From positions 6,015,661 through 6,079,660 of the forward strand of contig CP099851.1 of NCBI GenBank assembly GCA_030062745.1: a DNA stretch of 64,000 nucleotides, in the 5' to 3' direction. The position numbers and the translations under genes are program-made. Shown here piece by piece: positions 1-64,000 of this stretch. The number at the start of each line of letters is the position of its first letter. The stretch's first letter is position 1. The notes below the pieces were generated by a model, which saw nothing but the letters and a program-made list of their open reading frames with translations, was not told the DNA's origin and ran no database searches. This DNA is from Capitulum mitella (Eukaryota > Arthropoda > Thecostraca > Pollicipedomorpha > Pollicipedidae).

Positions 1-540
1 AGGCGTGAGTTGGTCAGCCGCAGGGCGCGCTCCTGACCAGACCTGACGTCCGATGCCCTACAGACAAACTCCGCCCCCCTCCTCCCCGCCCATGGCCGGC
101 ATTGGTCCGGGACGACCGCTTCGCCTGCGGCGCACTGTCTGGCGAAAACGGACACCGCGGCTGTTGTCTCGCGCGCAGACGAAAACACGCGACCGAAGGA
201 TGAAACACTGAGATGACGGAAGTCCATGCAAGCATTTGCGAAGTTTATTTCCGATTTGCGAAGCAGGATACCAGGGCCGGAGGGCATAACGCTGAATGGT
301 GCTGGGCGCCTAGGAATCGGACCTCTGATGCGCAAAATTTCAGATAAAGTGCATTAACCAAACATATCGGCAAGCGTACACATAGCATGGATTATTTAAT
401 GCTATATATGGCTGGTATTCCGGTGAGAAAATTCGGTTCTTGTTTTTCTTATAGCGAGTTTTGTGAAATGTGCAGTATGCGACTTATATACTTGAGATGC
501 CTTGCTGACACTTGGACGCCACGAGCCGGATCAAATGTTG

Positions 541-740
541 CAAGGGGTGTGTAACGGGGCAGAAAGGTCAGAAAATGGATGTTTCTTCCTTGATATAACT
601 CCGATATTTATGGACTGATTTTGATGCAAGTGGCATGAATCTAAATCCAACCGATGAGACTCTTCCCCTTGGCCAACATACTTCAAATTTTCGCAAAATT
701 CATAGGCGCTCGCAGAGCTTAGAAAATGAGCGGTAGGCAG
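541..740 (+). repeat. Fragment of the second TTAA repeat family
   Basis: This stretch resembles the part of the 37.0-38.15 kb element around 37,200-37,340 and the matching part of the 40.06 kb copy. Shared words include 'tttatggac(t/c)gatt' followed by 'ggcatgaatc' and 'aaaactcataggcgc'-like sequence. It abuts the truncated end of the Penelope-like reverse-transcriptase fragment, so the last ~60 residues of the minus-strand frame ending at 531 are repeat sequence and not reverse transcriptase. Neither terminus is visible. Bases 1-540 contain nothing I recognise. Confidence 0.5.
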
Positions 741-1900
741 AAGGCAGCTAACAGGTAGCCCACAGGGAAACGTTTCCCGTACCCTGCCCAGGTATTGATA
801 GGTGTCGTTCAAATGTGCCAACACAAAGATCAGTAACTGAGAAATGATACGCTGTAGAAACCAAGAAAGTTTTTCAACAGCATTACCACAATCAGAAACA
901 ATGGGGCGCAAAGGTTTGTTAGCCTTGTGGGTCTTGGGCAGGCCATAAAACTCAGCTGTCCACAACCGGATGACTTGATGGCTTTAATTGTCTTATTGGG
1001 CACATTGCCGGATAAAGTTTTGGGGATAACCTCTTTCGTCGCACCGTCAAGTTTTGGTGTGAGGTCTTTCTCTGTTTCGTCATAAGTGGAGGTAATGTCC
1101 ACCGCCTTTCGAATATAATTCTGCGTTGTGGGAATGACAAAGCCCTTGGCTTTATCTGATTGCTTAATTATTAGATCATCATCATTGCGAATATCCTTAA
1201 GGGCATCTAAATGAGCATGTGTGTGATTTGGCTTGGTTTGGGATTTACAGTATTTATATGCACTGATAGCTTTTTGCTGAACTCTTTTAAGATCCATTTC
1301 CGTAGCCGGATCAGCCATAGCAGCCATGCTTGTATCCGTGTCACTACATCTCGGCGTCATTTCGGTGATATCGCTTGCTGAATTCGTCTCTATTTTGCGT
1401 TGAGAGCTGGCCTGAGAAGGGAAGACCCATGTCTATTCAGCGCGTCGTCGTCAGTGGTATTACCCCTCACGTGAACACGTTTCTTCTAAGCATTAGTGTG
1501 TTTCCCTTCCATAAATGCTTTCCTACCTAAAGCACAGGCCGCCCTCTCCAGTCCAATTTCCACTTCTTTGATGGTTTTGTGATTAATTTTCTGCGATAGA
1601 GAAAAGCTGGTTCCCTTTTTCAGGATGTGTGCCTTTGTGCTCAGGGAGTGCCTTTGAGGTCAAATTATAAAACTGTGGTTTTGAGGTGTCATCATTATAC
1701 AGCTCTTTTGAGACTGTAGGGAGCCATGAGGCTTGACTCTCTATCAGTGGACAAAGTATCCCGATTATCATCCACAGCATCAATGGCATCCTGTGGGCTG
1801 CCTCCTGATGCTGCTGCTTTTCCCGTGGATGCAACAAAATTGTGTGGTAACATACCACTATGTGAAACTATTTCAGCCACCGTCACTCTGGTCCAAAGGC
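740..1900 (-). mobile_element. Penelope-like element, 5' half (N-terminal domain and RT fingers), degenerate
   Basis: Several minus-strand frames together give the beginning of a Penelope-like element (PLE) polyprotein. In coding order they show a region with FYNLTSKALPEHKG and KGNQLF (about 1,650-1,560), then DLIIKQSDKAKGFVI (about 1,190-1,135), then FYGLPKTHK followed by LRPIVS (about 960-890), which is the conserved RT fingers motif of PLEs. The frames are interrupted by stops and shifts, so this is a dead copy. The frame loses PLE similarity near 740, where a different repeat begins. The family is a retrotransposon class with an RT related to telomerase and usually a C-terminal GIY-YIG endonuclease. 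The rest of this element lies on the opposite strand immediately to the right. Confidence 0.85.
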
Positions 1901-1914
1901 ACTGGGATAAAATG

Positions 1915-3093
1915 ACTTGTATGGCCTCTCACTGACAGACCTACAGGATCTGTCAAAACATTGCTTAGAAAATAATTTCATTCGGCTTGGACAAAAAAAA
2001 ATTACCGGCAACACACCAGGATCACCATGGGCAGTAGGATAAAAACGCCTTTGGCTATATTTTTCATGAACGCCGTTGAATCAATGATTTTTATTGTTAA
2101 AAGCGCGCAGACGGCCCTTTACTTGCGGTACATAGACGACATTTTTGGCATTTGGACTCACGGCTCGGGAAAACTTGGCGAATTTCTTCAGTTTATAAAC
2201 AATCCTTATTCCGTCCATAAAATTCACAGCTGAACGTTCAGATCATTCCAAAAACGGGGGATCCGTTTCTTAGATACATTGTTTATATTGCTTGCTAGTG
2301 ATAAATATACCACTGAACTTTACAGGAAACCTATGGCGGCGCATATAATAATGTCTTTTCTTCAGCACACCCGTTTCAAAGAAAAAGGTCAGTACTCTTT
2401 TCACAGATGTTAAGAGCAAAGTGCCTGGGCTCTGATAAACACGCTCGGCATTGGGGGAAAGGATCAAATAGAATCATTAAGCGTATAAGACACCAAATGA
2501 CTCATAGCCCAGCAAAATTTCAAAGCAATGGACATTTCTCCAACACGACCTTTATCCGCCTTCGTTTCACTGACGATGTGTTATCCAGGCAGGTCGATGT
2601 GATCGTCAGGGCATCGAGCAGAAAAGGCTAAGGTGGCATGAAGAAATTAGCAGACTCTCTCTTGCACATAACATCCTCTGCCCTTGATGCCCCTCACTGT
2701 CCAGGGGGAAAGAGTCATTGTCACGGTTGCGAGGCGGGCTCAAGGGTAAGGTGCCATGTCAAGAACGCCGTTTGCAAAATTATCCCAGGTTTGTGCGCTC
2801 CTCGTGTGGTTAGCTATATTGGGGAAATTAAACGCATAATGAGGAAGCGGTACAATGAACATTTCAGAGACGCCAACAACAAAACTAGGAACACGCCTCT
2901 GGACGACCATTTTCGAACATCTTACCCACATATGAACATTACATCTAAATCTATATCCCTTGAAATTACCCGGACATGGAAGGACATAGCAAAAATTAAA
3001 ATCGTGGAATCGATTGGAATTCGGAATGCAAAGCCTATCCTCGACACCGATATTTCATTCTGGCCCTTGTTACCCCCAGTCCAACACCATTAG
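1915..3093 (+). mobile_element. Penelope-like element, 3' half (RT palm and GIY-YIG endonuclease), degenerate
   Basis: Plus-strand frames supply the missing part of the PLE. Around 1,960-2,080 one reads NNFIRLGQKK then GSPMGSRIKTPLAIFFMN, the RT motif before the catalytic palm. At about 2,125-2,155 is YLRYIDDIFGIW, with the catalytic YIDD. A second open frame (2,638-3,093, 151 codons) has a Cys/His cluster (CPGGKSHCHGC) followed by a degenerate GIY-YIG nuclease: VVSYIGEIKR, then RKRYNEHF and DDHF. Stops lie between the RT and nuclease blocks, so it is inactive. Orientation is opposite to the 5' half at 740-1,900, meaning an internal inversion or two converging copies. The remaining 375 bases to 3,467 hold nothing recognisable. 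Confidence 0.85.
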
Positions 3094-3467
3094 TTATGCA
3101 GTACCCATATCAATATTTACCAGTATGTTTATATATGATATGTCCATGTGATAAATACCAATGTGTCAGAGTAAAGGCTAAGTCGTTGGTTGTCGCGGTC
3201 GTTTTGCCTTAGTTTTGTTACATGGCGGTGTTTTATGATGATGGATACACGTTTCCTGCACGGGCTTGTTGATTTTGGTATTCGTCGATGTCGTTTTTTT
3301 TTTTAACTATCCCTGAGGAGGGCCCATGGCTGAAATATAGCATTAATTTGTCTTCGTGTTTGTTTTAGATGTTATGAGTTTAAGGCTAATTCTGTTTTAT
3401 CGTAGCATAACAAGTGTAACAGAAATGCAAAAAAAATGCATGCAGTTTTTTACATAAACGAAACTCA

Positions 3468-4678
3468 TTAACCCGCGCACGACCGTCGGTCCGTTTCGAA
3501 CATGGGCGACTGGGGGGGTAGTTGGTCGCACCCTCTCTAACTCACGAACGGTTGGTCGCACGATAAAAATAAACACGCCGTTGGAAAGCCTGTGACGAGT
3601 AGAGTTCGAAACTGGTCTCATATTTAGTTTTAGATAATATGTAAGCGATTTACGCCCTACATATGTTTTCTCATAGCCGACTGCACGAGACCGAGAAATG
3701 GCCTGAATCTCAAGGGCTGTGACTAATAACGCATAGGTAAAGGCACCAGCGCACAAGTAAAGGTCCTCGGATGCCGATACACGTCCAATTTCCCAGATTT
3801 GTTCAATATATACGCTGAAAGGTTGAGTTAAAGACACGGCAATTCTCGCGCTAGCTATAGGCGTGCGCCGCTGCCGTATGCGGTACCAAATTGACGGGAA
3901 CTAATTTTAGTGTTCTTTTATTTTCGAAAAAAGACGATCTATGTAAATTTTATTGATCTTTGTGGTTCTTGTGATGGTTTTCCATGCTTAAATTTGGGAA
4001 AAATTCATTATTTACCAGTCTACACAATTGGCGGAGCTTTATTCACGAGAGCCTGCTTATTTGCAAATCTGCTACTTTTCAAACTTTTTAAGGTTCCTGG
4101 TATTACTTACGTCTGTGCAAGCTAGTTCTGCCATTTTCTACCCATTCTGAATAATTCATCGTCGATTTTGACGGTACATTTTGGCTCACTGCAGTTATTC
4201 GTGACCTGACCTCAGGTCAATGACTGGAAGTCATTTATACTTTACCCAATGACGGTAACTATATGTCTGCCTGACTCCACACTAAAAATGTTATGAAATA
4301 TTCCGTCAATTTCCGAAAAAAACGGCGACAAGTCTCAAAATGGGGTTGACCTTAGGTCAATGACCCGTAAAATTCCGAAAAATCTGAGAAAGCAGATTTG
4401 TTGCATCTATTACGATCACTAATCTCTGAAAGTATTATTAAGATATCTTGTTTTGCGAAAAAGTTAGAGTGCGTTTAACTTTTTTGGACATAGGTCTGTT
4501 TGGCCTGATTTAGGTCAGGCACCAGACTTGATCTGAGGTCAAAATGTTGACACGAGATGTAAAATTGACGAAGCAAAAGGTACACAAAGTTTCGTGACTT
4601 TGTGTTTGTTCGTTCTCTTGCAATCCCAGAAAAACCTCAGGGGGGCAGTCAACTGCCCCCCAGTCGGGGACGGGTTAA
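3468..4678 (+). mobile_element. TTAA-family-1 non-autonomous DNA element, copy A
   Basis: A 1.2 kb unit begins TTAACCCGCGCACGACC and ends CAGTCGGGGACGGGTTAA. The terminal TTAA is the target duplication expected for piggyBac-type transposases, and the inverted ends both start CCCG. Three other copies occur in this window (15,991-17,220; 43,630-44,851; reverse at 40,984-42,179) and share their whole length. No transposase motif is present, so mobility would have depended on another element. A 146-codon minus-strand frame (3,837-3,397) spans the left part and is partly conserved in copy B. Internal AGGTCA/TGACCT words cluster at 4,200-4,220, 4,345-4,365 and 4,505-4,545. Confidence 0.8.
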
Positions 4679-7100
4679 GCGAATGCATTAACGACAAAAG
4701 GACAGGTGTCATTAGGTACGGACGAACTCTGTATTGCAGTTTTTGCGCCCATAACATAAGGAAAATCGTCCCAGAGGGAACAAAAAAAAAACTGTTAGCA
4801 AAGTTCAGGTAATCGTTGAATCTGCTGAAAGGATGCCTTGGAAATTACCTTATTTATTTTTTTTTTACTGCTTTGGATAATCCACATCTTACTCGGCTGT
4901 TCTCCGCCCAGTGTCATGGGCTATAAAACAGCTTGGTATGGGCGGGAATTTCGGCCATACAAATTATTTTTCGTGCACTTATTACACGCATCAACTATAC
5001 TATGCGAGAGTAAAGGAAAACACGGAACATGCGTAGAAATTGCGCACTATGCCACGTTGTCCTCTTTTAACAACATTTTTAGGTTCTTTTGAAATGAGAC
5101 GAGTTTCCGGCCTTCTAAGTCTGACAGCAATCGGTGACACAGACCATAAGCTCGGTAGGAGAACTGTCACCTGCCAGCCTCGGTTCAGTTGCGTAGCAGG
5201 TGAAGGTTATCTTGCCGTGAACGTTTTGAGCGAAATTTTGAAATCAAGAATTTCAGATGACATCCTTCATTTATACAGCAATGTTTGTACCCAACTTTCA
5301 TACACTTCGTTATATGATGGCGACTTTCTCGCACTTTATTCTTACAAAACGGAATTTAAATGAGTGATGCCATCCGGTCTGTGATGGCTGCCGAGCTGCG
5401 CGTGTAGTATCGCAATGACAGAACCTGACCAAACAGACGCTTTCTTGATCTGCATTTTCAGCCGGTCGCAGCTTCGGTCGTCGAAAAAGTCGCAGTCGGG
5501 TGGCCGGTTCGTCCGGACGAGATTGCCGAATGGACCAGCGTGTGACGGCCCTCACATTGGTATCAAGTCTGACTCCACGTTTGTAGCCGGAATATTCAGC
5601 GAGGCCAACAGTCCATGCTCACGAATCCCCTCTCAGTCACCGTCTGAGCTCAGCGTTCCGCCTGACCTCATCTCGGCCGAGGAGCCCCACCCCGTTGGCG
5701 TTCAGCTCGCCACATCCGGCGAGCCGCAGGCAGCGGGCGTCCCTCTGACTGGGCCAGCAGGGCCTTTGTGCTGGTGCCCAGTGGGACGGCCGCTTTTTCG
5801 GCGATGACGCGCGGCACACGGGCATTGCTGTGCAGACATCTGGTCGCCGTCCACCTCGCCACGACTTTCCGGTAATCATGTCGCGTGAGGTGACCTTTCG
5901 CTAAGAGAGCGCGTGCCGCTGCAATCGCACTGCCGTTTGCGTGCCGCTACCTTTGCTTTACCAACATATCGTAAACGTCGTGAGGAATCGCGTTCTTGTC
6001 ATTTGCTTTTGCGCTGCTACATGCGATCCGCTACTTTACGCCTTGCGTTTGCAGCCGAGGCTCTGAAACCCTCAGGGCTTGCACGATTCACAAGAGCGGC
6101 GTAGTCGGCAATTGGAATACCACCCGCGTCCTTCTATTGTTCTTCAAATGAGGCATTGCTCGCATCATCCTTTCATTGATGGACAGTGGACCAATATTAA
6201 GAACATTCCAATCGCGTGAAAACGCAATAAATTGTTCATGCTGACTGCGTAACAGCCACAACGTTTACCTTTGTGATGGTCTGTGGTGGATTATTGAAAC
6301 AAAGTGCATGCCGTCTTACGTAACTGTTGATGAACTGAGCTCCTGTCATCAATCATACAGTTGAAACATTACCGTAAAACATTGCGATACTGCATGGTTT
6401 ATAAGGTATCGTGCGATCCATGAGGATCCTCCAACACAAAACATGTATCCCATGTTAATACATCATGACATGTATGTTCTGATAAAACCCCATTGCATAT
6501 CATAGAGGGTAACGCATTGCATGCCATAAAGATACCTCCAGTCCGTCATCAAAACATGCCACGTTGCATCACAGTGATGCCCTGATATCATTATGCTGAG
6601 ATACCGTGATATGTTTGCGTTATGAGGATCATGACTATACTCCAATGAATGTGATTATTTCATGGCAATACGCCTCTGTATGGAAGCGTGCATAAGACGA
6701 TGTTCCATCGCACATAACGATGTAGCCTGATCTGGCATGGAATCGCAAAAACCCCTTCCTAATGTGTCTAGGTATACTCTTATACACAGGTATACTCTTA
6801 TACAAGTTTTGTGCTTAATTATGTTCCGTTTATTAAACGATCAGGAGTCTAATGTTACGGTGCGGTTTTTGCACCGTTCTTCATTGTCTGAAACATATGA
6901 TCGAAGAGACTACGTCCTAGCATTTGGTAAATTTGCGTTGTAAAATGGCATGAAATGTTTCACACATGCAAAACATGCGTGCTTTCCATTTTGATGTTGT
7001 TAGCACTCACGTTTCGTGTGCCGCCAACTGCATGCATAATAAAGAAAATTTTTGTTCTGTTTTACCACAGCATTCTCGGTTTACGCTAATGAAAACGTGT

Positions 7101-7165
7101 ACCGCACGCGAGCAAGGTGCATCCAGGCGCAACGGGCCTAACTAATTGCGAATAGGCATGCGAGG
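7101..7165 (+). repeat. 65 bp direct repeat, copy 1
   Basis: The block beginning accgcacgcgagcaaggtgc recurs at 7,956-8,020 with about ten substitutions and no obvious length change. The flanks do not match, so it is a short dispersed repeat, perhaps the remnant of an unrecognised transposon end. Confidence 0.7.
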
Positions 7166-7955
7166 ATATTCATCAAAGAAATACACAAGGTTACCCATCG
7201 TATTGTGCGCTGCCCACTAAGCGTTTATAATCATCTCGGTACAATGTGAAAGGAGAAGTGACGACGAAAATGGAACGAGGCTACCAGCAAGGGGCAGCCT
7301 AGGATTGATGGCAGTTCGAGACTGGTAGCTGCCTCGTTAACTTGCGCTTCGACTGGTCGCAGACTGGTAGTGTCCCCATTTACCATATTTACATATCATA
7401 CTTACATACATACATACCATATTTATACGACTCCTAAAGTAGTATATGCCTCGTTAACCTTGTTAAGCTATCATCCAAATCAAATCAGTATAATTAAGGA
7501 ATACAATTGATTAATTTAACGTTTAATAATTGAATGATACGTAAATAATAATTTTAATAATTGATGTAACAAAACGCCTTAAATTAATATAAGTCTTGTC
7601 AATTTACCATTCGACTTGTTTTCGACTGGAAGTTATCTCATGAGTCTACAGTTGGATTAATTCAGAACCAATAGCAACCTTGTATGCAGGTAATTTCACG
7701 GCAACGAAGCAGCCTCCTGTCATCACGGTTAGCAGGGCGACGGCCCCTTGGTTCGTTTTTATTCAAACTGACACGTTCAGGACGAGCCGTTGGGTGGGCG
7801 CATCTGCAGTGGCGCACCCCATCGTTAACAAGCTGGTGCCCAAGTGGATATTATTTTACACTGTTCAAAAGAGTGGTATCATCCTTCCAGGACCACAACG
7901 GCAAATGACCAAACAGCCATATGAACAGCTATTGAAATATATGGCAAACGGTTAC

Positions 7956-8020
7956 ACCGCACGCGAGCAAAGTACATCCAGACACAACGGGCCTAAAGAA
8001 CTGCGAATGGGCATGCGAGG
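7956..8020 (+). repeat. 65 bp direct repeat, copy 2
   Basis: This is the second copy of the block at 7,101-7,165. It begins accgcacgcgagcaaagtac and ends gcatgcgagg. It lies just left of the CpG-rich patch. Confidence 0.7.
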
Positions 8021-8561
8021 ACAGGGCAGGGGCGCCCCACCTCGAAGGGTATTTACAGCATGGCACGAACCAGTCAAAGCCACGACACGCGGGACAGACG
8101 GGATGGGAGTAGTCAGTGCTGTGGCGACCAGCGGCCGTCAGCTCACCCCGGGACGCGCCGCCGCGACCGGCGGCCGCTCAGCTGGGCCGTCCAGGCACGG
8201 GTCCAGCGTAGCGAGCGGGCGGCGGCCTTCCCCCTACCCCGCCCCTGCCCCGCCGACCGGTCGTCGTGCCGAACACGGCCTGGGCGGAGGCGCCAGCGCG
8301 GCCTCAGCCCGCGGCGCAGCCGGGGCAGGGTGCAGTACCGCGTCGTCACCAGCCAGGACCCGCAGGTCTTCCAGCGATCGGCAGATCTTTGTTGGCGCTC
8401 CACGACTTGTCCCTTAGCTTGAGCTGGCCTACATCAGACCAGGCTGCAAACACCGTCCCCTCCCTCTTTAGCCGTCTGGCTGAATGAGTCGCTCGTTTTG
8501 CTGAGTTGGGTTTCCCTCGAAGTAACTGGTCCGCAGTGCGTCCACCGTGATTTGAGAGCCT

Positions 8562-8969
8562 CTAGTCAACCGTACGCCGCGAAGTTTCCGGCGCTCGCTG
8601 CATGAACAGTTGCTGCCGTTTTGAAAAGGTCACAAACATCACGATAATCCTCCTGATCTTGCCTGGTTTTTGCCTGCCAATTCTGTGGGACACGTCTGCG
8701 TCGTCCGGGTTGGTTCTCACACCAGCAACTGTTACTATTTCGATGATAATTTGGCTGGTGTCCTCGCTGTGTAGTTCTGCCGCCCCACTGACGCCCAGGC
8801 ATGATCCACACGAGTACTGCTCAAGACCGTTTAACTGGCTGGCAGACCTGTTCAGTTCCTGCCGTGAAGCTTTGACTTGTGCCTCCTTGCAGACAGTGGC
8901 AGAAGTCACAGCTTCAGCCACGGTTTTGCTTACGATCGGTTGCAGCAGTGAGGTGATGCTGGCGACCAC
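8562..8969 (-). mobile_element. LINE-like ORF1 protein fragment
   Basis: A 135-codon minus-strand frame reads LNGLEQYSCGSCLGVSGAAE, then DDADVSHRIGRQKPGK and RRIIVMFVTFSKRQQL. This pattern (coiled region, LEQYSR-like, then SHRIGR, then a basic strand) is typical of the RNA-recognition/ORF1 proteins carried by many invertebrate non-LTR retrotransposons. The usual RR after EQYS is changed to CG. No reverse-transcriptase frame follows, so this is an isolated 5' fragment. It could alternatively be a domesticated single-exon copy, but nothing around it supports that. Confidence 0.65.
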
Positions 8970-9307
8970 CTATTCGTCTAAAAAAAACAGGCAATAAGGT
9001 TGTTGGCGGGCGGCATGGCCCCATCACTCGTCACTGTACCTCCTTCTCGTGTCCCTCACCACCGCCCGTTAATGTTTCACTGGAGTCATAGCCACAGTTC
9101 GCTAGTCAACGCTGTGATTGCTTTTCCGCTCCCCACGGTTTGCCAGTGAAATGGGAGCATCCGGTGGCTCCGTCCGACCCCGGCGGCGGTCAGAGGTCAA
9201 CTGATGGTCAGATAAGAGGTCACCTAGTGCTGATACTTCTCGGCACGCCATCCAAATTTGATGAGTATTCTTTAATATTTTCTCTTTTTTACTTACCACC
9301 AATCTCA

Positions 9308-9475
9308 CTGACCCTAGTACGCCTGATCCCTGGTATGTCTAGTCCCCGGTAGCCTGGCCTGCGGTATTCCTGCACTCTGGTATGTCGGGTCCTGATATTC
9401 CTGGTGTCTGGAGTCCCTGGTTCCTGGTATCTCCGGTCCCTGATCCCTGATATCCGGGCTCCCTGGTATCCATGT
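9308..9475 (+). repeat. Degenerate short tandem repeat
   Basis: Words such as CCTGGTAT, CCTGATAT and CCCTGGT recur every 10-20 bases across about 165 bp. In minus-strand translation this gives a repetitive Arg/Gly/Ile-rich peptide that is not a gene. Confidence 0.65.
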
Positions 9476-9484
9476 TCCAATGTC

Positions 9485-9905
9485 CATTGCGAGCTCTTTG
9501 GCCCCGTGTTCGATTCCCAATCGAGTCGAATCGATTCTGAATCGATTCCGTAATTTTGTTTTGCGATTCCGTAAATTTTTATCAGGAATGCGAACAAACG
9601 GTTTTGGCTCAATGAATCAGTCTTGAACTGGAAAAATACAAAGCACAGCAAGCTGCATATTTAAATGTAAACATTGCTCAAATAATCAGGAACAGACTCC
9701 AAAAATTTTAAAAGTCTTTCGTTGTATAATTGGTATTTTACTACTAATCTGGCCACTCAACTGAGCATTTACATTGATATGCACATTAGTATGAAGTAAA
9801 TAAAAACTGAAATGATCCATATACGCCGTTAGGTCCCAACTGAATCGATCCACTTGAAACTTGCCATGAATCGGAATTAGAATCGATTCCCAGCTCTGGG
9901 AATCA
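9485..9905. mobile_element. Possible hAT-like remnant with AATCGATTC-rich ends
   Basis: Both ends of this 420 bp stretch are rich in AATCGATTC words (9,525-9,560 and 9,880-9,895). Read on the minus strand, the right end is CAGAGCTGGGAATCGATTC, which looks like the CAGNG...GGGAATCGATTC start seen in many hAT elements. The left end is not cleanly inverted and I find no 8 bp target duplication, so the call is tentative. The middle is AT-rich and non-coding. Confidence 0.35.
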
Positions 9906-12137
9906 TGTATGGAACTGATTTACTTCAGCTGGGTCAAGCAAGAGCCTGGCCTCTCGTCTCTTTATGAAAGTTTCATATACACATATGAAACCTGATTTGG
10001 AGTCGAAATGGCTTGAAACTGCTAGTTTTGATATGTATGTACGGCATGCATGTATCGCATCTAAAATCAGTCCATTCAATGGCTGTTGCGGATTTACGTC
10101 ATTGACATACATGTCATCGAAAAGGCACTGCAGGCCATGAGACATCAGTGCAAAGAAGGCACCGATATGTGGTCGTTGTTTTTAGACTTTAATGGTGAGC
10201 GGGACAGCCCTGCCGTTGCAACGCGTGCTGACCCTGAACTCAGGCAGAGCCGCTCCCGCCATCACAGTGTTATTCTAACGTTAGGGCTGAGAAGCCGATC
10301 CCGAGCGCAGATCGAATTTCAGGCAGACATGTGCGGCGGCGTCGGGGGCAGTCGGGAATAAAGCTTGGAGACGTTGGGACGCGCGTGTGAGCCTGGCGAG
10401 CAAAGGATTGTCGCAGCCGGACGAGGTGGATGTCCTTCTTTCTTGCCACACGCTAAAACACTGCAAGCTACCTAGGTAGCAACCGACGATAAAAGATGAG
10501 GTTGAAAGCGGAATGGATAAGCTATGGAGATGTCACCGCTCGTTTCGAGCACCTAGGTCACTAACGGCACTCTTAAGTGATGACAATGACTGACGCTCAG
10601 CAATGGTGACAGGTAACTGGTTCCATGCTACAGTTGCACAATGCATGGTACATTATTTACGACTCTGAAGTGTGGTATCTCCCTAAACATCAATGCGAAA
10701 CTAAGTACACTTGTTTTCATTATGTACTGATGGGCGCAAGTTGCTGCAAGAAATTACGGAGACCATATTTAACGCCAAAAGGTTTCTGGTGATAGCCCGG
10801 ATCAGATTTTCGATGGCACACGATTCCAGGCACTGAATCAACCGGTATGATCGAGAGGCATCAAATCGGAATTGTAGTTGGGTCTTCAGCTGCGCATTAA
10901 CTAATAAGATCACGTGGCGTTTGTTAAGACGGCCATTGCGGGGTAATGTTACATCTTAGCAAGGGGAAAAACATGACTTGACTTTGGACCTGATAACTGC
11001 TTTGGAGAAACTTCTGGTTGGTGGTATGACCAAAAGGAAAAAATGGACGAAACTTTTCCGAACGTACTTAAGTGAAAGGTTTGTTTTACGCTATATATAA
11101 CTCATGCATTTCAGAATAAACTAAAATATCGACTTATGTCAAAACATGTGTATTTATAACATCATATAACCATTTCGTTCTGCGCATACTGTGGAAAGTT
11201 AGTAAACTGCGGCCCCTAAATAAAAAAGGTGATTTGTTAGTCACCTATGAGTATCAGGAACAAAGTTTGTATTTCTGACGATAGAAAAAATTCTGTTCTA
11301 CATTAGTACAGCCAGCATACTCTTCAAAAGCGTTCTGCCTGTTCTTGGTAGTCCATTTTCGTAAGCCCGCAAAGGGTGTAGTTGCCAAATTTTGTTGTTA
11401 ATTGCGCCCAGGGGGTGACGCCATTGGCATTCAAATGCCCCGAAGTGATTACCTAAGTTTATGCTGAGTGAATTAATATATAGGTAACTAGATTTAAATT
11501 ACGTGTATCGCGAAAATACCAGACCAGGCTTTGGGATGACGTGTATAATTTAGGTACGATAACAGACGTCTGTGTTTTATATCGAATTATGTTCGTCAGT
11601 TTACTTTCAGGGACAAACATAATCTGATTCTGCAGATACAGGCCATTCTTTGGTTTTCCCTGTGTTAATAATGAAAAATATTGGTGCAAACTGGTTATCT
11701 GTTTACTTGTGTTCCAACGATGCGTCGCATATCCAGCTACACCTCACATTTATATACTATGAACAAATATATGAGTAAAGCGTATGTACCACATCGATGA
11801 ATGGTAGACATCTGCAATATCTAATATAGAAAATGCTCTGCTAGTTGTAATCTCGTGTTCTTTTCTACGCTAAAGCTCACTAAGAATCACGCTAACTTCC
11901 CGTGGCTCTGTTAATTCGAAATGGCACTTGTCAGTCCAATTAGGACCAGTCTATAGAGAAACTAGCATGACACGTGCTGTTCTTCCGGCAGAAGTCGCAG
12001 ACAAATCCCATGCTCGAATTGTCCTGTGAGCAGGCCTCTTGGCACTATTTTTGCCAATGTACACCCTGTAACTAAAGCCCATTTTTTTCTGATTAGAAAA
12101 AATGGGCTTGGGTGCACACGTGGGTTTTTGAAAGACG
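9906..12137. other. Intergenic, no gene recognised
   Basis: Only short chance frames are seen. A perfect-looking small hairpin of the form AAGCCCATTTTTT / AAAAAATGGGCTT lies at about 12,076-12,110, next to the inverted repeat described at 12,138-12,207. Confidence 0.5.
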
Positions 12138-12207
12138 GTGACACCTGCATTTTCTGCAGAGAAGATGTCATTAGTGACATTTTCTCCACGGAAAATGCAG
12201 GTGTCAC
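12138..12207. repeat. Perfect 17 bp inverted repeat (hairpin)
   Basis: GTGACACCTGCATTTTC at 12,138-12,154 is matched exactly by its reverse complement at 12,191-12,207. Inside the 36 bp spacer is a second small palindrome around ATGTCATTAGTGACAT. It could be a foldback element or a transcribed hairpin. No coding frame depends on it. Confidence 0.85.
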
Positions 12208-13398
12208 TGCTTTCAAATTCCTTTCTGTTCTAACTTTCCATTCCTCATTTCTTCACTCTTTGCTGTGTTTTGCATTGCCTGTTGGCCGCTTTTGCTTTGA
12301 ATTTGTTCTGTTTTTCTCCCAATATCCGCTTCGTAGGGGAGCTAGTCAGCGTCGTTGACCTCGATATTTCGTCTTTCGCCTTTCTTCTCTCCGAATTCGT
12401 CGAAAAACATCTGGGTTATCTTAGCGGCTATCGCTTCGCCTCCTTTTTGCAGCACTTCTTTCTCATAATTATCATCACCTTCGCCACCTGAGGCGATAGC
12501 ACAGTTGTTCTCACCGCCACCTCCAACACGTTATCTACACATCAGCGGGCCGACCGGAGCGTCCGCCTGCTGGTTCCACAACTGTCTGGCCGCAGCGTCC
12601 GCCTGCTGATTCCACGGCCGGAAGAGGACGTATTGCAAGATTGGGATGTTTTGCCAGGAATCCTTGCAACCAGTCTGTTCCGGTCATGCGCCAAAATGAT
12701 GACGCAGCGGTCTGTGTTCCGCTACATAATATGCGATCTTTCGTTGCGGGACATGACGGCCCATATCTTTCCACGCCATCTATGGACAGAATTTGGAACT
12801 CGGCGGCCGTAACCGCGCTGGTTAATGGCGCTCAGTGGGGCGCCTCACACAAGTATTTATTTGCCACATATTTCTCATTTAAGAACGCAACTAGGAAAAG
12901 TTCACCTGGCACGTAGTGCACCATAATTTCTGCCATAGTTTGAACATTAATTCCGATAGCCATGTAACAAACTTAGTGTTCCCGGGACGATAATTTGTGA
13001 CTGCGCTTCCCTAACTGACAAAATGGCGGCGGGCGTGCGGAGCGGCAGACGCAGCGTCGCCAGCACCGACTACGAGAAAAATGGGCTCAAAAGTGAAAAA
13101 TGTTCACCAACAGCCATATAGCGCACAACGCGCTCTTCTGAATGGTTATACTATTGCGACGGTCGTGCCAAGCATGTGTTTTCCCTGGCCACTAAAACGT
13201 AGCCTATCACTGCAAATATCCAATAGCCAGTGCGGCATTAGGAGCTGTACCTCAACCGTAAGGCCCACGCATATTGATGATCCTCCTGCCAAAGGCTTGC
13301 TTTATCTGAAGGGTGCTGCAGTTTTCTCGAAAAGATTAAGATTATCAATATACACTGTGTCTGTGGACTGTGTGTTTAATAACTATGACTGACCATAC
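12208..13398. other. Intergenic, no gene recognised
   Basis: No exon or repeat with clear homologues elsewhere in the window is seen. Short open frames on both strands show no domain signature. Confidence 0.5.
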
Positions 13399-13556
13399 GA
13401 CCAGGGACGTTCAGACTTTGGGATGGATCAGGGGAAGCAGCTGTCCCCCTTCCCAACTTGAGGCAACAGTTAACATTAACCCCATGACGATGCATGAAAA
13501 GAAACGAAGTAAAATCACGCTTGCCCCCGATCTCCACAGAGGTTCTACCGCTCCTG
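13399..13556 (+). mobile_element. hAT-like MITE, copy 1 (about 155 bp)
   Basis: The element begins near AGGGACGTTCAGAC and ends near GGTTCTACCGCTCCTGA. It matches copies at 54,375-54,522 and 55,507-55,660, including the internal gggcaaca(t/g)-like and cccccgatctccacagaggttc words. The flanking 8-mers ATACGACC (left) and ATACGACA (right) form a near-perfect 8 bp target duplication, the hallmark of hAT transposition. Confidence 0.6.
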
Positions 13557-14424
13557 AATACGACAGACCCAGTACTAATCAACGCGGTGGGCCTTGTTAC
13601 TTGTTTCTACGGTGGTTAACCAAGACAGGCAGCAGGGGTGACGGGTAGATAACCATGGCATTACAGTCACCCTGGCTCCGACGGCAGTTATTCCTGCCCC
13701 AGTTTACCAATTATGGTATTACCTCAGTTAGCCCGGTTGTTTGTTGGAAAATGAAAATAAGCGAAAATATAAGCGTTCAGGTGCAGGCACGATGCTGCTT
13801 CGTCCAGTTGAAATATTACAGCAACATTTGACTGCTTAATCGTTTTTTTTCAATTCACCGTCAAGGATAAATTTCGCAAACTTGTGTTCATTATGACCAC
13901 AAATCAGGGGAAAAATTAGAATCGGTGAAAGTCGCAGATCTAACCTTGGCCTCGTGTATAATTCAAGCAACTGAAACAGTTCATACTACATACGTATATT
14001 CATTGAAGCAAAATTGCTTTATACACATCTGAGCGCAAGGAGACAAGATAGTGCATCAGAGATGAGCGGTGCTGAACATTTCACGCAAACTGTCCCAGAA
14101 TCACGTTATTTCTCACAGCCTACACAGCACAGACATTTCCTTTCTATCCCAAACACAAAGTAAGGCCTAGTTACATGCGGCCAATAAAAAGTAGAGCACG
14201 AATACCAAAGCAACAAGAACTACATCACTGCTACATTCCACGGAATCCGGTCCCGCACTTGTATCAGTAACAGGAAGTCACGCTGCCCAACACCTTTCAC
14301 TCATTCGGATACGTCATTCTCAACGATGCATGCTTTTCTACATGAATATTCAGTAGACGGTTTGCCCTTTGCATGACCTGAAGTGGCCCGTGGGTAAAGT
14401 TCGTGATCCTTCAACACGTCGTCT
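13557..14424. other. Intergenic, no gene recognised
   Basis: I see nothing coding or repetitive that I can support in this interval. Confidence 0.5.
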
Positions 14425-14811
14425 TCACAGTGTCATTCGCCTTTTCACGCTCTCCTCGTTTAAGCGATCAAAACATCCATGCAGCTGTAGAAGTTCGTGG
14501 ACGTGATACACCATGATATGAATGTACGGCGTAGCTGTAATTTTTTGGTATAGGACGCAAAAAATCGTCATGAACGCCTCGATATCAACCCGAATCTCCT
14601 CGGAGTCTGACGAATTCTCCAGAAGACTATAGCAGGTCCTGAATTTTGCATGGAGACTTCGCAGCTGCCTTCGTCGCGTCGTATCCTTTACAGGAGCAAG
14701 CTCCAGCTCGAAGAGTATGTCCAAGATACGTTCTCGGTCTCGGGAGTTGAGCCCCGAAAACTCGTACGCACCGCATTGATTTTTACGCAGCCTGCTCCTC
14801 ACCCCCCCCAC
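14425..14811 (-). mobile_element. Possible transposon-derived protein fragment
   Basis: A 128-codon minus-strand frame ends with TPYIHIMVYHVHELLQLHG, CFDRLNEESVKRRMTL. The pattern PYIH-x-x-VYHV-P/H-x-x-L followed by a Gln/Glu-x-x-x-K motif is one I associate with transposon-encoded proteins of uncertain function repeated in many invertebrate genomes. No neighbouring catalytic domain is visible, so it is a fragment if real. The N-terminal half is basic and predicted helical from composition. It may also be an exon of an unknown host gene. Confidence 0.4.
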
Positions 14812-15990
14812 ATTTTCTAGTTCACGTCCAAACCAGTCCAGCGCCTCCCGGTCATTACCAATTTAATACCAATTTAGGTCAATCCTTTACAAGATCAAAC
14901 AGCGTCTCAGTTACTCGAAAAAAGGTGCAAGATGTCTACCGCTGTGTCTTTGAGACCTAAGCAGGGCACCAGTGTTGCCAGTTTACACCCAGGTCTGTTC
15001 GGGTGAGGTGCTCCCATCACGGCAGCCCGCCTTGACAGAAGTTCACGATTTTCTGCACGCGGGCCACGCCCCCTAGTTGGGTGGGCAACCCATGGGGGCG
15101 CTCGTGAGCCTCGTGCCGCTTCGCCTCTTGTTTGTTTGTCCGCCCGACCCCGGAACGCCCTGCTGCGGGGCCGGGGGCAGTGTGCAAACAGAGTCCGAGA
15201 GCGGCGCGTGATCACGTCCGACCGAAAATACAGAACAACGTTGTGCTGCGCAGTGAGCTTCGTCCGGTGCGTCGATCGCGGAGTGCAAAGCGATCAAGGA
15301 GGACGCTACATATGCACGCGTTATTGTTATTCGCACTCTTTATACCCATAAATTTATGCTATGGGTGTAAATTTATTGTCCGCGACGAGTATAAAGCGCG
15401 CATGCGATTGACGGAACTCCGTTTCAGATCCGTTCACGGCAATGTACGACATTTCACGCGGTTAAATTCTCCAGCGTAGGAGACACGTTGTCGTTTACTT
15501 CACTGCTTTCCCGTATCGCGATGACATGAGGGTCGCGAGATGGCTGTTCTTCACCCAAGAGGTGAATGTTGTCTTGTGTTTCCCGATGGGAGGTCCGTCA
15601 GCTGAAAGACAGTAAAATCAGTCCAAAGTACAGAAATGACAAAGTAAGACAGTAGGAAAAGTGCAGTAATGCGTTAAGAAGTTTTGTGCGAGCGGCAAAA
15701 GACAAAGCACGATTTGGCAGTGGCTTCCGACAGCAAAGCAACGCACGACTTCGTGAGAAGTGTGACTAGCTCCTTAAGACCTGCAGTCATACCACAAATA
15801 CAAATGTACCTCTTAGTGAATCAACAGATAACAATCGGTTCCAGCATCATTGGCTTTTGGGAGCCATGTAAGGATGGAATCTTTTTATCTTTTAAGCCGA
15901 CTTGGGCTGAGTCCAAAAACCTGAGCCTGAGTCCGAGTCCGACACATGATCTCATGGAAGTCAGTCAGATCAGAGCCCACTGTTTCGTTT
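14812..15990. other. Intergenic with a CpG-rich patch
   Basis: A CpG-rich patch at about 15,000-15,300 produces overlapping frames on both strands but no recognisable protein. It could be a promoter-type island. The rest is unremarkable up to the next TTAA element. Confidence 0.4.
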
Positions 15991-17220
15991 TTAATCCGCG
16001 CACGACCGTCGGTCTGTTTCGAACATAGGCGACGGGGGGGGGGCAGTTGGCCGCCCGCCTCTAACTCACGAACGGTCGCACGATGAAAATAAGCATACGG
16101 TTGGAAATCTTGTGACGAGTAGAGCTCGAAACTGGTCTCATTTTTAGTTTTAGATAATATGTAAGCAATTTACGCCCTATATATGTTTTCTCATAGCCGG
16201 CTGCATGAGACCGAGAAACGGCCTGAATCTCAAGGGCTATGATTAATAACGCATACGTAAAGGCACCAGCGCGCAAGTAAATGTCCCCGGATGCCGATAC
16301 ACGTCTTATTTTCCCAGATTTGTTCAATATATACGCCGAAACGTTGAGTGAAAAACACGGCAATTCTCGCGCTAGCTGTAGGCGTAGGCTGTAGGCGTGC
16401 GCCGCTGCCGCATACAGTACAAAATTGACGGGAACCAATTTTAGCGTTCCTTTATTTTCGCGAAAAAAGACGATCTATGTAAATTTTATTGATCTTTGTG
16501 GTTCTTTTGATGGTTTCTCATGCTTAAATTTTGGAAGAACTCATTAGTGACCAATCTACACAACTGGCGGAGCTTTATTCGCGAAAGCCTGTTTATTCCC
16601 AAAATATGCTGTTTTCAAACTTTTTAAGGTTCCTGGTATTACTTACGTCTGCGCAAGCTAGTTCTGCCATTTTCTACCCATTCTGAATAATTCATCGTCG
16701 ATTTTGACGGTGGTACATTTTGGCTCACTACAGTTATTCTTGACCTGACCTCCGGTCAATGGCTGGAAGTTATTGATACTTTGCCCAATGACGGCAACTA
16801 GATGTCTGCTTGACTCCACACTAAAAATGTTATGAAATATTCCGTGCATTTCGGAAAAAATGGCGACATATCTTAAAAATGGACTTGACCTTAGGTCAAT
16901 GACCCGGAAAATTCCCAAAAGTCTGAGATAGCGGATTTGTTGCATCTATCACGATCACTAATCCCTGAAAGTATTATTGAGATATCTTGTTCTGCGAAGA
17001 AGTTAGAGGGCGCTAAACTTTTTTTGAACATAGGTCTGTTTGACCTGACTTAGGTCAGGCACCTGACCTGGCCTTAGGTCGAAATGTTGACACGAGATGT
17101 AAAATTGATGAAGCAAAAGGTACAGGAAGTTTCGTGACTCTGTGTTTGTTCGTTCTCTCGCCATCCCAGAAAAACCTCACGGGGGGCAGTCAACTGACCT
17201 CCCAGTCGGGGACGGGTTAA
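15991..17220 (+). mobile_element. TTAA-family-1 non-autonomous DNA element, copy B
   Basis: The unit starts TTAATCCGCGCACGACC (one C-to-T change from the consensus CCCG start) and ends CAGTCGGGGACGGGTTAA, flanked by TTAA on both sides. It is collinear with copy A. The minus-strand frame in its left part (16,438-16,061, 125 codons) keeps the same peptide words as copy A, for example GAFTYALL and EIQA(V/I)SRS. AGGTCA/TGACCT clusters are at about 16,740-16,760, 16,886-16,905 and 17,040-17,082. Confidence 0.8.
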
Positions 17221-19499
17221 TGGTGAGTCCGAGCCTGTGAGATTCCACTGGACACGGCGTTAGAAGATGTCACACCGCGACATTCTTTCTAGCAGCAGCT
17301 CTTGCACTTTCGCTGACGGTTCCCCACCTTAAAGACCTGGCAAGAACGCACGGATTCGCGCCGCTCTCGTCGGCCACGAAGCCACCTCCGCGACGTCGCC
17401 CACCCCGGGCGACGGCCTCACCGGTCCCCTTGGCCGCTCCACTTCCCCTCCCCGCCCAGGACAGTCAGTGCCCTCTGGGGGCCGGGCTCGGGCCGCGCCC
17501 GACACTCCCGACTCGCCAGCGGCGGGCCCGGGGTGAATGCGGTCCGCCTCCGCTCTGGCCGGCCACAAGACTATCTAACTCTACGCCAGTTTGTGGAGGC
17601 TCGCCCGCCTTCGCTGCCCTGGCTGTCATCGTGCGCAATGCCCAGAGGAGGGTGACCTGCTACCTGCTGCGCCACGATGCCGGGCCACCAGCGAAGCGAG
17701 GCAATGTGGAACGCGTAGCGGGAGGACTCAGCAAGCGCACACCTTGCCGGAGCACTGATTACTTACGAACTGCATGATCGTCTGAATGTGCGACTGGAAT
17801 TCAGGCTGAATTCAATTTTCATCACGCCGTAGAAGATATCCGACATTTCAGGATGTATGCCTTTGAATCTCTTTTTCGTAGGCAGAAGGAAAAGCAGGTG
17901 TTCTCTCCTTTTTTGGGAGAGGGGTGGAGTTCTCTTCAAGTTTCTCGCTCGGCAAGAGGCGTGATCTCCGAGGATGGTTCGTGGGATACTGTGGGAAGGA
18001 AAAAAGATGTAGATGAGGAATACAACTGGTGCAACTGATTAAGGGCAATCCCAGAAACTCCTTAGCAATGCGATGCACGGGTTCCGCCTCAGCCATAAAT
18101 TCCGGAGGGGGAGGGGAAATTTGAGAATTAAGGCCGATGCGTTCCATGCAACGCACTTACGATAAGGTAACGAATGTTACAACACTTGCATAGTAAGTAG
18201 AGAGGCGTATCTATCCTCCCTCCTCCTTCTGTGCGAAGCTGTTATGACACGCATGTGATATCATGCCAGGGCTTTCTGGAGGCTGGTTTTCTCACTTTGA
18301 GTAAAATGTTTGGATACTTGAAATGTTTTGGATGCCACATCTCTGCGTAGCTAACGTTGATAACAATTCTGACGCTAAACTTAAGAAGTTCTTGCATTTC
18401 CACCGTAATTTTTATACCATTTCCATAAACACCACCATTCGAGATCACGAGCCTATTAGCTTCTTCATCCACTTGTAGATCCTCTGCACCGCTGACAAAA
18501 CAACATACCTGTACACCTTGCTTGCCTTTCTTATTGACCTGATCGCTTTTACAGCCCGAACGGCTAGCTGAAGCGAGCTTACAGTCCAGCTTAAAGGCTT
18601 CATGTTTTCTGAAATGTAAATGCAATATGATATACATCTCAAGTCGTGCTGCGGTCAGCCGCAGTCAGTTGCGCCCCATTGCTTATCGCGCCCGCCCCCG
18701 TCACATTCATCCTCGACGCAGTTCAAATCATGGCACCTGTGCACAGCAGAGCGGAAACCGGCCAAAAGCTTTCTATGCGTGGGAAGGTTCTACGTGAACA
18801 TGACAACAAACCCGTCTATATTTCGGAAAAAGTACTTCGAATGCCGTACATGTTAACAAACCTTAATGCCAGCACGACGAAAGAGATTAAAATAGTTGCG
18901 CGCGCAGCTTACCTCCGTTTTCCCCGCCTTGGCACGGGAGAAGGAGTACTCTAGCGGCGGAAACTGGGTTCTCAAATAGAGAAGACGGAAATATATGCTA
19001 CGTTAGCATGAATGAAGGTGGGCGCCGTTAGCCAGGATGGTGCAATATGCCCACTTTCTCCTGTATTTCGAGAACAAACTAAAAAAGCACCTGTTTTAAA
19101 TGTCATCATGTGGCCAAAAGAAAAACCACAGTGCAGAGTGGTCCGAACATAAAAGTCAGAATAAGCACAGGGGGATCACGAGGCGAGTCAGAAATGGTCA
19201 CAACATAGTGCGTTGTCCCCGTATGGGGACGATACTCGTGTTGACGCCACACGGTCAGAGCTGCTGGCGCTACCTATATTTTTCTTCTGCTGCTGCCAGC
19301 GACGCAAGTGACAGTGCCGATGCTGTCCCTGTATGGCCAGTGTCGGATCCAGGGGGGGGGGGGGGAAGCGGAGGTCATTGGGGTAATTTCCCCGCTTTTG
19401 CTGGAAATCTGGACCAACACGTTTTTAGCCCTCTACCCTTATCGGATGGAATTTGTATATTTTTTTAAGGGCGATGTTAATAAATTGGCTCGAACGTGT
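17221..19499. other. Intergenic with a CpG-rich patch
   Basis: Bases about 17,340-17,720 are CpG-rich and might be a promoter-type island or an exon, but no frame gives a recognisable protein and no splice pairs stand out. The rest shows only short chance frames. A run of 13 G lies near 19,350. Confidence 0.4.
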
Positions 19500-19810
19500 T
19501 AAAAAAAGTGGCTGTGGGATTAAGGTCAATGTCGAGTCGATCTGGCTACCGGACCCTGATCTCGCCATCCAGCTTGGTAATTTTGCCAGAGCGCCGAGCC
19601 GGATGGCGCCGGAGGATCTTTAATCGTGCCGTGCAACTCCACGGTCTGGCGGCACCGTGACCGAACTGACCTTTTAGTCCCGAGCCAAATGCAGATGCCC
19701 GCTCTGGGACTCGAACCCGGTGCCTGCTACGCAGCAAACTCTGTTGTTTGGTTCCTTGTCCACAAGTCCACGGCAGTGACATGCAACCATGACACCACTA
19801 GGTCACAATG
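19500..19810 (-). repeat. tRNA-derived SINE
   Basis: On the minus strand, starting near 19,808, the sequence reads GACCTAGTGGTGTCATGG (A-box-like), and about 85 bases later GGCACCGGGTTCGAGTCCC, an excellent RNA polymerase III B box. It is followed by a tRNA-unrelated body containing GATTAAAGATCCTCC, a kind of central segment seen in metazoan SINEs. The spacing between the boxes is larger than in a tRNA and the 3' half does not fold as an acceptor stem, so it is a SINE and not a functional tRNA gene. No poly(A) or simple-repeat tail is obvious. Confidence 0.7.
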
Positions 19811-20629
19811 AGTTAAACTAATTTTCGAAAATGACGAAAAAAGTGGCCGAAATTCCAGGTAAAATCAGCACTTGTTGTTAAGTTAAGGTACAAGAGTGGA
19901 GATTTGGCTGTCTATTAGCATACGCACTGGATCCACCAGTGTGGCTGACAGTATCTGTTTGATCGGATGCGCCGCACAGGAAACGCGTGCGCTGGGCTAA
20001 CGCTCAGAGTTGGGTCTGCCTTCGGTTCGAGTCAGAAGCGAATGCATGCAGTTGCGATGCTGCGTCTTCAGTCATTTGACTTTGATTCACGTCGACATTG
20101 TGTCGTGTAACTGTTGCACGTGTCCCACTCCTTCGGTCTCGCAGTATGCTGCAGTGTTTGGCGCCCAGGAAGAATAGGCGGCCAATAACTGGTAAGTCGG
20201 ATAATCTGTGTTAACGAGGTATTTAAAGATATCAAAGGCATGGTGAAAATGCACGAGTTTTGGTGGCGTTGTGATTTGGCTTTATTTTGGCAGTCGCTAC
20301 CGAAGCAATGTGATGTTACTGAGATACCTAGAATGGAAATTAAACTCCAATGACAGATCACATGGCAACATCGCACACTGTATAAGCCGTAGTGGTAAGT
20401 GTGTACATCATCTGAGTGCGTGGGTCTGGGCGTGCCAACGTGTGGGTGCATTAGTTTTCTCTTTCCCGATAAAATATTTGTTTTCCATTGCCCAGAGAAT
20501 GCCAGATGAGTTTCTTAATGCTCATTCCCTACAAAAAAGCAAAGTCCTGGAATTAATTTTTCAGCCAATCTCAAAATGATTTCAAACGGAACCGTTTGCC
20601 AGTCCGACACGCATGCAAGACTCGATCTG

Positions 20630-20835
20630 CCAGACACGTAGCCAGGATTTTCCTCGGGGAGAGAGGAGGAGGACAGATGTCAAATTTTGTCGTATGCCAC
20701 TGGCATGTGAGCAACATATATATGATCACTATTCCGCATTCCTATATCATATCAAAATCGCTATATATCTAGTGTAGACTGCTTGGCCCAAGGGGGATGG
20801 CCTCCCATGGCACCCTCGACTACGTCCCTGCGATC
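20630..20835 (+). mobile_element. Short dispersed repeat, MITE-like, copy 1
   Basis: The stretch begins ACGTAGCCAGGATTTTCC and ends CGACTACGTCCCTGCG, giving imperfect inverted ends (ACGTAG...). It matches 45,835-46,105, sharing ccaggact/ttcctc, ggg(a)-rich, 'atatgatcactattccg' and 'ctatatatctagtgt'. The second copy carries an extra ~60 bp in the middle. No target duplication is clear. The preceding interval 19,811-20,629 and following 20,836-21,240 hold no gene I can support. Confidence 0.65.
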
Positions 20836-21303
20836 TGCCACAGCTAAGATAAATATGGACCTTTATTTCGTCGTTTCAGGCTCAAGGCAGGCAACACACG
20901 GGCACGGACAACACCGCCATCACTATCGACCATCGACCGCCAGTGCGGTGTCAATGCGCGATGAAGCGAGGCCTGCCGCAAAAAAGGCGCAATCAGCCGA
21001 CCCCGAAGACAGCCGACCACCGCCTAATGGCTTCAAGACGAAACAGTAAAATAAATCCCCAACGCATGGTTCTCGCACGTATCAAATTACTTACGGATTC
21101 TAGGCGTTTTCTTTGAGCCGCATACTGTGGATGTTTTCAGCAGAAAAACTTTCGATGTTCAGGAGCTTGTCGATGCGACATTCACCAATTGTGCAACCAA
21201 ACAAACCATCGGCACCTATTTAGTCCCTCAGCCAAACGTTGGCTAGTCTTTACTGGACTCCGGCACAGAATCTGGGCTATCAGCTAACGCCGCCGGCAAA
21301 CCG

Positions 21304-23769
21304 TCAGCTCGTCCTCCGGCAACCCGCCTCAGCCGCGGCCGTCTGCTCAGCGCCCGCCTCGCCAGCGCCGCCCCCCACCTCTGCCGGCGGCGGGCCCTCC
21401 GCGCCCTGATCGCCGCCTCCCGCCGCCGCCCCGCCACCCGCTGGCGGCCGGCCGGGCGGCGCCGGCGGCTCCTCGTCCTCGGTGTCCGTGCCCGAGAGCT
21501 GCTGCACGGTGGCGCCCTCCCGGAACGAGACGCGCCGCGCGCCGCCGGCGTCGCCGCTGCGCAGGCTCGAGCGCCGGCCGGCCGCGCCCGCGCCGCCGCC
21601 CTCCGGCTCGACGGCCGCCTCCGCCGGCCCGCCGGCCGCCTCCGCAGACGGAGACGACCCCGGCCCGACCTCGACCGGCTCTGAGGTGGCGGAGGGTGCG
21701 GCGCTGATGACGTCCGGCTGCGGGCGACGGCCGGCGGACGCCGGACGGCCCGCGGGCTTCCCGGGCTCGGCGGGCGGCGCCTGGACGTCCGACGCGGCGC
21801 TGCTCTCGCTGGTCACGCTCTCGGTGTCCGAGGCGTCGCCGTCTGAGTCGGCGCCGTCCGAGCGGTCGCCGTGGTCGACGATGAGCGTCGTCTCCTGGAA
21901 GTGGAAGGTCGGCATGGCGCTGGCGCGGCGGCGGCCGTCCGAGCGTGCCCGCCCGGCGTCCGAGTCGATGCAGCCCTCGCTCCTGGAGTGTCCGTGCTGG
22001 CCGCCGGGCGCGGGCGGCTCCGAGGGCGAGGAGCCGGGCACCGGCCGCCGCCGGCGTCTGGGCGCCGCGGGCGGTGACCGGTCGGGACGGCGCCGCGCCG
22101 GGCGGCGGCTCGGCGTCGTCCTGACGCCGGAGGGCGGCCGCCGCCAGCCGGCCGGAGCCCTCGCTGCGGGAGGAGGCCGGGCAGGAGGCGCCGGCCGCCG
22201 GCGGACAGTCGCCGGTGGGCGACGACTGGCTGAGGTGCAGGCCTCGGCCGCGGGCCGTCACCGGCCGCGGTGTCAGCAGCGGCGGCGGCGGCGGCGGCGG
22301 CGGCGCAGCGTCCACGCCGCCCGAGTCGCCGGCGTCGCCCGCCGGCGTCGGTGCCGGCTTGCCGTCGTCCTGCGGGGAGCCGCTGTCGGCGGCGGCGGCC
22401 GGCGGGCCCTGGGCGGCGGCCAAGTCCACGGGACGGGCGTCGCCGGCATCGGCGGAGTCCTGCCTCCTGTCCGGCTGGCCATCGGGTCTAATGTCCGGCT
22501 GTGATGTCGGACTCGGCGTCGCAGGACGAAGCGCCAGATCCTGTAGTCCCTGCAGTCTGAACTTCTCCCTCTTGGATTACGTGGTCCACCAGCCTTTTTC
22601 TGTCCAGTTCCATCATCTTCCTCTCCTGCTCGAAAGTCGCTCGGATCTCCTCAGCCTTACGTCGCTCCAGCTCTTCGTGCTGCAGAACTTCCCCCCGCTT
22701 CTCCTCCAGGCCCTGGGTCTCCTCCCGGATGCGAGCATCTTCTTTGTCCTGCCGCTCCATGCGCTCCTTGAGGAACTCCCATTCCTTGGCAAGCCTCGTC
22801 CGCTCGTCGTGGATGCGTTGGCACTCCTCCTCGATGGCCGCCGTGATGAGCACCTGCTCCCGCGTCAGCTGCTCGTCCCGCTGCACGATCAGCACGCCCT
22901 CGGTGTCCCACCAGCGCTCCAGCTGCTCCAGACGGCGCCGGGTGTCCTCCAGGCGCCTGCGGTCGCGCTCCAGACGCTCGCCCTCCTCCTCGAGCCGCTG
23001 CCACTGCTCCTCGATCAGGCGGCGCTCGGTGCGGGCGCGCTGGCGGCGCGACGAGCCCGGCGAGCGCGACGAGCCCGGCGAGCGCGACGGACGCGGGCGC
23101 TTCCTCCTCGGCCGCCGCCGCCTCCGCCGCCGCCGCGGCCGCCGGCCGAGCTTCTGCGCCGCCAGCTCGGCCTCGGACGGCGGCGCCGTCTGCGTCAGCG
23201 CGAAGCCAGCGTACACGTCCTCGGCGGCGCTGATGCTGCCCTTGCGCGCGTCCCGCACCTGAATGCCGCGGCCGCGCAGCGTGAACGTCGGCTCCACGTA
23301 GCAGTGGTGGTGCAGCACGCGCCGGCCGAAGTGGTCGTACGTCTCGCGGCGGCAGAGCTCCCTGTCGAAGGGGCCCCGCGTCGGCCGCAGCGCCGACGTC
23401 GTGGCCGGCCGACAGGGGCTGCGGCGCCGCCGGCCGCCGGCCGACGCGCCCGGCGTCAGCGTCGGCCGGCGGCCGGTCGGCGGGCTGCCCTCGCGGCGCG
23501 GCCAGTGCGCCTCGCCCGGCGGCGGCCGCGGCCGCTGCTCGTACAGCGTGGCGTCCCAGTCGTTGTACAGGTAGGATGAGGAGCGGCGGCCCTGCGGCTC
23601 GACGGAGCGCGTGATGCTCGTGTGCCGGCGCCGCGCGACCCCTCCCGTCCTCCGCCTCGTCCGGCGTCGGCGGCTCGGGCGAGTCGAGTCGTTCCGACTC
23701 GCCCGGCGTCGGCGGCTCGGCGGTCGGCGTGAAGACGCCCGACTCGCCGGGCCGCAGCTGCGCGGCAAC

Positions 23770-23802
<33 letters not shown>

Positions 23803-26256
23803 GCCCGCGTCCTGCAGGCCGGAGCGGACGGCGCTGCTGCTGGCCATCATCGCCTGCAGGCTGCTCCTGGCCACCTCGCCGAGCGCCGCCGCGCGGCCCG
23901 CGCTCAGACCGCTGCCCAGCGAGCCGCCGGCCGCCGCGGGCCGGCGGCTGACCGAGCCGGACGGCCGGTCGCCGAGCACGGCCGGTCCCGACTGTGACGT
24001 CAGATGGGACGCGGCCCGCAGCGACGGTCGGCTGGCCGGGCTCGGGCCGCCGGACCGGGCTTCCGGAGGACTCGCCTGGCCGCCGGCGCCGCTCTCGGAG
24101 GGCGCCACTCGCGCGCCCGACTGAGCCCCAGACGAGACTGGCGGCATTCCGGACACGGGTACGGACGGGCTAGACTGCGGTTCGGGTTTGAAAACCGGAC
24201 GTTGTTCTCTGTGTTTCTGGTTTGAATGCAGACTGAGTGAGCCTGCGGCTCCGAACTTCATGTCAGATGGCGTTGCCTTCGGTTCAGACTCTGATGTAGA
24301 GGGGGCCTCCTGTAGTTCAGGCTGTGCCCCAGATGGCGTTGCCTTCGCCTCGTCATGGGACGAAGACGGAGCGGTTTGTAGCTTAAAATTTGTTTCTGAA
24401 AGTTTTGCTTGCGACCCAGACCTAGGCCCAGACGGAGAAACCGGCACTCCAGGCTTAGACTCAGATAAAGAAACCTGTGCGTCAGTCTTGGAGCTGGCTG
24501 GGAACACCTGATCTGCTTTCTCTGGAACATGTGGAGAAACCTGTGCTCCAGATTGGGAAGCAATTGGAGGCATTTTTGCCCCTGACTTGGATCCAGATGG
24601 GGAAATCTGAGCAGTAGGTTTGGATCCAGACTGAGACACTTGTGGCGCAGTTTTGGACCCAGATGTAGAAACCTGGACCCCAGACTTGGAACCCGACAGA
24701 GGAACTTCCGCTCCCGGCTCGGAAACGGATGGAGAACACTGTGCTCCTGTTACGGACCCTGATGTAGAAGTTTGAGCTCCAGATGTGGGTCCAGATGAGG
24801 AAACCTGAGCCACAGGTCTAGATCCAGACGAGGAAATCTGTGCTCCGGATGTGGATCCCGATGTAGAAGCCTGTGCTCCAGTTTTGGACCCAGATGTAGA
24901 GGTTTGAGCCCCAGATGTGGGTCCGGATGAGGAAACCTGAGCCACAGGTCTAGACCCAGACGAGGAAATCTGTGCTCCGGATGTGGATCCCGATGTTGAA
25001 GCCTGTGCTCCGGTTTTGGACCCAGACGTAGAAACCTGTGCTCCTGCTTTGGACTCAGACACAGAAACCTGTGCTCCAGTCTTGGGACTAGATGTAGAAG
25101 TGTTGGACGCAGATGCGGAACCAGACGAGAAAACTTGAGCCATAGGTCTAGATGCAGACGGGAAAAGCTGTGCTCCTGTCCTGGACCCAGACGAAGAAGT
25201 TTGAGCCCCAGATGTGGGTCCGGATGAGGAAACCTGAGCCACAGGTCTAGATCCGGACGAGGAAATCTGTGCTTCGGATGTGGATCCAGATGTAGAAGCC
25301 TGTGCTCCGGTTTTGGACCCAGACGTAGAAACCTGTGCTCCTGCTTTGGACTCAGATGCAGAAATCTGTGCTCCAGTCTTGGGACTAGATGTAGAAGTCT
25401 TGGAGGCAGATGCGGAACCAGACGAGGAAACTTGAGCCATAGGTCCAGATGCAGATGGGGAAAGCTGTGCTCCTGTTCTGGACCCAGACGTAGAAGGCTG
25501 AGCTCCAGATGGAGGCTCTGACGTTGTTATCAATGTCCTGGAGCTTGTCGTCCCCTCAGGCGAGTGCGGACTGGCCTGCTGTGATTGTGACATCCTGCTC
25601 TCCACTGACGATGGAGATTTTGCGGCGGTTGAACTACCTGATGTAGAAGCTGAGGCCGAAGAGGAGGGCTGCACGTTTGGTTGGCTCCCAGACCCTGATG
25701 CTCTCGGCAAACCCGCTGAAGAAGGTGCAGTGGCGGAAGAAGGCTTCACTTCAGTGGTCATAGTCGCTTTGCCTTGTGACGGTTTCGACTGAATCTTCCC
25801 AATGGACTTGGACGGCTTCGATGTTAGTGATGGAGAGGGTTTACCGTTGGCAGCCCCAGACGAATCTTGGAGGGATCTAGACGACTGGGCTTGAGCAGTT
25901 TGTGATGGATGATTTTGAGCCGTCTGTGAGGATGCCTTGTTACTGGCTTGTGAGGCAGGGCTTTCTCCATCTTCAGAGGAGTTGTTATTTAATGATCCGG
26001 AGGATTTCTTCTCCGGCGTTTGGGACGAAACTTTCTTTAAATCACCTGATGATTCGTTTTCGTTGGCTTTTGATGCTATGTTTTTTACCTTTCCAGCAGA
26101 AGGACGTGAGGCTGCCGGTTGAACAAATGACTGTATGGTATCGACGCTTTTTTGGTTAACAGTTGAGGACGGACTTGCAGGTGTCTTTGGTCTGTCACCA
26201 CTGCCTACAGTAGATGCCGCACTTTCCTTTGCCGTTGTCCGTGTCTTGGACGACAT
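21304..26256 (-). CDS. Ser-rich repeat / coiled-coil protein, frame broken
   Basis: I do not recognise this protein. The start ATG at 26,256-26,254 has a good animal context (CCAACAATG). Part 1 (26,256 to about 23,645) is Ser/Thr/Pro/Gln-rich; from about 25,500 to 24,550 it is built of 10-residue repeats like GAQVS(T/S)SGSK, with higher-order blocks of about 40 residues. Part 2, in another frame (about 23,645-22,505), contains YLYNDWD, YDHFGRRVLHHHCYVEP, an Arg-rich tract and then about 150 residues of highly charged coiled coil (RRLIEEQWQRLEEEGERLER and onward to ELDRKRLVDHVIQEG). Part 3 (about 22,505-22,065) is Pro/Ala-rich with a P8 run and two RPVTARG motifs. Part 4 (about 22,065-21,304) is acidic and Ser-rich (DTESVTSESS; FHFQETTLIVDHGDRSD). 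The three frame changes fall in very GC-rich sequence, so assembly indels, tiny introns or pseudogenisation are all possible. The 5' half is much less GC-rich than the 3' half. Confidence 0.6.
24550..25510 (-). repeat. Coding 30 bp tandem repeat with larger-order blocks
   Basis: Units of 30 bp encode SGSxxGAQxS-type decapeptides. Larger blocks of about 120 bp (four decapeptides, for example SGSKTGAQAS, SGSTSGAQIS, SGSRPVAQVS, SGPTSGAQTS) are repeated three times with very few changes (near 24,780, 24,905 and 25,210), and a longer block is repeated between 25,060-25,180 and 25,370-25,490. This indicates recent homogenisation inside a coding exon. Confidence 0.85.
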
Positions 26257-27904
26257 TGTTGGTAAAATTCACATACCTTACCCCCGATGTTACCTCGGAT
26301 GATGGCTTCCAGGAGAAGCCAGTTCGCGTCGGAAATGTTCACATGCTTTTGGAACAATAGTTTAGTTAATCGAAAAATGTGTTTTGTTCGACACATTGAA
26401 TAGTTTTGACTCTTTTTCTCCCTCCTGCACTAGCCAATATCCAGCGTGAAAATGGTCTGTTAAGGAATACATACTGCGGATTTGATATAGCTATTCAATT
26501 TTACCGATAATTGCTCTGCAATGAAATTTATCTCATCTAAGTGGAACGCCAGTTTTACAAATTTACATATTTTCGTAAAACTTTACAGCGCACCCGCAGT
26601 TGGTCTTTGGCAACTCTTGCTGAAGAAAATATCTAGTTCCATATTATTGTTGCGTACCACTCCTCGTTTACTGTACCACGACTTGCTTTGAATGAAATAG
26701 TATGCGACACCACCATTGGCTTCTTTGAGCTTGGAGCTTTCAGGTTACAACATGACATAGTGTAAACGCAAGCATGCATCTCCAGTTATGTATTTATCAC
26801 ACTGAATTAATGCCAGCGAAATGCAAAATGAAACATTTTGCAATCGATACTTTACTGCTGCAACATATTCCATCCACTAAATACGATGATATGCGTTCAT
26901 CTAATGGTAGCTACCAACGCATATATCTGTCAGATTTCTCCACAAAACTGCTCCTGGAGACTACCGCCTTCATGAAGAAACCTGAACCATGCTCTCACTA
27001 TGGCAGAACAGGGCACGGAGAACCGTTGGACAATGATGGGGGACTTGAAGTGTTTCCGAATGCTTTGGCGTGGCCCAATTGACAGAGGCTTGTAAGATGT
27101 CGCACCCTTTTGCGTCGCTCTTCTCTTTTTGGATCCGCCAGGCGATTAATCCATGATGTAATAGTTATATGCAAAGTTATGTAATAGTTATATGCACTGT
27201 CGCTATGTGGACGACCCAGTTAAAAGTAACGGTTTTGAAGCGACTGCATTTTCTCCCTCGACAATCCTCCACAAAGCATTGTCAAGTGAATAGCATGGCG
27301 GAAGATCTGTTACCGGAAGTTCTCATGACAGGCCCTCTGCCCCGAGCTAAATAGCTGCAGGGTCAATTTTGAACAGCGGGTCGATCTTTGTGGAAACAGT
27401 TCTACAAATACAGACGCATCTGCGACTGCATATCCTCCAGTGATGGGTTGCCGAACTTGTCACTGTTCTGCTGCATAAGATCCAAAATGGCAGCCATCTG
27501 GTCCGTTTCTGATCTGGAAAATCGCAACACCTGTCAGAACGAGAACACATGCCACCATTCATTGCCACCTATACTCGGGTCGTGTTTCAAGTCACTGTCT
27601 AGAACATGAATCTAGTGAACTCCAGCTTCCTTCTTAACCTACTGTCGATTGGTAGGTGGAATTGTATTTGCATGTCGTTGCCACTCCACTTAACTTTAAA
27701 TTGCTGCACTTCGTTTTAGATAGATTATTACACCATTTTAGGTCTACCCAACATTCCGTGATCGGAAATCGGAAATTCAAAATAATGTGTCTTTCAATGT
27801 TAGCTTGGTACGGGCTGTCGGTGGGAGCATAAAAATGAAAGTAAATGCTTGAAAGAACCCGATTCCCTCATGACTCTGTGTTTTTTCTTTTCCTTTGCAT
27901 TCCG
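26257..27904. other. Intergenic / 5' flank of the Ser-rich gene
   Basis: This is the upstream side of the minus-strand gene at 21.3-26.3 kb. I see no further exon. A 23 bp tandem duplication ('atgtaatagttatatgca') lies at about 27,157-27,197. Confidence 0.45.
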
Positions 27905-28145
27905 TTCCTCTCACTTACACGAACTAATAAAAACTAGTAAGTGAGTGAAACACCACGTGGCAAGCGCAGTGCCATTGAGTGCCAAGGGATAAAACATGTC
28001 TGCTGGCCTAAAACTACATTTGAATGTTTCTCTCACCTACACGAACTAGGGAAAATCAGCAAGTGCATAAAACACCGCTTGACAAGTGCCATGCAACAAA
28101 GTGCCAAGAAAAAAAACATGCCTGCTGGCCTAAAATTAATATGTT
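27905..28145 (+). repeat. Two-copy tandem repeat, about 122 bp unit
   Basis: The block from ctctcacttacacgaacta to tgctggcctaaaactacatt (27,905-28,023) is repeated from ctctcacctacacgaactag (28,029) to tgctggcctaaaattaata (28,145), with about 80% identity by eye. Confidence 0.8.
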
Positions 28146-28419
28146 AACAAGACAAAGACGACGTCGTGAGTCCGTTGAAGTCGGGCCGCAATGCGCAGTA
28201 GACCGTTCGCTCGATGACGCATTGTTCGTGAGACTGCCCAGCAAAACCACCCGTAACAAGGGTCCTGAGCAGTTCTGCTCCCACCCGAATCGCCACAAGC
28301 CCTGGGATGCGCGGCTGGTTGAGATCGAACATGGCACCTCTCGATCACAGACCACTGAATTCATCAGCGCAGCGCTGAGGCCCCCCCCCCCCCCCCCACA
28401 CAAGCTCTCCCCACGCCGC

Positions 28420-30160
28420 TCACTGTCTCTCCTGTCGTTTCTGCTCGTCGGTCATGTCTTGCTCCAGCCGGCGGCGCATCGCCTCGCGCTCGGCCCTCTT
28501 CAGACGTCCGGGCGGCAGCGGCTGTGTCGTGTCCACCAGCACTGACAGCGGCTCGTCGTCCGCCGCTGAGGACGACGTCGTCGAACTCGGCTCCTGCACC
28601 TCCTGTGGCAGGTCAGAGGTCAGGTCCGCACCTCCTGTGGAGGGTCGGAGGTCAAGTTTGTGCCCTGTGCAGCGGTGGGCGGACGTCAGGTCAGCACCGC
28701 CTGTGGAAGGTCAGAGGTTAGGTCTGCACTTCCTGTTGCAGGCCAGAGGTCAGGTCTGCACCTCTTGAGGAAGGCCAGAGGGTAGGTCTCCACTTCCTGC
28801 GGAGGGTCAGAGGTTGACTCTGCAGCGGTCAGAGGTCAGGTTTGCGCCGTCTATGGAGCGCCGAAATTCAGAGCGCACTTAAATTCTTAGATAATCCTCT
28901 TCATATACAGCAAAGGAATTGAACAGGGTTCAACAGTCAGGGAGTTTGTGCTTTGCCCGATACGTTCTAGGGACCAAATCGCCAAATTTCAGATGTTTGA
29001 TGTCAACGTTTAATTCATTCAGCCCCGGAGAGCGGCACGCTCGGAACTCCGTTGTGAAGGAATGAAGCCTTCCACGGACGTACTGCATGACGACAGGCGG
29101 CGGCATGTCGGAAAGCAGAGACGGTAGCGGAAATAGAACGCCACTGACCTAATGCTTACCCTCGTTATGCTAAAACGATAAAAACCACTCTCTCTTCGAG
29201 TCCTCAAATATGGCGGTAATACGTTCTGACGAAAAAAAACTCGTAATACCGGAAAGAAATGCCATGATGCTAAAGAACACCCATTCGATACCTAGAATGG
29301 TTGTTTTTTTAACGGCTGACCAATAAGGGTAGCACAGTGTTACCGGTGCGATTTCATAACTGGTCCAGAAAAGGTGAGCGTGACCTGAACGGCCACTAGT
29401 AAACAAGAAAATATCACCACAGTTTAACCGTGAGACTGCTGTAGTTTAACTCACAGCCAGCAGGTGTATTAATCTGGCACACTAGCCTACATCAAAATCA
29501 GCAGCTAAAGATTATCCCTGGGCTGGCTTACCTTCCGCAGCAGACTCGAACGAATCCTTGAACAAATGAAGCGGTCGAGCATTACTGTAACAGTCCTCTG
29601 GTACATCATGACGAACTAGTGCCAGTGAGACACACGGATGGCGCCAGGCCAGGCCGACATCGAGAGAAATCAATGCCGCATCCCGCAGCTCAACTGCTGG
29701 CACGTAATCCACGTCCTGTGACAGGAAACGGTCTGCCTTGATTCACTCCCTGTCCGCGCATAAAACACCAATCATTTGCTGGAGTCCACGATCTTTCTCA
29801 CCGTGTACCTGTCGGAGTCCGCGACCTTTTTCATCGCTTTCTCGCTGGAGTCCACGACCTTTCTCATCGCGTGCCTGCCTGATCCACGACGTTTCTCTCC
29901 GTGTGTCTGCCGAAGTCCGCGACCTTTCTCACCGTTTGCCTGTTCGAGTCCGCGACCTTTTCCACCATATAGCTGCCAGAGTCCTCGACTCCGCTCACCG
30001 TGGTGTTGCCGGAGTCCACGGCCCGTGCGTACGCCTGCTGATCGGCTGCCGACAGTCCGGTGACGATGAAGTAAAGCCAGCTGACGATGACGGCGACCAC
30101 CGTCAATGCGCAGGTCATCATCAGGTACCAGCTGCGGGTATTGGGTACAACGTCCGTCAT
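28420..30160 (-). CDS. Unrecognised single-pass membrane protein (three exons seen, at least one missing)
   Basis: Exon 1 is 30,160-29,999. ATG is followed by TDVVPNTRSW and a clear membrane segment (LMMTCALTVVAVIVSWLYFIV), then a short stalk ending VDSGNTT at donor ACG|GTGAGC. Exon 2 is 29,715-29,532. A good acceptor (TTTCCTGTCACAG|GAC) leads into DVDYVPAVELRDAALISLDV and ends SFESAAEG at GAAG|GTAAGC. The last exon is 28,593-28,420. Acceptor GTGCAG|GAG leads into EPSSTTSSSAADDEPLSVLV and a basic helical tail (KRAEREAMRRRLEQDM) ending DEQKRQERQ stop. Phases match between exons 1 and 2 (0/0), but exon 2 ends in phase 1 and the last exon starts in phase 0, so an exon is missing or the last exon belongs to another gene. 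A topology with a short cytoplasmic N-terminus is inferred. I cannot name the family. Minisatellites abut the exon 1 donor and the last-exon acceptor. Confidence 0.5.
28590..28850 (-). repeat. 32 bp minisatellite made of copies of a 3' splice site
   Basis: About eight units of 32 bp lie just upstream (minus sense) of the exon starting at 28,593. Read on the minus strand each resembles ACCTCTGACCTGCCACAGGA then GGTGCAG, and the last unit is the actual acceptor. So each unit carries a CACAG or GCAG that could serve as a 3' splice site. Confidence 0.8.
29770..30010 (-). repeat. 33 bp minisatellite made of copies of a 5' splice site
   Basis: About seven 33 bp units (one of 32 bp) extend from the end of exon 1 into the intron. 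In minus sense the unit is like GTGGACTCCGGCAGACACAC then GGTGAGAAAG, so most units keep GGTGAG, the donor sequence used by exon 1. Because 33 is a multiple of 3, the reading frame stays open through several units as V-D-S-x-x-x-T-V-x-K until a 1 bp deletion near 29,885. The peptide repeat may therefore be a by-product, or retained coding sequence. Confidence 0.75.
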
Positions 30161-31693
30161 CACAGAGTCGAGCTCAAGGACTGCCTACGGTTTCTGCGCA
30201 GCACTGTCACCACGCCAGCGCACGTTTTGCAGCAATTTTGCACACAGATGCCGAAAAAATGGCTGATGTGAATGTAATTCTACAAAAGTGTCTTTTGCTC
30301 CGGGTTCTTGAATCTTCCTTGCTGGCAGTTCTTTTGAGACTGCAATCCGCGCTTCCATATAGGTCAAGAGAGGTCTCCTGTATACAACAGGCATTTGACC
30401 GCTGACGCCAATCCCAAATGCCGACAGTCACGGACCGTCCGATTTTCACGCCCGACACTGGTGTGGGCGGAAAGCCCGGAATGAAGGAATGCTGACCATT
30501 GGGACCAGTGGTCTTCAGGAGCATTTTAATATGCGAGAACGGAAACGAAACCGTCTGCATAAAATGAGGAGCGTAGCAAACAATGGCAGAACGTTATTTA
30601 TCGGTACCGCAAGTGCAAGACATTTTTCCAGGGTCGTCTAAGGCATACATGATAAGGCAAAGAAACCATGGACAAAAACGACAGATTACACAGATTGCAA
30701 TGGTGGCCATGCTGCATTCCGGTGGCCTGGTTATCTTCAGATATGTAGGCAGGTTATTAATGATGCTGTAACACGTACGTGCAAGAATTGAGGGTGCTGT
30801 GACTGGCCGTGGTGGCCGGAGACGGATGGCTTCAGACGGTGGCGGAGTGGTATGTGAAGGCTCTGTGCGGCGGAGAGTCAAATAAAGTGGTTCAGTCCCC
30901 GTGATAGATGGCCAAAATGAGAAAACTAAATATCAGATACGAAAAACATCCATCTCTCCTATCCAACCCTGGCGGGGGGGTACGGAAACCATCGAAATTT
31001 CCGGGCTGCGCCGCATTTTTCCATTTTTTTGCTGATTCATTTCAGGCTGAAAGTTGCATTTCCGTCATAAACCCTGAGGTACCACGCTGAACAGATTTCT
31101 CAAAAACGGTGTTCAGAGGGCTGGACGAAGTGCATTATCGATGCGACGTGCGTCTCTGCTCTCTGCAGACCATCGGCGGACGCAAGTAACTGTAACAGTT
31201 ACGAGAAGAAGTACAAGTGGCAACGGGACAGAACTCAGCTGTGATGCTGCGCCACATTCCTCCCAATAGGAGAACCAAAAAGAGTAAAGAGTAAATAAAG
31301 ACGTAATAAAGACTTAAGTGAAGAGTAAGTAATCTGAGGAGTAAAGGCGGCGCGGACTGGACGATTAAGGGACAACGAAAGAGTCCTAGAAATACGGACA
31401 GATATCGAGGCAAACAAAAACAAAAAGCTCTTGGGCCTGTGAAAAAATAAGCAAGAAACTTTATGACCAAGCCCCTGAAGGTAAGAGATTGAAGAAGCCT
31501 TTTATGGTCTTTTCTCAAGAGTAGAGTTAAACAGACTCGAACATAAGAAAATGTAATGTGCCACTGCATTGCCCCAATGCACCGTCCATCCATCTCGTGA
31601 AAAGCAAAGAACAAGCGACACACCTGTAAGCGCAGGCCTCTGCGTTATGATTCATGATAGCCAGAAAGATGGCGTCGTTGACGTTGCCCTTAC
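30161..31693. other. No gene recognised
   Basis: A 162-codon minus-strand frame (31,623-31,135) is hydrophobic and low in charged residues. It has no recognisable domain and no matching phase with the exon at 31,694-31,791, so I treat it as chance. Confidence 0.4.
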
Positions 31694-31791
31694 CTGGTGT
31701 TGTCCCACAGCACGGAGAGGAGCACTTTCCAGGCCAGCGGCTCCCTGGCCAGCTCCAGCGTCGACCACAGACTGCCCAGCACCTCCGGCAT
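31694..31791 (-). CDS. Possible first exon of an unknown gene
   Basis: An ATG at 31,791-31,789 opens 32 codons (MPEVLGSLWSTLELAREPLA and WKVLLSVLWDNT) ending at a strong donor, CCAG|GTAAGG, in phase 2. Composition is protein-like (amphipathic, few rare codons). An in-frame stop lies about 60 bases upstream, consistent with an initiating exon. I could not find the partner exon. The GC-rich sequence to its right (31,800-32,300) has open frames on both strands without recognisable content and may be its promoter region. Confidence 0.35.
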
Positions 31792-34700
31792 GTTCCAGCT
31801 CCCCTCCCGCCTCCGTAAACGAGCCGCAGAGCTGCCCGGGCGGCCTCACGCGCTGGCAGACAGTGCTCAACCTCAGCTCGAGGAGCGCTCTAAAACGTCG
31901 CCGGCGTGCTGGTCCGAGTGTGCAGCGAACGTCTGAGTCGCTGCGCGGCGGGCCAGTGGCCGAGCTCGAATCGTCGACGACAGAATCCAAGCCGTCGCTT
32001 AAGATGTCGTGTCGCAGGACGCTCGGCTACGTCGCCGGCCCGGCGCTGGCCGCGGCAGGAAGCAGACCGGTCCCCGTCGTCGCCGACGCTCGGCCTGTGG
32101 CAGCGCGTCCGAGCGTGCCGGGCGTCCGCTGCCTGCCGACGTCTCCGCCTCTCTGTCGGGCTGGTGCTCGGACCTGGCGCCCCCCGACGCCGCCTCTCAC
32201 AGGCGGCCCGGCCGGAGCAGGCGCTCAGGCGGCGCCTCGACTGCCGGAGCGTAGGGACAGACACCTGACCGCCGCAGCACTGCCTGCGGGGGGGGGGACA
32301 TGGGCCTCCTGGATACCGTTAAAGCGGAGTTACGGTGAGGCATGGGAAAAAAACAGACAAACTTTTGTTCCTTAACTACCCTTGAAATAATCTCGAGTTC
32401 TTTACAAATCCTAGACCAGACCAGTCAAAAACCTATAAAAAGGCAGGCAGTTATGGTCAGAGAAATAATTCGAATGCCCGTTGACCGAAATGTCAAAAAA
32501 AGCTGTAACACGTCAGCAAGATGCTGCTACTATTGTTTTAAATGCACCAGTCGAACTGCGTAAAATTTCGTCTTTTCAGCATCAAACCAAGTGCAGCAGA
32601 AGTGATCAGTCATGCCACGTTCCCACAAAATTGCAGCAGCGGCCACAAGCAACAGACTCTCCGAAGAGCGCTGTCAATAGCCCAGGCTAAAGCCACGTTG
32701 TAATAATTTTTTAGTATATTTACCACATCATTATACATCACAGCAAGACACGGAAATGTAAATTTGTCGCCGCGTTTATCATGGACCAGCATTCGCGCGG
32801 TCACGACAATGACGCATGCCGTGTGACCATCACAGGCTGCCTGACGGCATCCAGACCAACAACCGACAGGCAGATAGATGCAGTCCCCATTCAGCCCCAC
32901 ATTCGGCAATTTAGTTCGGAGCGGGAAGGGGGTTGGCCCACCACCACCATAGCGTAACAACGACTGAAGTCGTCCCGGGACGAGCCAGGCCATTGCAGCG
33001 ACTTATCAGGGACACATTACCGGTGCTTCGAGACATCGAAAACACGGGAATGGTGCCATGCCCCTGAAACTTTTTGCAAGTTATCATAAAAGTTTCGAGT
33101 CAGCCATAGAAGTGTCTCCGATCGCTCTGAATTTTGGCTTAGCATTATTTTCACTCTTGTTACATATTTTCCGAAAACTTACGTTCTTTTGGAATCAGGC
33201 CACCAAACTATGATGTCTTTCTCGAAGAAATACCACGGAGAAATTATGACACATTCGTCATCATCAAACGAAAGTTTTAAAAATTTGGCAGTGTTCAGTT
33301 TTCTTAATCTCATGCATGGGTTTCATACATGGTATCATTGGCCTCCACTTGGGTGCTTGCTTCAGTAAAAGTCATCGTAGATGAAAAAATATGAGTTGAG
33401 GCCATTACCGACTCTTTTTGCCTTCACTTGACCTAGGATGGACCATTGAATATTCGAACGCACCGACCTGAACAGTAACAGTAGTTTTAGTCCCCGTTCA
33501 TTTTCAGAGGTCGTTTGAGACTCTCAAAAACGTCCTATAGGTTCCGTCCCATAGGATCCAATGGTAACCAGAATCCATCGACGTGACTCCTTTGTAGTCG
33601 CCTAAAGCCATCATACGACTGAAGCCAGTTTGCATTGCTGTAGATGTAGGAGCCGGAGAGAACAAAGGGGACTTGTACCACCATAGTTTGACTCGTGGTG
33701 CGGAAGCTCTCACCATGTCACAGCAAAAAGAAACTTGGCTTTTAGAGAAAACTAAAAAAAACGCTTCTTAGGCCTGATCCAAACCGTGGCCGGAATCCGG
33801 GAAGCTTTTTTTGCGGGGGACAGCATTTCTGACCTCGTGAGCAACAATCAACTTCCAGGTGCCCCTCTCCCATGTACAGATCAAGCAGCCCTCGTGGACT
33901 CGGTGCCCCTAACAGGCCGTGTCCTGATACAGACCGGGTAACCATCACATGCTCGGTACCCCATACAAGCCATGCACCCCTTCCCCCCAGAGATGAAGTG
34001 TCTGAAGAATGTGGTGCCCTACAGAGAACGTCTACGAGGCAGGCTCTCTTTACAGGCCAGATGCCCCTGTATAAACCCGGGGCCCCTCATGTGCTGTGCA
34101 CCCTTGGTGAGAGCAACGCCTTCGTACAGATCAAACTCACGTCACATACTAGACGCTCCTGTACAGACCGGGCGTCCTCACGGGATTCCAGCAGCATTTA
34201 TCATTAAGGAGGTGATATTTAAAAAGCACGCTCTTTAAAGTGATGCTAGGAATATCAGTAATTGAAGTTTCCCCATTTGGCACAGTATATGCGTTTTCGG
34301 CGAAGAAATACCTCGTTTCAAAAGACAGTGCACAAGAGGGGGTCTAGAGTAATATGTTTAGTGCAAATATGTCAATATGCATGTAAACTACGAATCCCAT
34401 TTTACATGAGCGTGGGAACACGGGGGCGGAGGCCATGCCCCCCCCCCCCACTAGTTGGAAATTTAACATTAGATCTATGGGGAAAGGCGTCTCCACCCTC
34501 CCGCTGTTCTGCATGTTTCTACGTTCCTGCCATTTTAACTAAACGGCGACCCACCTGGAGATCGGTGGCCTCCTTGGAGATCGGCGCCGCCTTGGATGAA
34601 TGGTCCCCTTCCGCACTTTTCGTCACGCTGCTTGCACCACTGCACAGGGGCGTTTTTGCCCGTCGCGGCGGCAGCGTGGGAGCGCTCTATTGCACATTTT

Positions 34701-36991
34701 ACCTGGCACACAAGGTACTCGGGCGTGGAGAGCCGGCATCATTTGCGACCGTCTTCCAGCCGAGCAGTGCGACGCGAGAACGAAACACGAGGCAAGACTG
34801 GTTGTTTCGAGCTCCACGCTGCAGGTCAGGGGCTGGAGGGCGGCATTTCAGTGTCAGAGCGTCCCCTCTATACAGCCGGTTTCCCGCTGATCTGACAGCG
34901 AAGCGCCAGCAGAGCTTCGCACACAGTAAAACAGATGCTGTTCAGCTCGATGACGGATTAAGATTGTGACTGCTTTTATGATGTGTACGCACGATGTGTT
35001 TTTGTGTTCGCATGGTTGTGCGCATTTTCCCTTGCGTTAGTTTGACTCAGGGTCGTAATGGCCTCTGTGCCAAGTGGACAATGCCACGATTGTAATACAA
35101 TATAATACAATACAATGCAGCGCCCCGCAACAGCCCGCGAGAGTCGAGACACGTGTGCCTACGTCGCACGTAAGTCATATGTATCATGGCTATGGCTCGA
35201 CCAAGTTTCCTCCAGTACGGTTATTCGAAATTTCGAATCCGATTACGTTTAACTTGAAGTCTTGCGTTTCACCCGGTGCAGTAGGCCGGGAGCCTGTTGG
35301 ATTTGCCGCGCGATTGGCCTCCTAGTTCCAGGCGATCGCTGATTGGCCAATGCTGCGAAACTGTCATACGATAGGGACCGACAGAAATATCCCAACACCT
35401 TGACAATATTGTCCGATTATGAGACGGCATCCACGGATGACGAAAAGGATCCGATACAAAGAAGAATTCACGCAACTTTCTATTACTACCCTTTGTTATA
35501 TTCGCATAGGTCCAACAGTTCCAGCGGTTCAACATTACAGATTTGTCCTGGCTTTGGAGCTGTCATGACTGGAAGAAATGATGAATATGACAAACGTTTC
35601 GCCTGACAGATCGTTCAGGTTTTCACAGTTTCTATGAGCCCCTTTCGCTCTACTGTCATAGTGCGCTTCCGTGCCATTCTAGTTCTGCCATGCATTTAGG
35701 ATGTAATTTTTTTATCATTTGTGACTGTCGGTACCATCCCTAGGATGACCAAAGACTCCTAAAAATTTACTTTGTATCATAAGGTGTTTTGCAATGCATG
35801 CAAGATTTGCAAATTCTATGAAATTGTTTGCATGTATAGTTCTGCATTGATGAGTTTATTCCCGACCTTGTTTTAGTGTTCTGTATCGGGTTCATGGTGT
35901 TATCGGTTTTGTTGACGTTGTACATCACGGTGCAACACTGCGAAACATTTACCAAACTTATTTTTTTGCAAATGCCTTCTATCATTTGATATTCTTTGGT
36001 TTGTCTTTCTTCCTGTCATTTCAGGTTTTTGTCATTATATCATCGTTCTGACGATCAGAATGGACCTACCTCCGACACGTATCAAGAAAACTGCAAATGT
36101 CGCATATGTATGGCACTGTGCACGTACTACAAAATGTGCAACCCTGAGGATAGCGGATACAAAGTGATACTCATCGCCGCTTCCAACGATTAAAAATGGA
36201 TAAGCTGAAAATATTTTGGAAATGTTGCATATGTTGCGTAATTTTGCAAAGCCCAATACTGGCAATTGTTTCGTCTAGAGAAGTAAACAATATCGTGATC
36301 GTGTTCATGAAATCAAAATCTTTCAAAACAGTCAATTTCCGACCAAAAAATGTACAATGCTGAACATGTTTCAAACCAAAGATACATGATTTAGAGCGCC
36401 TCTGTTCTCCACCTTGTGGACGATGTTGTAAGACACGTGCAAAGGCAAATTTAACGCTGACGACGCTCCGAATGGATAAACTTTACTTCCAAAAACACTG
36501 CCAAGCTCTTGTTATTGGATGCAATACATTTCAATGCGACCATACACCTGGATGTTTCGAAGGCAAGGAATGTGATCTAGGAGTTAAAATGCATCCCGGT
36601 TTAGAAAGACAGGCACCGTTTCAGAGTTCATGTTGGCTAAAATGCGCCCGACTTAAAATGAAGCCAAATATTTTTTCAAGCCAGACACGGTTCATATTCA
36701 CCTGCACCAAATGATCATTTCTGTGCGGACTGTGCTGCAAAAGGACTGTGACCACCAATGCGATCGTTAATGCGTTGTCAAGCATGGCAGTGATGAGTTG
36801 ATGTAGTACAGAAAGTTCAATGCCATTTCACCAAAGCTTATATATGCTGTCTATTTCAACAACACGGACGTATAGTGGTTGCTCATACCAATAGGTGCAA
36901 TGCCCCAAATCAGCATTTTTGATTATCGTGAAACATGGTAAATCTATGTCACTGTATGTAATCACATGCCGTGCAAACATACCTCTATGTT
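31792..36991. other. Intergenic, no gene recognised
   Basis: Apart from the GC-rich patch at 31,800-32,300 I see only short frames. Homopolymer C runs occur near 34,440. Nothing matches other repeats in the window. Confidence 0.45.
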
Positions 36992-38150
36992 TTAACCTAT
37001 TCCCGGAGGGCTGGACGGTATGGCCAACTCCCGGGCAGGGGGGCGGATTCAGTCCCCCCTGAGATCTCGAGAACTACGCATCCGATTTAAGCGAAACAAA
37101 CGGCAATCGATTTGCAATAACGTCAAATGCATTTCTATAGAAACATTTCCAGAATTTTGAAATGGGTGCATACAGGCCAAAATTCAAATGGGGGATGGTT
37201 TTGGACTTGTTATTTGTTATTTATGGACCGATTCTGATGACATTGGCATGAATCGGAAGATTATGGATGGGACTTGAACCATTGGTCATTTGGGATTTAG
37301 AGAAAACTCATAGGCGCCCATAGGGTTTCAAAAATGGTAGGATTAGTTTTTCAAAAATTGAATTAACAAAAAAGTTAAACACCTTTGGATTCTACTAGTC
37401 ATATGATGCCAAAGAAGTGCAAATCACAATGTTTGTATAATGTTAGCATAGGCGGTGCCAGGGACATGAAAAGCGAACTGTCATGGTCATGTTGTTGTCA
37501 TGTCATGGTCATGCTGACCTGAAGAACATGTCATGTCATACTGTTCAGGTCAACTTAAGACCTTTCGCCTGAAATGACCTTCAGTGACCTTAGGGTCACT
37601 TGGAATGATCTTGTGTGCATTTTGTATGGTTTGAAAACGTTTCCAATCATTTCAATATGCTCTATTTCTAAAATTCCGTTTTGCGGCTGTTGTGATATCG
37701 GGCACGCGCATTGACATTTTAGGTCATAGCTCCGCAGATTTGGCATTTGAAAAAATGGCGCCAAAATCATTACTATGAAACCAAATTTTGATTTTTGACT
37801 TTGACCTGACCTTCTGCAGTGGCCTCAGACGAACAAAACTGTATTTGTATGTTGGCCCACTATGTACCTATACATCCATATAAAAATTTAAATTCTATCT
37901 TAAAAATGCTATTGTTGGCAGACATTTTCCTGTTACCCTCAACAGGGTCAAAAATGGCCGGAGGTGCCTCCCAAAAACCTTGTCTGGCACCGCTCCTGAG
38001 TAAAATGGAATTACGAAATTTTGTTGCAATACGTAGAAAAATAACTGGGAAAAGTGACTAAGTTTCGTGAAGCTGCGTCAAAAATCCTGAAATTGGCAAG
38101 CAAAAAACCCGAGGGGGACGGATTCTTCCCCTTGCCGAGAATAGGGTTAA
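36992..38150 (+). mobile_element. TTAA-family-2 non-autonomous DNA element, complete copy
   Basis: The unit begins TTAACCTATTCCCGGAGGG and ends CCGAGAATAGGGTTAA; the reverse complement of the end is TTAACCCTATTCTCGG, so both ends are inverted copies of about 15 bp flanked by TTAA. Subterminal GGGGGCGGATT / GAATCCGTCCCCC sequences are also inverted. A second, interrupted copy lies at 40,064-42,490. The interior has no transposase. It includes a patch of CATGGTCATGT-type short repeats (37,480-37,550) and GACCT/AGGTC words. Confidence 0.8.
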
Positions 38151-40063
38151 AGATAAAGAACATGCTTAAACATTTTATGTCTGTGGCGTTACTATTGTAC
38201 AGTTCTTTTCATAGTTCAGACCAAAATACATCAAGTTGTCTTTTTTTTGAAAAATAATGTGGGTACTACGCTGCAAAAATTACAGAAGCCAGATTTGGGC
38301 TAAATCAAAGATCATTTTTGGGCTAAATCAGATCAAATCTAGTCGAACTCCCAACGGATTTGAGTTTATTACTCCAACTGGCGATTTTTTTTCGACTTTA
38401 TGTCTAGATTGTGATACAGGTAGGTTCTTACTGCGATATGTACAGCTTTTTTCGAAGAAGCCCCATCTCAAATATCCGCGCATATGTTTATGTACCGTGC
38501 AATTTGGATAGTCAGATTCATCACGCCATCGTCCATTTTTTCTTTACTTATAAGTTTTTTTCTTTACTTCTTTCACTCCGCGCCGTTTGACCAATTTCCA
38601 CTTTAACTTCGACTTAAACGTATTTTAGAAATACTTAGAAGTATTTTTGCCCAATATGAGCCCGAAGCCCTATGGCGTTTTAGGCCCTATCGTGGAACTC
38701 CATCAGTCCGCGATGTGCGGCGTTCGCCACACGGCCAAGGCCGATAGTGAGGCAGAATCGCGGATATTAGAGCGATTTTGCCGCTCGTGTAAACCGGGCT
38801 TTAACGAGATGTCGTCGGAGCTTCCCTATGACACTGATGGTGTTTCTTATTAACTTACTGGTAGTGGTTTTCTCATCACTTTCGAGGTCTTCCACCAACC
38901 GTTCGCGGGCTTCTCTCCTCTTGAGTTTGGATCCCTTTGAGAAACCTCTCCACCAACTAGTGCACTTGCCCGTGCACCTGCGCAACTTTACGCGGAATGT
39001 GCTTTATAGGCACGTATCTTTTGAACTAACGCCTGTTTGGACCCCCCAACGTAAGTTCCGTTTCCGTCTCGCGTTGATTTGTGAAATGTCACGGCGTGAC
39101 ACGGATGCACCATTCAAAAAATACTTGAAACGAAATGATTCTTCTTCCGTTCCGAACGAGATGGCATGATCTAGCAGATTTGAGAAGTAATTTACTTTTG
39201 CAACTTTCGCTACTCTGACAACACTGCGAGGGCACCAGAATAAACGTCATCGACACTTTTCGAACCCCGCCTCCACGCAGCTTGCGTTTATGGTCTGGGT
39301 GGCACTAGGAAGGACCTAAACGCATCAGTCCACCCTGCTCTCCCCGAGCGAGACTCCCAGCTCATCGACAGCGCTCGAAATACCCACGCCGACAGCGGAG
39401 AGGAGGGCCAGGAACCTGCCATCGACCACGGGGATAACGCAATATAAAGTCCCAATTTTCTGAGCGTCCCCAGCCGCGGACAATTAACTGCGGAGATAGT
39501 ATCGAACGGGGATCCGTAGGGCTGGCGGTGAGGTGATCGAGCTACCGCTTGGCGTCCAGCGCGATGGCGCAGGCCCAACCGACCAATCACCGACCAGGGC
39601 TAGAGAAGCGAGAGCGAACCTCATTTTTCATGCTCCAAAGTGAGTGTTGTTGGATTGAAATTGGGTGTGCAGCAGGGGGCAGCTGGCCATTATTTTTTCT
39701 TAATTTAACATTGACCCTATGGGTGATGACTGGAAAGAATTAACCCCAAACGCTCCTTTACCCCTTCCCCCCAACGTCCCTCACCTCCGTAGGAGTCCCG
39801 GCGCCCTGGTTCGGTATGTTTAATAGCATTCAGTCCAGAAATCTGGAACATTTAGCTTAATCTCCGATAGTACGGGTGGTGGAGTTTCTTGAGGTTTTTC
39901 ACAACCTGGCCCAGAACGACGGCTCCGACCGCTCTGTTTTTACATATTGCCTGAAAATCTGAGGTCGGAATCTAGACATGTCGCTGACCTATGATCACCT
40001 TCTCAAGGATCTGCCCTGGAGAAATAATGTTACGGCGACGGTCTTCACCGGATAGCAAACGTT
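38151..40063. other. Intergenic, no gene recognised
   Basis: A 100-codon minus-strand frame at 39,590-39,288 is the longest without repeat similarity; I see no domain in it. Nothing else stands out. Confidence 0.45.
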
Positions 40064-42490
40064 TTAACCCTGTCACCGTAAGCATAATGCTAGGGCTCAT
40101 TCCCGTATGGGGACGGGGGCTCATCGTTCCCCCCACCCCCAGGTCTCGAGAATTTGCCTGAGAAAATACCCTTCCGATTTCATCGCAGCAAACGCCAATC
40201 GATTCCCTATGACGCAAACTGCATTTTTGTGTAGAAAATTTGGAAATCTTGAAAGGGGGCAAAAAATCATAAAAAGAATGTTTTTTACTTACTTTAACAC
40301 CTCTTTTAATGGACCGATTTTGAAGTAATTGGCTTAAATCGAGAGACAATCCATAGAACTTTTCCCTTTGGTCCATATGTCTGAAATTTAAGAACATTCA
40401 CCGCAGGTAAGTGACTGGGCTGCTCTTAAAGGCCAAGATACTAGCACTGGACGGCAGGCGTACGTTTGATGGCAGTACGTTCCACATGCGCGTCGCTCGG
40501 AAAACAAACGATCGACGCGCTAACTCGGTGCGCACTCGCTGGAGCTGCAGGGACATGAAACACAAAAACTGCAGGAGGAACTGTCATAATCAGATGTTTA
40601 TCAGGTCATCTTATGACTTTTGGCCTTGAATGACCTCAGATGGCCTCAGAGCCCTATGGAATGAATTTAAGTTCATTTCAGTGTTTAAAAATGTTTGCAG
40701 CGATATGAGCCGACTACATTTCTAAAAGTCTCGTTTACGGCAGTCGTGGTAAAGGGGACATGGACGTGGACGTGACATGGACGTAGACGTGACATGGACG
40801 TGCGAGGACATTTTAGGTCAGATGTCATGTCTGAGTCGTATGACCTGACCTGGTATCGATCAGAAAGGTGAGACGCAGATAGGGAGCACTGTTCTCAGTC
40901 GTGTTTAATCCTGACTTTGCATTTTAATAATTAGCACTTAATCGTTTACAAAAAAAATTGGCTTTTAACCTCGACCAGATTTTTCAACCTGTCCCCTACT
41001 GGGGAGACGGTTGACCCCCCTATGGTTTTGCTAGGATTGCGAGAGAACGAACAAACACAGCGCCATGAAACTTGGTGTACCCTTTGCTTGACCATTTTTA
41101 CACCCTATGTCAAAGTTTTTATCTCAGGTCTGGTCAGATATCTGACCTAGATCAGGTCAAAGGGACCTATGTCCAAAAAAGTTTAGCTCCATGTAACTTT
41201 TGTCGGAAAACAAGATATTGCAATAATACTTTCAGGGATTAGTCATCTTGATAGATGCAACAAATCTGCTATCTCAGATTTGTCGGAAAGTTCGGGTCAT
41301 TGACCTAAGGTCAAACTCATTTTAAGAACTGTGTTTTTTTTTCGGAAATTGGCGGAATATTCCATAACATTTTTAGTGTGGAGTAAAGCAGACATCTAGT
41401 TACTGTCATTGGGAAAAGTGTCAATGACTTCCAGCCATTGACCTGGGGTCAGGTCAAGAATAACTGTTGTGAGCCAAAATGTATCACCGCCAAAATCAGC
41501 GATGAATTATTCAGAATGAGCAGAAAATGGTAGAACTGGCTTGCACAGACGTAAATAAGACCAGGAACCTCAAAACGTTTTGGAAATAAACAGGCACTCG
41601 CGAATAAGCCTCCACCAATTGTGCACATTGGTAACTAATGGATTTTTGCAAAATTTAAGCCTGAAAAACCATCACAAGAACCACTAAGATCAATAAATCT
41701 TACATGGATAGCCTTATGTCGCGAAAGTAAAGGGACGCTAAAATTAGTTCACGTTAATTTCTTACTGCGTACGGCTGCGGCGCACGCCGACAACCGGCGT
41801 GAAAATTGCCGTGTCTTTAACTCGACTTTTCGGCGTATATATTCAACAAATCTGAGCCATCAGACATGTATCGGCTTCTGCGGACCTTTAATTGTGCGTG
41901 GGTGCCTTCACCTATGCATTATTAGTCACAGCCCATGAGATTCAGGCCGTTTCTCGGTCTCGTGCAGTCGGTTATGAGGATACATAACAGGACGTAAATT
42001 GCTACATATTATTTAAAACTAAAAATGAGACCAGTTTCCAGCTTCACTCGTCACAGGCTTTCCAACGGTGTGCTTATTTTTATCGTGGGACCAACCGTTC
42101 GTGAGGTAGAGGGGGCGGTCAACCGCCCCCCCCCCAGTCGGGCGTGATCGTCGTCGACCGACGGTCGTGCGCGGGTTAAAATGATATCAAGTGAACAAAA
42201 ATAGTCCTATGTTTTTGCCTGCTTATTCACTATTAGAAAGTTTTAAGCTCCTTCTTAAAAACTGCATTTTTGGCAATCATTTTTTTCTTTAATAGTGCCA
42301 AACATGGCACGAGATGCCTCCCAAAAAACTTGGCCTGGCTTTGCCCCTGAAAAATACAGCGATGCGAATTCGGCATAATACGTAGGAAGAATACATACGA
42401 AAAGTCGCCAAGTTCCGCAAAGTTGCTTTAAAAAAACCCGCATTTGACGAGCATAAAAAAGGGTCGGACTTCTGACCCCCCCCAAAAAAA
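40064..42490 (+). mobile_element. TTAA-family-2 element, second copy, split by an insertion
   Basis: The left part (40,064-40,983) starts TTAACCCTGTCACCG and follows the family-2 copy at 37.0 kb through the 'caatcgatt' and GACCTCAGATGGCCTCAG regions, with extra sequence near 40,400-40,550. The right part (42,180-42,490) resumes with cctcccaaaaaacttggcctgg and aaaacccgcatttgacg, matching 37,970-38,120 of the intact copy, then is lost in a C/A run before reaching a TTAA end. Between the two parts sits a complete reverse-oriented family-1 element. A short GACATGGACGTG tandem is at 40,755-40,805. Confidence 0.75.
40984..42179 (-). mobile_element. TTAA-family-1 element, copy D, nested in family 2
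   Basis: The reverse-oriented unit runs from TCAACCTGTCCCC (the TTAA now TCAA) to GGTCGTGCGCGGGTTAA. All internal landmarks of copies A-C are present in reverse order. It interrupts a family-2 element, so family 1 was active later, at least here. The conserved frame of copies A and B is broken here by a stop after EIQAVSRSRAVGYED. Confidence 0.8.
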
Positions 42491-43629
42491 AACATCACTG
42501 GAATGAGATTTTCCGGGACTCAGTCTTACTAAATCATACATGGGTATCAACGATGATGCCAGTGACCTCCGCGCCATAACCGTTACTTGGGTCGAAGTCA
42601 TCATAGGTTAAAATAATGGATTGATGTCAGGTGCCTTTATTGATCTTTTGTCCACCTCAGAGGGGTCATGGTGTAATCTGAAACATTCATTTGCTAAAAA
42701 AGAGCTTTAGCCTTTCTTCATCTTAGACGCCGGCTTTCGGTTACAACTGGAAGCCGGTTTCAGAAGCTAGAGACACGATATTTTGGGGGTAAGGTAGGTT
42801 TATAGAGATTTACAATGTCTGACACGTTAATGACCTTAGGTGGATGTCGCCAAGGTCAAATCGGGTCATTTTTGGACGCTGTCTTTTTGAACACCGCGCA
42901 GGCCATTCCGCACTGCTTTTCGAACAAAGCAGGAAAACGGCATGTGTTAGAGCCTTGAGATTTGGAGTACAATGTCCATATATTTGACATTTTGAGTGAA
43001 GATTTCGGGTCGAGGTCATGTCAGGTCATTGACCCATGACGTCATTTCTTTTATTTTTCGTAGATCAGATTTCGAACAACGCGGGATACTGGTGTTGTTT
43101 GATCGTGAATAAAAGCGCTAAACGCATCATTTAGCGTATTTTTGGTGAAGAGAGCCAACATCAGTACGTTCAGCCACCTCCAAGATTCACTGACCTACGC
43201 AAGGTCAAAGAAAATAAAACAAGGTCGTTGACCTTGGATGAAGTTTTTGACCCAAGTTAAGTTCTACGTGAACTGTTTGCATTGCAAACATGTTTTTATT
43301 AGGTACTTTGAATGCATATTTCATATAAGCCAACATGTTGCAAAGCAAATCCGAATTCGGTAACAAATTGGTTGGCCTTGACCTTTGATGGCTTTGACCT
43401 TTACTGTTCATGGCTTTGGTCTTGGTACATCAGTCACCTTCAGTTATCTCCGAACGACGTCGGCTGATAATGTTCAAACGGTAATCTTACGTAGAATGCT
43501 CGTCCTCTCGCAAAGTTCCCATTTGTCTGCGATCACCGTTATTTTCGTTATGTTTGCTCGACTTCAAATACTTCAGACTTCAAAAATGTCCGGCCCACTT
43601 TCGATTCCTTTGCATCAATCGACAATTTG
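42491..43629. other. Non-coding, rich in GACCT/AGGTCA words
   Basis: No gene is seen. Many AGGTCA or TGACC words occur (42,830-43,400), similar in texture to the interior of the TTAA elements, suggesting an old, unrecognised relative. Confidence 0.4.
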
Positions 43630-44851
43630 TTAACCCGCGCACGACCGTCGGACGGCGACGATCACGCCAGACTGGGGGGGGGGGCAGCTGACCGTTCCCC
43701 TCTAACTCACGAACGGTTGGTCGCACGATCAAAAATAAGCACGCCATTGGAAAGCTTGTGACGAGTAGAGATCGAAACTGGTCTAATTCTTTAGTTTCAG
43801 ACAATATGTAAACAATTTACGTCCTGTATATGTTTTCTCATAACCGACTGCATGAGACCGAGAAACGGCCTGAATCTCAAGGGCTGTGATTAATAGCGCA
43901 TAGGTAAAGGCACCAGCGCACAGGTAGAGGTCTGCAAATGCCGATACACATCTAATTTCTCAGATTTGTTGAATATATACGCCGACACGTTGAGTTAAAG
44001 ACAAGGCAATTTTCACGCCGGCTGTCGGTGTGCGCCGCAGCCGTACGCAGTAAGAAATTGACGGGAACTAATTTTAGCGTTCCTTCATTTTCGCAACATT
44101 AGCCTATCAATGTACATTTCATTGATCTTAGTGATTCTTGTGATGCTTTTTCATGCTTAAATTTTGGAAAAACTCATTAGTTACCAATCTACACAATTGG
44201 CGGAGCTTTATTCGCGAGAGTTTGTTTGTTTCCAAAATATGCTATTTCTTCAAACTTTTTGAGGTTCTTGATATTACTTACGCCTGTGCAAGCCAGTTCT
44301 GCCATTTTCTACCCATTCTGAATAATTCATCGCTGCTTTTGACGGTGATACATTTTGGCTCACAACAGTTGTTCGTGACCTGGCCTCAGGTCAATGACTG
44401 GAAGTCATTGTTACTTTGCCAAATGACGGTAACTAGATGTCTGCTTCACTCCAAACTCAAATGTTATGAAATATTCCGTTAATTTCCGAAAAAAACGACA
44501 TGTCTTAAAAAATGGGCTTGACCTTAAGACAATGAACCGGAAAATTCCGACAAATCTGAGATAGCAGATTTGTTGCATTTATCAAGCTCACTAATCCCTG
44601 AAAATATTATTGAATTATCTTGTTTTGCGAAAAAGTTACAGGGCGCTAAACTTTTTTGGGCATAGGTCCGTTTGGCCTGACCTAGTTCAAGCACCTGACC
44701 TAACCTGAGGTCAAAACGTTGACACAAGGTGCAAAAATGATGAAACAAAAGGTACACAAAGTTTCGTGACTCTGTATTTGTTCGTTCTCTTGCAATCTTA
44801 GAAAAACCTCAGGGGGGACGGTCAACTGCTCCTCCATCGGGGTCGGGTTAA
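43630..44851 (+). mobile_element. TTAA-family-1 non-autonomous DNA element, copy C
   Basis: The unit begins TTAACCCGCGCACGACC and ends GGGGTCGGGTTAA with TTAA at both borders. It is collinear with copies A and B. The left-side minus frame is broken by substitutions. The interval after it (44,852-45,834) has no gene but again carries scattered AGGTCA words. Confidence 0.8.
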
Positions 44852-45834
44852 ATTTTCATAAACATCAGAAAGCACCAGCGACCAGCTTCGACCCGTTACT
44901 GAGATTTTCAAGAACACGTGGGGGGGGCACAAAGTGCTTTCCCTTCCAGTGCGCGTGTTACATTCAAACAAGAACGCGAGGTATTCAGAACTCATCTTGC
45001 TGTGTTCGTTCACTAAGTCTGAATTCCTGTTATTTGACTGTTTTTGCAAAGGAATGGAGACGCGAGAAAAGGTGGGAATGAGCGAGATGTTTCGAATCAA
45101 TTTATTCCTGCAACTCCATATGCTAAATATTTTGTTTCCAAAAACCAAGACAGCTGCTCTCTCCTGTTCGTTAACGGCACTGAAATACTCAAACTTAAGC
45201 TTTCTCGACACGTTGACCCTAGCCAGACGCAAAACATTTCCCCTACGTGTTCGACGAAAGGGTATTATCACCACCACCTCCTCCCTGTCTCTTTTTGATT
45301 CTAATGACCTTTGCCGTTTTCACCGTGGCTGCGTTAGTTTTATGGGTAAAGGGTCTCCAAGCCATACCTTCGTAGTAACTTAATGTTAAAATTGATAAAC
45401 GCATGCATTTAGTGATAGTTTTCGTAGTTCAGGGTCAAGGCCAGATCAGCGAGAAGCCAAGCGTTATTACCTATGATATGTGGATATTGTCAAAAACCGT
45501 GCTTTGCTCCCGAAAAATATAATTCTGATCATCGCGGGGTAAAAATAGTCACCGGTACTGGGATCAGGCCCGAAAACTACTCTAGAACCTCTTCAAATGT
45601 ATTTTAAGGTCACGAGGCTAGGGACATCACTTGATCTAGGGAAAGGTCACTGACCTCTCAAACCCAGCAACATCGTCAAGCATGCACTGAAACAGTCATG
45701 GGTCGAAAACTGGGCCAATATCTTTTCAGTCCCGGAGAGGTAAGCCAAAACGTAGTACAGGTTTCAGAAAGTCGACTTTTCAGGTTTCGAGAATGACGTC
45801 ATATGTCGGTGGCCTGATATGACCTCAGACCAGG

Positions 45835-46105
45835 CACGTAACCAGGACTCCTCTCAGGGGAGGGGGGGGGGGCAAATGTCAAATGTTGCCATATTGCGCT
45901 GCCATATGACAAAGTTAATAGAAAAAAGCAGCAATTTTAGCGTGATTAACCTCACATTTAATGCACAGAAATACGTATAATGTTTGTTTTTGCAACATAT
46001 ACATGATCACTATTCCGTATTTGTACTAAATCACTATATATCTAGTGTCGACTGCTTGGCTCAGAGGGGCCATGGACCCCAAGGCCCCCTTTGGCTACAT
46101 CGCTT
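45835..46105 (+). mobile_element. Short dispersed repeat, MITE-like, copy 2
   Basis: This matches 20,630-20,835: CACGTAACCAGGACTCCTC at the left, 'catgatcactattccgtat' and 'ctatatatctagtgtcgac' inside, and GGCTACATCGCTTCTGCC at the right. A 60 bp AT-rich segment in the middle is absent from the other copy. An overlapping plus-strand open frame (45,984-46,415) is largely this repeat and not a gene. 46,106-47,757 contains no recognisable exon and is AT-richer than the flanks; it may be 5' flank of the next gene. Confidence 0.65.
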
Positions 46106-47757
46106 CTGCCTCAGACCTAGTAATAATTTGGGCAAAAGGCGTACAAAAGACGCCGTTATACCTAAACCAGACAATTGCTGCGCATTTTATGGGGATGGCA
46201 AGCTCCCGTCCGCCGAGGATTTAAATGCCATTTTTCCTTTCAGCTGTCTTTTACTGTCCGTTACCCCTAACTTAGATAATACTGCGCATCTTAGACAAAT
46301 CCCTGGCGCGGCGCGGCGCGGCTCTTATGCCGTTTCGAGTTGTGAGACGAATAGCGATCTGCTGTGGCGATTTGTCTGCGTCTTTTCTTTTGTAAGGATC
46401 TTCCTAATCACCTGAGTAGATAGACTCGAGCTCTCTCGTGGTGACACGGGGTCGTGTGTACCGTGTGGTGCGGACTGAACACCGGACGATTGAGCCTAAG
46501 TGGTTGTGCTCCCTAACCCAAATCAACAACCCATCTTCTGCGAGGTGCATTTTGCGATCAGTTCTGGAAATACCGACAAAAACATTGGATGATGCTGGCT
46601 TTATAGCTCCTGTGTTTCATTTTGAATGTGTAACCCAGTTGTATAGTTATATTAACCATTCAAAGTTGAGTACTGAATCATGAGATGTCATACTTTTTTT
46701 GTTGTCTATGCTGTGTTATTATAATGTTTAAACATGGAATATTGGGGTATAAAGGGTACATGATAAGGTTGTTCCAAAGCATGCATCAATATAAAGGTTT
46801 GGTGTTATAAGCAACTCAGATATTGTGGTGTATTTTAATTGCTTCCATCAGTGGGGTTGGGGTCACCTTATTGTCATGTTAGTGGCATCATTGATCAGAG
46901 ACCCTAGAAATGAAGGTATCTCAAGTCATGCCAGAATATTTTGGCTTTTTATCACCATTTTTGGTCAAAATATCTGGTCATTTATTATTGCCTGTTACAT
47001 AAAAACGTCATTAAAGACATGTGATAAAGCCTACATAGGAAAAGTATACTAGTGACTGATAGGTTTTATTAGGTTTTGTTTTTTTCATTGAGTTGTTTCT
47101 GATGTAGGTGAACTTTGTGGAAGGTATGTTGGTGCTGCTGCAGGTGATGGTTACCCTGCCATATTGCAGAAGAAATGAATGTAGAAGACATCTGTAGGCT
47201 TGAACCACTTCTATTTTGAAAGAAGCTTTGCATCTAGTTCAGGAAATAGTAATTGCTTTTGGATGTTTGTGAGTTTTGCATCATTGAATGATGTATAACT
47301 GTTCCTGTTTTCATTTCTGTGGCAAGAAATGTTGCAGTTTTACTTGTGTGTCAAAGATACAAAACCTAATATGTGAGATCCCATGCTAATGTATGCATGT
47401 TCAAACATTTTCATGCAGTTATGTGATAAGGTTAATTATTGTTTCATTTTTGAAGCTGCTTTCTATACATTTTGTGGGAATTTTTGTGCATTTTTGGGTA
47501 GAGATGCATTGTTTAGCATTTTAACAGTGGCTATAAATGTATTTGTGCTACTGATGTAGGTAGTGAGCTAGTGCTATGTTATTGCTTAGAAAAGTGTAGT
47601 GTGCATACATAATAACATAACTTATTACAGATCACACTGGGCTACTTTGATTTTGTGGCCAAGTTAGCCACTGCAGATGCTGCAGAAGGCTAATGCCAGG
47701 CTTTATTGCCAGATCTGCTGCAGAACAGCATTCTTCACCTGGTGTACATTGCCCACC

Positions 47758-48548
47758 ATGCACGTATTTGTGTATGGCACACTGAAACAGGGCCTGCCAA
47801 ACCACCACTGGCTGGCCTCTGACGTGCCAGAGAACGGTCGGGCCGTGCTGGTGGGCGCCGCCCGCACCTCGGGGCCGTTTCCGCTGGTGGTGGCCGGCCG
47901 GTATAACATCCCGTACTGCCTGGACCGGCCGGGCGACGGCCGTCACGTCCTCGGCGAGGTGTACGCTATCGACGAGAAGAAGCTGCGCCACTTGGACGTG
48001 CTCGAGACGTATCCGACGCACTACAACAGGCGAGTAATGAGGGCCATATGTCGTATCCAACTCTGTTCCTTGATATGCCACCATGCATGGGTAGCAGAAT
48101 CATTGAGGTGCTGGGGTGCTGCCTGCCTCCTCTTCAACACTAAAATTTAATATGAGCCCTGTGTGATGCTAATTAGGAAAAAAATGACCTAAAAATGACC
48201 TAAAAACGAACTTTGTCCCCCTTAAATCCGGATGTCCGACCGCCAATGTCACTTTGCAGAGTGAATTATGGAGTACTTGACATGTTCGTACTCTGACTAT
48301 GCATTTGAGCTGAAGGTGCGGTCTCAAACTTCTGTGGGATCTTCTGGTCGGTAGCTTGAATGATTTGACGCTCTTCCAGGAGGCTGGAGGAAGTGACGTT
48401 GTTGGATGCTGAAGACGCTGCACCGTTGAAGGCGTGGATTTATCTTTGGGAGAAGTTCACAGAAGAACATCTGAAACTTAGTTTTTTAGAAAATTACGCT
48501 AATGATATCCCCGGGCTGAAATATGTACCTCACGAGGATAGATTTTAG
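47758..48548 (+). CDS. GGACT: Gamma-glutamylaminecyclotransferase-like protein (AIG2/GGCT-like family)
   Basis: The enzyme family cleaves gamma-glutamyl amines, releasing 5-oxoproline and the free amine, for example from gamma-glutamyl-epsilon-lysine left after transglutaminase cross-links are degraded. Exon 1 (47,758-48,029) starts at an ATG in a strong context (CCACCATGC) and gives HVFVYGTLKQGLPNHHW, the family's substrate-binding YGTL loop, then FPLVVAGRYNIPYCLD, GEVYAID and HLDVLETYP. Glu83 sits where the catalytic glutamate of this fold lies. Exon 2 (48,380-48,548) gives LEEVTLLDAEDAAPLKAWIY, then SFLENYAND and KYVPHEDRF stop. The junction that preserves family spacing (YNR-RLEEV) uses CAG|GCGAGT as donor, a GC-AG intron of 350 bp. 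The total is about 146 residues, usual for the family. An upstream in-frame ATG exists (47,677) but the family alignment starts at 47,758. Confidence 0.9.
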
Positions 48549-49392
48549 TGAATGAACAGGGTGTTAGAGCATTCCTTTTCTATCATTGAAATGATCCTTG
48601 CGCTTTCTTGTGCAATATGTTTTGCTCATTGTGCATCACAGTCGTTGTATGAAATGACATTGATTATCAATTTCGAGAAAGCATTAGTACGTGTTGGTTT
48701 GAAAGGATTTAATGTTTTTAATCTGAACTTGATAATTTCCTGTAATCGGGCGATACCTTGCTTACGCTTTTGGAGGGTTGTTTTAAGAAAGTGTCTTAAG
48801 TACATTATCTCCTATACATTATGAATCCGACCATAGTCATGAAAACCAGCACTTGCTTGCCCATCGGTCTGATATGGTACCTACAGTGGCACAATCCTGA
48901 TATGTCAAAACGTGATTATATTACAACCGCTGAAAGGTGCTCTTTATCAAGGTATTCTGAAACGAACTGACTAATCTAGAACATGACAACTTCGGAGGGC
49001 GACATTTCGCGCGTATGGACATTCCGACACGAAATGTACCGGCGGCAGTTCGCCGTCCTGGACGTGCTGTCTGCAGACAGACCACAGGCCGTAACGATAC
49101 CAGCCGTGGGCCGACATCACGGCGGACTGCAGCCAGCGCTGAACGGCAGGCCCGCGCTTTTTCCACGGAAATTCACGGCAGCCACAGACTTTGTAGCGCG
49201 CTCACCCCGTGGGGGACCGACACCACGGCAGACTGACGTCACAACAAGCCGACGTCACGCCATCCGACGTCACCGGCCACGGAAGGCTGACGCCACCCCA
49301 ACCTGGCGTCCCGAAACGTCGCTTTGCGCCAACGCAGCCGGTCGCCGGGGCTCGCGGCGACTGTAGAGAAAGTGTGGCCGCGGCCCGGACTC
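48549..49392. other. Intergenic between GGACT-like gene and Armadillo-like gene
   Basis: This is the space between the 3' end of a plus-strand gene and the 3' end of a minus-strand gene. Overlapping GC-rich frames at 49,000-49,370 show nothing recognisable. No clear polyadenylation signal pair is assigned. Confidence 0.45.
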
Positions 49393-49695
49393 GGCTGTGC
49401 CCTCCGCTGACCATGGCTCGGAGGGCCGGGGTCCGTACAGCAGGCCGTGCCCTCCGCTGATCATGGCTCGGAGGGCCGCGGTCCGTACAACAGGCCGTGC
49501 CCTCCACTGATCACGGCTCGGAGGGCCGGGGTCCGGACCTGGCCGTGCCCTCCGCTGATCACGGCTCGGAGGGCCGCGGGTCCGTACAGCAGGCCGTGCC
49601 CTCCACTGATCACGGCTCGGAGGGCCGGGGTCCGGACCTGGCCGTGCCCTCCGCTGATCACGGCTCGGAGGGCCGCGGTCCGTACAGCAGGCCGT
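49393..49695 (-). repeat. 48-51 bp minisatellite repeating the last codons and stop of the adjacent gene
   Basis: About six units run 3' of the Armadillo-like gene. In minus sense a unit is CTGCTGTACGGACCGCGGCC then CTCCGAGCCGTGATCAG and GGAGGGCACGGC. The first unit encodes the gene's end (HGLLYGPRPSEP stop), so all others are copies of coding sequence plus stop. Two unit variants (ending gtccgtacagcag versus gtccggacctg, plus sense) alternate, giving a dimer period of about 98 bp. Confidence 0.85.
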
Positions 49696-52600
49696 GCAGG
49701 ATGGCCGCGTGGTTGTTGTCCCAGTCGGCCCAGAGCTGCTCCTGGTCGGCCAGCGCCGCCAGCATGCGCTGCAGCGCCTCCAGCCTCCGCAGGTACATCC
49801 ACACCTGGGGACGGTTACAGGTACATCCACGCCTGGGGACGGTGACGGGTACATCTACACCTGGGGACGGTGACGGGTACATCCACACCTGGGGACAGTG
49901 ACTGGTACATCCACACCTGGGGATGGTGACAGGTACATCCACGCCTATGGACGGTGACTTGTACATCCACACCTGGTGACGGTGACTGATGCACGCCTAC
50001 CTGGGGACGGTAATGGACACAGGCATACCTGGGGACGGTGACGGGTACATCAACACCTGGGGACGGTGGTGGATACAGCCGAACCTGGGGACGGCGACTG
50101 GTACATCCGCGCAAGAGGAGAGCAACGGATACATCCATACATGAAATTCAGACGAATGCGTCCACACTGGTGCATTCCCCCCCAAAAAAACCGTTTCCAG
50201 GCACAGATAAGACCGAGAACTTGAATGCGCTCTAATTCCAAGACTACAATCCATCCAACGCTCGGCGAACATTAGTTTCGTTAGCTGCGGTGCATTCCCG
50301 ACTCGTTACAACGCTGGGATGGAGGGGAGGTCGTGGTCTGGACCAGTACTGGCGCCAGATGGCCCGAGCTCTGGTCCGATGGGCCGTGGCGGGCCGCCAC
50401 TCACCTCCGCATTGTCGGCCAGAAGAACAGAGAGCGTGTGGCAGGCCCAGCGGGCCAGCGTGGTGTTCTGGCCGAAGTTGTACACGCACTCGACCAAGGT
50501 CTGGACGCCGCCCTGCGCGTGAAGCTGGGGACGGGAGAGGCACGAACGAGAACTCAGCCGGGGACCGAACAAGTGCCGATCAGTGTTGAGCGGGGGACGG
50601 CAGAGACACTGGCCAGCGTTCGGCTGGCGACGGTGCTGCCTGCGGCGATCAGCAGGAGATGGGGCGGACAGCAATCAGCTGCCGAGGACATAATCTGCCG
50701 AGACGGGCGTTCAGCTGGTGACGGGACGCACTGGCCTGCGCTCGCCTGGTAACGTGATAGAAGCTGTTTGGTGTTCAGCCTGGGACAGGGCACAGTTGGT
50801 TCCATACTCGACTGAGATCAGCGGAGCCGACTGGGTAAGGATCTCTTATGCCTGCGACGTAACACCGGTGTGTTACTGCCGGGATATTGCTGCCTCCCGT
50901 TTGGCTTTCCCTGCATAACGTCCAGAAAATTAAAAGTCACCGCCTTTAACCGTCCAGCACCAGCATCCCTATCTGAACAACATAGCCACATGATGACAAA
51001 ATGTATCTGACCAGGTCATTGGCCAGATCATATGACGTCATGTTCGCAATCATAAATGCCGGTTACGGGCACTTTGCGCCCTCTTATACGTTTTTATAGA
51101 CTTTTTGCCTTGAACATGGTTTGAAAAAAAAACTTGAGCGTGAGCGTGACGCGACGACAGAGACGAAATAGAGCGGCAGCCAAACGTCAAAAATGTAGAG
51201 AAAAGGGATAACGCAGTTTTGTTCGGAGCATGGCAAGCCCTAGTTTGACAGAGTGTCAAATTCGATCAAATTATAAATGCCGGACAAATGTCGAACGAGG
51301 CGATCTGTGCAGAACTTGGCCGAATGACACTTCCTGCACGACTTCATTGCTTCCTTCACTTCACTTCACTGCGCGACTTCGCTGCAGAACGAACGTGCGT
51401 TCCTACAGGCGTGTTCACTGTCGCAAAACGCACGCGACATCGTGCGTTCTGTCGGACCGCACTCAAATCGGATCAAATCGAAGCCGGCCTGCGTCTACAT
51501 CACGCTCACTTGGATGAACACAGAGGCCAAGCATACGGCCATCTGTTCATATGTGACCAAATGCGAGATCAACGATGGTCACTCAATAGCTTGGCGGGGT
51601 GCTGATTTAGCACCATATGTAGCTACATTGAGGCAATGTGGCTCTTGCGACGAAAGTGTGAGAGATGCAGAAAGGGATCATTATTTTCAATGTCGCGTGT
51701 AATTTTATTCCAAAACCGTGCAGGTAATCAAAGTATTATTGAATTCACTGGCCTGGCGACCTAGGTGACGTCTAACCACTCTGCAATAACATGGTGCGAA
51801 GTGGCAAGAGAGATTCGTCTGACGCAACATATTTCCGGTTCTTGTTATTCTTTCATCCTCAGTGTGTTTCTGAAGAGGTCGACATGTTACCGTCAATTGC
51901 GGGTTTTGATCTGATCATGACATCATGGACCTTGAGGTCTGAAACGGGACATACGTAGGGTTTCAGGGTGACGGGCTATCGATTGCCGTTTGAATGAATG
52001 AAATCTGGCCATTGGTTCTTGAGACATACAGGAGAATGTTTCCACAGTAACCGGAAGGTGAAAAAACACCATCGATAATGCCGTTCGCTGAGTCTCCTCT
52101 TTCGCGACTCGGCAACTCACCAGACATAGGCCGTCTGCATCTTTCTGATTGATCTGTTTCACTTTGTTGGTCCTGTCATTCCGCCCAAAGATGGCCGCTG
52201 ACCGGATGTTGACTCTCTATGACATGTGGCCTACTGAGACCTGTTCTGCCCGCGTCGACCTGCACTGACCGCAGTAACCTCTAATGACCTAATGTGGCCT
52301 GTTCTGCCCGCTGTGACCTGGACTGACCGGCTGTGACCCTGTGACCGTAGACCCACTGACCTGTACTGAGTGGCCGTAACCTGGACTAACCCAGTGGACG
52401 TTTTCTATCCCCTGTGACCTGTGCTGGCCGCTGTGACCCTCGCTAACCCACTGTGACTTGTTCTGCCTCTCTGTGACGACAGACCTACACGCTGCACCAG
52501 CAGCCCTTGCCGTGTGACCTTTACTGACCCGCTGTCCGGGGTCCGCGCTGCACCAGCACACCTCGCCGATGGCTTTCACGGCCAGCAGCCGCTGCTCTTC

Positions 52601-55600
52601 GTTGCAGGTCGGGTCACGCAGCACGGCCAGCAGCGCTTCCAGCGAGACGTCCAGCATCGACGTCATCTGGGCGCCGGCTGAGGCGGGGAACGGATGACGT
52701 CATCAGGGCGGCGGCTGAGGCAAAGCAAAGGTGACGTCATCCGGCCGCCGGCCTCACAGAGGTGACAGATGGCGTTATATGATAATCAGAGGGGAGAAAT
52801 TTCACTTGCACACTAGGCCAGCGGGGATACGGATGACATTAACGTAGCCTGGTTGCTGGTTTGAAAAACGGAGTCCCCACGTTTGACTGACTACTGATCA
52901 ACTTTTTGAGACGGCACTTCCAATACAGACTATGCCCAGGCCAGCTACGCCTTTTCTGTGGTATAGACGGCCGGCAACCACCGGTTTGACGGGTCACTGA
53001 CCCACCCGGCCGTCACCTGGGTGACGGGTCACTGACCCAGGTAGAAGAGGTGTCCCAGACTGGCTATGGCCTCTTCTCTGGTGTGAACGGTCGGCTGCCG
53101 GACAGCCTGGACCACACTCTCCAGCTGCCTCCAGGCGGCCGACTCCTGCGGCTCCTCGCCGCGAATCACATCCACCAGGCGCAGAGTCTCTCTCCTGAGG
53201 ACACGGTGGGTCAGAGTCTCCCTCCTGACGACATGTGGGTCAGGGTCTCCTTCCTGAGGACATGTGGGTCAGAGTCCCCTCCTGAGGACATGGTGGGTCA
53301 GAGTCTCTCCCCTGAGGACATGGTGGGTTAGGGTCTCCCTCCTGAAGACATGGTCGGTCAGAGTCTCCCTCCTGATGACATGGTGGGTCAGAGTGTCTCT
53401 CCTGAGGACATGGTGGGTCAGGGTCTCCCTCCTGAGGACATGGTGGGTCAGAGTCTCCCTCCTGAGGACATGGTGGGTCAGGGTCTCCTTCCTGAGGACA
53501 TGGTGGGTCAGAGTCTCCCTCCTGAGGACATGGTGGGTCAGAGTCTCCCTCCTGACGACATGGTGGGTCAGAGTCTCCCTCCTGAGGACATGGTGGATCA
53601 GAGTCTCCCTCCTGAGGACATGGTGGGTCAGGGTCTCCCTCCTGAGGACATGGTGGGTCAGAGTCTCCCTCCTGAGGACATGGTGGTTCAGAGTCTCCCT
53701 CCTGACGACGTGGTGGGTCAGAGTCTCCCTCCTGAGGACATGGTGGGTCAGAGTCTCCCTCCTGAGGACATGGTGGGTCAGGGTCTCCCTCCTGAGGACA
53801 TGGTGGGTCAGGGTCTCCCTCCTGAGGACATGGTGGGTCAGAGTCTCCCTCCTGAGGACATGGTGGGTCAGAGTCTCCCTCCTGAGGACATGGTGGGTCA
53901 GGGTCTCCCTCCTGAGGACATGGTGGGTCAGAGTCTCCCCTCTAAGGACATGTTGGGTCAGAGTCTCCCTCCTGAGGACATGGTGGGTCAGGGTCTCCCT
54001 CCTGAGGACATGGTGGGTCAGAGTCTCCCTTCTAAGGACATGGTGGGTCAGAGTCTCCCTCCTGAGGACATGGTGGGTCAGAGTCTCCCTCCTGAGGACA
54101 TGGTGGGTCAGGGTCTCCCTCCTGAGGACATGGTGGGTAGGAGCCCCCCTCCCAAGGACATGATGGGTCAGAGCCTCCGTCCTAAGGAGATGGTGGATCA
54201 GATGTCTCCTTCCTGAGGACACGTTAGGTCAGAGCCTTCTTCTAAGGACCTGATAGGTCATAGCTCCCCCTGAGGACATGGTAGGTCAGAGCTCCCTCCT
54301 GAGGACAGGGGGCGGAGATAGAGTATCTCTCTTGAAGACAGTTGAGGAACGTATGGGGTCAGAGTCTCACTCCAGGGCGTTGGAACCGGGGGGAGTCAGG
54401 AGAGATAGCTGCCCCAACTTTGGGCAACATTTAACATAACCGTACGGCATTGTGTGGAAGGAAACGAGATAAAACTCGCGTTTGCCCCCCCCCCCCATCT
54501 CCAGAGGTTCCACCGCTCCTGCTCCGGAGGACAGGGATGGGGGCTGCTGAGGCTGAACACTCAGCCTGCCACCTGAGGACAGTGTGGGATCGATTTCCCT
54601 CCTGAGTACAACGTGAGGTAAAAATGCATCTCCTATGATGGTAGTGTGGGGCTATATTCACCCCGTGTCTCTCGTTGGAACAAGGTAGGAGCCAGTGTTT
54701 TTTGAGCACTGGGTTTATTGAACGTTTTTTGACAGGGACAAGATGGGGTCTTGGTGTCTCAGTTTTGGAGCCGTGTGTCAAAAGCCGCACCCCACCTTGA
54801 AAATAATTATATTGAAACTGACACAAAGGGATAAACCTGGTGCACGACCTCGAACATGACATTTCTACTGGGTACAGGGGTTAAGTCGAAGGCTCATCAA
54901 TATCAAGGCTGTTTTCTGTTTTATTTTCGGACCGGGATACATCATGGATTGGGACTCGTGAACGGAATTCCTATTGGTATCTATCCGAAAACGATGTAAG
55001 GGAATGTTTAATGCCAACCCTCAAGCTCTTGTAAAATTGCAAATTGGCTTTTACTGTCCAATTGTCATCGTCCCGTTTTGTTAACTAGAGGACTTGGCAC
55101 CACGTTCTGAATGGAAAAAAAAAACGCCACTTACACCCAAACATGTTTTCGCGGACTTTGGAGGCGGCTTTTGGTCCACACAGTGTTAGACATATTGTTT
55201 TCTAAACATGACTTCCCTGGTGCGCAAATACCAGTAAGATCTCAAATCATTGTGAAGTCAATTGTAGCACGAAAATTCACCATGATATCCACATTGCTTA
55301 CAATATATTTTTACATATTTCGATGATTTTATTTTACACGCCTTCTAAGTCGTATAAATCTTTTCTGCAGCTGAAACTTCTCCGATTTTCAACCTGTTCA
55401 AGCCCAGGATTTGTGTCTCCTTCATAGTTACCGGTATTCTCGAAAGCCCCATATTGAAATCTCCACATTGCTGGGACCAGTGACGCTAGAGTGATGCAGT
55501 GAGACCAGGGGCTTTGGAACCTGGGAGAAGGGGGGGGGGCTTGCGGCCCCTCCCAATTTTGGGCAACATGTAACGTTAACGTTATGCCGTTGCATGGGAA

Positions 55601-56043
55601 GAAACGTGATAAAAATCATATCTGTCCCCCCTCCATCTCCACAGAGGTTCTACCGCTCCAGTGAGACCGATAATGGTCTTGCTTTTGTTTGCGCCAGAAG
55701 TGTTTACGAAGCAAACGAGGTGATTTTTAATAAGAATACACAGCATGACAAGAATGCCGCCCACGTGGTCTTTGGGTAAGACTGAAAACGGTAGCGAAAC
55801 GTCGTGAACGAGTGCGGGCGTGGCCTATTGGCGTTACTCGCAGTCCGTCGCAGTTCGGGCACCCTGCGGCAGCGTCCAGGTCCAGGGCGTGGCTTACTTG
55901 TTGTAGTTTTGCACGCGCGACGCCTCCGGGCCCGTGTCGAGCTGCGCCAAGTCGGACAAGATGTCCCGGTACTGAGCTCGCTTGGCGGCCAGCAGGTCGG
56001 CGTCCTCCGCGCGGCGACCGGCTCTGTTTTCGGACGCGCTCAC
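49658..56043 (-). CDS. Armadillo-like helical protein, 3' five exons
   Basis: Five exons with matching phases are seen in minus order. Exon 1 is 56,043-55,898 (acceptor GCGCCAG|GTG, donor CAA|GTAAGC), encoding EDADLLAAKRAQYRDILSDL and EASRVQNYN. Exon 2 is 53,194-53,037 (TCCTCAG|G; CTGG|GTCAGT), encoding RETLRLVDVIRGEEPQESAA and TREEAIASLGHLFYL. Exon 3 is 52,677-52,529 (GCCTCAG|CC; GCGG|GTCAGT), encoding SLEALLAVLRDPTCNEEQRL and KAIGEVCWCSADPGQR. Exon 4 is 50,524-50,405 (CCCCAG|C; GGAG|GTGAGT), encoding HAQGGVQTLVECVYNFGQNT and WACHTLSVLLADNAE. Exon 5 is 49,804-49,658 (CCCCAG|GTG to TGA), encoding VWMYLRRLEALQRMLAALAD and ending YGPRPSEP. The helical pattern with GGVQTLVE and ARWACHTLSVLL resembles ARM/HEAT-like repeats, but I cannot assign a named family. 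About 240 residues are seen; further 5' exons are not found in the window. Exons 2, 3 and 5 are flanked by minisatellites derived from their own borders. Confidence 0.7.
49794..50129 (-). repeat. 28 bp minisatellite made of copies of a 3' splice site
   Basis: About twelve 28 bp units lie directly upstream (minus sense) of the last Armadillo-like exon. The unit is CACCGTCCCCAGGTGTGGAT then GTACC. The terminal unit supplies the used acceptor CCCCAG|GTGTGGATGTACC, so every unit repeats a CCCCAG and the first codons of the exon. Units furthest from the exon are the most diverged. Confidence 0.9.
50525..52199. other. Intron of the Armadillo-like gene
   Basis: This is intronic. The 250 bases next to exon 4 (50,530-50,760) contain loosely repeated GGGGACGG/GCTGG words in plus sense and may be a decayed splice-site minisatellite like those at neighbouring exons. 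The remainder shows only chance frames. Confidence 0.45.
52200..52528 (-). repeat. Degenerate repeat resembling copies of the exon 3 donor region
   Basis: Minus-strand words like GGGTCAGT-x-AAGGTCACA and CAGGTCACAGCGG recur every 20-50 bases from the exon 3 donor (GCGG|GTCAGTAAAGGTCACA) outward. The array is old and irregular, and the plus-strand text reads as repeated 'ctgtgacctg(t/g)actgacc'. Confidence 0.55.
52665..52760 (-). repeat. Two to three copies of the exon 3 acceptor region
   Basis: In plus sense, gatgacgtcat followed by c(t/a)ggg and a cggctgaggc word occurs at about 52,667, again at about 52,695, and partly at about 52,730. In minus sense this repeats the GCCTCAG acceptor and the first codons of exon 3. 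It looks like an early-stage tandem expansion. Confidence 0.6.
53190..54300 (-). repeat. 30 bp minisatellite made of copies of a 3' splice site
   Basis: About 33-36 units of 30 bp run from the acceptor of Armadillo-like exon 2 outward into the intron. In minus sense the unit is CACCATGTCCTCAGGAGGGA then GACTCTGACC. The terminal unit is the real acceptor TCCTCAG|GAGAGAGACTCTGCG. From 53,281 to about 54,149 there are 29 units in perfect 30 bp register without one indel. Long frames on both strands (up to 317 codons, for example repeated MVGQSLPPED) are produced by the array and are not genes. Confidence 0.95.
54375..54522 (+). mobile_element. hAT-like MITE, copy 2
   Basis: Starting near AGGGCGTTGGAACC and ending near GGTTCCACCGCTCCT, this copy matches the one at 55,507-55,660. 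It lies at the distal end of the 30 bp minisatellite. No target duplication is obvious. The rest of 54,523-55,498 is intronic with no feature I can support. Confidence 0.65.
55507..55660 (+). mobile_element. hAT-like MITE, copy 3, with 8 bp target duplication
   Basis: The 154 bp element starts AGGGGCTTTGGAACC and ends GGTTCTACCGCTCCA. The reverse complement of the end, TGGAGCGGTAGAACC, matches the start at about 10 of 15 positions. GTGAGACC flanks both sides exactly (55,499-55,506 and 55,661-55,668). Eight-base duplications and short inverted ends fit the hAT superfamily. It is far too short to encode a transposase. Confidence 0.8.
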
Positions 56044-58548
56044 CTGGCGCCGCGCAGACCGGAACCGTCAGCTGTCTCGCGGTCTCGCGTGTCAGTTATG
56101 TGTCTCAGTCACCTGCCTCAGCCATGTTCGCAAATATTAATGGTATGAGTGTGAGAGAGAGGTGTAAGACCTGTCCAGTTAACTGTCTCACAGGTCTCGG
56201 CCATCTCTCTTTTGGAGGGGTTGCGCGGACCACCGAGTCACATGCCCAAGAAAAGTGTATTGGCTACTTGTCTCTTAATTGAAATGGCACGCATGTGCAG
56301 TGAGCTGCCTGGCCAGTCTGGGTTGTCTCGTAGGAACAGCTTCGGAGGAAGAATCTTACGTTGTTTGACTCAGGCAGTTCACATGAAGTCGTGAGGCACA
56401 GCTCAGTAAATTGGTTGCCCCCGGCCTCATGGGAAGCAATTAGCAATCAAAATTAGCACAGTTCGTGCGCTGAGAGAACCTTGAGGTCCTTGGGAGCGCA
56501 GAGATTTAGGGCTTTTAGCGAGGATTATGGTATTAAGCACCGGAGGCCTCCGAGAAACTGCCGGTCGCCTGGTCATAAGCGTCGAGTAAAAATAAACAAA
56601 AAAAAAACAGAACAATGCACACAGAGGTCCTGTTTCTATGCCGTAATGAGCGAGTCTAGAATGAAACACGATATTTCTCACCGATATCCGTTTCAACTTC
56701 TCCATTTCATAGAGTGCGTAAATGTGAAAATTTCTACAGCGACAGAACCTTGCGTAAGATTGAGCCAAAGCTGAATGTGCTGTTTTGCATCGAGATTAAT
56801 ATACAACAGGCAGTCCACATAACAGGAACTGGTTACAGAGCTTGCGTAACTTTCTGCACACTAGTATACATTTATTTTAGCCAGTTACGTAGAAAGATTA
56901 CTTGAGGCTAAAGATTAGCTGACAGAGCCTGACGACATAACGCAGTGAGTTGATTTATTTCTTAAGAAAACGTGAGGAAATGCGGTGCTCTGCCTCTCTC
57001 GCCGTTCAAAATACTTCATCAGTGCGTTCAGGTTCAATGCTAATGTTACAATCATGTACGATATAAAATGCACGGTTTGACGGCGAGCTTTTTTCATGCT
57101 TGTTCATCGATGCTGGCCCGATAGATAGTACATAAGAACAACCACTCTTCTTCGGTTCATTAGTCATAAGGTCCTGCATATGCTCTTCTATCGGTCACAA
57201 GTTTAAGTACATTCATGTTGCTCTAGCATTCATCGACTTCTAGTACCGATGATTAATCAAGGTATAAAGGCATCAGCTATCTGGACACACAGTCTGGAAA
57301 CACACGTAAATTCAATTACAGTTTCTTTTGACCCGTTCTAGCCACTTCGGAGCCGTTGGATTAAGGAGAGGGGCTTGAGCCATGGAATGAGTGGTACTTT
57401 ACTTGTGCCCTACATAAACTGTTTTGTGGATGCACATTGGGCTCGACTATGACGAGAAGGCAGACAGGAAGCTTATATACCCTACAATGCGCAACAATGT
57501 GGACAGGAAATGGAAGCCAGTCTGTAGTGTCATTTGTTAACCAGAGATCACGAATTTCGTTGACGGGCATCTGATCAGTTGCTGACATTGCGTTTTACTC
57601 GAGACTGACAGTTCCCGCGCATCGGACCACGTACGCCAGGCAATTAATTCTAACTGTGCGACTTCATGAGGCGGACCATTTGAAATAGTCCGATCGGAGG
57701 GATCTAGGAAAGATGATAAAACGTAAATGACGCCACAGAGTACCAGCTGCTGAACACAACGGTGTCCCTGCTTTCCTCCCTAGCCTCATAATTCGCCTGT
57801 CCGTCGGATTTCTTGCTTTACCACCGTGAAAACGGTCAAGAAAGCCACGAGCACCCTTCTACCTGCGAAACTGCTCTTCCTTACAATTACACCCACAAAC
57901 ACAAAGACAGCATTCCCCAATGAGCTGTAATCGTCCGACTCGTCCAAGATCGTGACCGTGAACGGTACAAACACGAATAAACCACGCATGCATGTTCTAT
58001 AAAAATACGATAGCGGAATCCAATTGAGAGGTATAAAAAGACATCGATATCACAAGCCATCTTCTAAAAGCCATTTGATTTTATGCAACGACATACGCCA
58101 TACAGAAGTACTGCAATAAAATGTGAGGCAAAGCGGCGAGAAACGACCAAAGCCATGGCGAATTAACAAAACGGCTCGCAGTTCAACCGCCTTGGAATAA
58201 CTGAAACACGGAACACGACGCCATGCACCAATTGCACTGATACCCGCTAGCAGCTGTACCCCTCCCCCAACTGCAAACACCACGAACCATCTACGCAACA
58301 ACTGTACGGAATAAAAATACCGGAACTGACACAGGCCTAATGTAATCACGTGAGTGCCTGCTCATGTTCAACGATTTGCATTTCACAATCCATCATGCAG
58401 TTATGGCACGGTAATATAAACATACTCGTAGACGTAAAACTCCCGACGTCATATCACAACACATCTCAGTAACCATGCATAGATGTTTCCTGACGTTAAC
58501 ACAAAAGTTTCAGGTATCGATCAGCTAGAGGCCTTCCTAGCCGTTTCA
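56044..58548. other. No exon recognised; 5' side of the Armadillo-like gene
   Basis: Upstream exons of the Armadillo-like gene should lie here or farther right, but none could be supported. A minus-strand frame at 58,349-58,050 is hydrophobic and Arg/Phe-rich without a domain. No repeat from elsewhere in the window is present. Confidence 0.45.
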
Positions 58549-58870
58549 CCTATACATCAGGTTTACCCCGTGCCCCGCCGTGTTGTCTCTACCTCAGGTG
58601 CACCCCCTGTCCTGCCTCTACATCAGGTGTGGCCCTGCTCCACCTCTACATCAAGTGCGCGCCCCTGCTCCACCTCTACATCACGTGCACCTCTGTCCTG
58701 CCTCTATATCAAATATACTCCTGCTCCATCTCTACATTAGGTGTATCTCTGTCCCGCCTCTACATCAAATGTACCCCTGCTCCACCACTACATCAGGTGT
58801 ATCTCTGTCCCACCTCTACATCAAATGTACCCCTGCTCCACCTCTACATCAGGTGCGCGCCCCTGCTCCG
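58549..58870 (-). repeat. 28-29 bp minisatellite repeating the end of the FTCDNL1-like coding region
   Basis: About eleven units lie 3' of the FTCDNL1-like gene. In minus sense the unit is CACCTGATGTAGAGGTGGAG then CAGGGGTA. The unit nearest the gene contains the codons for AHLM and its stop (TAG). Distal units carry variants of that stop region. Confidence 0.85.
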
Positions 58871-61800
58871 CCACGCCTCGCCGTCGCCTAGCCTCAGCGC
58901 GTGCCACGCGGCCTCGGCCGCCGCCTGAGGCGTGTACCCGACGACCCTGGAGCCGGGCAGCGGACGGACGCCGGCCGGCCGGGCCAGCTCCGTCACGCGC
59001 CGCTCGATCGTCACGGTCGGCGTGACGAAGCCGCCCAGCACAGGCTCGGCGGCGGTGCCGGTCGGCTCCGGCAGGATGTCCACGTTGCAGGCCACCTCCA
59101 CGCGGCCGCGGTGGGCGAACGCCATCGCCTGCACGCCTGCACGGTCAGACGGCGGTCTCAGAAAACACCCGGAAGGACGGCGATGTGCAGCTAGGACGGC
59201 GGTGTGTCGCTGGGGCGGGAGGGGGGGGGGAGTGTACCGCTGGAACGCGAGTGCACTGCTAAAACGTAGGTGGCCGTCGCTGGCGGTAGTGGACAGGTGG
59301 TGGCATATCTACTCCAGTGCGTACAATGGCAGCTGCTGCGCCTTCACGCTCGTCTGGGCACCTCGGTCAGCATAAACAATCATATGCGGTGTCGGGATAT
59401 ACGGAAACAACTAAAAATGTCTACGGGCGATTAGTCCTGTGCGGTAAATTCATTATGACTGCCGTGTTTTACGTCGCATCGTGTGATGGTGCTTTGGCAT
59501 GTCTGCCAGCACGATGCTTCCAGAATACTGATTGTTAACGATAAGTCTGGTACGCAAAAGGAAGCATCATGTGAATAACTCACGTTAAAAAACTAGTCAT
59601 TTTACCTACTCGAAAACAGCGCTACCGTAGGTGGTAAGAGGAACTGAGGTTAAGTTTATTTCTAAGCCATAACATTAACATTAATCTTATTAGCATATAA
59701 ACTTTCCCCTTAAAGCAGTGCAGCCACCGAATGCCGTAGCTTCAAGAAACTTAAGGGGGCGTATTTTTCCGCATCACTACGTCGGAGGGACGAATTCAGC
59801 ACGAAGTCACCAGACGAGACTGTCGTACCTGGCAATCCTCCTGGTGTCTTGCCGCGTATTTTGTGCGCGATGGACTGGCCTAGCTTCAGATCACTACTGT
59901 CTAGCGTCACATTGTAGTTGGTCATGTACGGTATGGCACCAAAACCTGAAAAATATACCAAGGAATGTCATGTACTCTCGCCACAAATCTTTTTGTTTGC
60001 GCCCCCCCCCCCGCAAGCCCGCCCCCCACCAACCGCATATACACAAAACACATTACAGGATGGAGTATCCAAGCGCCGTTGCACTTCAGTGGCAACTGTC
60101 GTCGCCATAATGCGCGCCCTGCCAACTGAATCCCTCCATTCCGTGCGCCCGTGCCAGCTCAGCTGACCTGTGGCTCCGAGTCGGGAGTCATGCCTGCTCT
60201 GCTGACCTGTGACTCTGGGCTGGAAGTCGTGCCACTTTGCTGACCTGTGACTCCGAGTCGGGAGTCATGCCTGCTCTGCTGACCTGTGACTCTGGGCTGG
60301 AAGTCGTGCCACTCTGCTGACCTGTGACTCCGAGTCGGGAGCCATGCTTGCTCTGCTGACCTGTGACTCTGGGTTGGGAGTAATGCCACTCTGCTGACCT
60401 GTGACTCCGAGTCGGGAGTCGGGGGCGCCGACGTCCACCTGGCCTAGCTCCGGAGTGCGGTCGAACCAGCCGAGTTGGCGCCGCCTGAGCGGCAGACTGC
60501 GCCGCAGAGGGTCGGCGGCGCCGAACCAGAATCCGGCCGAGCCGGGCACCTCGGCCGTCAGACGCAGGCCCACGGCTGTAGGGCAGCGGCACACAGGGAC
60601 TCAACCGGGGCTCAGGGCTGTACAGCAGCGGCACACAGGGACTCAGGACGGGTCTCAGGGCTGTACAGCAGCGGCACGCAGGAGCTCAGCACGGGTCTCA
60701 CGGCTGTACAGCAGCGGCACACAGGAGCTCAGCATGGGTCTCACAGCCGTACAGCAGCGGCACACAGGAGCTCAGCATGGGTCTCACGGCTGTACAGCAG
60801 CGGCACACAGGGACTCAGGACGGGTCTGACGGCTGTACAGCGGCGGCACACAGGGACTCAGGACGGATCTCAGGGCTGTACAGCAGCGGCACACAGCTCA
60901 GCACGGGTCTGACGGCTGTACAGCAGCGGCACACAGGAGCTCAGCACGGGTCTCACGGCTGTACAGCAGCAGCACACAGGGACTCAGGACGGGTCTCAGG
61001 GCTGTACAGCAGCGGCACACAGGAGCTCATCACGGGTCTCCGATCTCCCGGCCCTCGTAATGGTGGCTGGCCCAGCCACCCTCGCATTCGTGGGAGGTGG
61101 GGGTGATGGGTTCCAGTCCCCAATCCAACTTCTGATCCCCGGGATGGAACCAAATCAACTTGGCCATTGGCATGCCCACGTAATCACTGTCTGTCGAAAT
61201 GACTATGCCAAACGACTATGCTAATGCTCACTCTACACTCAGTACAGCTGGGCCTACAAGCCAAGCTCCAAAACAACCACTCGTGCGCTTTTCACGGAAC
61301 AAACTACAACATTCCAAAACATCGGACTTGCTCCACTCTCATTCAAGAGGAAGAACAAAACGGCAGCCAGCTTGACAATAACTACGCCGCAGTTGCACAG
61401 AAAAGACAGGAGCTCGCAGTGAAATCTGAGTTCACTCTTCACATAAACAGAACCTACAACCTCCTCACCCCATCATCCACAAACGTGTCCCCTTCGTCGC
61501 CCACTAGCATGCGCGGCTATCAACCGCGTATGCTTGGCAATGCACAGTCTCCAACACAGAAACCGACTCACCTCTGGCCAGCGCGCCGCACTCGTCCAGC
61601 GTGGTGTCCGCCGCCAGAGGGTGGACGGGCACCAGGTCGACGGCGCCCAGCCGGGGGTGGCCGCCCCGCTGGTGGTTCAGGTCGATCAGGCCGCACGCCG
61701 AGCGGCACAGGGCCAGCACGCTGGCGCCTGGTCGGACACCCCTGCACCGTCAGACGGCTGACCACGGCACCGCACGGGTCGGACGGCGTCGTCCTCTGGC

Positions 61801-62479
61801 GGTTCTCGAGTGATCGCGCAGTTGGCACGCACCCGAACCACACTAGCTAATCCGCAGAGACGATCTCAAACTGCTGCCAGCCAGAGCCTCTGATGAAGCC
61901 AGGGCTGGGAAACTTCAAACTCAGATTCATTTAAAAGCTCTGCCAATAAACGAATTTTCACGAAACAAAAAGATTAAGCCAGTTCCAATACCGAACATTC
62001 TGGCTTGATGGTAAGTGAAATGAGACTCATCAGCAATGACAGTAATGGTGGGCTGCTCCATCTAAAGCATCAGCAATTCTTGACTGAGACGACTCCATCA
62101 CTGAGACGAGTCTGGCCGTTCAACAGCTCTATGACCAATCAAGCCTTCCTCAGTCCTTCGTCCCCTTACCCAGGGTGACTTGAGGTGCAGCGACCGTGAT
62201 CACAGTGCGGTCGTAGTCCTCATCGGAAAAGATGCTCAGCACCGTTGCGGCCGCCCGCAGGCCATGCTCTCCCATCAGACGCCGGGCGGTGGACGCGTCA
62301 CAGAGCGCTGGCTCGAGGCCCTGCTCCAGCTCTGATGTCACCTGGAGCGCCGCAGAGGCCATCTGGTGGACGGCTGCTGGCTGCCGGCCGCAGGAGACGT
62401 TCACCAGGCATGCAGCCAACTTCAGGTGGCTAGAAGGCAGCACCTGCAGGCCAAGCAAAGAAGGTAAGAGGGTGCACAT
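58844..62479 (-). CDS. FTCDNL1: Formiminotransferase N/C-subdomain protein, FTCDNL1-like
   Basis: The family is related to the formiminotransferase half of FTCD, the folate-linked enzyme of histidine breakdown; whether these stand-alone proteins are active is uncertain. Five exons with matching phases are seen: 62,443-62,170 (LKLAACLVNVSCG ... ATVLSIFSDEDYDRTVITVA; donor CTGG|GTAAGG); 61,727-61,572 (ASVLALCRSACGLIDLNHQ ... GHPRLGAVDLVPVHPL ... LDECGALAR; GAG|GTGAGT); 60,575-60,399 (VGLRLTAEVPGSAGFWFG ... RRRQLGWFDR ... RLGVTG; ACAG|GTCAGC); 59,945-59,829 (FGAIPYMTNYNVTLDSSDL; CCAG|GTACGA); 59,136-58,844 (VQAMAFAHRGRVEVACNVD ... GSRVVGYTPQAAAEAAW ... GAHLM stop). His-x-R-x-GAVDLVP and the Asn/Asp-rich strands fit the fold. 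The first exon could start at the in-frame ATG 62,479, but CTTTGCTTGGCCTGCAG before 62,443 looks like an acceptor, so a small upstream exon may be missing. The protein is about 335-350 residues. Confidence 0.88.
60163..60425 (-). repeat. 38/39 bp minisatellite made of copies of a 5' splice site
   Basis: About 6.5 units of alternating 39 and 38 bp (77 bp dimer) extend from the end of FTCDNL1-like exon 3 into the intron. In minus sense the unit contains CCCGACTCGGAGTCACAGGT then CAGCAGAG; the first unit is the true donor GTCACAG|GTCAGC. Each following unit keeps CACAGGTCAGCAG, so six decoy donors with the same sequence follow the real one. Confidence 0.92.
60571..61040 (-). repeat. 43 bp minisatellite made of copies of a 3' splice site
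   Basis: Eleven units of 43 bp (one of 40) lie directly upstream, in minus sense, of FTCDNL1-like exon 3. In minus sense a unit reads GTGTGCCGCTGTACAGCC(C/G)T and then GAGACCCGT(C/G)CTGA. The terminal unit contains the real acceptor CCGCTGCCCTACAG|CC, and nearly all the others keep GCTGTACAG. Two sub-variants (gggactcaggac versus ggagctcagcac, plus sense) are interspersed. Confidence 0.92.
61050..61170 (+). repeat. Possible tRNA-derived SINE fragment
   Basis: The plus strand reads GGTGGCTGGCCCAGCCACC, then GGGTGATGGGTTCCAGTCCC, the second resembling a polymerase III B box (GGTTCNANNC). It lies in the intron next to the 43 bp minisatellite. There is no second copy in the window, so this stays tentative. 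The remainder of the intron to 61,571 has no feature. Confidence 0.3.
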
Positions 62480-64000
62480 TTTGCCTCAAATTCCAGAGTC
62501 CAGCACACTCTGTTCACTAACCAGTAATGTCCACAACTTAACAACCTGTATATGAAAATTTCCTGAAATCTTCTGGATCTGCAACAGCTAATCCACTTTT
62601 TAACCCCTCCCAGACAAAGGCAGTGGATGTCATCCCCCAGCATTGTTTCTTTGACTATGGCACTATGGGGCAAGGCAGTGCTGTGAAAGTGAGCATAATT
62701 AATGATACATTCATTGTGCATGTTTTGAAAAAAAACAGTGGCCCCAGGCCACCTCAGGTCACCACGATATGACATCATTACTGATGCAGCATGGTTTTTG
62801 TGCCAAATGCCAGTGTTTGCCATTTTAGGGTAAAGGTTCTGCATAAAGGCCAGCATAAGATGCAGTTCACATTCACACTGGTTCAGAATTATAGTCAACA
62901 TATAAATAGGACATTTTGGATAGGTCTTTCCAATTTTTTTCCTTTTCAAGATCAAATGAGGTCAGTGACCTAAGATGACCTTTACTGACCTTGGAATGCT
63001 TCTGCACTAATTTTGGGTGCTGGATATGGCAAGTGAGACCATTTCAGGCCTAACTGGCCCCAAATGTGTTGTTTCCTTACTCTGGAGAATCAACTTATAG
63101 TCCTAAGCATAGAGTCTAACATGACCTAGGTCACTGGTTCACCTGATGGGGTCAAATGGGGCACTGTTCGATTCCTTGGGCACACAGCTATTGATTGCCT
63201 TATGACTCTTAGTGTTATCTCACTTTGGGGCCAGATGGCAAGGGGGATGCCTACCAAACACCTCACTATCAGTGTGAGTGAGAATCCCTTCCATCTGGTG
63301 AGGATTAACCATACCATTAGTTTCTACTGCAAATGCAGTAAGGTGGATGACACCTGTACAGTCTGCTCCCAGTACAGCCTGTTTTGCAACACAAAACTTT
63401 TTCTGCATGGTAAGGGCCCTAATGATATTTAAGACATGTCAAATGTCATGTGACATTCAATAAATGGGAGCTGGTAAGTGTACATTTAGCTCCAGAAATG
63501 TACACTTACCAGATGCCATTTTAGGAGACCTTTGTTCATTCACCTGGAATTTTGGTGTTACATCCTTCACATCATGTCCAGTTTCCACGTACTGCAGAGT
63601 TCATATCCTTCCTCCATTTCCCAAATACATCATATGCACCATAATATAAACAAAATGCATCAGGTTTACCTACATTATCATAACTCCTAGTACAGGGCCA
63701 AGTTTTGCTGCACCAAAAATGGTTTCATGCCCTTACATTTCATTTCTTAAAATTTGCAGCTACGATTACCGACCAAAACTTGAAAGAGAGGGTTACTGAT
63801 CGACCAGGTATAAAGTTCTCCCATGTAATCAGTTTTCTGCACATCAGTACCTTATCAATCATTGTTTCTTGCTACTACTTATCCATTAATTCGCCAGCCA
63901 CCACGAGTACAAAGATTAGGACATTATTAACCTGCCCACAAGCTCTTTGACATCAGTCTTGATTTTTTGTTGCCGTATTTTAGTTTTCCACGATGCTTCG
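62480..64000. other. 5' side of the FTCDNL1-like gene, possible TTAA element start
   Basis: No further exon is found. TTAACCCCTCCCAGACAAAGG at 62,600 resembles the start of the TTAA elements, and the sequence that follows has the same GACCT/AGGTCA texture (62,750-63,130), but I see no matching right end. Confidence 0.35.
63471..63512. repeat. Perfect 17 bp inverted repeat with 8 bp loop
   Basis: CTGGTAAGTGTACATTT at 63,471-63,487 is followed after 8 bases by its exact reverse complement at 63,496-63,512. It would form a strong hairpin in RNA or a cruciform in DNA. The flanking AATGGGAG / TGCCATT extend the pairing imperfectly. Confidence 0.85.

Follow-up and report, generated by a model that had tools for sequence, protein, structure and literature searches.

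Three adjacent barnacle genes, MXRA7, an ARMH2-like gene and FTCDNL1, all on the minus strand, carry tandem arrays whose units contain the ends of their own coding stretches: all ten arrays named in the original prediction were recovered by TRF, and nine of the ten hold a splice site or a stop codon. These arrays are probably 'mirages', that is, GC-rich minisatellites founded by a tandem duplication that by chance spanned a splice site or stop codon at a coding edge. The DNA analysed, referred to below as the window, is a stretch of 64,000 nt from Capitulum mitella (GCA_030062745.1, contig CP099851.1, 6,015,661-6,079,660, forward strand). The following models of the three genes rest on exon borders placed from GT-AG signals, from the reading phase and from alignments with barnacle proteins.

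27402..31791, minus strand: MXRA7; exons 31791-31694, 30131-29999, 28602-28424 and 27513-27402 (stop); phase-consistent GT-AG joins
49658..56037, minus strand: ARMH2-like gene; exons 56037-55898 (5' end putative), 53194-53037, 52677-52529, 50524-50405 and 49804-49658 (stop)
58844..62443, minus strand: FTCDNL1-like gene; exons 62443-62170, 61727-61572, 60575-60399, 59945-59829 and 59136-58844 (stop)

The MXRA7 product matches Pfam MXRA7_helical (E 4e-17) and, on alignment, is 78% identical to Pollicipes MXRA7 and 63% to that of Amphibalanus; the ARMH2-like product matches PF17822 (E 2.6e-8) and PDB 9lwo_B (E 1e-4), and the FTCDNL1-like product matches PF07837 (E 2e-32) and is 60% identical to the Amphibalanus protein. 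The closest named proteins are from barnacles for all three genes, the lancelet FTCDNL1 match being only 44%. No start codon was found in the first exon of the FTCDNL1-like gene (62443-62170), the acceptor of which, 62443, was taken by reading the sequence directly.

We infer that the exon-proximal copy in each array is the one used in the RNA, because homologous barnacle proteins cross the array-bearing junctions in register and without added units; the remaining copies would then be decoys, and are so called in the following list.

28594..28814, minus strand: array at the MXRA7 exon 3 3' splice site (28602/28603); ~32 bp x 7; AG intact in 4/6 decoys
29777..30020, minus strand: array at the MXRA7 exon 2 5' splice site (29999/29998); ~33 bp x 7; GT intact in 3/6 decoys
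49393..49697, minus strand: array at the ARMH2-like stop codon (TGA); 50-53 bp x 6; TGA intact in 4/5 decoys
49792..50108, minus strand: array at the ARMH2-like 3' splice site 49804; 28 bp x 11; AG intact in 10/10 decoys
50500..50800 (extent by eye), minus strand: decayed array at the ARMH2-like 3' splice site 50524; outside the TRF list and the original prediction
52234..52540, minus strand: diverged array at the ARMH2-like 5' splice site 52529; TRF array 52234-52338 plus diverged border copies; GT intact in 6/10
52659..52752, minus strand: array at the ARMH2-like 3' splice site 52677; 37 bp x 2.5; one decoy, AG intact
53182..54307, minus strand: array at the ARMH2-like 3' splice site 53194; 30 bp x 38; AG intact in 36/37 decoys
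58587..58855, minus strand: array at the FTCDNL1 stop codon (TAG); 28 bp x 9.5; TAG intact in 9/9 decoys
60150..60420, minus strand: array at the FTCDNL1 5' splice site 60399; 38-39 bp x 7; GT intact in 6/6 decoys
60571..61040, minus strand: array at the FTCDNL1 3' splice site 60575; 43-44 bp x 11; AG intact in 9/10 decoys

Five 3' splice sites (28602, 49804, 52677, 53194 and 60575) and two stop codons (49658 and 58844) lie inside TRF arrays, in agreement with the at least five and the two that had been proposed, and the decayed array at acceptor 50524 adds a further 3' splice site, with three border copies within 900 bp, where shuffles gave a mean of 0.4 and at most 2. Two or three 5' splice sites had also been claimed; 29999 and 60399 are indeed within arrays (a second TRF row at the former ends at 29989, not reaching the border), but 52529 lies outside TRF array 52234-52338 and is represented only by diverged copies, ten of them (58-84% identical) in the next 300 bp (shuffle mean 0.6). 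Units spanning an exon-intron boundary are thus found at seven splice borders within TRF arrays and at two more as diverged copies. The view that arrays start exactly at exon ends needs correction: the border lies within the units and the extension is to the non-coding side, but the arrays overlap the exon by 4.5-39.5 bp. At one extreme the 38 copies at 53194 are homogeneous; at the other, the array at 50524 is decayed. Pairwise comparison of the ten units (45 pairs) gave a lowest P of 0.004, or 0.17 after correction; the ten units are therefore not shown to be related, in line with what had been suggested, and this comparison gives no support to a single spreading repeat family or introner.

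Leaving out the single 52677 decoy, the signals are intact in 59/63 (AG), 15/22 (GT) and 13/14 (stop) decoys, and the splice or stop positions are kept slightly better than other positions (0.92 vs 0.85, P 0.035), a difference that passive accumulation of copies does not need and that stands against the mirage reading.

Random placement, within the three gene spans, of the 10 non-coding arrays with a TRF score of 100 or more gave 3.8 border-containing arrays expected against nine of ten observed (P 1.5e-4, a value which, like the others for the window, takes no account of the window having been picked for its pattern). A GC-matched seed-unit null, applied to these ten and the weak 52234 array, gave 1.7-1.8 expected and 9/11 observed (P 4e-7 to 6e-7); when each array is represented by its top-scoring TRF row alone, as was done for the other genes, the count becomes 8/11, because the top row of the 29.8 kb array ends ~9 bp short. 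Three or more copies of the border sequence within 900 bp were found at 10 of 29 borders, compared with 6/400, 10/400 (GC-context matched), 5/400 and 5/400 control positions (Fisher 5e-8 or less vs borders), the controls excluding arrays and borders, positions within 30 bp of them, and everything at 20-27 kb. Within the GC-rich low-complexity stretch at 20.5-26.5 kb, 68/100 positions pass, so this criterion is meaningful only outside such sequence. The window excess stays large after GC matching, which counts against the mirage reading, since chance and the loss of coding copies lead one to expect such a window only where the pattern was the reason for choosing it. Either the window is an extreme case selected post hoc, or this part of the genome is locally hot.

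Among 25 other gene stretches of the same genome, with 203 placed borders and 21 arrays, five (strict) or six (relaxed ends) of the arrays contain a border; 3.5 were expected without GC matching (P 0.24/0.10) and 5.5 with it (P 0.70/0.49), in a sample small enough that an excess of up to about twofold would fit. In these genes arrays are not clearly commoner at the ends of exons than at other positions, and the proposal of a general exon-edge duplication process is not supported by them; nor is the alternative proposal, that arrays are tolerated only at exon edges, 15 or 16 of the 21 arrays being without a placed border. Border arrays do occur at phase-resolved junctions of CCT genes (acceptor 2777 in L024, donors 5038 and 6748 in L027) and at Pfam-supported exons (the acceptor of a filamin repeat exon in L006, the donor of a CBM_14 exon in L020). 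Arbitrarily placed stretches totalling 199.5 kb hold 26 arrays, or 130 per Mb, the window having 172 per Mb. Exons in this arbitrary DNA were predicted with a codon model that in cross-validation found 64/77 exons and 66/88 borders with 10 extra predictions, and its results are indicative only: a predicted border lies in 5/26 arrays where 0.7-1.1 were expected (P 1e-4 to 0.002), two of the five being themselves called mostly coding, and in 2/26 at a stricter cutoff (P 0.09-0.23). The first figure, from the lax cutoff, is a further observation against the mirage reading. The gene sample together with three of these five arrays gives nine, against 4.1 expected (P 0.03) or 6.6 with GC matching (P 0.22).

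In CCT genes, border-copy counts did not differ from those of controls not cleared of arrays (5/62 vs 47/423), and in CCT and proteasome genes borders lie inside arrays less often than intron bases do (3/107 vs 9.6%, P 0.013). Both tests count expanded array bases as background, and the seed-unit null is for that reason judged the fairer, but all three argue against a strong excess across the genome. Seven kinesin genes, picked for compact introns and so less likely to hold arrays, have two, neither at a border.

Arrays account for 15-55% of eight of the ten introns measured, and the intron growth by arrays that had been suggested is plausible. The further suggestion, of intron gain in progress through tandem duplication of AG|GT segments, is very improbable. 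Introns are known to arise by tandem duplication (PMC3443670, a review), and some units do hold AG|GT (49804, 60399). Potato RdRp is reportedly a case of such gain. However, duplication of AG|GT should at the outset leave a new intron with copies at its two ends, and the 80-bp donor and acceptor ends were unrelated in 11/11 introns tested (lowest P 0.08), although old introns may have lost the likeness; two array units in one MXRA7 intron (labelled intron 1) are likewise unrelated (P 0.46). In addition, sequence outside the arrays makes up 45-85% of each intron that bears them, the homologues cross these junctions without added units, and two of the arrays sit at stop codons.

The mirage reading begins from what can be read directly, namely the border positions, the border-containing units, the decoys with mostly intact signals, the intron share and the abundance of arrays in the genome. 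A first duplication would straddle a splice site or stop codon by chance, and the exon-proximal copy would stay under selection and in use, while extra copies accumulate in the adjoining non-coding DNA and may there be multiplied and homogenised by slippage or unequal exchange. Copies entirely within coding sequence would be lost unless in frame. Mutation would later decay the copies, and introns and 3' UTRs would lengthen in the course of this build-up. The barnacle genome produces many minisatellites, and the window would be a dense cluster from that background.

The chief competitor, which we consider unlikely, is a process at coding/non-coding edges through which duplications across borders arise much more frequently than other duplications, for example template switching provoked at exon ends by polymerase pausing, R-loops or nucleosome edges. 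It would account for 9/11 in the window against 1.7-1.8 expected, for stop codons being affected besides splice sites, for the five of 26 arrays at the lax cutoff, and for the same arrangement in the lancelet genes described in PMC3087553 and PMC3902484; against it are the five or six of 21 arrays at the 203 borders elsewhere, where 3.5-5.5 were expected, and units without a strong hairpin tendency (z -1.5 to 2.6). Hairpin-driven slippage was itself rejected, unit dimers folding no better than shuffles (RNA parameters). A wider version, in which splice sites and stop codons are tandem-duplication hotspots in some animal genomes, with separate origins in lancelets and barnacles, driving intron and 3' UTR growth outward from the exon and with hot regions such as the window, is likewise unlikely.

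Selection for extra copies, as back-up splice sites or stop codons or in the regulation of splicing or read-through, is distinctly improbable. Most decoys keep their signals, and the splice and stop positions are slightly more conserved than the rest, which speaks for it; but intact signals are expected anyway in young, homogenised arrays, many have been lost at 52529 (6/10 intact) and 29999 (3/6 intact), and use of a neighbouring copy would shift the frame for units of 28, 38, 43 or 50 bp. Tandem arrays are a known source of assembly errors, but an artefact of assembly or annotation is hardly credible here, as the copies differ from one another in sequence and the same type of array recurs on other contigs.

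The arrays at stop codons imply that the splicing machinery need not belong to the cause. With its chromosome-scale assembly and dense minisatellites, this barnacle is suited to studying acceptor choice among up to 38 near-identical sites, and also intron lengthening.

We found no literature on minisatellites in barnacle genome introns and, in the parts of the crustacean splice-junction and acceptor literature covered, recognised no further border-spanning case. The account of earthworm metallothionein, so far as consulted, places minisatellites inside an intron and does not describe border-spanning units (PMC12783039). Judging from the portions of each report that we consulted, human genes in segmental duplications have internal tandem repeats at exon-intron boundaries (PMC2812944), similar to those found here in their ~30-bp minisatellite units at borders and in altering intron length, but tied to recent paralogues and with new introns backed by transcripts; intron gain by tandem genomic duplication (PMC3443670) shares with the barnacle arrays the tandemly duplicated sequence with AG|GT, whereas the latter lengthen introns or 3' UTRs and no new intron is seen. 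The closest match is with the lancelet mirages of Adh3, the globins BflGb6 and BflGb9, TnC and PGBD5, in which, in the sections consulted, minisatellite-like units span a 5' or 3' exon-intron boundary, many, though not all, units carry AG/GT, and each gene has a unit of its own (PMC3087553, PMC3902484). Undisturbed mRNA splicing and length instability, between haplotypes or somatic, also belong to the mirage description; use of the proximal copy, with which the barnacle protein homologues agree, would accord with the first. The barnacle units likewise span 5' or 3' boundaries, many with AG/GT, and differ from gene to gene; unlike the lancelet cases, they lie in three adjacent genes of a barnacle, known from the sequence of one assembly, and at stop codons too. 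Border-spanning arrays as such therefore match what is known from lancelets, and the present case extends mirage-type arrays to a crustacean host and to stop codons.

The window lies at G000:C13:6015661-6079660 in an assembly of 477 Mb and 16 contigs. The closest named relative of the spliced protein was from Pollicipes for MXRA7 (78%), Pollicipes pollicipes for ARMH2-like (61%) and Amphibalanus amphitrite for FTCDNL1-like (60%; lancelet, 44%), the last two models being 5'-partial. All three closest relatives are thus barnacle proteins, and the window is taken to come from a barnacle that is neither of these two species. All joins in the three genes were GT-AG and phase-consistent. Alignment with homologues stayed in register over the array-bearing junctions NYNK|RETLRL, FYL|AGAQMTS, ADNAE|VWMYL, LARA|VGLRLT, LGVT|GFGAIPY and NTT|EVQEPSS, and the two C-termini that lie within arrays end at approximately the same points as those of barnacle homologues, which indicates, as judged by homology, that the working border (splice site or stop codon) in each array is the exon-proximal copy. 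The Pollicipes ARMH2-like and MXRA7 proteins (P0064 and P0072) are listed with an identical longest-contig value (36,889,919), which suggests that the linkage of these two genes is conserved there. Three further features of the window were as follows:

47.7-48.55 kb, plus strand: GGACT (gamma-glutamyl cyclotransferase-like), two exons, Pfam E 9e-19, the fourth gene of the window
22657-26268, minus strand: open reading frame (1203 codons) that matched no Pfam family at E 0.01
MXRA7 intron 2, mid-intron: 122-bp duplication containing no border, TRF score at least 100

The GGACT join ending in AG has a donor of the GC type (AG|GCGAGT), and the border-copy scan found repeat copies at none of the three borders of this gene. 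A weak GIY-YIG match at 2632-3093 on the plus strand (E 0.008, below the Pfam cut-off) is possibly a retroelement endonuclease.

TRF returned 42 rows for the window; those scoring below 100, which for the most part were short repeats or, at 21.5-24 kb, GC-rich simple sequence, were omitted, except for 52234-52338 (score 71), kept because the original prediction had named it. Only two arrays scoring at least 100 contained no border: the one in MXRA7 intron 2 and a 33-bp (three-fold) repeat at 24728-25511, inside the 1203-codon frame, which is perhaps a minisatellite surviving within coding sequence. The arrangement proposed originally, with arrays at exon borders, was borne out: the founding unit contained a border in 9/11 arrays, compared with 1.1 expected by chance, or 1.7-1.8 with GC matching (P 2e-8 to 6e-7 across both nulls), and random placement within the three gene spans gave 3.8 border-containing arrays out of 10, compared with nine observed (P 1.5e-4). 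A scan independent of TRF found at least three copies of the border's own 30-bp sequence in the next 900 bp at 10/29 borders, compared with 5-10 of 400 control positions, the controls excluding the low-complexity stretch at 20.5-26.5 kb, where 68/100 positions pass.

The arrays reach 4.5-39.5 bp into the exon and up to 1.1 kb on the outer side. The signal is intact in most decoys, the extra border copies on the non-coding side (AG 59/63, GT 15/22, stop 13/14; the 52677 array, with one decoy, is left out), and their splice or stop positions are slightly better conserved than the others (0.92 compared with 0.85; P 0.035), which amounts to a weak hint. The 53194 array (30-bp unit) has a homogeneous middle and a decayed far end, as unequal exchange predicts, and those at 52529 and 50524 are almost erased, so that array age varies. 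Acceptors 50524 and 49804, of adjacent ARMH2-like exons, have a common core, CCGTCCCCAG, and their arrays may therefore be related. The donor region of ARMH2-like exon 53194-53037 has one strong duplicate (score 18) within its 359-bp intron.

Arrays make up 15-55% of eight of the ten introns measured (the first MXRA7 intron aside, with the diverged sequence at 52.2-52.5 kb and the 122-bp duplication of MXRA7 intron 2 included among the arrays); two FTCDNL1 introns have none. Growth of introns through arrays, as had been proposed, is plausible; intron gain, likewise proposed, finds no support, because donor and acceptor ends were unrelated in 11/11 introns compared.

For the genome outside the window, 20 stretches of 10 kb were taken at round coordinates fixed beforehand (199.5 kb in total); they held 26 arrays of TRF score at least 100, or 130 per Mb, compared with 172 per Mb in the window; dense minisatellites are therefore usual in this genome. 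A codon-model exon finder placed a predicted border in 5/26 of these arrays, two of the five being called mostly coding, compared with 0.7-1.1 expected (P 1e-4 to 0.002), and in 2/26 at a stricter cutoff; Pfam supports the exon at two of the five, a filamin-repeat acceptor (L006) and a CBM_14 donor (L020).

For CCT, proteasome and kinesin genes, exon matches giving coordinates numbered 61, 25 and 129, of which 59 (10 stretches, two probably one gene), 18 (eight stretches) and 36 (seven stretches, selected for compactness) were used. Automatic placement over the 25 stretches yielded 203 splice borders (138 + 65); 88 of the first 138 are on resolved junctions, the rest where the splice score was highest close to the end of a domain. 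Five of the 21 arrays contained a border, or six with relaxed array ends, all in CCT and proteasome genes (gene-strand coordinates):

L027, 5038-6145 and 6728-7234: CCT, resolved junctions at 5038 and 6748
L024, 2404-2811: CCT, resolved junction at 2777
L028, 3216-3790; L025, 6491-6661; L039, 197-408: borders by splice score only

The founding-unit null expected 3.5 (P 0.24/0.10), or 5.5 with GC matching (P 0.70/0.49), so the sampled genes lend no support to a duplication process specific to exon edges. The samples combined gave nine border arrays against 4.1 expected (P 0.03), or 6.6 with GC matching (P 0.22), which allows an excess elsewhere of up to about twofold, below the fivefold of the window. 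The rate per border was 9/29 in the window and 6/203 in the gene sample (P 6.6e-6), or 7/25 against 6/203 (P 9e-5) with the window's stop codons dropped, the gene sample being splice borders only. At a rate of 6/21, at least 9/11 border arrays would arise with probability 4e-4, in about three of 7450 such windows; the expected number falls to 0.6 at 5/21 and 0.1 at 9/47, which includes the arbitrary stretches. The window is therefore an extreme picked for its pattern, or else a region that is locally hot.

This kind of array is already known. Excerpts of PMC3087553 and PMC3902484 describe tandem repeats over exon-intron boundaries in lancelet globin, Adh3, TnC and PGBD5, termed mirages, the former citing the first description for Adh (Nucl Acids Res 2002, 30:2871), and part of PMC2812944 describes repeats at exon-intron boundaries of human genes in segmental duplications. 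For another barnacle genome, part of PMC8270832 reports that repeats are abundant and nucleotide diversity is extreme; the main text of that paper nowhere uses the word minisatellite. What the window adds to the mirages is a crustacean case in which each of three neighbouring genes carries several arrays, and in which, beyond the lancelet cases described there, arrays also lie at stop codons.
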